Shown here: piece by piece, positions 1 to 64,000 of the stretch | Position numbering within the stretch: position 1 is the stretch's first letter | Layout: each line of letters begins with the position of its first letter | Source of the DNA: Flammulina velutipes | Taxonomy: Eukaryota; Basidiomycota; Agaricomycetes; Agaricales; Physalacriaceae | DNA: 64,000 nucleotides | Assembly (NCBI GenBank): GCA_011800155.1 | Contig: CM022378.1 | Coordinates: forward strand, 124,001 to 188,000 | Reading direction: 5' to 3' | Translations under genes and position numbers: made by a program | Notes under the pieces: model-generated | What the model saw: the letters and a program-made list of their open reading frames with translations, nothing else | What the model was told of the DNA's origin: nothing | Databases searched by the model: none

Positions 1-2008
1 TCGTCTGGTACTATAGCGTCGATGTGAAATGCTGCCCAGTTGTCAGAGTCGAGATATGCAGCGCCATGCGGGAGACGTACGTTCCGGCAGTTCATCTTCA
101 CTGCCCATGGGCGATCCCACCTGCATTTCATCCCCATCCTCAACTGAGCCTAGTGATGTTGTCAATTCCCGTAACATGGTCAGTCGCGGGGGACGAACTA
201 GAGGTCTCTTCATCGTCAGCTAGTGGGGAGCCGTACACCGGTTCGGGATCATCTTGGTCGGATGCTGTGATAGGAGATTATTGGAGGTACTAGCAATACG
301 ATGTTGCTTACCATCGTCTGGTACTATAGCGTCGATGTGAAATGCTGCCCAGTTGTCAGAGTCGAGATATGCAGCGCCATGCGGGAGACGTACGTTCCGG
401 CAGTTCATCTTCACTGCCCATGGGCGATCCCACCTGCATTTCATCCCCATCCTCAACTGAGCCTAGTGATGTTGTCAATTCCCGTAACATGGTCAGTCGC
501 GGGGGACGAACTAGAGGTCTCTTCATCGTCAGCTAGTGGGGAGCCGTACACCGGTTCGGGATCATCTTGGTCGGATGCTGTGATAGGAGATTATTGGAGG
601 TACTAGCAATGCGATGTTGCTTACCATCGTCTGGTACTATAGCGTCGATGTGAAATGCTGCCCAGTTGTCAGAGTCGAGATATGCAGCGCCGTGCGAGAG
701 ACGTACATTCCGGCAGTTCATCTTCACTGCCCATGGGCGATCCCACCTGCATTTCATCCCCATCTTCAACTGAGCCTAGTGATGTTGTCAATTCCCGTAA
801 CATGGTCAGTCACGGGGGACGAACTAGAGGTCTCTTCATCGTCAGCTAGTGGGGAGCCGTACACCGGTTCGGGATCATCATGGTCGGATGCTGTGATAGG
901 AGATTATTGGAGGTACTAGCAATGCGATGTTGCTTACCATCGTCTGGTACTATAGCGTCGATGTGAAATGCTGCCCAGTTGTCAGAGTCGAGATATGCAG
1001 CGCCATGCGGGAGACGTACGTTCCGGCAGTTCATCTTCACTGCCCATGGGCGATCCCACCTGCATTTCATCCCCATCCTCAACTGAGCCTAGTGATGTTG
1101 TCAATTCCCGTAACATGGTCAGTCGCGGGGGACGAACTAGAGGTCTCTTCATCGTCAGCTAGTGGGGAGCCGTACACCGGTTCGGGATCATCATGGTCGG
1201 ATGCTGTGATAGGAGATTATTGGAGGTACTAGCAATGCGATATTGCTTACCATCGTCTGGTACTATAGCGTCGATGTGAAATGCTGCCCAGTTGTCAGAG
1301 TCGAGATATGCAGCGCCATGCGGGAGACGTACGTTCCGGCAGTTCATCTTCACTGCCCATGGGCGATCCCACCTGCATTTCATCCCCATCCTCAACTGAG
1401 CCTAGTGATGTTGTCAATTCCCGTAACATGGTCAGTCGCGGGGGACGAACTAGAGGTCTCTTCATCGTCAGCTAGTGGGGAGCCGTACACCGGTTCGGGA
1501 TCATCATGGTCGGATGCTGTGATAGGAGATTATTGGAGGTACTAGCAATGCGATGTTGCTTACCATCGTCTGGTACTATAGCGTCGATGTGAAATGCTGC
1601 CCAGTTGTCAGAGTCGAGATATGCAGCGCCATGCGGGAGACGTACGTTCCGGCAGTTCATCTTCACTGCCCATGGGCGATCCCACCTGCATTTCATCCCC
1701 ATCCTCAACTGAGCCTAGTGATGTTGTCAATTCCCGTAACATGGTCAGTCGCGGGGGACGAACTAGAGGTCTCTTCATCGTCAGCTAGTGGGGAGCCGTA
1801 CACCGGTTCGGGATCATCTTGGTCAGATGCTGTGATAGGAGATTATTGGAGGTACTAGCAATACGATGTTGCTTACCATCGTCTGGTACTATAGCGTCGA
1901 TGTGAAATGCTGCCCAGTTGTCAGAGTCGAGATATGCAGCGCCGTGCGAGAGACGTACGTTCCGGCAGTTCATCTTCACTGCCCATGGGCGATCCCACCT
2001 GCATTTCC
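1..2008. repeat. 313-bp tandem satellite, about 6.4 copies
   Basis: A 313-bp unit repeats head to tail from the window edge, so the array continues to the left. Copies differ by a few substitutions, such as CTTGG/CATGG and GCGGGAG/GCGAGAG. The last unit grades at about 2008 into a diverged flank that still aligns loosely. Since 313 is not a multiple of three, the array cannot encode a continuous repeat protein, although each copy is open for 64-101 codons in several frames. The minus-strand ORF entering at 2244 ends inside the last copy, so the unit may descend from the 3' part of a gene. Confidence 0.95.
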
Positions 2009-3106
2009 TCCTCGTTATCACCTGGGCCTGGAAATGCGATCAACACCGGTAGCATCGTCGATGAAAGAAACAAACCTCTCATCTCCCTGTCAGGAGTGAT
2101 TGACGAGCCCTCTGCTGCTGCTATGTTGTTAAAAGCTGAGATCGCGCTGGACAGGTGCGACTTGAACACTGACTGTTGTACCTCATATCTACTAAGGCCA
2201 CCAGCAATTAGTAAGCTCTCATAGACTGCCTCCGATGGGCGCACCTTCCATTACATCCTGATCCAACAGTTCATGGGCCACGTTGTCGTTGTGCAACAGC
2301 ATGGCCTGGGATCCTGCAGATGTGGCCTATTGAAAACACGCGCAGGGAAGAAATACTGCGGAAGAACTGACCCTCCGTCGTATCATTCATGTCGTCTGTA
2401 TATTCGTCAATTGCAGTTCAATATTGCTGGACTATCGAAGTACGCACATTCATTGTACTCCTTATCTGAACTCAGACACTTGGCTGACTCCCTGTCCTTC
2501 TCGAGGCCGACTTGATGGCAGAATTGCCGTGAGCAAAGTGGGGGATGTGGCACATATTTGCAGCAACTCACGGCTCTGCAGACTTTGACGTCGTCTACTA
2601 TATTGGATGTGCCCTTTCCCTTGTGAAATATCAGCGCGACGACCTTGGCTAGAAATAGTCTCTTACTAGCAGCCTGCTTTTTGAATGCATTGCCCCGCCG
2701 TAATTGCGTATCGCGCACCCTAGATTTGTGTTTCTTGTTTTTTTGCATAGATGCGTGAATCTGAAGGGCGACGAGGGTGAAAAGAGCAGTGCATGCTTGC
2801 CCAGTGGCTAGTACATGATGGATAAAGGTTCTTTGTCTGTCGCCACCACGTGAATCATAGGGGTCGATCTGTAGTGAGTGCACAGTAGGCCTCGTCGTAC
2901 TATTAGACAGCGGACACACCAAGGTAGATGCAGAATCTATTCGTTCATTCTGGCTCCAGTGAACGTTTCTGGTGTCATTGAGACAACAAGATACAACAGT
3001 TACACTGCCATCGGGTGTAGGAGCGTGCAGGGCTGTGCAGGGCAGGTCACCCGGTCACATCATTGATTGACTGATTTCTCAGTTTCGACCACCATCCATC
3101 GCTGTG
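2009..3106 (-). other. Flank of the 313-bp array with two weak minus-strand ORFs
   Basis: Two minus-strand open frames lie here: 1921-2244 (107 codons, starting MRPSEAVYESLL) and 2407-2922 (171 codons, rich in Lys/Arg in the middle and Cys at the end). They could be exons of one eroded gene, but I could not join them with consensus splice sites in phase and recognise no domain. Nothing else is visible. Confidence 0.3.
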
Positions 3107-3760
3107 ATGGATGTATTCAAGCCTGGAAGCTGCAGATATGATATCCACTGGGTCGTAGATGAAGATGCACCCTACTTGATACTTCCTCACATTCAATCCC
3201 CTAGGTCAGAGACCCCGTAGCCTAATACACTGATGAACTGACTATTCCCAGCTCCCAGCAAGATTCTTACAATCCCCAGGATATGAACGATCTAGTGCAA
3301 GAGACTATTGTTGTGAATACTCACATTGGCCTAGACGGGTCGCAGCCGGCGTAAGTGGGCTACTGTCTACCCTGCTTTGCCCATGCTGAACGCACGCAGA
3401 GAATCGTTCTCCTCTCTTCCCTCCACTCAGCGCCCTAACAGAAAGGCTCATGTCCGTGTCGAGACGTATATCTTATCTGAAAAGCAGCTAGCAGCTCAAT
3501 TACTCAGGCCGCCTCCGTTCCGTAACAACAGCACTTTTATGTGTCTTTCATGCCCGGCTCATGAAGGTCAGGATCCTCAGTATTGGGTCTACGACTTCGA
3601 CGCAGGCCACTGGGAGCCCGTCAAGCAAGGTCAGCGATACTCTCTGTCCGATGAGGGCAAGTGGGTTGCAGATTTAGGTGGAGACTGGATGCTCTGGTGG
3701 CACGACGACAACAAGGCCAGCCTAATCACCATGCAGACTTATCGGAGACATCATGCCTAG
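3107..3760 (+). CDS. Hypothetical protein, 185 aa, three exons
   Basis: Exons 3107-3204, 3252-3350 and 3400-3760 join in phase to 186 codons including the stop. Intron 1 (47 nt) has GTCAGA...CCCAG with a CTGAC branch site; intron 2 (49 nt) has GTAAGT...CGCAG. The product starts MDVFKPGSCRYDIHWVVDED. Its C-terminal third is rich in Trp, Asp and Gly (QYWVYDFDAGHWEPV, then GGDWMLWWHDD), suggesting a small beta-rich domain. I do not recognise the family. There is no signal peptide or membrane segment. The clean splicing and low-complexity-free sequence argue for a real gene. Confidence 0.6.
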
Positions 3761-4590
3761 CTACAGTAGTCTTGCTTTCTGATTGTATGTGATATTTGAA
3801 GATGATGGTTCTTGTCACGATAAAGAGTCAGTCGGACCGCCACCATTCTTCTGTATGTTGCCTTGATACGAGGTACCGGTTTGGACTTGGCAATGGTAGT
3901 GTGGAATATGCTGATGAGTTTCTTCTCTTTAATGACAGGCAGCTGCTCTGCCAGTCTATTGTACCACTGACACAATCCGCTTGTTTGACTGCTAAGTACT
4001 GACGGCTGGAAAGACATGGCAACGACTTGGCGGGCAGTTGTTCGCGGTCGGATGGATAAGCACATGCAGTTCCATTGTAGCACTTCCCATCCCTAGGGCT
4101 AGAGTGAAACTCAAAGAAAGTCCGTCGCTGAAGCGCGCGGCTTTCGCCCAGGCAGAGGCGGCGCGACATTGTACTACACCAGACAACAAAAGTAAGGCTC
4201 CACTGACCGTTGGAGTGGCCTAAGCGGTCGTCGAGGGAATCGCTGCCTCAGACGTGAATGCAATGATAGTATTGCCTCAAGATGCGAACAGAGAATCTAT
4301 AGAACGTGCCCGATGGCAATGCCAAACACGCTCGGCACCGCGCGTGCGTGGCGTAACCAGCAGTGATTGCGTCACGACGCACCACTGCACCATGCAGCGC
4401 TCTGGTCTATCGAGGGACTGATAAAGGCCGAATATGTATCCCTATATATAGCATAGGTATCTGGGGATGCGGGTTGATTATAGACCTACACATGTTGCAC
4501 TTCACAGTCAGATGTGTCTGTCGCATACCATCCACCAAACATTGGACGAAGTCTGAGTGATCGCCATTGAAAGCCTAGTACTCTGGTCAA
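3761..4590. other. No recognisable gene
   Basis: Only short overlapping open frames on both strands occur (for example 3828-4169 on minus), with no recognisable domain and no set of splice sites that joins them. A TATATATA-like stretch lies near 4442. I see no repeat structure. Confidence 0.4.
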
Positions 4591-5150
4591 TTAGGACACA
4601 GATGCACGGGTAACTGCTAGTTTTACAAAAATCATGACTGAACATACATTGAGCAAACCCCGGTTTGCCTTGTACACACCTTCGACACTTCTGAACACGG
4701 TGTCGAGCTCAGGTGGAGGCAGACTGAAGAACGTGATAAGATCGCAGGGTGATGAATTGGTGAGTTGGATTACCCTGATAATCCCCTGGTCGACATAATG
4801 CTTCTCCATGTCTATAAGATCTGCGAGGGGATTGGATTTTTTTGCCTTGGGGTCTGTGCTTGTTGGAGATATGGGTGTAGAGGGCGTCGTGGGAGTTGGG
4901 GAAGGGGGGAAGGAAGCTTATGGTACAAAAATGATCGCGAAGTGCACGTATAAACATACCTGCGTCTAATGGTGCTACTGAGGGCAGAGCACCCAGCTTC
5001 GGCGATGTTGGAGGTAATGAAGAGGCTCCTGCATGAAATTTGGCGATGAACGAAAGTCGAGGTCAAGGTTTTCATGAGGAGGCGGCGCAGGTAATTTATC
5101 GCTTCCAGCCGGCGCTTGGAGAATTGAGAATCAAGCGCGACGGCGTTCAT
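4591..5150 (-). pseudogene. Relic of a RhoGEF (DH-domain) gene
   Basis: Read on minus, a Pro/Ser/Thr-rich linker is followed by LIDMEKHYVDQGIIR and then LPPPELDTVFRSVEGVYKAN, which resembles the start of a DH (Dbl homology) domain of basidiomycete Rho guanine-nucleotide exchange factors. DH domains exchange GDP for GTP on Rho/Cdc42. Upstream fragments in other frames (SPNFMQEPL, LGALPSVAPLDAGM) fit the N-terminal part of the same family. GT-AG pairs are present, for example GTATGT at about 4970 and GTATGT at about 4646, but exons do not join in one frame. The rest of the DH domain and any PH domain are missing. I read it as a degenerate fragment. The family call rests on remembered patterns and is moderate. 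Confidence 0.4.
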
Positions 5151-5760
5151 GAGTTTCCGACGCTATGCACGGGGGCGGCCAAGGTGAGCAAAGGAAGAGG
5201 ACCAACTGGATGCTGGTGGACCTGGTACAAACCTGGTACCACATGATGCTCTGCCGAAGGCCACTGGAGGACCCCCGAAAATGCGGTTCGAGCTCTGATG
5301 TCCGGAGGTCCCATATTTTGTCAAATTTTGCCTTTTTCATCGAAGCTCGGATTCTTGGCCAAAATTTTGCCCTCACAGCACGGTACCCTCACAGATGCGC
5401 CACATAACTTTGCAGCCGGATTTTTTTTCTCGACGCAACAAGCCGAGCGTGGCACCGATTTTCGTGACCGACGGGAGTCGAACTAAGCCTCGGGAAGAAT
5501 ATGGGTTGGTTAATTTACCACTGAGCCACATAGTCATTGCTAAGGGTAGATTTTGCCTTTTGGATCGGACCTCTGGTTGGAAGGTCACTTTTTTGCCCTC
5601 CCCCACACCGGACCTCGTCGTCAAAATACCCTCAAATTTTGCCCTTTTCATCGGACCTCGAGCAAATTTTGGCCCAAATTTTGCCTTTTGCCTATCAGAC
5701 CTCGAACCGTATTTTCTTTTCGGGGGTCCTGCCACTGGCAAGCGATCAACAGTCACATAA
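5151..5760. repeat. Cluster of degenerate ATTTTGCC...ATCGGACCTCG repeats
   Basis: A motif close to ATTTTGCCTTTTNATCGGACC recurs at about 5326, 5549, 5638 and 5679, mixed with AAATTTTGGCC blocks. The stretch is open in several frames, but the composition (runs of T followed by GCC) looks like repeat DNA. It contains the tRNA-like promoter boxes annotated separately. I cannot assign an element family or find clear ends. Confidence 0.4.
5473..5528 (-). other. tRNA-like Pol III A/B boxes, possible SINE head
   Basis: On minus, TGGCTCAGTGG (5528-5518) matches the A-box consensus TRGYNNARNGG and AGTTCGACTCC (5483-5473) matches the B box GGTTCGANTCC at 10 of 11 positions. The start-to-start distance is 44-45 nt, as in a tRNA gene. 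The flanking bases do not pair as acceptor or T stem, so this is not a working tRNA gene. A tRNA-derived SINE head or tRNA pseudogene is the likeliest reading. Confidence 0.45.
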
Positions 5761-5978
5761 TTAACACTTCATGGATTCAGTAGTTCCAACAAGCTGGTAT
5801 GCAACGCTCAGCGCACCACTGCTTCACACAGTCTTCACAAATCCCAATGCCCAACGTCTAATACAACCGGAGCTCGACAGTGGCGTCCTCACCCCGTCCG
5901 ACTATACTACCTTGGCGGAGTATTACTCTTCACGGGAACAAAGACAAGTGGCTCGCTAACCACTTTGACTGAACAGCC

Positions 5979-6898
5979 ATGTCTTGCCACTCGCCTACGA
6001 CAAAAGTTTCGCAAAAAGCCCTCTGCAACGCTCCAGAGGGCCGATCAGACAACAACCAAGCTCTTGCGGATGAATTATTGAAAGTGAAGCAAAAGCTCAC
6101 CACAACGGAACTGGTAAGCTCTTTTCGAGCAGTTGACTCTTCGTTGTGTATCTAAAGAACTTACAGACTTTGGAAATGACTCGACATCTGAAGCGGGAAG
6201 AGAAAACACAGTTCCTGGAGCAAGTACTCCATGTTGAGAGTCGTGTCAATGTCGCAGAAAAGGTAGTTAAAGTCCTGGTTATATAAATCAGTGTTCCTCA
6301 CTCATCGACATACACGTAGGAAATTGATCGACTCTGCGAAATTTTGCAGGAATCGCAAGCTGAGAAACTAGCATTATTCGTGAACATGAAGGAGAAGATG
6401 AAGGACATCGAAGTCATGAATGATGTGAGTTAACCTACGCAGGGACGAAGACAAACTATGCTGACACAACCCAGTCAGTGGTAGCTCTTAAGACACATAT
6501 CATCGAGCAAGACAGGCTAATCGGTGAGAATACACTAACATTGGAGAACCTCCGACAGAATATCAGGCCCAATATGGAGTGCTGCATTTGCACAGAAGAG
6601 TACCTGAGTGGCCGATTGCCCGTAACGTGCGTTCAACTTGTTCGGCGAGAAATGCGACCGTTGACTTGTTTTCAGCATTGGGTGCGGGCATACATTTTGC
6701 TCGGTTTGTCTACTTGGCTGTCTTCATGGCGGGCAAAACAAGTGTGCAGTATGCCGAAGGAAAATTGCCACATTGCCCGTGGTATGCCGCTCTTTGTGGG
6801 AGATGATATGTGTCTTGCGCTCAGGAGAAGCTGGGGAGGGAATTCCGGGGTTACAAGACTTGGAGAGAGAACTGTGTAGCATTTTCATGGCGCAGTGA
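5979..6898 (+). CDS. Coiled-coil RING-finger protein, 236 aa
   Basis: Five exons join in phase: 5979-6113, 6167-6262, 6320-6424, 6475-6626 and 6676-6898. Residues about 30-150 are charged and heptad-like (LLKVKQKL, EIDRLCEILQESQ, KEKMKDIEVM), predicting a coiled coil. The C-terminal third is a C3HC4 RING: CCIC, then CGHTFCSVC, then CAVCR, seen only when intron 4 (GTGCGT at 6627 to TTTCAG at 6675) is removed. RING domains usually act as E3 ubiquitin ligases by binding an E2. Residues after the RING are unremarkable. An upstream ORF (5771-5959) does not splice into this frame. The 72-bp minisatellite begins about 115 bp after the stop. Confidence 0.85.
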
Positions 6899-7013
6899 TG
6901 TAGGAGTGTCAATTGCAGTTCTGTGACACTAGGAGGAGTGCAGGCAGTAAGATCATGAGTGGTTACAGGTGTATGTAAAAAGGATGGAAACACTGACTGC
7001 AATGGGAGTATAT

Positions 7014-9033
7014 TAGCAAAGTGAACAGCCAGCTGAGCAGTCCTAGTGAAGTGTGGATGGCATGTCATGGCGTGCAGTGCGAGACCTTGCCAGCAAATTG
7101 AACAGTCAGCTGAGCAGTCCTAGGGAAGCGTAGATGTCATGGCGTGCGGTGCCAGACCTTGCCAGCAAACTGAACACTCAGCTGAGCAGTACTAGTGAAG
7201 CGCAGATGTCATGGCGTCCAGTGCCAGACCTTGCCAGCAAACTGAACAGTCAGCTGAGCAGTCCTAGTGAAGCGCAGATGTCATGGCGTGCGGTGCCAGA
7301 CCTTGCCAGCAGACTGAACAGTCAGCTGAGCAGTCCTAGTGAAGTGCAGATGTCATGGCGTCCAGTGCCAGACCTTGCCAGCAAACTGAACAGTCAGCTG
7401 AGCAGTCCTAGGGAAGCGTAGATGTCATGGCGTGCGGTGCCAGACCTTGCCAGCAAATTGAACAGTCAGCTGAGCAGTCCTAGGGAAGCGTAGATGTCAT
7501 GGCGTGCGGTGCCAGACCTTGCCAGCAAATTGAACACTCAGCTGAGCAGTCCTAGTGAAGCGCAGATGTCATGGCGTGCGGTGCCAGACCTTGCCAGCAA
7601 ACTGAACACTCAGCTGAGCAGTACTAGTGAAGCGCAGATGTCATGGCGTCCAGTGCCAGACCTTGCCAGCAAACTGAACAGTCAGCTGAGCAGTCCTAGT
7701 GAAGCGCAGATGTCATGGCGTGCGGTGCCAGACCTTGCCAGCAGACTGAACAGTCAGCTGAGCAGTCCTAGTGAAGTGCAGATGTCATGGCGTCCAGTGC
7801 CAGACCTTGCCAGCAAACTGAACAGTCAGCTGAGCAGTCCTAGGGAAGCGTAGATGTCATGGCGTGCGGTGCCAGACCTTGCCAGCAAATTGAACAGTCA
7901 GCTGAGCAGTCCTAGTGAAGCGCAGATGTCATGGCGTCCAGTGCCAGACCTTGCCAGCAAACTGAACAGTCAGCTGAGCAGTCCTAGGGAAGCGTAGATG
8001 TCATGGCGTGCGGTGCCAGACCTTGCCAGCAAATTGAACACTCAGCTGAGCAGTCCTAGTGAAGCGCAGATGTCATGGCGTGCGGTGCCAGACCTTGCCA
8101 GCAAACTGAACACTCAGCTGAGCAGTACTAGTGAAGCGTAGATGTCATGGCGTCCAGTGCCAGACCTTGCCAGCAAACTGAACAGTCAGCTGAGCAGTCC
8201 TAGTGAAGCGCAGATGTCATGACGTGCGGTGCCAGACCTTGCCAGCAAACTGAACACTCAGCTGAGCAGTACTAGTGAAGCGTAGATGTCATGGCGTCCA
8301 GTGCCAGACCTTGCCAGCAAACTGAACAGTCAGCTGAGCAGTCCTAGTGAAGCGCAGATGTCATGGCGTGCGGTGCCAGACCTTGCCAGCAAACTGAACA
8401 CTCAGCTGAGCAGTACTAGTGAAGCGTAGATGTCATGGCGTCCAGTGCCAGACCTTGCCAGCAAACTGAACAGTCAGCTGAGCAGTCCTAGGGAAGCGTA
8501 GATGTCATGGCGTGCGGTGCCAGACCTTGCCAGCAAATTGAACACTCAGCTGAGCAGTCCTAGTGAAGCGCAGATGTCATGGCGTGCGGTGCCAGACCTT
8601 GCCAGCAAACTGAACACTCAGCTGAGCAGTACTAGTGAAGCGTAGATGTCATGGCGTCCAGTGCCAGACCTTGCCAGCAAACTGAACAGTCAGCTGAGCA
8701 GTCCTAGTGAAGCGCAGATGTCATGGCGTGCGGTGCCAGACCTTGCCAGCAAACTGAACACTCAGCTGAGCAGTACTAGTGAAGCGTAGATGTCATGGCG
8801 TCCAGTGCCAGACCTTGCCAGCAGACTGAACAGTCAGCTGAGCAGTCCTAGTGAAGTGCAGATGTCATGGCGTCCAGTGCCAGACCTTGCCAGCAGACTG
8901 AACAGTCAGCTGAGCAGTCCTAGTGAAGTGCAGATGTCATGGCGTCCAGTGCCAGACCTTGCCAGCAGACTGAACAGTCAGCTGAGCAGTCCTAGTGAAG
9001 CGTAGATGTCATGGCGTCCAGTGCCAGACCTTG
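7014..9033. repeat. 72-bp minisatellite, about 28 copies
   Basis: A 72-bp unit repeats from about 7014 to 9033. Variants differ mainly at TGCGG/TCCAG in the centre of a dyad (TGGCG-N5-TGCCA), ACT/ATT, and GCGCAG/GCGTAG at the unit end. The unit is 24 codons (starting MSWRPVPDL), but the frequent TAG variant breaks any long frame, so coding is unlikely. Variant order suggests multi-unit blocks duplicated by unequal exchange. The right end abuts the rhodanese exon remnant. Confidence 0.95.
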
Positions 9034-9058
9034 AATGTTGCTAGTTCAAATAGCATAC

Positions 9059-9289
9059 CGGCGCTGGGCTTTGCGTTTTGGGTTTTAGCTCTGCGTAACA
9101 AATAACGGGAGCTTCCCAATCCTGCAAGAGTGAGGCCTTTCGTTCTCCCTCTTCTTTTGATTTGTACTTTGGCGCCGAAGGCGTGGTGGATTCGAAACGC
9201 GCAAACATCAAGGCTGGGCGAGCAGCGATTGCTGCGCGGGCTACCGGACGAAATGCCCCTTTGACGGCGCTGAAAGTCAGGCGAAGCAT
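9059..9289 (-). pseudogene. First exon of a mitochondrial rhodanese, 3' part lost
   Basis: The 77-codon exon begins MLRLTFSAVKGAFRPVARAA, a basic, Ser/Ala-rich mitochondrial presequence. It continues with LLQDWEAPVICYAELKP, which matches the start of the rhodanese (thiosulfate sulfurtransferase) domain of fungal mitochondrial proteins. It ends at a proper GTATGC donor (9058). No second exon follows, because the 72-bp array starts about 25 bp inside the intron on this strand. The catalytic Cys loop and the rest of the domain are therefore absent. The exon itself is undamaged, so the loss may be recent, or the rest may lie beyond the array. The family call comes from the presequence and the short domain start. 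Confidence 0.55.
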
Positions 9290-11325
9290 GGCGTCGAATG
9301 GAGAGGTTGATAAGTAAGTTGTTGACCTATGTACAACGCGTCTTCGGTTATTGCCGAAATGGATTACTCACACTACGCCATTCTTAGCCACTGTTTGCGT
9401 CGAGTCGTGTTATGAGTTACAGACTTGAACGGTGAACGTTTGGACGTTGCATATATGATGGGTTAGTTCGACATTCCATTCTTCTATTCTATTTCTAGTA
9501 TACATCTTGAATTAGTCTTCTTATTTGCTGTTGCCATGATTATCTATCGTATATTATGTACGTTCGTATTTTTATTTCTGTTTGAGTACTGCATTTTTAT
9601 CCCGCCATCCGTTTCTGCTCATCATGTTCAACGTACGCCACATAACTCTGATCACGTGACTAACTCATGTTCAGTGAGGCGCGCGCTGACATTTGAATGC
9701 TGGATTGAGAAGAAAAAGTGCTAGCCACGGAGCTTTAAGGTTAACACGTTCTTCACATTGTAAACAAACAACTCAGCCTTGCTGCGACGTATACAATTTT
9801 TAAGATAAGGCTCATCTTCAGTTTGCGGCATCAAGAAATTGAAGAATGGCATGCGATTATCTCTTGTCACATCTCGTGGTCGCATGCTTATTGTAGGGAG
9901 GCGAACGTATTGAATATCCAGCAACGTCGAAGCGTCTATCGCATTTGAAAGTCTGTAAGTTCTGTGAAGGTGCACCATGACTATCCAGCCGAGATTTTGA
10001 GAGTGATTTGAGCTTGAACGCTAGCCAACCGAAAGGAACACGGAAAGGTAAATTTTAGGATGGAGAGCTTGTGAATTGTGTTCTGCACTGCGCGCTTTTC
10101 CGTATGATAACAACATTGATAAATGTCGGCCACGTCTAGAGGGGAGCGGACGAATCGGTCAGTCCAGTTTTTCGAAGTTAGATGATGCAGAGCTCCTCGC
10201 CTTTCGCTACATCGCGAGTGCTGTAGAATCCCATGGTATGGCCCTTCCCCTCTTTCTTGATGTTAGGGTGTGCAATCCGCGAAAGGGTCGGTATATATAC
10301 GCGACAGTGAAGCATTTATCTGACCATGGTTGACATGGGATGTCACAGCCGTACTGAACATGGCAAACCCAAATATCTCGGCATCGTCCTTCTTCCTCGT
10401 ACAGGCCAAACACGTTCATATAATCCTCGCCAGAATCTATCTTGGCTTGTATGACATCGATGTTGAAGAATATACGGCCACTGATACAAGAACACCGAGG
10501 TGCAGGTGAGACTCCAGCATTTCAGGATGCGAACGCGTAAATCGGCTTGTGCTTCCCTCAAGGATTCAGGATATCGGCCTTGCACTAGGCGTATGGCGAG
10601 ATGGCGCTTGAGCGGTGGGACCGAAACGCTTAGCCGTTCATGCAGCGGGTCTGTCGTTGACGACGGTCCGGGAGATGTGTGAGAGGCGTATGAAGCCGAG
10701 GCTCCGACTATCGACACAGGTGAAGATATTCCGATCGCAGACAGGCCGATAATGAAGTTTGCGTCCGGCTCGAAACGTGAGGCTCGGGAGAAGGATGATT
10801 CGTTGCGGCGTGATGGAGTGGAGGGGCGCCGGTGAGCGTAGACGGATGGCCGCTTGGGGTGTCCCGATGCGAGGAGCGCGTGACGGGGGCATTATTGTAC
10901 GGTTGACAACGATATCTGCCTGCGACTCAAAATGCAAGACTCGGGAGGGTTTTGCGATCGGAAATGGTCATTTGTTTGACGTACTCGTGTTTAGTCTAAG
11001 CTCGGCGCGCTACTAGACACACCGGACTCGGACGACATTCTCGAGATATGTAGCTATTGACCCGCACGCCAATTCAGAGCTATAAACTGTCAAACGGCGC
11101 ACCAGTGGGTTCTTGTCACATAGGAGACTGCATTCTTCATTGCTCCTGATGGCTTGAAGGAGGAGATGGATGCGTTGAAGCGGAAGTATAAAGGTGGGAA
11201 GGAAGCACAAAATAGTAATAGACAAGAAGGTACGATATATCCGAAGCCACGTGCTACATCAAATGCCCCTCAATGATCAGTCTGATCCGGCATCATGGTG
11301 GTCCACGGAACGCACTCCCGAGTCC
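9290..11325. other. No confident gene
   Basis: Weak candidates on minus are 9721-9978 (85 codons) and 10207-10717 (two overlapping frames, one with EDYMNVFGLYEEEGRCRDIW). On plus, 11140-11260 holds a short charged frame (KEEMDALKRKYKGGKEAQN). None joins to a domain I recognise. The stretch is mixed-composition DNA with no tandem repeats apart from the GACTCG run at its right edge. Confidence 0.35.
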
Positions 11326-12028
11326 CTACTCGGACTCGGACTCGGACTCCTCCATCATGTCCTCCCATTCGCGTGAAACTAGGCGTGTTTCAGCCGCCAG
11401 AAAGCCAATAAATTTGTTCAATGCATTGAAAAGTGCGAAACACTCCCCGTCAGGATAACTTGTGGAGTTAATATGAGCTTTCGAATATTTCGACATGCAG
11501 ACTGACTTGCCTGTCATGGGGTAGACGTCTCACGATGAAGTCAAAGTTGTGGAGGATACGGGGATGCCAATCCATCACTGAAAGATGCGTAACGTCGTGT
11601 ATATCTGGCTCCTTGAATGCACGTTCAAAAGAACCACCAAGGATAAAACAAAGTTCATCGACGTTATTGCTGTCAGATAATTGAAAAAAATGATCTCTGG
11701 ACAGTGGTCAAGCATACCTGGCCCATTCACCACCTTCCTCAAGAGCGGCTGCGATTCCGAATGGAGCATTTTTTATAAGGTTGTCGTCGTCATTCTTGCT
11801 CCACCATCGAGGTGGTTTCCACTCAGGCAGTCTGCGAATGCTAGATATAGGAGGCAGGGGGCGGATTCCGTGTACGCGAGGGGAGCGTCGCAGATGAGGG
11901 ACACCATACGGGAGCATGGTCTGTAATGTGTATGGGCGCAAAATGCTCTTTATATATATAGACATGTACCCGAAATCTGATGGAACGCTTAAAGTTTCCA
12001 TGTCCATCGATCCTTCATCATCCATCAT
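11326..12028 (-). CDS. Hypothetical protein, 200 aa, acidic tail
   Basis: Exons 12028-11718, 11669-11511 and 11458-11326 join to 201 codons. Intron 1 is 48 nt (GTATGC...CTGACAG). Intron 2 is 52 nt and has an AG|GCAAGT donor, so it is a GC-AG intron. The product has a Pro/Arg-rich N-terminal half (PPRWWSKNDDDN) and a hydrophobic C-terminal half (LCFILGGSFERAFKE, FALFNALNKFIGFLAAE), and ends in Glu/Ser repeats encoded by a GACTCG hexamer run. I do not recognise the family. Another candidate intron near 11980 (GTACAT...TTACAG) breaks the frame and was not used. Confidence 0.6.
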
Positions 12029-12585
12029 CCATCATCAACGAGGAACATGACGATCCATAAGCCTACACAGGCAGGACGCACAAGACGGCTCCGTAAAAAA
12101 TGGGAGTGTACGCTGAGTTTGACCTGAGAGTAAGCTGAGTGGAATTTGGGGCTCTCAAACGGGCAACCACTTCAAACGGAGACAGCACTGACAGAACATC
12201 AAAAAATGATCGCGAGACGTCGAACTATGATGTTCACTAGTCTCCCGAAGGCTGACTCTATCGCTCGAGGACTCGCTTGATATAGAGTCTGCTACAGAAC
12301 ACGGCGTGGAGATAGGACCTCAAATTTGACCTTTTCCCATAAGTATGATACCCGTTATAGAAATCGCTCCTTCGGAGCGTCATGTGAGACCCGCGTGGTT
12401 GACCAAACCCTTAACGCTCCACCATCATGTCCATTCGCTTTTGAACTCTTTCTGTCGCAGTTTTGCACTCTGGGACGGCTATCGATCCACTTCTGGGGTA
12501 AAACACACCCTTTAAGACCGGAAATGTACTTACACTCATCAATAATACCCCTGATTCCAGATCACGCACTTCCTCTACATTCCCT
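12029..12585. other. No gene seen; left flank of the DUF6589 gene
   Basis: A frame continuous with the DUF6589 gene is open from about 12503 without an ATG, so a further 5' exon may lie here. A GTACTT...CCAG pair near 12527-12562 could be an intron. Nothing else is supported. Confidence 0.3.
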
Positions 12586-15500
12586 GTGTTCAGCAACTCA
12601 TCCGTCGCATCCGTCATCTCTGAGAACCCAACCAGGGACAGTACATTATCCAGCTACGACTGTAGCACTCAAAGGCCCCCAAAAAAGAGCGCGCGCCTCA
12701 CTCATACACCCACTTTCAACACCGCTCATGCCTTTCCTTCTACACCAACTCCACCCAGTCCAAGCGGAAGCAAACGCAAAATGGCGCCGGTGGACGAGAA
12801 TCAATCTCCTTTGGATCCGCGCCCCATGTCCCCACAACTGTCTCGTCGTGCAACCTCTACGCATGTTCCCATTCCCGTCCCGAGCACAAGCACAACCTCC
12901 GCCGTCACTTCCACTTCCACTGCCACTCCCAGCGCACCATATATCCCTCACTCTACACCATCCGGCCGTCCTTCTCCAACACTCGAGGCCCCGACACCAC
13001 TGTCCACCGAACACCGGCCAAAACTTGTGATGGACTATGCAAATCAGCTCGACCTCCCACTCGCAGTTCCCCTCTACGAGATTTTCTGGGAGCCCAGTGA
13101 GGAAACTGAATCGGAATGGGGCGACGCAGAACCCTCGCATTTTCATAGGCGCGCGATCACCGTAATCGATGTTCTTGGGGGGCGAGAATGTCCATACCCC
13201 GGCCCATATACTTCACCTCTGGTTGCATACACGCTGGGGGCGCGCTGATAGAAGGTCCGAAGAGATGTTCTCTTTGGTGGTAGCTCGACCATACATGAAC
13301 ATTCGGCCTGTACGCCCGGCGCTTACTTCGTTTGCGGTTCAGATGGTGGAGGGGGAAACTTGCTAGACAAGCTCGGAACGCTGTTTTGCCGACATCTGGG
13401 CTTCATCTCCACATACACCAAGAAGAAGCCCTGTAAAGCAAATGTGGCTGTCGTTGACTGGGTCTTGCTCGGCCGCCAAACACATCAAACCGTGACTTCT
13501 ATCCACAAGAGGTGTCAGAACCTTTTATGGAGCCTGCTTTCTATCGTCGCAACACCAGATAGCTGCCAAGATGGCGGTCAAGGCCGTATGCTACGTCCTG
13601 TCGACGCTGTAAATTTTCTTTCTTGCCTATCCGTTCATGCTAACGAAGATGATTATAGGTCGTCACTGAAGCTAACATTCAATCGCTCTCCGCATGCTCG
13701 TCTTGGCCCCATGATGGAAGGTCTGTTCAACACGCATCCTACGATAAATTCCGATACGACTCGCGTGTCGGTAACACCTCATCATATCCCACAATGCTAG
13801 CAGCGCTACATGGTCTCTCGCAACAAGCAGCGGTCGGGACGCTCGACGTCTGTCAAGACCCTGGCCGTTGGTTTTGGATCGTCATCGACAACGTGCAGAA
13901 CTATGTCCGGCGCCGCACTTATCGTATTGGACGTGACAACCAGATGAACATCGGGATGGCGGGAACCGTTTGGGTGGCGCCTCTTTCAGCAGCAGACCCC
14001 AGTGTATTCAATTACGACAAGAAGCAGGAATTCCGTTCCCAGTGCCAACGTGATCAAATCCGTGTCCCGCAGCTTATAAAACTTCTAGACCCAGAGCATG
14101 AGCGACAAGTCTATCCGTACCAATGGCTTTGGGTTCTGGGGCATTACCGTCAAACTCATCTTCCTGCTCTTCAGCTACGCGCCAGTCGTCTTTTGAACGT
14201 CGATGCTTGTATTCAAAAGGTTCCCGATGAAATCACTGAATGTTTTCCCCTTCCTTCCATGACCGGACGCGAGACCCAGATGCCGGAGTTCCTGTCCTGC
14301 TTGCTTGACTTCTTCAAAAGTGCCGGACAGACCAGCGAGCGGTTCCTCAAACGTTTGTTTGGGCTCAGTGGCGTCGGCTTTACCTTCGAGATCTTCCCAC
14401 GCCTGATGCAGGACATGCAGTTCCACGAGTCACCGTTTGACAGCCTCCGTATCATGAATCCTCTTCTTGCATGGTGGCACACCTTTTGGACAAATGATGT
14501 TCGCATCATTGACCGTCATCTCGTTAGCTACGCGAGCCATGATCCTTCTACATACGCTTGGACACTCTGCTGCTAAGATCGGCCGCAAGATACCAAAGGA
14601 TCAAGGCAAATACGACTATAATCAAGGAAGCGAGCTCTTGTATTTCGTGGCAGCTATGCGAATGCTTGACTGTTGGAGGTACGAATGTGACTGAAAAGTG
14701 AACTGCTCTAATATATGCTATTTTAGAATTGACTTATCACGTCGCGCCACGGATGCAGGTTCAGACACATCCACCTGTAACGACCTCTTCGATGTGCTTG
14801 ATGTCCTCAGTGCCGCTTCCAAGTTACCGACTACAGCAGAACTCGAAAATTATGCATTCCACCTGCATGATACTTATACTACGGAGCAGGCCCATTTTCT
14901 GTGCCAGTACCGACTCCGAGAGGGCGCCATTCCCTCTCGCAACTTCTACCCCAACAAATCTCATACCCCCGCTGAGCCTTCTGGAGCAGCTGGATACTGC
15001 ATCCTCATCACCGACAATCTTGCCCCCATCTACGCTTCTGCTGCCCTTCAAAGGAGACAATCAACTCGCGCGATCGAAGGATCTTCTAGGTGAGATCATA
15101 CGCTCTCAAGAAATGGTTTGGGCGGCGGCTAGGGGAGACGTCGATTGAGTGTGGGCTATGCTCTTGATGACGATGTTCTCATTTGCAGGATCGTCGCGCA
15201 AGAAGTATGCCCAGTACATCTTGGAAACCGTCATCAATTTGCATTTCGAATCGACTCCCGAGCTCCGCAAAGCTCTTCTATCAACGTCTGTCGCCAGCCT
15301 TACAGGACTCGAGGGTAGTGACCGAGCAGTTTGCCTCGTGTTTCTGGCGGCTTACCGAGAGGAGCGATGCGCCCTCTCAAGAAATTCCCGAACCTTGCCA
15401 CATGTTGTCGTCCGAGGAGTTAAGAGAGGTGTGCTTGCATAAGGCAGCGGGAGGGCAGGAGGCGCAAAATATTACTAATCTTCGAGTATCTTATCTATCG

Positions 15501-15638
15501 GACATCTACATTTCCGAACGATCCGATGAGTCTAGGCCAATCGGAAGTCCGTGCTCTATAGACAGGCCGTTGCCAGGAGCCTTCATCCTTCACACATCGA
15601 TGAGTCCACACCATGCGTCTGAATTTTTGGCGGAGTAA
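12586..15638 (+). pseudogene. DUF6589-family gene, decayed
   Basis: DUF6589 proteins are long, highly multicopy proteins of Agaricomycetes with no known function, probably transposon-derived. The N-terminal part is Ser/Thr/Pro-rich. The core is open from 13660 to 14577 after an intron (GTAAAT...TTATAG with CTAAC branch, about 13609-13658). Family hallmarks are IDNVQNY, IGRDNQMNIGMAGT, LLAWWHTFWTNDVRI, DPST and AAMRMLDCWR. After an intron at about 14680-14726, the frame shifts near 14925. The conserved GDVD...VW block carries an in-frame TGA at 15147, as expected from CGA to TGA decay. FAGSSRKKYAQYILE follows, then another shift near 15310. The junction at 13250 also holds two stops. Confidence 0.7.
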
Positions 15639-15792
15639 GGTTTTCTGCTCTATGCTTGCAATCCGCTGATGGACTTGTATTGGTTTAAATGTGTGCTCTA
15701 ATGACGACGCTCCTCAAAGATCCTTTGTTCGAGGGTGATGGCGTCCTCAATATACCTCTTTCCCAGCTCCCTCACCCAGAGCCACTCAGAAG

Positions 15793-16608
15793 ATGAAAGC
15801 CATCTCCGCCAAACTATCTCAACTGGCTCGTTACCTTCCATATCGTCGCGGCAGAGCTGCTCCAGATCAGGTGCCTCGCTTCTATATGTCTTTCCAATAT
15901 AAAGGCTTACTTTGCATAGGGATCTACCTCCCGAGCTAGCGATATCTCGCTTGAAGGTGGGAGGCACCCATCACAGGTCGGACTTCCTCTGCAGCAACCA
16001 TCGGTGTGGTCCACTCGGTTATTTCCAAACATCACTCTGACTGAATATTGCAACAGGTCGTTCCACCTATCAACCGCCGTGGCGTAGCATGTGAGGGATG
16101 CACCGCTCTGCTGGATCTAGCAGGTGTATTAGAGGAAACCCTCGACATGCGGCATCAGGTGAGTAAACCTTTCAAGTCGAAGAAAATTCTTGTCTCTGAT
16201 TGCTTTGGTAGGAGATAGTCCTTCTGAAACAAGAAGTGAGGGTCACATATACCCTCTATGATTTAAATACTGACGGCGCCTAGATTTCTCTACAGAACAC
16301 AAGCATTCGGGAAATCGAGGGAAAGGTGAACGTCCCACCTCCTGCGTCGAACACTGAGGCTCATTGATGTGCTGCAGATTATTCACGGTGTGCTTCGTCG
16401 CTGCACTATAAAGAAGCTATGCATCGTCATTGAGGCCATTGAACAGAGCATTCAAAGCTCTCCGATCCTCAAAAGTGGCCGGAAGCACTTGATTTTGGCA
16501 GGACTTCTTGTGAAGTTGGACGGCTGGAGGCAATCATCTGACCCGGAGCTTTGGATAAAGGCCAGAGCTGCCGTCTGCACTACTCTATCTGTTCGTTTCA
16601 GCCGTTAA
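15793..16608 (+). CDS. Coiled-coil mini-gene, 186 aa, paralogue of the gene at 38.3 kb
   Basis: Six exons, almost all in phase 0: 15793-15870, 15920-16003, 16057-16158, 16212-16235 (24 nt), 16284-16325 (42 nt) and 16378-16608. The middle (LLDLAGVLEETLDMRHQ, EIVLLKQE) is heptad-like. The tail (RKHLILAGLLVKLDGW, then RQSSDPELW) aligns with the tail of the gene at 38276-38918, which has the same 24-nt and 42-nt exons in the same order. There is no signal peptide or membrane segment, and the function is unknown. A 310-bp satellite starts about 130 bp after the stop. The start ATG is the only one that joins all exons. Confidence 0.75.
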
Positions 16609-16735
16609 TTTTGCAGTACATTTAGATCCTACAGTAGAATGTGTAAATAGTTCCGCTTACGTGGTGTGCTCTTCCAGAGCTCTGCTATAGATTCCGCCGC
16701 TTTAACAAGGGCTGACAAACCCAACGCCTCAATGA

Positions 16736-19700
16736 CGCGCCTTCGCCACGGATGAGCTCTGGCAGGCGTTGCCAATTCGATCTATGCTGCCAAAACGGTG
16801 CAAAGGATCATCTACGACCCACTGTGAGTACTAGCAGGTGTTGCCAACCCGTTCTTACTGCGCCATTCGATTGCAGGAATGTCCTCTGCTATATATGATG
16901 AAATCTGGCAGCCACGCATGAGCTCTGGCATGCATTGCCAACTCGATCTATGCTGCCGAAACGGTATACAGGATCATCTACTACCCACTGTGAGTACTAG
17001 CAGGTGTTGCCAACCCCGTTCTCACCGCGCCACTCGATTGCAGGTGTGTCCTCTTCCACGCATAAGCTCTGCCAGACGATGCCAACTCGATCTATGCTGC
17101 CGAAACGGTACATAGGATCATCTACGACCCACTGTGAGTACTAGCAGGTGTTGCCAACCCGTTCTTACTGCGCCATTCGATTGCAGGAATGTCCTCTGCT
17201 ATATATGATGAAATCTGGCAGCCACGCATGAGCTCTGGCATGCATTGCCAACTCGATCTATGCTTCCGAAACGGTATACAGGATCATCTACTACCCACTG
17301 TGAGTACTAGCAGGTGTTGCCAACCCCGTTCTCACCGCGCCACTCGATTGCAGGTGTGTCCTCTTCCACGCATAAGCTCTGCCAGACGATGCCAACTCGA
17401 TCTATGCTGCCGAAACGGTACAGAGGATCATCTACGACCCACTGTGAGTACTAGCAGGTGTTGCCAACCCGTTCTTACTGCGCCATTCGATTGCAGGAAT
17501 GTCCTCTGCTATATATGATGAAATCTGGCAGCCACGCATGGGCTCTGGCATGCATTGCCAACTCGATCTCTGCTGCCAAAACGGTGCAAAGGATCATCTA
17601 CGACCCACTGTGAGTACTAGCAGGTGTTGCCAACCCGTTCTTACTGCGCCATTCGATTGCAGGAATGTCCTCTGCTATATATGATGAAATCTGGCAGCCA
17701 CGCATGAGCTCTGGCATGCATTGCCAACTCGATCTATGCTGCCGAAACGGTATACAGGATCATCTACTACCCACTGTGAGTACTAGCAGGTGTTGCCAAC
17801 CCCGTTCTCACCGCGCCACTCGATTGCAGGTGTGTCCTCTTCCACGCATAAGCTCTGCCAGACGATGCCAACTCGATCTATGCTGCCGAAACGGTACATA
17901 GGATCATCTACGACCCACTGTGAGTACTAGCAGGTGTTGCCAACCCGTTCTTACTGCGCCATTCGATTGCAGGAATGTCCTCTGCTATATATGATGAAAT
18001 CTGGCAGCCACGCATGAGCTCTGGCATGCATTGCCAACTCGATCTATGCTGCCGAAACGGTATACAGGATCATCTACTACCCACTGTGAGTACTAGCAGG
18101 TGTTGCCAACCCCGTTCTCACCGCGCCACTCGATTGCAGGTGTGTCCTCTTCCACGCATAAGCTCTGCCAGACGATGCCAACTCGATCTATGCTGCCGAA
18201 ACGGTACAGAGGATCATCTACGACCCACTGTGAGTACTAGCAGGTGTTGCCAACCCGTTCTTACTGCGCCATTCGATTGCAGGAATGTCCTCTGCTATAT
18301 ATGATGAAATCTGGCAGCCACGCATGAGCTCTGGCATGCATTGCCAACTCGATCTATGCTGCCGAAACGGTATACAGGATCATCTACTACCCACTGTGAG
18401 TACTAGCAGGTGTTGCCAACCCCGTTCTCACCGCGCCACTCGATTGCAGGTGTGTCCTCTTCCACGCATAAGCTCTGCCAGACGATGCCAACTCGATCTA
18501 TGCTGCCGAAACGGTACAGAGGATCATCTACGACCCACTGTGAGTACTAGCAGGTGTTGCCAACCCGTTCTTACTGCGCCATTCGATTGCAGGAATGTCC
18601 TCTGCTATATATGATGAAATCTGGCAGCCACGCATGAGCTCTGGCATGCATTGCCAACTCGATCTATGCTGCCGAAACGGTATACAGGATCATCTACTAC
18701 CCACTGTGAGTACTAGCAGGTGTTGCCAACCCCGTTCTCACCGCGCCACTCGATTGCAGGTGTGTCCTCTTCCACGCATAAGCTCTGCCAGACGATGCCA
18801 ACTCGATCTATGCTGCCGAAACGGTACAGAGGATCATCTACGACCCACTGTGAGTACTAGCAGGTGTTGCCAACCCGTTCTTACTGCGCCATTCGATTGC
18901 AGGAATGTCCTCTGCTATATATGATGAAATCTGGCAGCCACGCATGAGCTCTGGCATGCATTGCCAACTCGATCTATGCTTCCGAAACGGTATACAGGAT
19001 CATCTACTACCCACTGTGAGTACTAGCAGGTGTTGCCAACCCCGTTCTCACCGCGCCACTCGATTGCAGGTGTGTCCTCTTCCACGCATAAGCTCTGCCA
19101 GACGATGCCAACTCGATCTATGCTGCCGAAACGGTACAGAGGATCATCTACGACCCACTGTGAGTACTAGCAGGTGTTGCCAACCCGTTCTTACTGCGCC
19201 ATTCGATTGCAGGAATGTCCTCTGCTATATATGATGAAATCTGGCAGCCACGCATGGGCTCTGGCATGCATTGCCAACTCGATCTCTGCTGCCAAAACGG
19301 TGCAAAGGATCATCTACGACCCACTGTGAGTACTAGCAGGTGTTGCCAACCCGTTCTTACTGCGCCATTCGATTGCAGGAATGTCCTCTGCTATATATGA
19401 TGAAATCTGGCAGCCACGCATGAGCTCTGGCATGCATTGCCAACTCGATCTATGCTGCCGAAACGGTATACAGGATCATCTACTACCCACTGTGAGTACT
19501 AGCAGGTGTTGCCAACCCCGTTCTCACCGCGCCACTCGATTGCAGGTGTGTCCTCTTCCACGCATAAGCTCTGCCAGACGATGCCAACTCGATCTATGCT
19601 GCCGAAACGGTACATAGGATCATCTACGACCCACTGTGAGTACTAGCAGGTGTTGCCAACCCGTTCTTACTGCGCCATTCGATTGCAGGAATGTCCTCTG

Positions 19701-22037
19701 CTATATATGATGAAATCTGGCAGCCACGCATGAGCTCTGGCATGCATTGCCAACTCGATCTATGCTGCCGAAACGGTATACAGGATCATCTACTACCCAC
19801 TGTGAGTACTAGCAGGTGTTGCCAACCCCGTTCTCACCGCGCCACTCGATTGCAGGTGTGTCCTCTTCCACGCATAAGCTCTGCCAGACGATGCCAACTC
19901 GATCTATGCTGCCGAAACGGTACATAGGATCATCTACGACCCACTGTGAGTACTAGCAGGTGTTGCCAACCCGTTCTTACTGCGCCATTCGATTGCAGGA
20001 ATGTCCTCTGCTATATATGATGAAATCTGGCAGCCACGCATGAGCTCTGGCATGCATTGCCAACTCGATCTATGCTGCCGAAACGGTATACAGGATCATC
20101 TACTACCCACTGTGAGTACTAGCAGGTGTTGCCAACCCCGTTCTCACCGCGCCACTCGATTGCAGGTGTGTCCTCTTCCACGCATAAGCTCTGCCAGACG
20201 ATGCCAACTCGATCTATGCTGCCGAAACGGTACAGAGGATCATCTACGACCCACTGTGAGTACTAGCAGGTGTTGCCAACCCGTTCTTACTGCGCCATTC
20301 GATTGCAGGAATGTCCTCTGCTATATATGATGAAATCTGGCAGCCACGCATGGGCTCTGGTATGCATTGCCAACTCGATCTATGCTGCCAAAACGGTGCA
20401 AAGGATCATCTACGACCCACTGTGAGTACTAGCAGGTGTTGCCAACCCGTTCTTACTGCGCCATTCGATTGCAGGAATGTCCTCTGCTATATATGATGAA
20501 ATCTGGCAGCCACGCATGAGCTCTGGCATGCATTGCCAACTCGATCTATGCTTCCGAAACGGTATACAGGATCATCTACTACCCACTGTGAGTACTAGCA
20601 GGTGTTGCCAACCCCGTTCTCACCGCGCCACTCGATTGCAGGTGTGTCCTCTTCCACGCATAAGCTCTGCCAGACGATGCCAACTCGATCTATGCTGCCG
20701 AAACGGTACAGAGGATCATCTACGACCCACTGTGAGTACTAGCAGGTGTTGCCAACCCGTTCTTACTGCGCCATTCGATTGCAGGAATGTCCTCTGCTAT
20801 ATATGATGAAATCTGGCAGCCACGCATGAGCTCTGGCATGCATTGCCAACTCGATCTATGCTTCCGAAACGGTATACAGGATCATCTACTACCCACTGTG
20901 AGTACTAGCAGGTGTTGCCAACCCCGTTCTCACCGCGCCACTCGATTGCAGGTGTGTCCTCTTCCACGCATAAGCTCTGCCAGACGATGCCAACTCGATC
21001 TATGCTGCCGAAACGGTACAGAGGATCATCTACTACCCACTGTGAGTACTAGCAGGTGTTGCCAACCCCGTTCTCACCGCGCCACTCGATTGCAGGTGTG
21101 TCCTCTTCCACGCATAAGCTCTGCCAGACGATGCCAACTCGATCTATGCTGCCGAAACGGTACAGAGGATCATCTACGACCCACTGTGAGTACTAGCAGG
21201 TGTTGCCAACCCGTTCTTACTGCGCCATTCGATTGCAGGAATGTCCTCTGCTATATATGATGAAATCTGGCAGCCACGCATGAGCTCTGGCATGCATTGC
21301 CAACTCGATCTATGCTGCCGAAACGGTATACAGGATCATCTACTACCCACTGTGAGTACTAGCAGGTGTTGCCAACCCCGTTCTCACCGCGCCACTCGAT
21401 TGCAGGTGTGTCCTCTTCCACGCATAAGCTCTGCCAGACGATGCCAACTCGATCTATGCTGCCGAAACGGTACAGAGGATCATCTACGACCCACTGTGAG
21501 TACTAGCAGGTGTTGCCAACCCGTTCTTACTGCGCCATTCGATTGCAGGAATGTCCTCTGCTATATATGATGAAATCTGGCAGCCACGCATGAGCTCTGG
21601 CATGCATTGCCAACTCGATCTATGCTGCCGAAACGGTATACAGGATCATCTACTACCCACTGTGAGTACTAGCAGGTGTTGCCAACCCCGTTCTCACCGC
21701 GCCACTCGATTGCAGGTGTGTCCTCTTCCACGCATAAGCTCTGCCAGACGATGCCAACTCGATCTATGCTGCCGAAACGGTACAGAGGATCATCTACGAC
21801 CCACTGTGAGTACTAGCAGGTGTTGCCAACCCGTTCTTACTGCGCCATTCCATTGCAGGAATGTCCTCTGCTATATATGATGAAATCTGGCAGCCACGCA
21901 TGAGCTCTGGCATGCATTGCCAACTCGATCTATGCTGCCGAAACGGTATACAGGATCATCTACTACCCACTGTGAGTACTAGCAGGTGTTGCCAACCCCG
22001 TTCTCACTACGCCACTCGATTGCAGGTGTGTCCTAGG
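16736..22037. repeat. Large satellite with 310/166/454-bp higher-order units
   Basis: Successive copies of the same anchor lie at 16879, 17189, 17499, 17665, 17975, 18285, 18595, 18905, 19215, 19381, 19691, 20001, 20311, 20477, 20787, 21241, 21551 and 21861. Spacing is mostly 310 bp, with 166 (three times) and 454 (once). These equal one 166-bp module plus zero, one or two 144-bp modules. Each 144 bp is 2 x 72, and palindromic TGGCA-N5-TGCCA-like sites fall every 72 bp except one 94-bp step. Each module also holds a 53/54-bp GTGAGT...TTGCAG segment that looks like an intron. Copies are nearly identical, so the array is young or homogenised. The open frames inside it are by-products. Confidence 0.95.
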
Positions 22038-22230
22038 CAGTACAAAACCTCTCTCCACAATAATTTCTGTAGTCATCAGCCTTTGGCACTGCATACCACA
22101 CATCCCAGGCGTCGTCTGGACGTCCAAGCGCACTGTATACTGGGTTGGCACGGAGTGCAAGGGTTCCCAGCCAGCACAAAAATGCCCTCTACAACGATTT
22201 CTGCAGCTAGCACCGTTTGGCACTGCACAT
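22038..22230. repeat. Diverged 1.4 copies of the 134-bp satellite unit
   Basis: Immediately after the last 310-type unit, the sequence matches the 134-bp unit of the array at 54.8 kb. It shows CTCTCCACAATAATTTCTG, CCTTTGGCACTGCA, GTCTGGACGT and TACTGGGTTGGCAC in the same order and spacing, and CTACAACGATTTCTGCAG starts a second copy. Roughly a quarter to a third of positions differ. Orientation is the same as in the 54.8-kb array. Confidence 0.85.
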
Positions 22231-22315
22231 ACAGAGACATTTCGGGGTCGCTTATCATTGTGTAGAAGAAGAGAGGTACGGTATTGATTACTCTGACTTC
22301 TACATATTCACTCCG

Positions 22316-23791
22316 TTACATAGCCCCATCTCTCAGGTCAGAGATTGTGGGCAATAGACTCAAACCCCATGGCCATCGCCCAGCTTTATTCATCTGGAGC
22401 TCATCGTATCTCTTTGGATCCTCTACCTCGAGCTGTTTCTCGGTGGAGCACCCTGCATCTACCCAGCGCGCAACACCGCCGGGCATGTACTGTGTGATAG
22501 ACATGCGGACCTCGTCATCGGCTACAGGAGTATTAGAATGGGTCAAAGTAGCAGAGGGAATGGCAATGGTCGCGCCGTGAGGGAATTCAACGAAGATTCC
22601 AAGCTCCCAGACGATGAGAAACCCGTGCTTTGTGGGGTCGTAATTTCCGAGTGCGGTAATAAAACACCAATTGAAGGCAAGGTTCATAACGTCTTGGTGA
22701 GCATGCGTCCAAACCTTGCGTCCAAGATTAAATGCGACGCAGGGGAGAACTGAGCGAGGGAAGTTCATTGAAAGCCCTAGCACCGAGCAGACAGTTTCCG
22801 CGACGTGTTTGACGTATCTGTATAATTTGGGTGCCCAGACCCGCAGTGCACCTTCATAACTGGATGAGCACTAAAGCCACGGCATCGCCTGACAGCTTAC
22901 CGCTTTGAAATGCCATGATTCGCTGAACAGAGGTGTTGGACAGAAGCTCTTCAACGATGGGGGCAGCTTTTCCTGTAACCATTGGCGTGGGCTTTGTCTG
23001 ACCTTGTCCGGCGACAAATCCAGAATTAACTGCAGGGAAGGTCCCACGCTTGTGCCGTGTCTGAGAGGACTCGAATTGGGCGCGGTCGCCAACTTCTTGC
23101 ATCACGTCGAGTACGTTGCTGCAGTCGACTAAGTAGCTCTGACTATCCGGTCGTCCAATGAGGCACATAGCGAAGGTCCCGTTCTGATCCACTACGGGAC
23201 GAGGATTGCTGCGCGATATATCAGCCTCCATCGCAATGAAAGAGGCATCCAAAGCACTCACATCCCCCCCCACTTGATGCGTCTAAGCCCGAGTGCCTCC
23301 AACGAATTAGCATCGTGCTTAGCACCGCGGTTCTTGAACACCGAGGTCTTTGCCCCGTATGCACCCTTTCTGGCAGGAAACCTCACGACGTCCGTGTCGA
23401 CTGTGATTGGGGACTCAGCGAGGTCATGCACCACGGATTTGGCTTGGACACTGGCTTCAGCTTTGGCCCAAAACTCCCTATCCTTCGCCGCCTTTTTGCG
23501 TCGTTTTTTCCCCGCATTTTTACCGGAGGTCGTCGAGTCGGCGGATGAGCTGGTCGACGGTGGGTAATGGCCGATGTCCGGAAGTAAGTCGACATCGTCC
23601 AAGCTGCTGGCAACGTAGCCGTCCCCGCATGCTGACATAGGGAGCTCATTGACATCGCAGGCGTTTTCCCGCTCGACGGCAGCCTTGAGCAGAGGTGAGA
23701 CGTCGACGTCGACGTGGATGGGCTCAACGACCAGGCGTGATTGGCCCTCTGCACCATACAAGGCGCCACTGCGTGTTTTTAAAAAATACAT
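22316..23791 (-). CDS. TET/JBP-like 2-oxoglutarate Fe(II) dioxygenase, 457 aa
   Basis: Exons 23791-23262, 23208-22901 and 22851-22316 join to 458 codons. Intron 1 is 53 nt with GTGAGT and CTGAT. Intron 2 is 49 nt with GTAAGC and an AAG acceptor. The C-terminal domain has the 2OG-Fe(II) oxygenase pattern: HAHQDVMN (HxD at about 331-333), a hydrophobic strand block ending FPHGATIAIPSA, the distal His in LTHSNTPV (about 384) and the 2OG-binding Arg in EVRMSITQY (about 395). Known TET/JBP enzymes oxidise methyl-pyrimidines in DNA; the substrate here is inferred. The N-terminal half has a Lys/Arg-rich stretch (GKKRRKKAAKD). An acceptor-like CTTAG lies just upstream of the start, so another 5' exon is possible. 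All catalytic residues are present. Confidence 0.7.
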
Positions 23792-24712
23792 GCCCCTAAG
23801 CCTTGTGTCAGTGGTTGACTAAACGGGACGGCTGCGGAAAGGGCCGGCGCCATCGTCTGTGCCGCACCTGGGCACGGCACTGCGCTGCACTTCTGTCGCC
23901 TTCAACGCGTCAGATCCTGGGCATGGACCATGCGTCTCGCCTCAGGCGAATAGGCCAGCACAGAGCACGTGCAACCAACAGGCGGCGCGGCGGGCAATGT
24001 TGAGGGAGGGTGTGGAGGGATTGACTTACCCGGCAGCTGCGGGACTTGGCCGTGTAATGCGACGACCTACAAGCGGCGGTGAGATCCCAGCAATAACATC
24101 AACCCGGCTCTGTGGCTGCTGCAGAACCGAAGGGCATGCAACGGATTGTGCGACAAAGCCGACACCATCTTGCTCAACAGCCCTCACCGACGCGTCAGAT
24201 CCGAGGTGTGGACCATACATCTCGTCTCAGGCCGTATCAAACTAGGAGATGCAGCTCGGTCGTCGCGTAATCCACGCATGCCTTGGTCAAGCAGGGGGGC
24301 CGATAAAGCAGGAGTCCACAGGTATAAAACGCACCAGTGGCTTGAACGTACGCCCGCTGAGTTATGCCAGCAGGCCCAGAGGAGCTTGCCCGAGAAACAA
24401 GGCGTGGGTTGGCAGTGGGGGTGGTAAAAAAGAAAAAGCATGTTGAGTTAGGGATGTCACAAGCGTGCACGTGGTGGACGGCGCAAATGGAGATAGGTCT
24501 TTCGGCCCGGATTCCGCAGATTATCCTTACGCCCCCATCTTCTATGCTGCCATCCGGTTATTCCAGATCCTCTGCCTGGTTCGTCCCTCTCCCTGTCTCG
24601 TCGCTCGTTCTCTTATATCCACAACAGGTCGAGGACCATACTCCCCGATCAAGTTGAGACACCGTGGAAATTGGATCGTCCAATCGTCATCACTCTCCTT
24701 TCCTTCGGCAAA
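23792..24712. other. No gene supported
   Basis: Short frames on both strands, none with a recognisable domain. A possible 5' exon of the dioxygenase gene on minus was sought; a GTAAGT donor lies near 24031, but no coding block before it is convincing. A frame open on plus from about 24610 runs into the nucleoplasmin-like gene. Confidence 0.35.
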
Positions 24713-25049
24713 ATGGCAGATGATTCGCGTACAAATCTAATTTTCCACCATACAAACGTTGTCTTCGAGAAAGACCATGCCATCGATGGCTCACTTTGGC
24801 AACACGGCTTGGTGCTTGCTTCACTAACACCCGGCCGGGTAGCTAGCTTTGTCTTTTCTAAGATCGTTCTTACGTCAACACGACTCTACAGGTGAATACC
24901 ATGCCACTCCATGCGGTGTTGGCTGCTGGTGAATTCATCAGCTTCGAGGTCTCAGGAGGCCAAAAGTAAGACCTTTTTATGGAGTGCGCTTGTTTCTAAC
25001 GGCCTCTAGTGAACTCCAGATCTCTGGATATTTTCTCAAACGGAATTAA
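24713..25049 (+). CDS. Nucleoplasmin-like small protein, 79 aa (copy 1)
   Basis: Exons 24713-24838, 24892-24965 and 25010-25049 give 80 codons. The product has the beta-sandwich pattern of nucleoplasmin-like domains, as at the N terminus of FKBP39/46-type proteins: LASLTPGR, then MPLHAVLAAGEFISFEVSGG, then ELQISGYF. Both introns fall at the same places as in the paralogue at 40094-40630. The domain start (usually a Trp and a PG turn) is not included. The frame is open upstream, so the true 5' end may be earlier. Known relatives bind histones as pentamers; here the role is inferred. Confidence 0.6.
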
Positions 25050-28000
25050 ACCCAGGCGTCTCTACGAGCGCCTCACCGACATTTAGACCGCAGCTCGCTG
25101 TTTCGGACTATAGGTGCACGAGATACTGCAGCATTACCTAAGGAAAATTTGAATAACTATCCGCTCAACTAGCCCGAGAGAGAACCTTGCAGAAGAGAAC
25201 CTGCCGTCTGATTGGCTACCAGACGATGTGGCACGGGTCTCCACATTCCCCCAATTTCTCTACATTCGCAGCTCACACAACCTTCAATCTCTCCTCTACG
25301 TATCCTATTCATGCATAACCATCGTGTATTGTACAACGGGCGTTCGTATTTTGTGATTTCAGACATGGGTACTAGTTGTGGGAAATTGGGTTGTCATAAC
25401 GCTGAATACTCTCGTCTATTCCAATCTCATGCAAGTCGTCCACGGCTGCCACTTCGTGCTGCAACATCCAATAGAGACTACGAGAGCGCACCAGCGCCAC
25501 TCCATCCCAGCGGTCGTGCCGGTGCGATTCGGTCGTACAATGGACCTCACAGTGATGCTTAGTTAATCTTTTCATCTTAGAGCGGAAGCAAGCCAAATCG
25601 TCAACGCTGACGGACCTATAGTTCTATATGGCATTTGAGAGCTATGTCTAGACTAATCAATCAACCCATTGCACGATTGCTAACGACACAATCGTCTTCA
25701 GATCCCGTGCCAACGAAGGCGGACTATCTTTGCAATCGCAATCGAGTTTTGGCGAGGGTCGTCCCGTTGTGTCAAATTGTCAAATTTCTCCCCAGACGCC
25801 CGTGGAATTGTAAGTACATCGACATTGGCGCAAGCAACCAACACAGCTGGCTGCCGTTTGATCCGCAGATTATTCTTCTTGACCTCATACGTTTGTCTCT
25901 ATCATTCACATATCTATATCGTCCACCACAGCTAACTCTCTGTAAACGATAAGCGGATGAAATGGACTTCCGCCAACACCACACGTAGCCCATTGCCGTA
26001 GTTTGTACGTCCTTATTTACCTCCCTCGAGGCCGTTTCTAAACACTCAGTAGAAACTCGTAAGCCGGGGAGCATCGTAGTGTCATCTCGCGCGATTTGGC
26101 TTTCGTATTCATGGCAAGACATACAAGCCCGCCGGGGGTATTTTGTTCTTTTGGATGTCGTGACGTTTGGCTTCTGGGGAAGGAAAGTCAACATCTGGCC
26201 ATCACGCGTTTATAGAGCTCCAGGAGAAATGGACGGTGTTGGCAGACGGGTAATCTGACAAATATCTGTAGACGGCCCGCCCTTGAAGAGGAGAAATCAG
26301 TAAGATTAGACGCTCTCGGGCTCCAGATAAATTATCTCACATGTTATCAGGCGAGACGAAAGGATATCATGTCAACGTCGACTTCACCGACGTTCTGTCT
26401 CGTTGGGAGTCAACCTCTCGAGGGAACATGTTGAGCGGGTGTTGTTAAGCATTCGTCCGCAGTTTAGCCAGGACCGTCTCGTCCCCACCATCCATTTACC
26501 TACCGTGACGCTGCAACGGCTGCCTACCTAGCTCGAAGTTGAGGGTACGTCGATCAACCCCTCAGAAGCACAAGGCTCTCGAATTCAGTCTCCAGCTCAT
26601 GGATTCTTGGATTCTCCGCCCGTGCTCCCTCTTTGAATTTGATATCCGAATCAGAGTTTGCAGACGGTCCCATCCCGAAGAAGAGAAATCAGCGAGCGCA
26701 CTCTCGCGCCGTAGATAAATCGATATCTCACTTGAGTGTTGGACCGACGTGACGCAAAGCCGATCTCAGCTCCACGATGTTGTATCCATTGCGAAAATAG
26801 AAGAGAGGCCGGAGACATCGACACAAAAAAGTAGTTGGAGCAATCAGATGTCCAGAGACTAGGACGACAAGCCCGTCGCTGGGAGCATGAGGGCAGGACA
26901 GATATGACTAGTCACCTACAATACTGTGTAGCAAGCTTGTTGTTGGTCAATGTGTATGATGCTACAAGGTCGTTTTGGAGATAAACCTGTACTCCAGGAG
27001 ACAGCAGCATTAAGCATAGAGAGTACGAGAGATCCACGCAAAGACAGATGACATATTTGATAGCAACGGGCGTTAGAGTCATAGAGAAGGTGCCACTATT
27101 CAAATCTAGAGTTACTGAGAGAGCACGCCGGGCATACAAAATGAGAGGAAAGCCATCATCCTGGCAAGAGGCAAGTGATTGCGCCACGGTGCCAAACAAG
27201 GGCTCACACGTCCACGTGAAAGTTTTGCTCATCTTTCCTCCCGTCATGGTGCTACCCACAGAGCCGTTGCCCCGCTTTTTGGGCTCAGAATCGTTCGACG
27301 TCCAGTGTTACTGCGCGTGTACGAAATCGCCGGATCGTATCCGAGAAACCCCGCCAAAACCACCATCCGGAGCGCACTTCGCGACTCTCCCCACTAGGAT
27401 ACAATTGGGTCTTGCTCTGGGCGCTAATCTACGCGCGAGCACCATCTTGGAAGTCGTCAAAATAGGTGAGCGTCTAGTTGCATATCGTTTGCGCCTCGCT
27501 CACAACATTACAGTCCCAGGTTTTTACTCCCTCATATCCGGGGATGTTATCATGGAGTTCGCGTAGAGATAGCATGGAGGACAGATTCAAGGAGGGCTGT
27601 ACCAGCCGGAGACGAAATGGGCCCTCCCAAGATGGAATGGAGGGCAGCGATACGTGCAAACACGTAAAAGCTAGCGACGATGATAGCTAGCGTCGATGTT
27701 GGAACCCCCGTGCGTACGCTGTTCAAAGGAACGGAAGTGAAGCCGACGCTCGCCCAGGATGCCGTCCACTACGTCGATACCGCGCATATATCTGCCTTCA
27801 TCTGTGCCGGCGCATTCCTCTCACATTGTATCGACGACCTTCCACGACTTGAAAGTATGTTCTTCCCATTTCACGCCTTGATCTACTGTATCAAATGGCC
27901 CACGGGCAGTCATTTTTCTAGCCGTCGTCCAGATCACGACTGCGTCTCTTCGCCTGGCGCCCAGGACCCAACGTCGCCGCAATTGGCTTCTCTCCACGCC

Positions 28001-28121
28001 CATGCATGTATCAACGAAGAATCCGGCTATGAACTTGAAGGTCGGTATGCTTCCGTCAACATTTCCTACAGACTTAGACTGACTGAATTTCGTAGCATTC
28101 AATTTGCGCAATAATTTTCAG
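25050..28121. other. No confident gene; scattered ORFs and one diverged direct repeat
   Basis: A block at about 26270-26345 recurs in diverged form at 26662-26740 (GAAGARGAGAAATCAG, then AGATAAAT...ATCTCAC). ORFs at 25212-25562 (+), 25772-26194 (-), 26912-27259 (-) and 27048-27566 (+, 172 codons) overlap one another and match nothing I know. 27680-27870 (+) is open and might be a 5' piece of the transposase gene downstream, but it lacks the expected family motifs. Confidence 0.35.
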
Positions 28122-29878
28122 CTACTAAAATACAAGATCCTATCGAAGACGGCACCGGAGGGCCGACAAAAGGTGATTCTCGACGATCATGGTGTTCGCT
28201 TTTCGCCATTTGATTGGATTCCGGGATGGCGCCCACTATGCCAAACAGCGCTCGACCTAATGCATTGTATCTACCTTGGTAAGTTTACTTCTCCTTTTCG
28301 CAGCGTCATCTTACCGTCGTTTGCAGGAGTGGTTTCATACCTTTTTATTCATATTTTATTTGCTGCTCATATGTTTCCTGGCGCCGGTGGAGCTGCGTCT
28401 CCGAAGCAACAGTTTGAAGACATCATTAATCGTACTACGTGGCCTTCTCACATAACGAGCCTTCCAAAAAATGTATGTGCCTTCTTCTACTAGATTTTCC
28501 GCGAACTTATCTGCGCAGATGGGCGAAAACCAGTCCTTGAAGAAGGCAGATGAGTGGCGTCGACTACTTACCGTGGCACCAATCGTGCTCTGGTACTGCT
28601 GGCGCGAGGATGACGACCACATTCCTGACACCGAATATCCACTCTCCGGCAACGAAAGTGTCAAAACGACTCACTCTCGTCGACGAAAAAGCTTGTACGA
28701 CGCTATTCTATTACTCTGCTCCGCCGTCCGTCTGCTTGCCACAAAGACGATCTCTATGCATCAGGCGCGTGCAGGTCAGGAGTACCTCCCGATGTACTGC
28801 AAGGCTATGCTCCGATTGGATGTTGATCTCACTTCGAACCACCATCTTGTCATGCACTTTGAGGCGATGATCAAGCGACTTGGTCCAGTCTACGGATGGT
28901 GGCTCTTCGCATTCGAACGCTTCAACGGAATGCTCGAGAAGGTCAAAACCAATGGACACGATGGTGGGGAGGCCGAGTTAACAATGCTTCGTCAATGGGT
29001 ACAAACTCACCTCCTCTACGAACTTCTCCTTGCGCTTCCGGACGACGCATCACCGTACGAGCGTCAGATGCTTGACAGTATCATCAAAGAGGAGACTTCG
29101 CGCCAACGTGGGTCCATGGTGCAAGAGATCGCACGACTGCAACGTGAGGCTTCTATTGATGGTGCACACCTTCCCAAGCGCATCTCGAAGTATCTCGACC
29201 TCCATTCGTTGTTACTTTCTGATGGATCTCATGCATATGAACTCCTCTTCAGCTATAGCTCAAAGCTCTGGCCACAGCTGAACCTTCGCCGTCGATCCTC
29301 ACCTACGGTGGGGCGTGCATTTTTAGGCGACCAGGTAGCTCGGCGTATCCTCTACGTCCGCAAGGATGGAGTTCGCTATGGATCTCGCGCCAACCGGAGA
29401 ACACAAGTCGATATTGTTGCCGTTATGCGCGTCGGCGACACCAAACGCGTACCAGTCCAAATCGAGGATTTATTGATCATCGAGATGAAGGACTCAAATG
29501 TAGCTCCTCACGTCTGTGCAGTGATTCGGCACTTCAAAGAAGATGGCACCTTACCTGCTCTCCCATGGTGCTCGCAGTAAGTTCATCATGTTCTAACCTT
29601 ACCTTTGATTCTGACATATCTATAATAGAGCCGACGTGTTGGGCATCTTTGTATCTCGTGCTGATGAACTGGGCAGCTGCGAGGTCATTCCGTTTTCGAG
29701 CATCGATTGCCCACTCGCTTTGATTCCCGTCACACTCCTCTCAACCAACAAGGATATCTGGATATCAGTATCTTTTGATCATGTGCGTTAATACATTCTG
29801 TCTTCTATTTCTATGCTGATAATTTTTAAGAGCTCGGAAGAGCCTGATGAGCCATGGGACGACGACGAAGATAATTGA
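28122..29878 (+). pseudogene. Tnp2-type transposase, 5'-truncated, C-terminal 520 aa
   Basis: Exons 28122-28278, 28327-28472, 28519-29576, 29629-29782 and 29831-29878 join in phase to a stop. Motifs match basidiomycete Tnp2 (CACTA/EnSpm superfamily) proteins: HGVRFSPFDWIPGW, LDLMHCIYLG, MFPGAGGAASPKQQFED, ISMHQARAGQEYL, and WWLFAFERFNGMLEKVK. The product ends in an acidic tail (EPDEPWDDDEDN). The N-terminal half, including the zinc-rich region and the conserved DLP/CxxC segment, is not found upstream, so the gene is incomplete. No stop or frameshift is seen in the remaining exons. It converges on the partner gene, with 8 bp between the two stop codons. Confidence 0.75.
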
Positions 29879-29886
29879 TAAGTAGG

Positions 29887-31484
29887 TTACTTCGTCTTCG
29901 TCTTCTTCTTCCTTCCAGCCTTTTCATCTGTGGGCTTCTCTTTGCGTTTGTTCTCTTTCTTTTCCTTTTTCTCTACAACGACGGCCTTGACAACGCTCGG
30001 ATAGCCGCCGGATCCATATCGTCACAATCCCAGGCCGTCCCGTTATCGGCCAAGGTACCTGCTGTATTTGACTCGGGATGGGCAGCGCGCCACTCAGCAT
30101 TCACCATCCAGCGCCGAGTGCGACCTTTGAGTTCCTTGGTTCGATGCAGGGGAGTCTCCTTTGGAGCACCACGTACGCGCCCTCTTGATCCTATTGCCGG
30201 AATAGGATCTTTCAAGGCGTCGACACTATCGAACCACTCTTGAAGCTAATAAAACATTTTTAGAGTTCATTCACAACCCATCACAGATTCGACGTACTCG
30301 GGATGAGCGATGTGTTGGTGCGCGGCTTAGGTACGTATTTTTATCGTCTGGGTTATCCTCGTCATCAGACTGAATCTGAACCTCCAGGGCTTCGTCGAAG
30401 CACGGATGTCGGAGTTCGTGGTCCTCAGGTAAGGTCTTCAGCTTGCGCATTCTCGTATCCAATTTCTGATGAACTGGCAGTTAGTTACATGTTCGACTAT
30501 CATTCGAAATCTTACCCCGAGGGCTCTGTTACTCTTCTTCGTCCGTTGCGCTTGCGTAATATCCACTTCAGCCTTGTTAAAGTTGCGTCATATGGCCGTG
30601 AACTTGTCGCAAAACTTCTTGAGCAAAAGGTCGTATGAGATGGAACCTGCAACGACGTCTCCCCCATGAGCACGAGCAAAATCACAGAATTCTCACATCG
30701 CCTTGTCGTTAGGATGCTCCTTCGGGCCACGGCTCCAGTCAAGAAAGAGCCCATGGATCTTCGTTCCTGGTACTAGCGGCTGCTTCCCTCGTTCGTACGA
30801 CCCCGGAAAGTCAGGCAAAGCACTTTTTGTCAGTTTGCTGACCCCCAGGAAGAGATGGAACGATATGGTAACGAGTTTCTGTTGATTTCGCGTCAGCTCA
30901 TGAACTCTCAGCAGTTCTGGAAACATTTACTGTCAGCCTATTGTCCGTCGAGGCCTCCGTCGCACCGGGACCATCGCTATCCTCGCCTTTGAGCTCGACA
31001 CTGCTAGCTCTAGGTCCATGAGCCTTCTCGTCTTCGTCTTCACTTTCCCAAAGGTTGCTTCCATCGTTTGCGTGACCAGAGTCAGGCCGTTCGGTCAGTG
31101 TCTTCATTTCCTTGAGAACGGCATTTTCATACTCCAGGACAGCGACGCGGTGCCGCAATTCCGAGATAATCGCCCAATCGGTGTTTTTGACAGCAGTGAC
31201 GACCTCTTGTACTTGAACCAGTTGCTGCCGAAGCTCGAGGACCTCGCGTCTCATGGCGTCTTCAGTCTGCTGAGCCGTTTTGAACGCGCGGCATATGTCG
31301 TCCTTCTTGAATCCGGCACCAATAACAATTGATGACTGCGGAATTGGACCAAGCGATGGCAGATGGGGAAACAGGCTTGTGATAGGCACTGGCGGCGGTG
31401 CGACGTAGTCTTGCGGGACCCTTGGCAGACTGAGTTGTCGTATCAGCGCTATCTGATCAACGAAGCAAGTACATACTTCTCCAT
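29887..31484 (-). pseudogene. Coiled-coil partner ORF of the Tnp2 element, decayed
   Basis: Exons start at 31484 (MEN), then 31429-30931, then from 30878. The first half is a coiled coil (MRREVLELRQQLVQVQEVV, LRHRVAVLEYENAVLKEMK) followed by an acidic stretch. The middle carries FLDWSRGPKEHPNDKAM and ARAHGGDVVAGSISYDLL in one frame, broken by two TGA codons at about 30704 and 30594, both readable as former CGA. Later exons give MRKLKTLPEDHELRHPCFDE and RTRRWMVNAEWRAAHPE. A Lys-rich tail ending KKKTKTK is reached only after a frameshift near 30000. Similar proteins, as I recall, sit next to such transposases in Agaricomycetes. Role unknown; possibly DNA binding or assembly. Confidence 0.6.
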
Positions 31485-32064
31485 CGTTCTGTCCTGCTAA
31501 TCAACTGTCGCAGCGCTGGGAGCTGTACCAAGAATGAAAAGGCTTGGGTCGATATTGTCCATCCTCTGGCGACGGGAGAAAGTAGACCGACCACCAGCGC
31601 TAGTCTATTGGCCAGACATCTCGAAGGCGCTCACACGTCAAGCTCGGGCCGTGTGTCCCATTTGGCTGGTAGAAGATACTAGAACATGCTCGTTAGGCAT
31701 CGGGGGTGTCCCCTGTGGACGGTTATAGCCGGGGGGAGAGACGCTGGTGCAAGGAGCAGGTATCGGCGTAGTGTGGCGCCGCTTAAATTCCTAGTAGATT
31801 CTCGGGTGTATTCTGTATCTCGATTTATGTGTGTTTTGTCGCTATTTTATGGTGTGATTTAATGTCGATTGGTCTTTAATTTCCGGGACAAGTAAGAGAA
31901 ACTGCTAGTCAAAGATTCTATGTAAATTGTGTGCAGACTTTGTGAGATTTCCGGATAATCACGGAGAAAGTACAATATTGAATTTCAGCCTCTTTACGCT
32001 GGTGGCTACTTTTATCTCCACGAAGCCGCCTACTTATTAGCACAAGAACCCCCGCGTATAGACT
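31485..32064. other. No gene; possible right flank of the Tnp2 element
   Basis: Only short ORFs occur. From about 31780 the sequence is AT-richer. I found no terminal inverted repeat pair bounding the transposase and partner genes. Confidence 0.35.
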
Positions 32065-32524
32065 TCAGCGTAAATAGCAATGAAATCGTCCGCGCGCGTC
32101 GTAAACGGCGTAGCGATATTCTTTCCTGGTGAGGGGGACGTCGGTTTCCAAATAACAGCGCAAAGATTAAACATACTCGTCGTCGGGAATACGGGTCATC
32201 TGGAAGCGATAGTATTGTAGGATTTGGGGGTGAAGTGAGTTGAGGAGGAGTACAGGGGCTTGGTCGACGTGTGGGGCCACAAATTTGGGGGATGCGGCGG
32301 CCTGCCTGAGACGTGCGAGGGCAGCCATATGCTCCCTGCAAAGGTGAGTCGTCGCAGAGGAAACCACGGACGTATACTCACGGACTGTCGATGAATCTTC
32401 GGTGAAAGGCGTCCTCAACGTCGGGTGGAAAGCTTTGCGACGTATATGGTATCTCATACCATTTGTCGCGTGGGTAGGTGAAGTAAGATGGGATGTTGGC
32501 CAGCGTTAATGACTGGTTTTCCAT
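32065..32524 (-). CDS. Hypothetical protein, 120 aa, three exons
   Basis: Exons 32524-32382, 32335-32177 and 32125-32065 join in phase to 121 codons. Introns are 46 and 51 nt (GTGAGT...TTTGCAG and GTATGT...CACCAG). The product begins MENQSLTLANIPSYFTYPRD, contains an Ala-rich helix (MAALARLRQAAASPKFVAP) and ends KEYRYAVYDARGRFHCYLR. No signal peptide or transmembrane segment. The family is not recognised, but it is compact and undamaged. Confidence 0.65.
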
Positions 32525-33564
32525 GGTGGGAGACAGAGTGTGATGGCAACATGTGATATTCCCTTGGCTCATTTGGCAACGCTCTAGACCATGCAACATG
32601 TGCTTCAGGTGTGGGAATTCAAAGTACATCCAACGAGCATTTTGTCGATCATCTTACAGTCTTCCCTGACTCCTGCATTGCCTTTGTCTTCGGCGGGTAG
32701 GATACCATACTACGACTCGTGCAAAGGCTCCGGCTTGAAGCAGCAGGTGCGTCCTCCGCTGGTCTCTAGCGTGCAAGAATGTTGACCGACGTCCAGGTTC
32801 GCGTCGACTCGTCGCCAAAGGTGTGTTGCTTTTCCATTATGGCGGTGCAAAGGTATGTGTGTGTTCGCCTGGTGACTCCTTATTCCCCCTCTTGCCCAAC
32901 CTTCCCCTGCGCTGTAGCCGTAGTTTGCTGCCACTTCCTCCGAGACGAGACGAATGATCCTTACCGGAACGGACGCGTCGACGAAGGCTAGTGGCGGCGA
33001 CAAGGGCAAAGGCCAACCGCGCCCGCCTCGCCCCTACCTAAAGCCTGGAAGACGATGCTGATTGACTCAATCTTTAGCGACGGATATACAGCAAAACAAT
33101 CATCGTATCTAGTGCAAAAGTCTCGCGGACGCTCAAGATCATCGTCGAGCGTGAGAATCAATACGACGTTGACGAGCCCATTCCGGAGGAGCGCTACGCC
33201 CCAGACGGATTCCTGGATGCTGCTCTCAAGGTCTCCGCACTGGACAACGTCGACCTTGTCCCGCAGATGGATGCCGTTGACGTTCAGGAGGAGGCGATTG
33301 CTTCAATGAGGATATCTGGCAGTAAACGACGTCGGAACACCAAGAAGAAACGCCACTACAAGCCAGATGAGCATGCACAAGAGACTGCGCCCGCCGCCGC
33401 CATCCCAGTCGACGTTGACCTGCACACGCTGCCATCCAAGCAAGGCGCGTACGGCGCCAAAACAACGTCCTGTCGACGTTGCGATAAGATTTACTCACTG
33501 CAGGAGCTGTTGAGCATGGGATTCCGGCTAGTAAAGTGGGACGGTATGTGAGTACTTCTCTATC

Positions 33565-34790
33565 CACCCTATGCTATACAGATAACTAGTTAAGAGGCCT
33601 TAGTGGCGGGGCCAAATAACTAGTTGCTGACCGATGCTATAGGGCCATATTTTGGCTGGTAGAAATGGCTGGCTGGCGGGCTGGGGCGGGCTGGGATGGG
33701 GCGGGATGGGTCCCAAATATGGATAGGAATTGATGGGAGCATGTAGGGATTGATGGACAGGGGGAGGGGGAGCAGGGGATGAGGAAATGTGGCCACACAT
33801 AAATCCGGACCTAGGGATTGATGGCTACTGATGTCATTGATTGTCCAGGGGGATGGGGGATGGGGATAGCAATTGTGGCACCAGGAAAATCCGGACCTAG
33901 GGTTTGATGGGAGCAGAGGATGGGGAATGGGGGCAGGGGAAATGTGGCCACAGGAAAATCCGGACCTATGAATTGATGGGAACTGATGAGATTGATGGGG
34001 GAGGGGATGGGGGATGGGGGCAAGGGGATTGGGGGCAGGGTACAATTGTGGCACCAGGATAAATACTGGGCTATTGCCAGGGTATGAGGAGGGTATGGGA
34101 AGGATGATTGTAGGTTGAAAAATAAAATTCTTTCTAACTATCAGAAACATGAATGGGGGTGTGGCAGCTACTGAAACCAATAATAAAACGATGTGTGGCG
34201 CATTTTTAATCGAGGAGCACATACCTCGGATCGACCTGGGGGTGCTCTAGATGTCTTCCTATTGAAAAATGGATGTGTGCAGCACAAAGAACCATGTAAA
34301 AACACGAAGATTTGGCTGAGAAACAGGCAGAACATTATTGAAAATCCATCAAAAAGTACCAAAAAGGGAGCAGCACTTTGCCCTCGTTTGGGGGTGACCT
34401 GGAACCACTTGTAGGTCGTCCAGACACCTTTGGGGCATTGTATATGTCACTCAGTTAGGTCCCCAGGTCAACAGAACCCTTGGATATGATCAAAATGCCA
34501 AAAACCCGGACCACTCAGCTTTGGGCCACACTATCAACTTGCCATGACCTGGGGACACCTTATATTCGAAGATATATGTATATATTGCTCTAATCATGAG
34601 TTAGATGAAGTCTGGAGTGTGAAAAATGCGGTCAAAACCTTGAATATACCCCAAATAATGTCCCCCAGGAAAGCACACATACCATCAACTTCCCCTGACC
34701 TCTGGGTCGTCCCAATGTGTTCTATTAACATTATAGATGATGTATTAACACCCCAGAGGTGTCCCCAGTCTGTCAAAATGCGAATATAAA
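33565..34790 (+). repeat. Left arm of the foldback element
   Basis: Pairs with 35141-36359 in inverse orientation with scattered substitutions and small indels. It holds three subterminal copies of ATCCGGACCTAGG (the third is ...CTATG), alternating with GGGGAT-rich tracts, at about 33802, 33890 and 33958. Such subterminal repeats often serve as transposase binding sites. Confidence 0.9.
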
Positions 34791-35140
34791 TGGTACAATA
34801 ATTTATATCCCCTCCTTCTACAGCAAGAACCACCCCAACTATCATACATCTGAGTGGTGGACTATTGATTTTAACAACATACAATGTGTTTTTAGCTTCC
34901 CAGAATATGTCCCAGGTTGAACACCCTTCAATATAGAGCATGGACATTTGAGAATTAGTACAAAGATCATATCCTCACCATGTACCAAAGGGGTGTATCT
35001 TCGAGGTCTACCTATGACCTGGGCCCCAAGATATCATCTATATGATGTCAAATGACTATTAGAACAGTCCTAAAGATGTAGATATGCGAACCAATGGGTG
35101 TACTTGAGGAGGAAGGGTGAATAAGGGTTCACCTATTATC

Positions 35141-36359
35141 ATGAATATTCACATTTTGCCACACTGGGGGGACCTCTGGAGTGTTAATACATCATCTATA
35201 ATGATAATAGAACACATTGGAACGACCCAGAGGTCAGGGGAAGTTGATGGTATGTGTGCTTTCCTGAGGAACATTATTTGGGGTATATCCAAGGTTTTGA
35301 CCGCATTTTTCACACTCCAGACTTCATCTAACTCATGATTAGAGCAATATATACATATATCTTTGAATATAAGGTGTCCCCAGGTCATGGCAAGTTGATA
35401 GTGTGGCCCAAAGCTGTGTGGTCCGGGTTTTTGGCATTTTGATCATATCCAAGGGTTCTGTTGACCTGGGGACCTAACTGAGTGACATATACAATGCCCC
35501 AAAGGTGTCTGGACGACCTACAAGTGGTTCCAGGTCACCCCCAAACGAGGGCAAAGTGCTGCTCCCTTTTTGGTGCTTTTTAATGGATTTTCAATAATGT
35601 TCTCCTTGTTTCTCAGCCAAATCTTCGTGTTTTTACATGGTTCTTTGTGCTGCACACATCCATTTTTCAATAGGAAGACATCTAGAGCACCCCCAGGTCG
35701 ATCCGAGGTATGTGCTCCTCGATTAAAAATGCGCCACACATCGTTTTATTATTGGTTTCAGTAGCTGCCACATCCCCATTCATGTTTCTGATAGTTAGAA
35801 AGAATTTTATTTTTCAACCTACAATCATCCCTCCCATACCCTCCTCATACCCTGGCAATAGCCCAGTATTTATCCTGGTGCCACAATTGTACCCTGCCCC
35901 CCATCCCCCATCCCTCATCCCCTCCCCCATCAATCCCATCAGTTCCCATCAATTCCTAGGTCCGGATTTTCCTGTGGCCACATTTCCCCTGCCCCCATCC
36001 CCATCCCCTGCCCCCATCAAACCCTAGGTCCGGATTTTCCTGGTGCCACAATTGCTATCCCCATCCCCCATCCCCCTGGTCAATCAATGACATCAGTACC
36101 CATCAATCCCTAGGTCCGGATTTATGTGTGGCCACATTTCCTCATCCCCTGCTCCCCCTCCCCCTGTCCATCAATCCCTACATGCTCCCATCAATTCCTA
36201 TCCATATTTGGGACCCATCCCGCCCCATCCCAGCCCGCCCCAGCCCGCCAGCCAGCCATTTCTACCAGCCAAAATATGGCCCTATAGCATCGGTCAGCAA
36301 CTAGTTATTTGGCCCCGCCACTAAGGCCTCTTAACTAGTTATCTGTATAGCATAGGGTG
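35141..36359 (-). repeat. Right arm of the foldback element
   Basis: Inverse copy of the left arm, including the three subterminal CCTAGGTCCGGAT sites. The 64-codon frame at 35570-35764 differs at only two residues from its mirror frame at 34168-34362 in the left arm, showing how similar the arms are. Confidence 0.9.
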
Positions 36360-36881
36360 TCTCTATCAACCGCTGCACCGTTTGATCCAAGTTCAGACGT
36401 CCACATTCCATCGTTGTTGAAGGTCGCATTGTTGCCTGCCTTTTAGGATGCCCGGAGGACGAGAGCTAGCCCGTCGACTGCGCCAACGCCTTCACGTTCA
36501 TCACTGAAATTGGCGACCAGGCCAAATTCAAGAAGAGCCACACGGCTGGAAAACGTCCACGCCGTTAATATTGGATACGCGCATGGCCGAGGTCAAACAC
36601 AGCCGAAACGTCTCAATATTGGCTCCTTTGCGCCGTTCGGGGAACGACTTCTCGCGAACAAATCCTCCAAGATGTTGTAACAAGTAACCTTGAATTGTAG
36701 CGCATATGTTCGTCGCTATGAATTAGATGTAATCTCTCATCTTTTTCCTGAACTTAGCCTGGAGATCCCGGCTCGAAAACGTTCGTTGAAACTCTCTTAT
36801 ATAGATTTTGTTTCAGCTTACAGTACTTAAGATGCATCGACTCTCCCTCTTTGTCCACGCTTTGTCGTGGTAGTGTACATC

Positions 36882-38014
36882 ATGACGTCAGAATTGACAC
36901 TGAAGGGTCCATGGGAAACAACCGTAAACGGTGTTGCCCTATTCTCACTCATAACGGCCACTATGCCTCTCAAATTTGCCGCAGTCTTTCTCTTGCTCAT
37001 CTATATCTTTACCTACGTCTTGCACGGCTTACAGGCAACCAGTCAAAGGGTAATCCAAACCACCTGCATCATGCCAGTGGCTCTCTTTCTTCCGTGGTGC
37101 TCTGGCGAATCTACATCTTCCTCACGCAACTACCCAGCTGGGGATTCGAAGCATGACATCAAGGTCTCACACATGGCGAACATACCTCAAATATGCCAGG
37201 ATCTTATTGATACGGAACGGCTTCTGAAGAAATCTGTTCTCCACATTTCGTATCTCGAAAAATCTCGCAACCTAGATCTAGCGCAAGGCCTCCAAACTGC
37301 CATCTTGCTAATCCCCCCTGCATTCGAAACATGCAAGCAGTTTACAGAGTATCTCAATTTCAATATATCCCGGTAGGTCACTCATCCTCTTCCTGCTTGC
37401 ACTTCTAACTGGTGCTTTTTAGTACATGGTTGCTGTGGATAATCCTCCCTAAATATATGCAGGAAGAGCCTGCCTCATTTGAGGATGCGAGATACGACCT
37501 CACCGTCACTGCTATGAATATCCTGCAACTCGGTCAACGTTCTCTGCAGGACCTCGGACGCATATTGTATGCGACTAGTTCCGCCGTCGATGTCATTAGC
37601 TTAGAGCTATATGCGCTCTCCGATGCATGCTACGCCGTTACTCATCAGTGGCAAACCCTTCTATGGGATACCTCGTTATCGGATCGTTGTCGCAGGCGCG
37701 CCATAGCCTGGAGTGAACGGAGGGACGAGCTCGCCGCCGTTCTTGACATCCTTCAGGCAATTGTTTACTCGATGCAATCAATTATCACAGATGTCGAAGT
37801 CTTGGCTGCGGGAGCTGAGCGTGGGCGGCAGTTTCGCATGGTGGACATCCGAACTGCCCAACTGAAACTGGCTGCTCTTCGGCTACACCATCTAATTAAC
37901 GATGGGTCCGATTGGTTCGACGCTGCAGCTCCAATGGAGGAGGAGAAAGGCCACCTAATGGGAAAGCGGCCACCCGTAGATCCCTTAGCATTACCAGGTC
38001 AGGGGAACGGTTGA
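36882..38014 (+). CDS. Membrane-anchored helical protein, 360 aa
   Basis: Exons 36882-37372 and 37423-38014 join through a 50-nt intron (GTAGGT...TTTTTAG) to 361 codons. Residues about 35-55 (KFAAVFLLLIYIFTYVLHG) form a strong transmembrane segment, with a second hydrophobic stretch at about 63-75. A further hydrophobic stretch lies at the exon junction (TWLLWIILPKY). The rest is helical: QDLIDTERLLKKSV, then long segments such as SERRDELAAVLDILQAIV. The family is not recognised. The start is the first ATG in frame. It begins just after the end of the dead TET/JBP-like gene. Confidence 0.7.
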
Positions 38015-38275
38015 AAAATGTGATACGGGCAGCCTGAGCTAGGTATTTGTACGATTCAATTGACGCCACGTCTCACAAATTGTGCTTATGACGTTAAGAT
38101 TGCAACTTCTGTATGAGACCGACGACCTGGGCGCACTGTTAACGTAAAAGTGACATGTGCCCGAAGTGCCTTGTATGTCCCTGTATATGTGCCTGCTGGC
38201 TTTCAGCGGCTTTCATCAGGCTTTCATTATCAAAGCTTCTGGACTTTGCCCAAACTTTGCCTCTCATCTCTCATC
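38015..38275. promoter_or_regulatory. Upstream region of the second mini-gene
   Basis: No gene. A pyrimidine-rich stretch (CTCTCATCTCTCATC) directly precedes the ATG at 38276, as is common at fungal transcription starts. No TATA box is obvious. Confidence 0.3.
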
Positions 38276-38918
38276 ATGTCTAGTCAGTTGCAGGATGGGT
38301 CTACTTGCAGTAAGATTACTAGCGGAGTTCTGGATCAGGTGCCGTACAGTCTTTAACCCTATGTCAGATTCTTACACGTATTTATATAGGATAATGACCA
38401 ACCAGCATCGGAAACGACTTGCTGTGACGGTCCGCAGAAGCGCGCCAATTTTCTGCAAGAGGAGATTCAACTACAACGTAAAGTACGTGGATTATACTCA
38501 GCTTTCGTTCAACCTGTTTCCTGACAAATAGGCAGGAGTTAACAACTCTGCAGCATAAGGTTGGATACGGTTAGCATCTGTGATATAGAGCTGACACAGC
38601 TGTGGCAGAAAGCTCAGCTTACTCAAGGAGCACTGGGGGCCGAAGAAATGGTAGCTTAAAATCGTTATTTTGTTCATCTCGTGGCTTATTTGTTGTCAGT
38701 TAGGTCGTTATACCCTTCAAGGCAGTCATGTCCCTCAGCTGAAGGATATCGTCCAGAGGCTGCATTCCAACCAGATTGCCGCATCACTCCCTTTCGGGGC
38801 GAAGAGAAAACAGGAGCTCATCGACGGGCTTCTGGCGGCGCTAGAAGAAGTCAGGGACTCAGGAGATGCAGAGCGGTGGTCTCAATTTCTGGATATCATT
38901 CAAGTTTGTTCCGTGTAG
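38276..38918 (+). CDS. Coiled-coil mini-gene, 146 aa, paralogue of the gene at 15.8 kb
   Basis: Five phase-0 exons: 38276-38338, 38390-38482, 38536-38559 (24 nt), 38609-38650 (42 nt) and 38700-38918, giving 147 codons. The middle (NFLQEEIQLQRK, ELTTLQHK) is heptad-like. The tail (KRKQELIDGLLAALEEV, RDSGDAERW) aligns with RKHLILAGLLVKLDGW and RQSSDPELW of the 15.8-kb gene, and the two micro-exons match in length and order. Function unknown; a small helical protein without membrane segments. A satellite related to the 16.7-kb array starts about 130 bp downstream. Confidence 0.75.
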
Positions 38919-39046
38919 TAGCAAGACTACTCATAGACCCTCAAGCTCTGAGTAGAAATGTCGCACAAAATATAGAGTTACCAATGATGCATCCGTCAAA
39001 TACATAGCTTAGCTGTCAGTTGTACAGCATGCTAAATCTACTGTCG

Positions 39047-39765
39047 CATAGGAGTCCTGGCATGCAATGCCAACTCTTGCTACTCGCACATTTCACCCGC
39101 AGGACCTTCCACCAGCACTTAGCAGTCCTGGCGCACGATGCCAACACTCGCCATTTGGGTGAGAGGCTCGGCGGGGACATCTACTGCCGCATAGGAGTCC
39201 TGGCATGCAATGCCAACTCTTGCTACTCGCACATTTCACGCACAGGACCTTCCACCAGCACTTAGCAGTCCTGGCGCACGATGCCAACACTCGCCATTTG
39301 GGTGAGAGGTTCGGCGGGGACATCTACTGTCGCATAGGAGTCCTGGCATGCAATGCCAACTCTTGCTACTCGCACATTTCACCCGCAGGACCTTCCACCA
39401 GCACTTAGCAGTCCTGGCGCACGATGCCAACACTCGCCATATGGGGGAGAGGCTCGGCGGGGACATCTACTGTCGCATAGGAGTCCTGGCATGCAATGCC
39501 AACTCTTGCTACTCGCACATTTCACCCGCAGGACCTTCCACCAGCACTTAGCAGTCCTGGCGCACGATGCCAACACTCGCCATTTGGGTGAGAGGCTCGG
39601 CGGGGACATCTACTGCCGCATAGGAGTCCTGGCATGCAATGCCAACTCTTGCTACTCGCACATTTCATGCACAGGACCATCCACCAGCACTTAGCAGTCC
39701 CGGCGCACGATGCCAACACTCGCCATTTGGGGGAGAGGCTCGGCAGGGACATCTACCGCTGCGCA
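39047..39765. repeat. 143-bp satellite, five copies
   Basis: The unit repeats at 143-bp steps. It consists of two sub-monomers of 71 and 72 bp, each starting with a dyad (TGGCATGCAATGCCA and TGGCGCACGATGCCA) preceded by AGTCC. The first dyad and its next bases (TGGCATGCAATGCCAACTC) differ by one base from the 16.7-kb satellite. Open frames on both strands are by-products. Confidence 0.95.
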
Positions 39766-40093
39766 GGCCGCATGCTATGTAACAATCACACGAGCTCCAA
39801 TCAAGACAGGCAATACACGGCAACTCACACCTCAGTAAATGTTTGCTGCGTCGTTCAAGCCCCTCTGTCAATTGTTACGGACCTTGGACAGCAGGGAATT
39901 ATCAAGGTATCGTGGTGCGAGTGTATTGTAGATGACTGAAGGTGGGTTTGGAATCACTATTGACGGCAGTGGTCCTGATCTTTGAGAGATTTTGAATAAA
40001 CGCCGACGCGGGCGGGACTGGGACAGAATAGTTAGAATTAGTCGGACTTTAGTGCATTTATTGTATCGTCCGACTAGGAATAATTCACTCGTT
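39766..40093. other. No gene seen
   Basis: Unique-looking DNA between the satellite and the 3' end of the nucleoplasmin-like gene on minus. No repeat or domain is seen. Confidence 0.4.
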
Positions 40094-40630
40094 CTAGGAA
40101 AATGGTAAGGACGCAGCGAAGAACAAAAGAGACATCATACGTTGGTAGTGTCCAAATAGGTGAACTTTGCTGGCGTAGGGTTAGTTTGTGTGAACGAGAG
40201 CCGGGAAGGAAGCTAACCTGGAGCCTTCGTTCTTGAGGGTGAGAGATTCTCCGGCTTTCAAGATAAAATCAAGTGGGAGGCTTTCAATCTATGTGGCAAT
40301 CACTGCTGAGAGGCCGACGATATACAGTTCAGTTTACATCTACTCACCGTCCCAGCTGTCAAGGCCACCAGTAGAAATACTCTCCCGTCACCTGCAGAAG
40401 CAAAAATCTTGCATGTCTCGCTGTCGTCCACATCGTGCGTCAACGCAGCGTTCGTGATCCGTAGATCTGTTTTTGTGGTCACAGAAGGGTTGGAACCGGG
40501 ATCGACGATGAGAGACCTAGGGTAATAGACGATGTCAGATTACTTCTTTCCATGTTAAACCACAGCACCATTGGCCCGTGTTTTTGAGAAAGATTCCATT
40601 CTTTCTCGCAGGACCCTCAGGACGTGACAT
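40094..40630 (-). CDS. Nucleoplasmin-like small protein, 125 aa (copy 2)
   Basis: Exons 40630-40569, 40516-40348, 40288-40218 and 40169-40094 give 126 codons. The pattern matches nucleoplasmin-like domains: a Trp (codon split by intron 1) followed by SLIVDPG, then DLRITNAAL, then LVALTAG, then LPLDFILKAGESLTLKNEG, then KVHLFGHY. Introns 2 and 3 fall exactly where the two introns of the 24.7-kb copy fall, and intron 1 matches the 43.5-kb copy. The short C-terminal tail (MMSLLFFAASLPFS) is hydrophobic. Proteins of this fold chaperone histones; the substrate here is inferred. Confidence 0.7.
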
Positions 40631-41931
40631 GACTGCAAGAAGACAAGAGGCCAAGAGGTACAGTAAGGCCGGTTCAGATCTCTCACGTTGATGTGGCCAC
40701 GCGAGAGCTCCAACGGTAATTTCCGCAGAGAGCCGAATGACCGCCGCTGTGATGCGGATCATGAACGGCACTGACGACGCGATACATCATTCCTCGAGGC
40801 TCACAGAGCAATCTGTGAATGAGACCAATATGAGACGAATGTACTGAAGAGAAATCAAGGATTGATTTCAAGCAGATTGTATATTGGGATCCGTTGCCAT
40901 ATCAGGCACAGCAGTTCTTGTCGACTTCCAGTAGCGAGCTCGCGAGGGAGTAACTGGCGTTGCCATATTTCTCGAATGCCTTGTTCTGCAACTGCGGTTG
41001 GATTTGCTGGTTCCGGTGGTGCCAATTCCATCACCCGCACCCCATTTTTTCCCGCAGGAATCCCGAGCGCCGCTTCCTCCTCAGCCAGAATGGCAATCTT
41101 CGAGCTAGAAGGCTCAGAGATGCAGCTCAAATTTTAGCGTGTCAAGGAGTGCTATGGTTGCTTCGATTTTTTTAAATTTTTGGTTCCCCTATATGGAACT
41201 ACTCCCATAAATTACGCATGCAAAACAGGGGACAAGAGACGGAGGGGAAAATGAATTGCCTACTTGTCCATTTCCGTTGCTATGAATGCTATCTGCCACA
41301 TATCTAACGGAGTTTAAATTACTTGTGCAGGGCGCTCTCAGGCGCGATGCATTGTACGGGTGGCGTGTCGACGAATCATCATAGACTCGTTCGGTAGTAC
41401 ATAGATATAAAAACTGCATGCCTTCGCTGAAGATGAGACCAATGAAATGAAGCCACTGAAATTTCTTGGTTGATATCAGTTCTTAGTGAGCGCACTAGAA
41501 CTAGTGTATTTAGCTTCAGAAATACATTCTATCATTGACTGTGGCTATTCTGGCTTGCACCTCAGCTTGCTATGTACATTATAGGGCTCTGCGCTACATA
41601 ATGTAGCGCAGGAATCACCTTCTCTATATGGTGCGTAGTCAAACTCCGCTTGATAGCTGCTACCTGCTAAGTATCAAAAGCACAGGCACCACCTTTTGAC
41701 CCCTTTTTATGGCCATTAATATCGGTTTATACAACGGGTGAAGGAAACATATATTGAGGAACGCCCATACCATACTCATTCAGTGCACCACTAGGTGAGC
41801 GTTGCGCGATCCGTAGAGAACGTCGACGCTGGTGGCTCTCATAGGCAATGCATTGCATTCAACAAAATTAGTGGAGTCAAATAAGTAAGACAACAACGAC
41901 TTCGTAGCTGAATATAAGTCATTGCCCATTT
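40631..41931. other. Mostly empty; one weak minus-strand ORF
   Basis: 40855-41130 on minus is open for 91 codons (KIAILAEEEAALGIPAGKNG, then a Pro-rich stretch) and looks protein-like, but no partner exons were found. The remainder is AT-richer DNA with a perfect 21-bp hairpin annotated separately. Confidence 0.35.
41590..41610. other. Perfect 10+1+10 palindrome
   Basis: TGCGCTACAT, one A, then ATGTAGCGCA forms a perfect hairpin in intergenic DNA. It is not followed by a T-run on either side. It may be a protein-binding site or the trace of a transposon excision. Confidence 0.6.
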
Positions 41932-42927
41932 CTACACATATACGGCAATTGTGTGTATACACGTGCTATCACTACCCCAATTGCTTGTTATCTGGACAAT
42001 AAAGGTCTGAAACGCCTTTGTAGTGTTAAGAGTGAAGTGCTGTGGAGACGGAGAAGATACATCGTATTCGTAGGTCCCCAAAGAATGCACACATGCATCG
42101 CTGGACGTTGGGGGAATTCTCCCGTGTAGCCAAAAGTCTGACAGGAAAAGTTGCCTGTCGCCTTTCACTTCAGTGCACTCATCATCTGCACCCCAGACTG
42201 TGACTCCGCGGGGGGCCCATGAAATGGGGAACTGGGAGGCGTTGAAAGAAATTGCGAGCCTGGTGGGGATAACGATGGCTGACATTCGGAAAGCAACTTG
42301 GGCATGAGCGCCCTTGAAAGCCCAGCAACGCTCATCCACTTCGTCAAACATGACCAGGGGTGGGACCAGCTTGAGTGTGCGATTGGTGTAGATCTGCTTA
42401 GATAGCAAAGACTTCTCCTCCGGTGAAAGCATCTCAAATCCTAACGGGCACGTAGTAAGCGCAGTGATGGTGCTGACGATAGACACTCTGGAGAGATGTG
42501 GACTGGATGGAGTAGGGTAGACTTTTGGAGGATTTCCGACGCTAGAACATATCCAGACAAGGAATGCGAGGGCACAGAGCATGAGAGGGAGGCATAGCTT
42601 TGACGCCACTACCTTTATGCCGACGACCTGTGGAAGCTTTAGAAGATAGCCTAAGATTTCGAACGCCACGTACCTTCGGCCCATCACGTTGTGTTTGGGA
42701 ATTGGCTGAGTCAGAGCTGATGGGAATATGAGACTGTCTAAATGGATGGCTGGGCTGCCATTCGTTGTTGGTGAACATAGACTGGGCGAGTGGCATCTCT
42801 GGCGGTGATGGTGGCGAGGAGGGCTGCGGGACATCTCATGGAAGGAGTTATAATATGAGGATAGGTGGGCCTTTACGGAACAAAAGACGTTTCTTTCATA
42901 CACGGGAATGGACAAAGGGGGGATCAT
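41932..42927 (-). CDS. SUN-domain protein, up to 331 aa
   Basis: SUN proteins span the inner nuclear membrane and bind KASH partners in the perinuclear space. The C-terminal 135 residues fit a SUN domain: ERCWAFKG, then MSAIVIPTRLAI, ISWAPRGVTVWGADDE, LGTYEYDVSS, QHFTL, and SNWGSDSTCIHTIAVY, including the Cys near the end. A single transmembrane segment (LPLMLCALAFLVWICSS) lies at about residues 114-131. The N-terminal part is basic and His/Ser-rich, as expected for a nucleoplasmic tail. The first ATG is at 42927; a second, MSRSPPRHHH at about 42834, is also plausible. A GTACGT...CCACAG pair near 42672-42626 would break the frame and was not used. The usual coiled coil before the SUN domain is short. 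Confidence 0.85.
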   Translation of the reverse strand: MIPPLSIPVYERNVFCSVKAHLSSYYNSFHEMSRSPPRHHHRQRCHSPSLCSPTTNGSPAIHLDSLIFPSALTQPIPKHNVMGRRYVAFEILGYLLKLPQVVGIKVVASKLCLPLMLCALAFLVWICSSVGNPPKVYPTPSSPHLSRVSIVSTITALTTCPLGFEMLSPEEKSLLSKQIYTNRTLKLVPPLVMFDEVDERCWAFKGAHAQVAFRMSAIVIPTRLAISFNASQFPISWAPRGVTVWGADDECTEVKGDRQLFLSDFWLHGRIPPTSSDACVHSLGTYEYDVSSPSPQHFTLNTTKAFQTFIVQITSNWGSDSTCIHTIAVYV

Positions 42928-43142
42928 TTCCTGGCTGAACTAATAGAATCGAACTCGGGTTGCCCAGATACCTGCGAAGGGTCAGTTCATGAAGATATTA
43001 TGCAGGAGATATTCACCAAAGTGGAGGCCCTTTCCATAGGTCTCAACTTATGAGGGCCTGCATCCTATTAGACCAAGGTGCAAGCGTGAAAGAAGAAAAT
43101 ACTTTGGTAATGTCCAAAAAGATGCAGTTCACTGCGTGCGTG

Positions 43143-43531
43143 TCAGGAGATGAGAAGGCAGGGGAATAGATTGACGCACTCTTGTCCAACGATCTCGAAC
43201 GCGACTCGCATTCCTTCATTCAAGAATATGCTGCAAGGAGCAGCTTCATTGAACGGAGTGCAGAGGGATGTTATCGCACATCTCATCCGGCCTTCGTGGG
43301 AGGAATCTTTATCAACTGCGGTATAGTGGTGAATGTACAAGGTAGAGCGTCCACCAGTCGTGTTGGATCCAAGCGCGATATTAGTGATCACAATGTTGCG
43401 CCTCGGTGTGAATGACGGGTGAACTACGCCAGGGGAAAGTTTGGCACTCCTAGACGTTACGAGTCAGAACATACCACCAGGGAAGAAAAAAAAGCTAACC
43501 AGTGAGCGGAGATTAGGTAGATGCTTTCCAT
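43143..43531 (-). CDS. Nucleoplasmin-like small protein, 112 aa (copy 3)
   Basis: Exons 43531-43500 and 43449-43143 join through a 50-nt intron with a CTGAC branch site to 113 codons. The intron splits a Trp codon, as in the 40.6-kb copy, and is followed by LSPGVVHPSFTPRRNIVITN, parallel to VDPGSNPSVTTKTDLRITN there. The later part (STLYIHHY, ITSLCTPF, CSIFLNEGMRVAFEIVGQE, VNLF) follows the same beta pattern. The two later introns of the other copies are absent, so intron loss or retrocopying may have occurred. Role as for copy 2, by inference. Confidence 0.65.
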
Positions 43532-43781
43532 GGCGGTCGTAGTCGTTGAGAGAGGTGTTACTGTATTAGATAAGCAGATCTTTACTACGCCATCCTGGTA
43601 TCCTGCATCCGCCCACCACGTCCAACTTTCGGTTCTGCTACGGGCGACATTTGGCTGTATCCTGGTATGGTTTTATGTCTTCACTTGAACCCCGTTCTCG
43701 TACACAAAGGATCTTGGTAATGAAAGGAGTGACTTGCATATTACAACCTGGCCAGATGTCTACTTGCGCCGCCTAACCGTC
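43532..43781. promoter_or_regulatory. Divergent intergenic region
   Basis: 250 bp separate the ATGs of the nucleoplasmin-like gene (minus) and the coiled-coil membrane gene (plus). They could share a bidirectional promoter. No TATA box is clear. Confidence 0.3.
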
Positions 43782-45566
43782 ATGTTCGCAAGGAGCCCTC
43801 GAGTTTCGCCCATCTTCCAAGAACCAGACACGTCCTCCAGGAACATCACACCGCTTTCTCGCTCTAGGAGAGCTGCAATGTCGGCTAGTTCCACACCTTT
43901 CAGCTCTGCAGGGAGTGGCGAGCAGCACAGAAATGGGAATCATGTCTCCCGAGGCGCTATGCAACTAGACTTGACGAGGATTGATGATCTAGAGGAACAT
44001 TATCAGGTGCGGTAGATATGTGGGCGAGTCTGAGCCGCCTAACACATTTTCAGAAAACTTACCAAGATGGTCTGGACCTTAGGCGGGACCATACTGTCCT
44101 TCAATCGAATGTGGATCGGCTAGCGCAGAAGATGAACGTGAGCAGCCCCGTTGAACCACATTTGTGCCCTCTGATGACGCCCAGACATCATGTTCTTCCT
44201 TGGAAGGACTCATCCAATCGCAATTCAAAGCGCACGGGGAAGCAAGAGGCGCTGTCGACAATCGTTTGGAATCCTTAGGGCGAGCTCTTGCTTCAGACAG
44301 GGAATTAAACGGTCATAAGTTCGACGAGATTTCTAAGGAAGTAGAGACCTTGGTTTCTGCATGTGTGTCAAAGCGATGTGGTAATTCAGACCGTACCACC
44401 CTGGTCATTACACTCAATGCCTATTTCAGATGGTCTTCCCCGATCGACAGCGGCGCTCAATCAGACGATTAATAACGCGATCGAACACAAGCTCAAAGAA
44501 AGTATCGCCTTGTTAGATGGAAAACTGGACGCAACAACGGCGGCGATGTGGGAGGACATCCGGTCTCATATTCGCGAAGCACAGCACCTGCAGACGGAGA
44601 ACTATGTGAGTAGTCTGGAATTGTGTATATCTACCATCCTAACTACATCAGACGTCTCCGCATGAGCAATACTTCCAGGGTGAGGAGGTAATGTATCATC
44701 AACACCCTATTGCCTTATGTGCCCTCATGTTGGCTATAGGGCGGGCTCCACCCCGAGTCAGACAACTGCCATACGGTATCAAACCTCGAGAAGCGCATTA
44801 CGGAACAGTCGATCACGACCCAGCGACTGGAAGAGCGCACCACGGAGCAGTCGAACGCGATCCAGCGACTTGAGGAGCGCGCCACGGAGCAGTCGAACAC
44901 AATCCAGCAACTCGAGGAGCGCACTACGGAGCAGTCTAACGCAATCCAGCAACTCGAGGAGCGCGCCACGGAGCAGTCGAACGCAATCCAGCAACTCGAG
45001 GAGCGCGCCACGGAGCAGTCGAACACGATCAAGCAACTCAAGGAGCAGTTGAATACGATCCAGCGACCTGAGAAGCCCAGTGATGCGCAACCATTGGTGA
45101 CAACTCAAATAGTCAAGGAGCGCAGTGGACAGGCGCCAGGACTCGGACCCTCCGTTGTAAGTTTGTGATTCTTCAGTGTTTCTGTCACAACACATGTTCG
45201 TCTCAGGTCGCGCAAGGAGGGACAATCAGACATCGCGAAGCATCCCTTCCAGTGAGTTGTCTTGCACTTGCCGGCGCATACCTATTAAAAATGTTGCAGA
45301 TCACGTGGCCGGAGAATATTCAGCGGCCATGGGGTGTAAACTCAAAGCGGTGCCTATTCTTTGCCATGTTGGCTAGCGCCCTCTTCGTGGCGGCGAAAGG
45401 AATACGAAGACATAGGGCTTTGGAGAGCCCGTCTGACCTAGATGCTTTAGAGGGTTTAAATAAGTTGCCGACAGGAAGTGAGCGAACCTTAGGAGAGCTG
45501 AGAGAGTGGCTCGTCGACCTAGGATTGGAATTCGGGGGGCAAGTATATGCGGCTAGTTTAACATAA
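43782..45566 (+). CDS. Long coiled-coil protein with C-terminal membrane anchor, 481 aa
   Basis: Eight exons join in phase: 43782-44006, 44054-44137, 44185-44380, 44430-44605, 44652-44687, 44740-45156, 45207-45251 and 45300-45566. The N-terminal 70 residues are Ser/Arg-rich and disordered. Most of the rest is coiled coil (RRDHTVLQSNVDRLAQKMN, FDEISKEVETLVS). The core is a run of 14-residue repeats (LEERATEQSNAIQQ, two heptads each, about six copies). Near the C terminus one transmembrane segment (CLFFAMLASALFVAA) is followed by a basic patch and about 60 residues. The layout suits a membrane-tethered rod. The family is unknown. It is 0.9 kb from the SUN gene, but the C terminus lacks an obvious KASH-type Pro-rich end. 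Confidence 0.75.
44791..45067 (+). repeat. 42-bp in-frame coding repeat, about six copies
   Basis: Each 42-bp unit (GAGGAGCGCGCCACGGAGCA and the following bases) encodes a 14-residue double heptad. Copies differ by few substitutions, so the rod length is probably variable between strains. The reverse strand is also open (LLELLDCVRLLRGA repeats), which is only a shadow. Confidence 0.9.
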
Positions 45567-45705
45567 CAGATATTGTGTACACCAGGGGCTAGGTATTGTC
45601 TTGACATGACGTAGCAATCACTGGGAACCCCGTAATCCATCACCTTGTCTAGGTATTACTTTGAATACCGTTCCGACTTGCATTGATCAGGTGTCGTCTA
45701 CCACA

Positions 45706-46062
45706 TTATCCAGTTTGTTTCGGCAGATTTGCTGATACTACGACACGAAAACGTTGAGGCCGTGCAGTGGATGTGCACGCGTTCCTCCATGGCTTACCTT
45801 TCTTTCCTTCTTGATGGTGCGCGAAAGTAGGTGTCTTCAATTCCGAAGGCTTCCGGCGGGGTCGCGAGCCCAGATAAGCAGTCAATTGCTGAGAGCTGAG
45901 AGAATAGTGTTCGGGAATGTAAGTGATGAGTTGGGGTATGGGGAGCGTGACTGTGGGCACTTTGGTAGTATTTGCTAGCAGGTCAAGATCGAAGGATTTA
46001 TACTTTTTTATGGCGGTATGTGATCGCCAATCGGAGAGTATGTCGAGGGCGACTGTAGACAT
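45706..46062 (-). CDS. Hypothetical protein, 98 aa, two exons
   Basis: Exons 46062-45798 and 45737-45706 join through a 60-nt intron (GTAAGC...TCGTAG) to 99 codons. The product begins MSTVALDILSDWRSHTAIKK and has a Lys/Arg/Pro-rich second half. No domain is recognised. Upstream exons on minus are possible. Moderately convincing only. Confidence 0.4.
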   Translation of the reverse strand: MSTVALDILSDWRSHTAIKKYKSFDLDLLANTTKVPTVTLPIPQLITYIPEHYSLSSQQLTAYLGSRPRRKPSELKTPTFAHHQEGKKGKPWRNACTSTARPQRFRVVVSANLPKQTG

Positions 46063-46953
46063 ACAGGTGTTCGTGATAGTGTTCTACAAGCTTAAGCTTG
46101 CGGTCGGCTATGTCGGCAGTGGCCACACAGCCTCCATCCAAATCTGGTTCTCATCTTTCACTCACGACGATGGCGACATTGCGGCTAGTTCTACAAACTC
46201 TCAGGTCTCAGGTGCGCTGTCTCGTTGAGTATGCATTTCATTTCAACACCTCGCATGCCTCGATATTTGGCTTCTAGCACCGTTATACGACGTATCCCGA
46301 AACATGGCCGATGCGGTCCTTTTGGACGACTTGTCGGCGTATCGACATGGCCAAGTCAGTGGCTGGTAGTGACTATTAGTGGTTGAATGCCAAAATGACG
46401 GGAGGTGGAGGTGCGTTTTCTTTGCTTGCATCACACTCCATTCAATCACCAACAAACACGATAGCACCGACCCTACGCATTTTCTTGGTTGTCACCCGAT
46501 TGGATAGGTAATGAAATGGATCTACTCATACATAGGTGGGGTCATCCATGATAGTCCACGAACCCTTATCCCATCCTTTAGCGTTTTTGAAAGCCTCGCA
46601 CGGATGTTGGCATCGATGTCAACATCAACGCCGTTGTACGAGATCAGCAAAACAAAGCACCGAGAGCTGAAGATTCAAGTCTTGATTCTGGCCCAAATCG
46701 ACTCAGCTTTCCCTCACCATCGTGCTGGCCCTTTGTGTGGCAGTATTGCCAGCAGGCTGAACTTCAATCGGCTTTGGAGCCAACATGAAGTCTAAAAGAC
46801 GATATGGATAGCGCCGCTGGAGGTGTGTGGTTCTTGTTTCCAAAGACAATACCTTTTCACTAAATCAATAAAGACCTTTGATGATGGCTGCGCAATCATC
46901 TTACTCATCGCGGTATATAAGACTTGGCGAACATGACCCTCTTTCTCAATATC
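46063..46953. other. No recognised gene
   Basis: 46511-46795 (+) is open for 94 codons and 46243-46467 (-) for 74, neither with a known motif or splice partners. No repeats. Confidence 0.35.
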
Positions 46954-47522
46954 ATGTCTGCGACGCCCTCTTCAGAGCTGGATTCTTCCACGCCACCATC
47001 CCATGCACCTATCGTATTACGTCGTGATGGGCATGGCTCCCTACTAGCACTTCCACGCCAGCATCTAGGTCGCACTTTCTCCGTGAGTAGAGTTGACCTA
47101 TTACGCGGCGAGAAAATGACAGAACTCACTAGGCTGTTGTCGAACAATGCAGCAAAGCTTTGAACACGACACACAGTGTTCAGCCTCTTTCGACCGTCAT
47201 CCCAGGACACATCGGAGAAAGTGTCAAAATCCACCCTCTCTATTATGCAGAAATGATTCCTTATGTCACGGAAATCAAGGTCTTGGTCAAGCGGAAGCGC
47301 TACAATAAGATACCAGTGTTTGGTATTGTCTTTGTTGTCAGCGTCGTAACGGCTTTTCTTGGGCTGAGGTTTCTTCTGGTAAGTGTTCTACATCCAATAA
47401 GCGGCCATTAAACTCATATATTCGCTTAGAATCATCGACTATTGGTATTTTTCGAGGGATTTAGTGGCGGTGGGTCTGTCGAACAGTCCGTTGAGGCTAT
47501 TGTGAAGGAATTTGGCTTGTAA
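46954..47522 (+). CDS. Single-pass membrane protein, 155 aa
   Basis: Exons 46954-47082, 47133-47378 and 47430-47522 join in phase to 156 codons. The N-terminal 45 residues are Ser/Pro-rich. A basic patch (VLVKRKRYNK) precedes one strong transmembrane segment (VFGIVFVVSVVTAFLGLRFLL). The C-terminal tail has a Gly/Ser turn (FEGFSGGGSVEQSVEAIV). The family is unknown. Intron 1 removes an in-frame stretch, so the unspliced ORF is misleading. Confidence 0.65.
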
Positions 47523-48821
47523 TCCCCGTGTGTACTTACGCCATAAAGCATATGCATTACATCTCGATTAAGACCCGGGTTGCCTCGTCCCTCGGCGCCA
47601 ATGCATTGCCGGCAACTCAGCCGCTGTCCACGATCCCGTCTCAGATCTCAGGTTGTGTTCGATCATGATCGAGAATCAATCGTTTGATTGACAGGAACAA
47701 GCTTAAAGTGAGTAGGGAAGGTACCTGATCGACAATCATGTGCCTCCATAAACACATTTGACTGAGCAATCATGACCTTTGCCAGTGCCTACAAAGCTCC
47801 CAATGGCGACAAGAAACAAGTCATGAGTTAAAAAGAACATATCTCCGACGGCGCGTTCTGTGTGGCACCGAGTGACTACGACGAGCTAGTGGCCTGCTTC
47901 GGCTTCGACGGGCTCTCAGCATCCGTGGAAGGATGACTTCCCGTACTCTGCATCCATGACTGCGATCTCCCTTAAAAGTGCACCACGGCATATCGACTCT
48001 GGAGCGACAGTATTGTGAGCTACATGGCACTTGGGTTTGTAGAGTACGTGGGCAGCAAAGATCTGCCCCCTAACACATGAATTATACTAAGTACATAAGG
48101 GCCAGTACGTAGTATAGGGGAGAAGAGCTATAGACACCTTGTATATGCTAAAACATTAGAAATGATTGCTACTATTGACGGATGCCAACAACTCCCTCAT
48201 AAACTCTGTAACAGGCATTCAGTGTCGCAGTTCATATGATTAATGACGCACGTACATGATAGAGCATCGAGATAACAAGATGATTGCCAGAAGCGACCGA
48301 GCAGCCTCTACGCTTCGGGCGACGACACGAACGATACATCGAATTCAAATTAAGCACTACTGGTATTGGTAAATGTCGTTGGACCGTGTCGTATTATCGT
48401 AGTCAAAACGATGTACAGGAAGTTGTGTTCCGACTGCACGCTTTGGAGCCGTCCTGTGAGAAATCTCGAAAGCAGAATGCAGCTCCACGCTCGAGCCAGT
48501 GATCCCCCGCGAGTTGGTACACCTGACTGCGCGTGAGAAAGAAGATATTGTGGACAGCCTGGACGCACCTTGACGAGCTTCATTTCGACTGAGATCGTGC
48601 ACGTTCGCTTTTATGCTCGTGCTCCACGCGTCCATTGCGTTTTGGCCTGTTATTATCATTCTCTCACTGCCTTTTCCTACCGAATCATCCGCGTAGTACA
48701 CCAATTCCTGACCAGATGCTGACGCAAATGCTTTCATCATGTTCCAGTTATGAGCGTCTCGAACAAGTAAGCGGCAGTTAGTGCCGGAATGCAGCTTGCG
48801 CAATGTAAAATGACCTAAGAT
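47523..48821. other. No recognised gene; one minus-strand ORF
   Basis: 48357-48803 on minus is open for 148 codons (NMMKAFASASGQELVYYADD), directly downstream of the PI4K relic but in a different frame and without PI4K motifs. It may be unrelated DNA fused at a rearrangement point. The remainder, 47523-48280, shows nothing. Confidence 0.35.
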
Positions 48822-49448
48822 TGGGTATGAGACACGCGAAGGGTATTATCCATTTAAACTGTCGATGCAGCCATTTTGTAGCCTGTACGCGTCGTTAATG
48901 GGAAAGATAGAGTATACTGGCCAAAGGTACCTTCGGATTGAGACGGCCATAGGGTTCCTCATCCTTCGGTTTGAACACTCTCCCCCCTTGCACGCGCAAA
49001 GTACGATCCAGACGCTCCCTTGGTAATCATTTTGGGATGAATGCCCTCCGCGACTGCCAATTTTAGAGAGTTCACTAAGCTATGCAGCAACATTTCAGTC
49101 ATGGGAGGCTTGTGGTCGAGTGTCTTGACCTGGGTAATATCAGCGTTCAAGTCAAGGACGACGGCGCAGAGGCGCACAATATCATTCAACGATGCGGTGG
49201 TCAGCACCTGCGGCTCGAAGACACCTCCCCATATCCGTTTCTTGGCGTGTTCTGGTTCCTTCTTTTTGCGCTTTACTCGCTGAGCGGTAGATTCTGTCCA
49301 TCTGCGTAGCTCCGACTGTATCGATCAATGCTGCCAGATTTATGTGCTCGTCGTCGTCCACGACCTGTCGGGGCCATGAGCTGGGCAGTCTTGCCGACGT
49401 CGTCGACATCGTCGACGTTCTGGGAAAGCGCTTATCCCGCCCTAGCAA
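48822..49448 (-). pseudogene. Relic of type II phosphatidylinositol 4-kinase
   Basis: Type II PI4-kinases make PI4P on membranes of the trans-Golgi and endosomes. The relic shows LRRWTESTAQRVKRKKK, VKTLDHKPPMT, EGIHPKMITKGASGSYFARA (the nucleotide-binding start), FKPKDEEPYGRLNPK and, after a 3' splice site, TKWLHRQFKWIIPFACLIPN. The order is correct, but the pieces lie in different frames. One shift is in a run of six G at about 48982-48987, where five would keep the frame. Another lies near 49330. The remaining two thirds of the kinase are missing. The homology is firm because several long family motifs are in order. Confidence 0.7.
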
Positions 49449-49713
49449 GTGTGTATCTATGCATAGTCAGTAAGTTCTCTGGTACTTACATGTCCTGCCA
49501 GTATTAGCTCACTGTGTAGTAACCACCCGTCGACACAGCCTGAGGACACAACGGTCGACCAAGTGTTGTGGTAGTACAACTGGGTGGGTAGTCTGGCAGA
49601 AAAAAGGGTACGATGAATATAACAAAAGGAGCAGTGACGATATCGGGTATGAACTTGGAGGAGGAAAGAGGTGACGCAACAAAATTGGACCGAAGTTTTG
49701 TAAACGTAATTAT
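49449..49713. other. No gene seen
   Basis: Short shadow frames only. A CACTGTGTAGTAAC motif at 49510 resembles a CACTA-type terminus, but no inverted partner was found beyond the Tnp2 gene. Confidence 0.3.
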
Positions 49714-50097
49714 ATGCCTAATACTGTAAGATTGGTGGCTGTGAAGTTTGACGCAAAGGACCCTGACGAAGAGCCCCCAGAGAAACAAGTTAACAACCCT
49801 AACGGTTTGTTAAAGGAAACCTATTCGGTGAAGACTAGATGGTTTCTTCCAACGCCCTCTCTACCTTTTACCAAATATCACCCAAAAGTCCGTCGCCGCG
49901 GTACTTATGTTCCATTTCGGTCGGAGATGATCATGCCGTTCAAACTTCAGGCTGTCAAGTTTGATATCCCGTTCTATCGGGAGCCTTACCGAAAAGGATG
50001 CAAGCGCTGGAGATTCAGAAGATCCGTCGCGAAATCGTATAGCGCCTTATTGAAGAAGTTTAGCCGAGATAGAGCGCCGAAACATGTTTGTCTTTGA
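49714..50097 (+). CDS. Possible small basic protein, 127 aa
   Basis: A single-exon frame rich in Lys, Arg and Pro (VAVKFDAKDPDEEPPEK, later KGCKRWRFRRSVAKSYSALL). It ends 135 bp before the Tnp2 start. No domain is recognised. It could be an upstream exon or accessory ORF of the transposon, or a chance frame. Confidence 0.3.
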   Translation: MPNTVRLVAVKFDAKDPDEEPPEKQVNNPNGLLKETYSVKTRWFLPTPSLPFTKYHPKVRRRGTYVPFRSEMIMPFKLQAVKFDIPFYREPYRKGCKRWRFRRSVAKSYSALLKKFSRDRAPKHVCL

Positions 50098-50232
50098 TTG
50101 GCCGAGCTCGAGGGAAGATTCGAGCTTCCTACCGTAACCTGTCTACTGCACGAATCACTTGGTTCTCTTGGTTTGTCGGGTAGGTGGATTGTAATGGCCA
50201 TCATATCCGTTTAACCCACTTTAACAGGCCTC

Positions 50233-53200
50233 ATGAAGAGCAGGAAGACTGCGCCTATCCTCTGCCAGTGCCAGACTTGCATTTCCCAGACGTACGATGA
50301 TCCCTCTGGGAATGCACATCGGGGAAAACTCTGGCCTCAAAGGGCATATCAGGATCATGTACGCGATTTGAATACCACCGCTCGTACAAAGCTTTTTGCC
50401 AGCCACCTCTCATCCTCCACGGGTTCTGACGACCCATCACCCTCTACCGATTCAGAGGCTCGGGTTGTCAAGCACCATCGCGAGAAAGCCGGCTCTTCTG
50501 CAGACCCTCACAACAATCTTAGCGACGATCTAGTCGCCGTTCAATTAAAATCTGACGGAGATCGCCTCCAGTGCAGTGGTGATGTCCTTGCCGGGTTCGA
50601 GATGGCAGAGATTCGCTTTTTGGCGCCACCTGAACTTGGCTCGACACCTCTAGACCCTTCTGTACCCCCCACCGATCCTCGCCTACAGCTTGATGCCAGC
50701 CACCACGATTCACAGATGATCCAGGACTTTGAAGTCTGGTTATTGGCCGTTGACTCACGAGTCACTGATGGCCTGAAATCAGTGCATGCCGGAAGGCGCG
50801 TTGTTGCTGAGAGAAACAGGCGCATTCTGGAGACTTTATTCCCCAAACTAGCAGAGCTCAAGCAAAGGGCGTATAACCGCCAGCTTGAAATGAACCCTGT
50901 CTACACAGGTGATGCTCTTCCTTTTTCCTCTATAACATAGCGGCTTACGTTGTCCAGCGGAATACTTTCAGCAATACAACCTCAATCTGAATCCGTTGGT
51001 CCTCCTGAGCTACATGCTTGTTGCGACCCTTCAAATCTTTGCCCATGCATCATCCGACCACTGCTCTTTCTTGCTCGCAGGTCTTCGTACTCTCATCCAG
51101 ATTGCACTTAGCTCAGTTGACGCTTCAGGCGACCGCATCGCAGCAATCATAGGCTCCATACCCTCTACCATCCGTGGCGTCACATCTCATCTCACTCCTG
51201 ACCCGGCAACCAAGGCCTTCATTTGCTGTCCACGATGTTACCACCTGTATGAGTTAGGCGATGGTGGCGACAGTACATCATACCCTGAGCACTGCTCACA
51301 CCGTGCTACAGCCACATCCAACGCATGTGGTCGGCGCCTTCGGAGACGTTCCAAGTCGACCAAGTCTTGGGCACCAACACGGGAGTACCTAACTCAAAGT
51401 TTTCGGCACTGGCTTGGGCAACTGTATACGCGCCCAGGTATGGACCGCGTCCTCCACCGCGATCCACGGTCAATGTCTCTCAAGGATGGCGTACTTCGGG
51501 ATATATGGGATGGAGAAATCTTGCGCAATTTTGAAGGCCCCGTCAAAGGCAGACATTTTCTAGACGGTGAAGGCGAGGATCGACTAGTGTTCGGCATAAA
51601 TCAGGATGGATTCAATCCTTTTGGCAACCGCGCAGCTGGCAAAATGGTTTCTGTCGGACCTATCTACCTGGTTTGCTTCAACCTCCCGCCTGACTTGAGG
51701 TACCGACCGGAGAATATATTTCTCGCAGGTGTTATCCCTGGACCTGGAGAACCCTCCAAAGAGCAGATGAATGAGCTACTGCGGCCTCTCATATCCGATC
51801 TGTTAATCAGCTGGAGGGATGGTTTTTTCTTAGACCGGACACCGAATTCGCCTAGTGGACGCCGCGTTCGCTGTGCGCTGGTTCCCATCATTGCAGACCT
51901 CCCTGCTGCACGACGTCTTGCCGGTATTGGATCATACGCTAGCAGCCACTGGTGCTCAGAATGCAATCAAACCATTCAGGATCGTAACAATGTTGACCCC
52001 CTCTCCTTTACTCCGCGTGATAATGCTGCACATCTCAAACATGCGAAGGAGTGGCTGGACGCACAGACAGATCACGAGCGAGAGGAGCTGTATAATGAGC
52101 ATCACATCCGGTGGTCTGCACTTCTCGAGCTGCCTTATTGGGATCCCACACGGTTTATCACCATTGACTCCATGCACGGATTCTACCTTGGCCTATTCCA
52201 TAACCATATCCGCGCAATTTGGGGTATGGATGTCAAGTTCGAGGAAGGACCGGAACAATGCTCTTTTCTGTCTTCAGCAACACCTCGGCCTGATGAAATC
52301 ACTCGTGCTCTCCACAGCATTGCCACGGAAAATGTTGACGTGGCCTGCAATTCGATCAAAGCCCCCGTTTTGCAACACCTCTGTCGGGAACGGGGACTCC
52401 GTTTTAAAGGCACCAAGATGGCATTGGTGCAACGCTTGATCGACTCGGTGCGTATCTTATCCTACCTGGGATTCCACTTCCATTGAGTACATCAGCTCCA
52501 GGCCGGTTCTAAGGATCCCGCTACTGACGAGGGTAGCGGCGCCACTGAGGCATCTAATGCTGGCGCACCTCCCGACAATCCATTGGATGTAAGGCAGTTT
52601 ATTGAAAGATGACATGGCCAATTGACTCCCTTGTAGCCGTTCGATATCGATTCTCTCTTTCGTTACGGCCAGAAGTCTCAGCTGGCAAAGCTGGATCGGC
52701 CTGAGCTTGTTCGTCTATGTGGGCTAAAGATCCCGGGGAACGACTACTCCCAGATGGGCATAGCCGCTCTGGTCAACGCTCTCCAGCAAGCTGTACGCTC
52801 CCTGATTTTCATGGACGATCATCTCTGATTTTGTGTAGCGCAAGGATCTCGGCTACGTCAACGCCAATGGCCATGTGATCAGACCGATGCAGGCGCGTAA
52901 ACCAGTGCAGAAGACGAGACACCTTGGAAAGACAACAGCTGTACTGGGTTCCCAGGTCCTAGCCGAGGTCCGCCGTGACATGTCTAGACGAAATATCCCT
53001 GGTGATGTTGGTCGGACCACTTCTAGGCCGGGAGAGGTCAAGTGGGGCAAGCTGACCGCGGATGAATGGAAGAATCTGTGTGTCATCCACCTTCCATTCA
53101 CGCTGACTCGCCTCTGGGGCGAGTTCAGATACAGCAAGAATGCCGAAGAACAACGCAAATATAAAATGCTTCAAAACTACCTGCATCTGGTCGAAGCCGT

Positions 53201-54259
53201 CTCGTTGGCAACTCAGGATCGCCTCACAGAGGATTCAATCCAACGCTACGAATGCACAATGCAAACCTACCTCAAAGGAGTCCTTGACCTCTACATGGGA
53301 GCTCACATTCTGCCATACCAACATCTCGCTCTGCATTTCGGAGAGCATCTTCGGCGGTGGGGTCCCACAAGATCATGGCGGTGTTTTGCCTTTGAACGGT
53401 ACAATGGCATGCTCCAGAAGACAAATACGAACCGCAAATTTAGTACGTGGTGTAGTTTGTGAAGGCTTTCCAGTTGTGGTCATTCTCATGTACAATCAGG
53501 TGAACTGGAGAAAACGATGTTGCGACAATTTCTTACAACGCTCTGGCAATCAGGCTCTCTACCCACCCTACTGACTCCTGTTGTTACGGCTTATCAGAAC
53601 TACATTGTAGGCGGGAATCAAGGAACATGGACAGAACAGGTTGCACCGTCGGAAGCCCTCCAGGCTAGGAAATCCCAGAAGACCGACACACTAAGCCCAC
53701 AGGAATACACCCTCCTCAAAGAGTGGATTTCAGACCATGAGCCCACATCTCCGATCAAATCCATCTACAACAAGGTGCTTCCCCTCAATAGGGTCAACTA
53801 TCGCAACCGGACGTTCACAGGAAAAGCACATAGCGATTCGACTAGTGCGGTGGTCACCGCCGATGGGGAGGTTGGATACATCAAGAAACTCTTCCAACAC
53901 GCACATACATGGAAGGGGATGGAAATTACGGAGAGGTTCGCGGTGATCGACATTCTTCGTGAGGTGGACGAAAGTTCTGCTGCTTTGGATGTCTATCGTC
54001 TAGCGGGCAACGCGGCGGGAAGGCTTGTCAGGTGTAGATGGAGCAAATCGGTTCTAGTGAGACCACTGGGCCACTTTGCACCGTGCGCACTGACAAGCAT
54101 GCGCGAGACTCACAACAATGAGCCTGTTCTACATGCATTCCCTCTAATGCCAGTGGCGGTAAGTCGAGAGCCTGACGGTGAATAAATTCTGATGTCATTG
54201 TGTAGGATCTGAAGGTCATGTCGCAGGAGCCGTCGTATCTGCGTGAGGTGATTGAGTGA
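50233..54259 (+). CDS. Tnp2-type transposase, intact, 1243 aa
   Basis: Seven exons join in phase with no stop: 50233-50908, 50958-52447, 52496-52588, 52637-52792, 52839-53442, 53500-54158 and 54206-54259. The start has a Cys motif (CQCQTC), and CCPRCYHLY is a second zinc-binding candidate. The Tnp2 (CACTA/EnSpm) core follows: FGINQDGFNPFGNRAAGK, CALVPIIADLPAARRLAGIG, HWCSECNQ, HIRWSALLELPYWDPTRFI, IDSMHGFYLGLFHNHIRAIW (about residue 629). A SAP-like DNA-binding motif (LQHLCRERGLRFKGTKMALV) lies at about 698-722 and a related LDRPELVRLCGLK block further on. The second conserved block is HLALHFGEHLRRWGPTRSW and FERYNGMLQKTNTN. The reading frame is complete, so this copy may be active or recently so. 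Terminal inverted repeats were not found by eye. Confidence 0.85.
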
Positions 54260-54832
54260 CTGTTGATAGCATACATTGTGGAAGAATTAGTGAAATAAAA
54301 ACTCTGGAAAAACATGGAGACCGACTGAATGGCGTCCATTTTGAGCAATCCATTCACACTCAGGACTGCCTCCGGACCCCCCGTATAAGGAAGTGTGGAT
54401 CTGACACATATCTCTGACGTTGTCATTGTGGGACTATAAGAGAAGTGTGAGTTCAAGACCTGTCTATTTCGATAGCGATGGTAGCACCTGATACCACGAC
54501 GATGGCTGATGCTTCGGTACTAGACCTATCTTCACACGTCCTTTTCATGCCACTGTCTGTAGCATACCTGCCACAGGCAGTACAGGCTCTGGGAACGTTG
54601 GGGATAATGTACCCAGGCAGGGGATCTGGTGGTGATGCCAATGAGTCGCCTGTGGCTGTGGGCACAAGTGGGTATATGCAGTGGACATTAACCCTTTCTG
54701 CAGCGACAAAAGAATATTACCGAGTGCTTGAGATCCAGGACAGGGTGCCGCATCCCCGACCAAATGACGCCCATGCTGAACGACGGGCAAGTTGCAGTGT
54801 CTGAAGCTGTGCGTGCTGAAGCTCTGGTGCTA
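54260..54832. other. Spacer between transposase and satellite, one weak ORF
   Basis: 54478-54804 (+) is open for 108 codons with no recognised domain, and a minus-strand frame overlaps it. If the Tnp2 element has a right end, it should lie here; none was recognised. Confidence 0.3.
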
Positions 54833-56540
54833 TTTTTGTAATCACACATAAACCCACTCTCCAGAGTCTCCACGGTGATTTGTGCAGTCAGCAGCCTTTG
54901 GCACTGCACGCCATGGCTCTTGGATGTTGTCTGGACGTTCAGGAGCACCGTAGACTGGGTTGGCACTCTGTGCCAGGGCTCCTAGGCGATACAGATCTAC
55001 TCTCCACGATGATTTGTGCAGTCAGCAGCCTTTGGCACTGCACGCCATGGCTCTTGGATGTTGTCTGGACGTTCAGGAGCACCGTAGACTGGGTTGGCAC
55101 TCTGTGCCAGGGCTCCTAGGCGATACAGATCTACTCTCCACGATGATTTGTGCAGTCAGCAGCCTTTGGCACTGCACGCCATGGCTCTTGGATGTTGTCT
55201 GGACGTTCAGGAGCACCGTAGACTGGGTTGGCACTCTGTGCCAGGGCTCCTAGGCGATACAGATCTACTCTCCACGATGATTTGTGCAGTCAGCAGCCTT
55301 TGGCACTGCACGCCATGGCTCTTGGATGTTGTCTGGACGTTCAGGAGCACCGTAGACTGGGTTGGCACTCTGTGCCAGGGCTCCTAGGCGATACAGATCT
55401 ACTCTCCACGATGATTTGTGCAGTCAGCAGCCTTTGGCACTGCACGCCATGGCTCTTGGATGTTGTCTGGACGTTCAGGAGCACCGTAGACTGGGTTGGC
55501 ACTCTGTGCCAGGGCTCCTAGGCGATACAGATCTACTCTCCACGATGATTTATGCAGTCAGCAGCCTTTGGCACTGCACGCCATGGCTCTTGGATGTTGT
55601 CTGGACGTTCAGTAGCACCGTAGACTGGGTTGGCACTCTGTGCCAGGGCTCCTAGGCGATACAGATCTACTCTCCACGATGATTTATGCAGTCAGCAGCC
55701 TTTGGCACTGCACGCCATGGCTCTTGGATGTTGTCTGGACGTTCAGGAGCACCGTAGACTGGGTTGGCACTCTGTGCCAGGGCTCCTAGGCGATACAGAT
55801 CTACTCTCCACGATGATTTGTGCAGTCAGCAGCCTTTGGCACTGCACGCCATGGCTCTTGGATGTTGTCTGGACGTTCAGGAGCACCGTAGACTGGGTTG
55901 GCACTCTGTGCCAGGGCTCCTAGGCGATACAGATCTACTCTCCACGATGATTTGTGCAGTCAGCAGCCTTTGGCACTGCACGCCATGGCTCTTGGATGTT
56001 GTCTGGACGTTCAGGAGCACCGTAGACTGGGTTGGCACTCTGTGCCAGGGCTCCTAGGCGATACAGATCTACTCTCCACGATGATTTGTGCAGTCAGCAG
56101 CCTTTGGCACTGCACGCCATGGCTCTTGGATGTTGTCTGGACGTTCAGTAGCACCGTAGACTGGGTTGGCACTCTGTGCCAGGGCTCCTAGGCGATACAG
56201 ATCTACTCTCCACGATGATTTATGCAGTCAGCAGCCTTTGGCACTGCACGCCATGGCTCTTGGATGTTGTCTGGACGTTCAGTAGCACCGTAGACTGGGT
56301 TGGCACTCTGTGCCAGGGCTCCTAGGCGATACAGATCTACTCTCCACGATGATTTATGCAGTCAGCAGCCTTTGGCACTGCACGCCATGGCTCTTGGATG
56401 TTGTCTGGACGTTCAGGAGCACCGTAGACTGGGTTGGCACTCTGTGCCAGGGCTCCTAGGCGATACAGATCTACTCTCCACGATGATTTGTGCAGTCAGC
56501 AGCCTTTGGCACTGCACGCCATGGCTCTTGGATGTTGTCT
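54833..56540. repeat. 134-bp satellite, about 12.5 copies
   Basis: Nearly identical 134-bp units. Variation is limited to sites such as TTTGTGCAG/TTTATGCAG and CAGGAGC/CAGTAGC. Each unit has two dyads, TGGCACTGCACGCCA and TGGCACTCTGTGCCA, spaced 62 and 72 bp alternately. Open frames of 97 codons starting every 134 bp are by-products. Confidence 0.95.
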
Positions 56541-56745
56541 GAGTGTCCCTCACTATGTACGAGCACTGGCAAGTGTTGCCAACTCATTCTATGTTGCCAA
56601 AAAGGTTCAAAGGATGATCCACTGCCCATTGTGAATGCTCGCAAGTGTTGCCATCACGCTCTGACTGTGTCATTTGATTGCAGGAGTGTCCCTCGCCATC
56701 GCCACGTATGAGGTCGCAAGTGTTGCCAACTCTGTCACACTGAAG
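56541..56745. repeat. Diverged copies of the 310-type satellite unit
   Basis: After the last 134-bp unit the sequence switches to the 16.7-kb satellite type: GCACTGGCAAGTGTTGCCAA, TCTATGTTGCCAAAAAGGTT, CAAAGGATGATCCACTGCCC, GCAAGTGTTGCCATCACG, TCATTTGATTGCAGGAGTGT. About 1.4 units are present in the same orientation and order, with moderate divergence. Confidence 0.85.
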
Positions 56746-56839
56746 GCAGACGGCACTTCAGGAGTCGTATATGAGAACTAGAATGTGTACACACTGTAGA
56801 GCAGAAATATGCATGTCCTTAGCAATAATTATGTAGTTT

Positions 56840-58438
56840 TCATACATTAACCACTGCCATGGGATCCCTCTCCGCCCGTCTGCAATGTGACCGATGGCCC
56901 TGTGCTAACCATGCCCGTCTAAAGCATTTCTTAGAGCAGACAAAAAAGGCGTAGCACTTCGTGCACACCTTCAGCGGACTCGCCTGCACTGATACCTGGC
57001 ACTGTGTGCATCATCTCAACAGGTAGAAGAGAAACGATAGCAAAGACCGCACCTCTTGGTTCATACAGCTTGTAAAAGGACAATCTGGGTTGTTGTAGGC
57101 AGCTCCAGTGCTCAGACATGGAATGGGCAGGCTGAAAGGTGCTTGATCTGGGTATAGCTTCGCAAGCCGATCTGTCACATCGAAACGCTGCGACAGAACC
57201 CAGACGTGGTGGGCAATAGCCGGGCTGTGAGCCAGGTCGGACATGATCAAGTTGCGAAGGAAGTTATGGTCAAAGGACTGCGCCACCCACATGCCAACGC
57301 CTGCACAGTGCTGCGCAAGAGCCTTAACATACGCCAAGATAGGCAGCAGGTGAGATCTTATCGCAGATGCCATGAGATGGTATGTATCTGCGCGGGCAAG
57401 CAGGGAAGTGAGGAGGGAAAACAACCCCAGTACATTGGAGATTCGCCAGAGGTCGGAAAATCCCTCATTCATAGTGCACATCAGAGCACGACAGACGACT
57501 TTCGTGACCTTCGACATCGTCAGCGGAGGGAGGAGGTCTGGAGTGTTGTTGACAATGATGGCAAGAGTCATGACTGCATCATCCATGGCAGATTCATCGG
57601 CAGTGGAGGGGTCTCTGGAGAACGATGTGATGTGCTGAACCAATTGGAAAAAGATAGCACGGGGAAAGTCTTGCAGCAGGCTATGAAGCAGATGACAGGG
57701 CGCCACACGGAGGGCTTCGACGGTTTGGAATACGGAGGATATAGCGGGGCATGCGGGGTGTCGGGTAGGGAGTAGCAGGACTTGGATCTGTGCATCGAAG
57801 ATGGTCCGGTAGAGGTCCTCTATTGCACCCTCCGCAAAGCTGCGTAGAACCTCCTGGCATGTCGGGGACTGCACCCAGCCTGCAAAAAATCTGACTGAGG
57901 TATAGAAGGGAGATTCTGCCACTGCCAGGGTTTGCCAATCTGCAACCTCGATAAAATAGGTCAACCACTGGAGAAGTGATGGTCCATGGCGTTCAAAGAA
58001 GATACGAACAGGTTGGGGAAATCCGGGTCTGCTGAATGGCACCATGTCATAGCCCAAGACTTCGAGGTGGGCCCGAAGGAGATCCCATAGGATGTCTATA
58101 ATCTGCAGTGCAATGTCTGCCGCTGGCGACAGGTGGCCGGAGATGAGAATGGTTGGAGGACTGGAGGGGAATGCTGGAAATTCGTGCAGTAGGATTCGAT
58201 GGATGGGAGATGCTCTGAACTGGGGAGTGTATAATGGGTGGGCAGACACTGGTATTTCGGACATATTTATGCGCAGAGGTAAAGACATTGCTGTTAAGAC
58301 ATCAGCTGGTTCAGGAGTTGGATCCCTGTGGGTACATACTGAACATAGAGGGGAAGAGTAGGCGCTGCTGGAAAGGAACCAGTACTTGGCCATTCGTGTC
58401 ATAAGACCCAGTCGGGACAAAGGAAAGGTGAAGTACAA
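56840..58438 (-). CDS. MYND zinc-finger protein with helical N-terminal domain
   Basis: Exon 1 (58438 or a later ATG, to 57053) is open for about 460 codons, largely helical (LQIIDILWDLLRAHLEVLGY, HLLPILAYVKALAQHC). Removal of a 51-nt intron (57052-57002) adds exon 2 (57001-56840), which completes a MYND finger. It begins NPDCPFTSC and continues KVCTKCYAFFVCSKKCFRRA and WLAQGHRSHC, giving the expected Cys/His spacing. MYND fingers mediate protein-protein contacts. Without splicing, the protein would end in a spurious tail. The first ATG gives MYFTFPLSRLG; a start at about 58288 (MSLPLRINMSEI) is also possible. The gene is intact. Similar helical-plus-MYND proteins are common in Agaricomycetes, with unknown roles. 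Confidence 0.75.
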
Positions 58439-58945
58439 AGGCCCTTTGTCTGACCAGAGGTGTCTGGCCGGTGAAAGCTAGTTAAGCTACTAGGTGCCCA
58501 GAGATCAGTCAAGAGAATTAGGACAAGATGAACGGGTGCCATACGTGTTGCTGTCAGTCGTCCATACATCCACTGGTCTCCTCTGCCTCATCCGTAGGTT
58601 GCTCCTTGGTCTGGATATCATTGTGTTTATCTGATTTTATTGTCGGGCCATCACTTGTGCTGCTTGAAGTTGTGCAAGATAAGGGGGAAGCATACGAAGG
58701 GCGGAGCAGACCTGGGAATGACGAACGAGGTGTGTTGAACTGTCGAACCGGATGATTTGGGCCAAATTTGGGCCACTGTCGGGATATGCCGCTACCATGT
58801 GTTCCCGCCTATTCGCTCCAGATCCATAGTGTTTGAGCAGTAGAAGAAGGTGTACTGTGGGGGGATGAAGTAAGGTACACGAAAGCAAGAATTGAGGATA
58901 GGGAGATCAGTAAAAATAGGTATAGTCCCCTTACAGCCTTTTGCA
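58439..58945. other. No gene seen
   Basis: 5' flank of the MYND gene. Short ORFs only (58528-58755 +, 58637-58888 -). No motif is recognised. Confidence 0.35.
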
Positions 58946-59413
58946 TAATTCCGTGAACACACCGATTTTTTTTACATCGGACCGAAATCACCGGGCTTGT
59001 GATGTGACAGCAGTAAGCGCCTGTGCGGCGTGCGCATCTTGTCTCAAGACCGCGAGGATGCCTCATTCTCAGTATCATAACATCCAGTGTCTAGACGGTC
59101 TGGATGGCTGCGGCTGCCCGTTTTCTTACCCTATACTTGCTGAATATTACATACCATCCCCGTCCACTTGCGTGATATTTAAGAGAGACCTTTTCCCTCG
59201 TACGAGAGCAGCACATTCTCGTATTGTACATTGGTCTTGAACACGCCATCGGTATATAGCTTGCTAAGTCGACGGATACAACAGGCATGATGAAGGTTAA
59301 GATAGGACAGATAGGCGCCACACTATGTTACATCACGCTGCCAAATGGGGCCCGGATCACGGTCCGATGTTTAAAAAAAAATCGGTGTGTTCACTGTTCA
59401 CGGAATGCTGTAA
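58946..59413. mobile_element. MITE-like element with about 55-bp imperfect inverted ends
   Basis: The left end, ATTCCGTGAACACACCGATT, continues with a T-run and CATCGGACCG. It recurs inverted at 59350-59413, where the T-run is nine long and an extra CAGTGAACA lies inside. The interior of about 350 bp has no coding content. Target-site duplications are not clear, so exact ends are uncertain. Confidence 0.65.
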
Positions 59414-62352
59414 TATACATCTAATCTAACAAGTCATGACTTCGCTCCGCTACGTCCATAGGGAAGGTGCTTGAGGCACAGCTTCAAACTCACTTGTGGC
59501 ACGACTGAAGTTGAACTAATAGCTTACTCGGTGATTGGCCATAGTACACTTGTGCGCCACGCTCTCTGGCTTTAGGTTCTCATCAATGATAACATGTCAG
59601 GTACCAATGCGGCAATAGCCGAAGCGCGCAAGAACTTCGATGTTTTCATCAAGCGTTGGACCAGTGAAAGACAGAGAAAAAAGAGCTTGAATCTGACGTA
59701 GATTGAGGGTATGACTGAAGACTCTCAAAAGGTCAATCAGTATGTTGAATGGCAGAAAAGAGCCAGCCAAATAGGTGTCATCTCCTTAATAAGTTATGTC
59801 TAACTAATAATAATAATAATAATAATAGGTGGCGCAATAGAATAGGCGGGGGTAGGCGGGGCAATTTAGCTACATGTACACGCATAAATCAGGCTTCCCA
59901 TCACCACAACGAGCTTGTTCTGTCGAGTTGTGCTTGGCGAAAGCGGCAAACAGCCCGCTGACGACAGGCCAACGAAGACAAAAGTGTTTCCAATGTACAC
60001 TCCACTACGACCACCACCCAAAGATGATGCATAGATAAAATGACGAGAAGGCTCCTGTGTAATATTATATTTGAAGCTGAACAACATGACTAAGCACCCA
60101 GGCCATTGAGCACAGAAATGGCGAAGAAACTATATATAAGCAGCAAACCTGGACTTGGCTGCCTGAATCTGTAGGTATGATGGTACTAGATATCCCCAGA
60201 AGGGACTTGATCAGCCCGTGAATATAGACCCCCCAAAGGCTTTCAATCTTGAGCCCGAGTACGCCACATACAAGCCGACGACAGGGATTCTAATCGGGAC
60301 AGGGCAGAGCCGCCAGCCTAGGAAAGTCGACATGACTTGAGAGCGGTTAGAATTCAAGAAGGGAAGTACGACTATGAAAATTGTACACATACCCTTAGAA
60401 AGAGTAGCTCTCCAGCAGGAATCGACCATATTGAGGGAGTGGGCACTGCACTTGATTGATATGTCAATAATGTCACCAGCAAGAATTAAACTACTGGTGC
60501 TTGCGCTAAGGCACACAACGGTTACGAATATAAAGTAAATTCACGTATCATTGAACTTGATGGTTCAAACATTCTGCGCTTTAATAGAGGACGGCTTACG
60601 GCGCCAACCTTATACGTGCAGCAGCGGTAAAATGAGAGCACGAGAGTCGTCGGCTCGAGGCGGGCGGTCAATGCCGTCCAGTGACGAGCCAGTAACTCCC
60701 ATTCCAGTGAGCGAACGAAAAGGTCAGCCGGAAAAGATGACACACCTTTGCCGTCAGTTGTGTTCGGCGTTAATTTGTGGGCAGTTAGCGATGGTGAGAG
60801 TCGGATATTCGAGAAACGCACTTGACCACGTCCCACTGAGTCGCAAGTCTTTCGAATTTTTTGTGGTTGAGAAGATGGGTTCCGCGCAGGCTTGGGGGGC
60901 TGGTTGGCTCACTTGAGTGCTATTATAGTGCTGCTAAGGGGATGGCATGCTTGACTCCGATCGAGACATGGTGGTTGAACACCACACGCGCCCTCTTGGG
61001 ACGGTATGGTGGCGATGTTTGCATGTTCAACTGTAGACAGATGCACCATGGTGCCGTCGCTTGATACAGATGAGAAAAAACGGCACGAAGTCTCAGCCTC
61101 GTGATTGAAAATGCACTGTATGAGGGTCAGTCCATGTGTGTATGAACTAGCCAGACATCTGTGCTCACTCGTATCCTATACATATACATTTCGAAACCCA
61201 GCGAGATTGCATGCATTCGAGGCGAGGGCGAGAGCTACACTGGTCTCTTGGCGAATGAGATGGTAAGCCGGTAAGGCGACGTGCCTCCCGCAGCAATTGC
61301 TTCGTCAACCTACCAACGGACGGTGTTTGGCGACGGTGGGGCGGGACGATTTGAGTACGGCTATGCGGATATGGTGTTGAAATCTAATATAGGTGTGGAT
61401 AAAAGGAAAGGAAGGCATGTTCACGGTGACATACTGCCTGACACCCATAGTCATCATCTTAGTCGCCCCTACACTTCAAGCTGGCCTCAGCGCACTTGTA
61501 AGGTGGGTTCTATGCCAACGGAAGGGTTGATATGACTCGGGCGTCTATCTCCCTCGGTCTAACTGCATGGTCGCCGTGCGATGGAAGGAATCATGTTGGG
61601 GCTATGCGCTCATCTTTGAGCTATGTGGATAAATGAACAAGAAAAACATACCAGCAAAGTGAGGGTGTTGAAAGCGTTGTAGAACCTACAGTAACTTTCC
61701 CCTGGAAGTTCGTTCTTCATCGAAAGCCATAGTTGTGTATGCCAGCAACAGGATCAAGTCCGGTATGTCGATGGGGAAGGAGACGGAAACACCGACTGCT
61801 GCCGGCAAGAGCAGGGAGGAGGAATAATGAGCAAAGGAAATCGTGTCCGTATGCTGCTACTTGTGTAATACGATGATAAGGCAAGATCATGAGACATATC
61901 CTTGTGCACGGATAGTGAAGGAGAACCTGTTTGATGGTTTGACACGTGAAGTTGGGGGTTGTCTATAAAGACGACGTCGATGCGCGGAGCGGGGCAGTGG
62001 GAAGGACGGGATCATGGTGGTTGATGCGCCAACACGAAACCGATGTGATGCAATGTCGAATCCAGTACACAAGGCGGAAACGGTCGGAGGTTGAATGTAT
62101 CAGAGGAACCCGAATATACCACGGCGGAGCAAAGCTCACTGAAGGGAATGATGATACTTTCGGAACCGAAACCCCACACAGAGTGGTGGACAGTCAAATA
62201 GATGATAATCTGAGGAGAATATGTGGAAACGGGTACTAGCTGTCATAGCGGAAAGCAGAGCGTGATGGGGGTGCAAACAGACGAAAACCAAATTGCACAA
62301 ATTGCCAATAGAAAGTGGAGGGGGAGAGACAACAAACAGGCAGAATAACTCA
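59414..62352. other. No confident gene; short ORFs
   Basis: A 35-codon frame at 59594-59701 (MSGTNAAIAEARKNFDVF) could be a first exon. 60211-60516 (-) encodes hydrophobic sequence (MCTIFIVVLPFL) and may be part of a membrane-protein gene; 60522-60836 (-) and 60551-60916 (+) overlap. 61754-62072 (-) holds Ser/Pro-rich frames. I could not build a spliced model or recognise a family. Confidence 0.35.
59803..59827. repeat. (AAT)n microsatellite
   Basis: About eight tandem AAT triplets in intergenic DNA; likely polymorphic. Confidence 0.9.
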
Positions 62353-63661
62353 CTAATGACTACAGCTTGTGTTGCGCGACAGCGCTCCGTGTGCCTTCCC
62401 ACAGAAGCTGCATATATGGGCCCGGCCATCTTCATGTTGGTGTGTGCAACCAGACCCGAGGTTATACTCGACACAGATCCTACGGTTTTCCCGGAACCCA
62501 GAAGAAGGTGTTACGGTCCATAATTCTCCCTCCTTGTGCATCGAGTAACACGGTCGAGCATCCGACGAAGTAGTTATGTGGGCGGGATGGTCTCGGATGG
62601 TGTGTGGGGCGCCACATATGATGCATGTGGGAGAAGTAGACGGTCGCTTCAGAATTGAAGGACATGCTGGTTGAAGATAAAGAAACGCCGCCTCTCGCGC
62701 GCGCATACACCCATCCACTGATTGCACACAATAGTCCATGCTGAATAGAATGCCGCGCACGATGTCGTGCAGCGCGCTCCTCTCGAATGAGTACCAGACT
62801 GAGTAGGTGTCTTCGAAGGCTGAATAATGAATGAAGAGCCGATGCTTGTGAAACTCACCTGCAAACTATGGCGGCTGTGGATCTGCTGAGACTGCTCCCG
62901 CTGAGCCCAATATGACCAAGGCTGCCTCCAAGTTTGCCATCGCCTCCTGCCACTTCAACGGCGATAGGCAAGTAGATGCCTCATCTAAGCCCCAGGTAGT
63001 CGCCATCTTCGCCACGTCAAAAGGGGTGACTTTGACGTCGGAGGAGCTGGTGTCGGAGGAGCCATCGGGACGAAACAGTTTGGTTTCTAGTTCATGCAGA
63101 TTGCGCTGGGCTAGCTGGAGACGTTCATTGGTGAACCAGTTTATTGGCGAGAGTGTGTAGGAATACATCTGGAATGATAACTGGTGGCCGTTGGGCTGGA
63201 GTACGAGTAATCGGTGCTGAAAGAATTATTGAGGGAATGACATAGCGCAACTTTGACCCGTCTTTGTCCCGCGAACTATCCGTCGATTTTTCTCCCTTCT
63301 TCCTCTGATGATGCTCGACCGTCCGTCGTAGAAATATCGGCAGTGGGCCCACCTGGTTGCAGTATGCTTAGCTGTAGACCAAGTCATTGAGTTCTTCCCC
63401 CGAATATGGATGCATGGCTAGCAGAGGTTGCCCCGGGAATCTCTGTCTGTCCATCCAGCAGTCTGATGTTTGGGCGACGCCGTCCTCGTTGTGGGCTTCA
63501 ATGAGAGAATTTTGCTTGTTCCGGATACGGAGTGATTGTCCCGACACGTCCAACATGGGAGGCAAGACCATCTTTGCGTCGAAGTCAAAGGAGTCCGGAA
63601 TTGGTGCCGGGATACCAGCGTTCGGAAGATTGGTCGTTGTCATTCTCGTCCAGGATTGCAA
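62353..63661 (-). CDS. Zinc-finger protein of retroelement type, fragmentary model
   Basis: Three open segments lie on minus. 63661-63368 begins MTTTNLPNAGIPAPIPDS after a first Met. 63168-62866 is helical (NERLQLAQRNLHELETKLF, KWQEAMANLEAALVILG). 62760-62353 holds CIICGAPH, CVEYNLGSGCTHQHEDGRAH and ICSFCGKAHGALS, ending NTSC. The Cys/His pattern resembles the nucleocapsid-like fingers that end Gag-type or ORF1 proteins of Agaricomycete retroelements. A segment with FIHYSAFEDTYSVWYSFER between them is in another frame or exon. A GTGAGT donor lies near 62862. No reverse transcriptase is present within the window. Confidence 0.45.
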
Positions 63662-64000
63662 TAAACCAAGAAAAAAACAGGAGAGAGATAGAAGCGGGAC
63701 TCAGAGGAACACTTGAATCTCGAAGATGAACGCGACAAGGAAAGGACTAAGGACTTGTCGCGCACATGATTTCGTTTCCAAAAGGGAAAGTCACGGATGG
63801 GACCGAAATCTATTAAGCCATCGTCTACAGCACTCTCTTGCCTTATCTAACACTTGTGCTAGACGTTCGCAAGCTCTTGTAGCGTCAGCTAACAATGAGA
63901 GGCCGGAATCACTCGCAATCCAAGGGTATAGAGCTAAGAAACCGGCCCGCCGTGCCGATCTAGGAGGCGGCTCGCCACATTGCTTTTGTATACTTGTCAC
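63662..64000 (-). other. Window edge, one open frame
   Basis: 63791-64000 on minus is open to the window edge (69 codons, ACERLAQVLDKARECCRRWL). It may be the end of a gene lying mostly outside. No domain is recognised. Confidence 0.25.

Follow-up and report, generated by a model that had tools for sequence, protein, structure and literature searches.

Four tandem arrays in a 64,000-nt window of Flammulina velutipes DNA (C13:124001-188000; the genome comprises 38.1 Mb in 23 contigs) raise the question of whether satellites with different repeat units derive from one monomer, and what has kept a short inverted motif within them. The original prediction was that the arrays at 7.0, 16.7, 39.0 and 54.8 kb share the dyad TGGCR-N5-YGCCA. 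This was borne out: 79 exact TGGCRN5YGCCA sites were counted in the window, against a mean of 0.41 and a maximum of 3 in 100 dinucleotide shuffles, and a chance origin of the dyads was rejected on these counts. Arrays were detected by TRF, which reported periods of 72, 310/166/476 and 144, 143, and 134 bp for the four window arrays (Table 1), and monomers were tiled with one core profile. Seven related arrays were found in total, four inside the window and three outside it, all on C13.

Table 1. Arrays, edge monomers and an example of the core in the window (positions within the 64,000 nt).
Feature	Position	Strand	Description
A72w	7015..9033	+	28 monomers of 72 bp, 27/27 distances 72; 26 exact dyads; TRF, tiling
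A310	16745..22034	+	68 monomers, higher-order unit 72+72+72+94; 18 exact dyads; TRF
A143w	39036..39767	+	10 monomers, dimer unit 71+72; 9 exact dyads; TRF (39036-39756), tiling
A134	54867..56541	-	25 monomers, dimer unit 72+62; TRF, tiling
Edge of A310	22072..22180	-	two older 134-type monomers, cores 62 bp apart, orientation opposite to A310
Edge of A134	56547..56665	+	two older 310-type monomers, cores 72 bp apart, orientation opposite to A134
47-bp profile core, example	7264..7310	+	left half-site 7284-7287, right 7295-7298, third 7305-7308; alignment A2, model R1

Profile tiling of the seven arrays yielded 300 monomers and 293 neighbor distances, 179 of which were exactly 72 bp. The remaining distances were (bp, count in brackets) 59 (1), 62 (13), 65 (18), 67 (1), 71 (10), 73 (5), 82 (47), 83 (1), and 94 (18). 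A spacing of "exactly 72" thus stands as the mode and not as a rule, the other distances lying at 59-94 bp. The dyad distances read earlier from the four arrays (72; 72,72,72,94; 71,72; and 62,72) recurred unchanged in the tiling (in A310, 72 bp occurred 49 times and 94 bp 18 times), and the 454-bp unit ascribed to the second array is present as one distance between exact dyads. Each of the seven arrays has been homogenized to its own unit, and the array-specific multimeric units are built of diverged monomers (72+72+72+94, 71+72, 72+62, or mixed 82/72); array size ranges from 10 to 80 monomers, or 0.7 to 6.3 kb. A143w has a sister array at C13:207.5-208.4 kb. Sister arrays are inverted and were amplified separately, and sequence comparison found no shared flanks between them. 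The monomer of the 134-bp array is that of the other arrays, on the minus strand. The arrays do look unrelated, and for the 134-bp array this is partly an orientation effect, since it scores 24.0 bits with the profile on the minus strand vs. 15.2 bits on the plus strand; by profile and tiling, however, they are related.

The core is about 37 bp long and asymmetric. Its half-sites are TGGCR, an inverted TGCCA 11 bp away, and a third, TGCYA-like one 10 bp downstream of the second. The dyad is imperfect: all 300 monomers have T at position +10, whereas at position +4 G is found in 157 monomers and A in the other 143. The right half GCCA is intact in 281/300 monomers; many sites are imperfect, with the left half-site TGGC intact in 212/300 and the third half-site GCYA in 169/300. 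Within families the mean entropy was 0.11 bits for half-site columns vs. 0.58 bits for all columns, and between families the information was 1.84 bits at half-sites, 1.08 in the spacer, and 0.57 in the flanks, values to be read with the caveat that copies within an array are homogenized and monomers were anchored on the core, both of which favor the core. Random draws of eight columns were as low as the half-sites in 1.7, 0.03, 0, 0, and 2.4% of cases in the five families. Low mutability of non-CpG bases was rejected as the cause, because half-site entropy was below that of non-CpG flank columns in 5/5 families. These data support the view that no other positions are conserved as well as the half-sites, whether families are compared internally or with one another, and that drift affects the spacer and flanks. 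The idea of conserved half-sites around a free spacer therefore holds, except that the dyad is imperfect and forms part of a longer, asymmetric core that also holds a third half-site.

Flanks outside the core tie some families together clearly and others hardly at all. With the dyad removed, A134-A82 gave z 8.5 and A310-A143 z 3.6, whereas the best flank z was 1.4 for A72-A310 and 0.1 for A310-A82; among cross-family subtype pairs, 13/48 reached z >= 2. Judged from the flank sequences, common descent beyond the dyad can be regarded as shown for at least the 134 with the 82 arrays and the 143 with the 310 arrays. A310 and A134 are each edged by older monomers of the other's type, resembling layered higher-order satellites. 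The edge monomers of A310 (profile scores 23.3 and 16.9) match 134-type monomers at 58/79 and 56/79 positions, with BLAST identity of 74% over 198 bp, and those of A134 (scores 30.3 and 17.6) match 310-type monomers at 66/84 and 67/87. Tiling, subtypes, and edge monomers agree with the predicted single superfamily on a 72-bp monomer, flank homology being clear for some families.

Genome-wide, 140 exact-dyad pairs were spaced 57-87 bp apart (81 at exactly 72 bp) vs. 0 pairs at 88-118 bp, so that the anticipated 72-bp excess was found. All 140 lie in C13:73-222 kb; the same pattern counted 140 in C13:72001-240000, equal to the genome-wide total, and beyond C13:73-222 kb the exact dyad occurs at chance level. 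The genome-wide count refers to exact dyads; the 47-bp profile was applied to the arrays and to the non-array DNA of the stretch, which gave 3 weak matches. The reversed pattern occurred 110 times genome-wide and is a poor control, since it contains CpG whereas the half-sites of the dyad do not. Three 10-kb samples from other fold-back-rich places (C1, C5, and C8) contained no satellite arrays. One core pattern searched in a collection of genome contigs found no relatives, nor did the 72-bp array searched against plasmids. Three viral contigs carry a solitary dyad pair, which we read as chance. The evidence supports one satellite superfamily with a monomer of ~72 bp, confined to C13:73-222 kb as far as exact dyad pairs show.

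Several other sources of the arrays were considered. In one, DNA transposons (Plavaka, DUF6589-type, or TET-bearing) would carry the arrays as repeats, either subterminal or internal, and their transposase would act at the dyad. A Plavaka/tnp2 transposase (50936-52486) with later ORFs to 54185 does end 0.7 kb before A134, and a DUF6589 ORF (13659-14576) precedes A310. We nevertheless hold this very unlikely: paired exact dyads are confined to C13:73-222 kb and hence belong to no element elsewhere, sister arrays have no common flanks, neighbors differ between arrays, and transposon tails were rejected because no array travels with a multi-copy element. ORFs 22316-23818 and 33078-33551, which we take to be TET/JBP-like by motif resemblance, had no Pfam match, and the part 22316-22870 had no PDB match; the 488-aa ORF 57011-58477 had no homolog at E 0.001. 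That the half-sites form the stem of a transcribed, structured repeat RNA is more improbable still. Positions +4/+10 in core orientation are A-T or G-T and could pair in RNA, but folding z ranged from -2.5 to +0.9 and was mostly near 0 (11 subtypes, both strands), and the altered half-sites TAGC, TGCC, CGGC, and ACCA have no compensating partner; with no folding excess over shuffles and uncompensated changes, an RNA hairpin was rejected. Nuclear factor I, an animal family, binds TTGGCN5GCCAA, which has the inverted TGGC/GCCA half-sites in common with the C13 dyad. This site was also rejected, as its gap is five bases vs. seven between TGGC and GCCA in the exact C13 dyads. A 5.8S search of the whole genome for an rDNA spacer origin gave no match among 39 of 1442 candidates scored. 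A 2.8-kb fold-back element was discarded as a marker of the stretch; it is dispersed, with at least 41 matches on C1, C5-C10, C12, and C13 (best 40 of 287 candidates scored).

We propose that the superfamily is held by a protein. A bound dimeric protein can reasonably be inferred from the sequence as the best reading of the core; the protein would bind sequence-specifically and might assemble beyond the dimer. With distances changing in steps of ~10 bp, bound dimers would stay on one helix face, and binding would favor site-carrying arrays, either by forming heterochromatin locally or by acting on the segregation of C13. The immediate role that we favor is heterochromatin nucleation at the C13 locus; a centromere role is treated separately below. 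To the whole explanation (superfamily, core as binding site, and local role on C13) we assign a probability of about 0.5. Distances of 65, 59, and 67 bp (20/293) break the helical phasing and count against it, as do the many monomers with an imperfect left or third half-site and the genes with Pfam domains that sit between arrays. The observed/expected CpG ratio was 0.37-0.80 in the seven arrays vs. 0.91 in the remaining sequence; an inference of methylation is weakened because CpG-context transitions make up a minority of the distinct variants within arrays (7/47, 6/32, and 5/29). With regard to a CENP-B-type binding protein, HTH_Tnp_Tc5 matches in the genome number six, on C3, C5, C6, C8, C10, and C11. 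The arrays might instead be local minisatellites without chromosomal function, their core persisting because unequal exchange or replication slippage is promoted by it or leaves it intact, a reading that is possible but clearly less probable to us. The confinement of every array to one 149-kb stretch, the small arrays of 10-80 monomers, the separate amplification of inverted sister arrays, the intervening genes, and the lack of an array-like counterpart in the three 10-kb samples of other contigs all fit local minisatellites, but a simple slippage motif would not need inverted half-sites around a free spacer or a third site, and the right half-site and the T at +10 are nearly fixed although family flanks have diverged. 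Hypervariable minisatellites reportedly share a common core (Jeffreys is said to have described this in 1985), so that, like the C13 arrays, different tandem arrays carry one core; they are said to be scattered over chromosomes, whereas the C13 arrays share one stretch and a common descent and have a spaced half-site layout.

The arrays could also be centromeric or pericentromeric satellite marking an acrocentric centromere of C13. The available text of PMC8997354 describes primate alpha satellite with the CENP-B box as having diverged monomers in higher-order units, older disordered monomers at the edges, and a short conserved box that is degenerate in some monomers, all in common with C13, although its monomer is ~171 bp vs. 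72 bp here. According to the available parts of PMC8997354 and PMC9070824, several centromeres are enriched in short dyads, inverted repeats of <10 bp present many times as at C13, and as far as PMC10817607 describes it, the predicted centromeres of small chromosomes in another mushroom are close to the chromosome ends. Unlike alpha satellite, the C13 arrays are 0.7-6.3 kb long, have genes between them, and occupy one chromosome; unlike the dyad-rich centromeres, the C13 core appears as one fixed sequence at fixed spacing with a non-dyad third half-site. Unlike the CENP-B box, the C13 box combines an imperfect pair of inverted half-sites with a third one, and we know of no sequence likeness between the two boxes. 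Against a centromere stand the restriction of paired exact dyads to C13, GC contents in 5-kb windows of 0.474-0.536, which are not low, Pfam-recognized genes between arrays, and the presence of 0/62 integrase-core matches in C13:73-240 kb; a retroelement cluster was dropped as a centromere marker, with 2 of the 62 integrase matches on C13 and neither in the stretch. We consider a marked acrocentric centromere unlikely. Slightly less so, yet still doubtful, is that C13:73-222 kb serves one fungal chromosome as its centromere or segregation domain, made up of higher-order-repeat satellites whose three-half-site box works in a CENP-B-like way; a satellite on one chromosome has perhaps been caught early. 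It is unlikely that the box works like CENP-B sites on every chromosome, and the proposed CENP-B-box logic finds no support as a genome-wide device, because all 140 satellite-spaced exact-dyad pairs are on C13. A centromere or heterochromatin role on C13 alone would be unusual, as one review, in its available part, states that satellite centromeres have not been found in fungi. If true, the domain reading would give fungi, which are said to be without satellite centromeres, either such a centromere or a centromere-drive satellite.

The C13 arrays are a satellite family with alpha satellite-like layering and a conserved box on a fungal chromosome. They are small enough to be assembled and deleted, which would allow a direct test of what keeps the box. 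Such a test would separate a binding protein, chromosome segregation, and amplification alone as its keepers.

TRF confirmed four dyad arrays in the window of contig C13 (CM022378.1), which is 2,033,749 bp long, begins with CCCTAA telomere repeats and belongs to a Flammulina velutipes genome of 38,124,235 bases in 23 contigs. A pattern scan found 79 exact copies of the dyad TGGCRN5YGCCA in the window against 0.41 expected from the shuffled window, and the dyad distances counted by eye in the original prediction were reproduced in these arrays. Three more dyad arrays lie on C13 outside the window (see table).

Positions of arrays, edge monomers and neighbouring features (n, number of monomers)
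Feature	Position	Orientation	Detail
72-bp array	C13:73.3-78.5 kb	inverted	n=76
72-bp array	131 kb; window from 7015		n=28
310-bp array	140 kb; window from 16745		n=68
143-bp array	163 kb; window from 39036		n=10
134-bp array	179 kb; window from 54867	minus	n=25
143/144-bp array	C13:207.5-208.4 kb	inverted	n=13
82-bp array	C13:215.9-222.2 kb		n=80
167-bp array	C13:121645-122458		96% matches; beside dyad arrays
313-bp array	C13:123381-126011; right part, window 1-2011		98% matches; beside dyad arrays
Two 134-type monomers	right edge of 310-bp array	minus	cores 62 bp apart
Two 310-type monomers	right edge of 134-bp array	plus	cores 72 bp apart
Plavaka/tnp2-type transposase ORFs	window 50215-54185	plus	just before 134-bp array; one with SAP domain match
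Fold-back copies	window 33565-36359; C13:84604-87397, 103622-106423, 192229-202233		last copy interrupted
42-bp repeat	window 44785-45046		6.2 copies
21-bp perfect inverted repeat	window 58953-58973 and 59374-59394		400 bp apart
769-bp tandem duplication	C1:1513702-1516716		1.9 copies, 90%

A profile was built from 14 monomers with the 134-bp rows at first in plus orientation; it scored 24.0 bits on the minus strand of the 134-bp array versus 15.2 on the plus strand, and the row orientation was corrected before monomer tiling. Tiling gave 300 monomers across the seven arrays. With the same profile, the non-array DNA of C13:73-222 kb gave 3 matches of at least 6. The 167-bp and 313-bp arrays contained zero exact dyads and zero profile matches of at least 9. 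The spacing of exactly 72 bp claimed originally is indeed the commonest neighbour distance (179/293), but other distances are present: 82 bp occurred 47 times, 94 and 65 bp 18 times each, 62 bp 13 times, 71 bp 10 times, 73 bp 5 times, and 59, 67 and 83 bp once each. The distances 62, 72 and 82 lie about one helical turn apart; since 65, 59 and 67 fall off this step, helical phase-keeping between monomers is a hint rather than a result.

The core consensus is approximately GTAGGAGTCC-TGGCRNNNNNTGCCA-ACYCTTGCYA. Among the 300 monomers the right half-site GCCA is intact in 281, the left TGGC in 212 and both in 196; a third half-site at +21 reads GCCA in 111 and GCYA in 169. The dyad is imperfect, with T at +10 in 300/300 and position +4 split between G (157) and A (143). 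These counts show that the element is asymmetric, its right half being better kept than its left. As anticipated, half-sites are better kept than other positions in monomer alignments, both within families (mean entropy 0.11 bits versus 0.58 across all 72 columns) and between them (information 1.84 bits, versus 1.08 in the spacer and 0.57 in the flanks), in array copies that are homogenised, hence non-independent samples, and anchored on the core. Half-site entropy was below that of non-CpG flank columns in 5/5 families, and random draws of 8 columns were as low in 1.7% (72-bp family), 0.03% (310), 0% (143), 0% (134) and 2.4% (82). The column tests omit 2/300 monomers scoring <15, and the 11 subtypes omit clusters of <3 monomers.

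Descent was compared on flanks only, with the dyad excised. The 134- and 82-bp families matched at z 8.5, 5.3 and 4.7, and the 310- and 143-bp families at 3.6; the 72-bp flanks reached 3.3 with the 82-bp and 2.5 with the 143-bp family, and the best 310-82 value was 0.1. With 13/48 cross-family pairs at z of at least 2, descent of the five families from one monomer is argued from the core plus a pairwise chain. By BLAST, the 73-kb and 131-kb arrays are inverted sisters (mostly 87-91% identical), as are those at 163 and 207 kb (80-87%); neither pair had flanks in common. The edge monomers of the 310-bp and 134-bp arrays, 71-79% identical to their types, show that the 134 and 310 types and their spacings are older than the present arrays. 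The layering resembles that of alpha satellite, which has disordered monomers at its edges (PMC8997354). Seven profile matches of at least 9 lay outside arrays or on the opposite strand. Four are the edge monomers above, and a fifth, scoring 19.9, sits at the 73-kb array's left edge; the remaining pair (12.1 and 10.8) is taken for chance, since shuffled sequence gives 4.4 matches per shuffle.

The seven dyad arrays have CpG o/e values of 0.37-0.80; the two unrelated arrays reach 0.83 and 0.92, and the remaining sequence 0.91. The low values would be compatible with methylated repeats, but CpG-context transitions make up 7/47, 6/32 and 5/29 of distinct within-array variants, not the majority. 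GC in 5-kb windows is 0.474-0.536. Pfam matches (E <=0.01) were found in 8/30 ORFs, among them Plavaka/tnp2, DUF6589, DUF6535 and OTT_1508 domains, a set that would be in keeping with a mushroom-forming fungus; between arrays, four such ORFs apparently outside transposons match inositol monophosphatase, DUF6535, OTT_1508 and Sad1/UNC. None of 62 integrase-core matches genome-wide fell within C13:73-240 kb. The fold-back element (~2.8 kb, long inverted arms, CpG o/e 0.24-0.33) occurs on many contigs, and in its copy at 192-202 kb the element is broken up by ~7.2 kb of inserted DNA, whose 2330-aa open frame gives a weak reverse transcriptase match. The 42-bp repeat, its unit a multiple of three, may sit in coding sequence, and the 21-bp inverted repeat possibly forms the ends of a small element.

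Genome-wide there are 388 exact dyads. C13:72001-240000 has 199, of which 198 are in the seven arrays; the other 189 do not exceed the ~240 expected per genome (the window-shuffle rate, 0.41 per 64 kb, scaled arithmetically). Exact-dyad pairs 57-87 bp apart number 140 both genome-wide (control 0) and within C13:72001-240000, which places all of them there; 81 are at exactly 72 bp, bearing out the predicted genome-wide excess. No pairs 88-118 bp apart were found genome-wide, and the complete list of pairs 73-87 bp apart (n=35) lies in C13:207.9-222.1 kb. A relaxed pattern gave 174 forward matches, with one off C13 (on C2) among the ~100 matches listed. Three 10-kb samples of fold-back-rich places on C1, C5 and C8 held zero satellite arrays.

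Among the titles listed by literature searches on fungal and mushroom centromeres, satellites, dyads, minisatellites and Plavaka, none describes this element. With inverted half-sites 11 bp apart, a freer spacer and a third half-site 10 bp on, a putative dimeric binding protein would be the simplest reason for the core layout. Alternatively, in a neutral account that serves as the null hypothesis, the core may drive its own amplification. Matches to HTH_Tnp_Tc5, the CENP-B-type HTH, number six genome-wide and none on C13, so a CENP-B-like binder for the core is possible but unlinked to the arrays. The likeness drawn to a CENP-B box, as far as it implies that the element acts at all centromeres, conflicts with the restriction of the exact-dyad pairs to C13. 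We concluded that a single kind of satellite occupies one locus and keeps its half-site layout, and that it may have a role on C13 itself.
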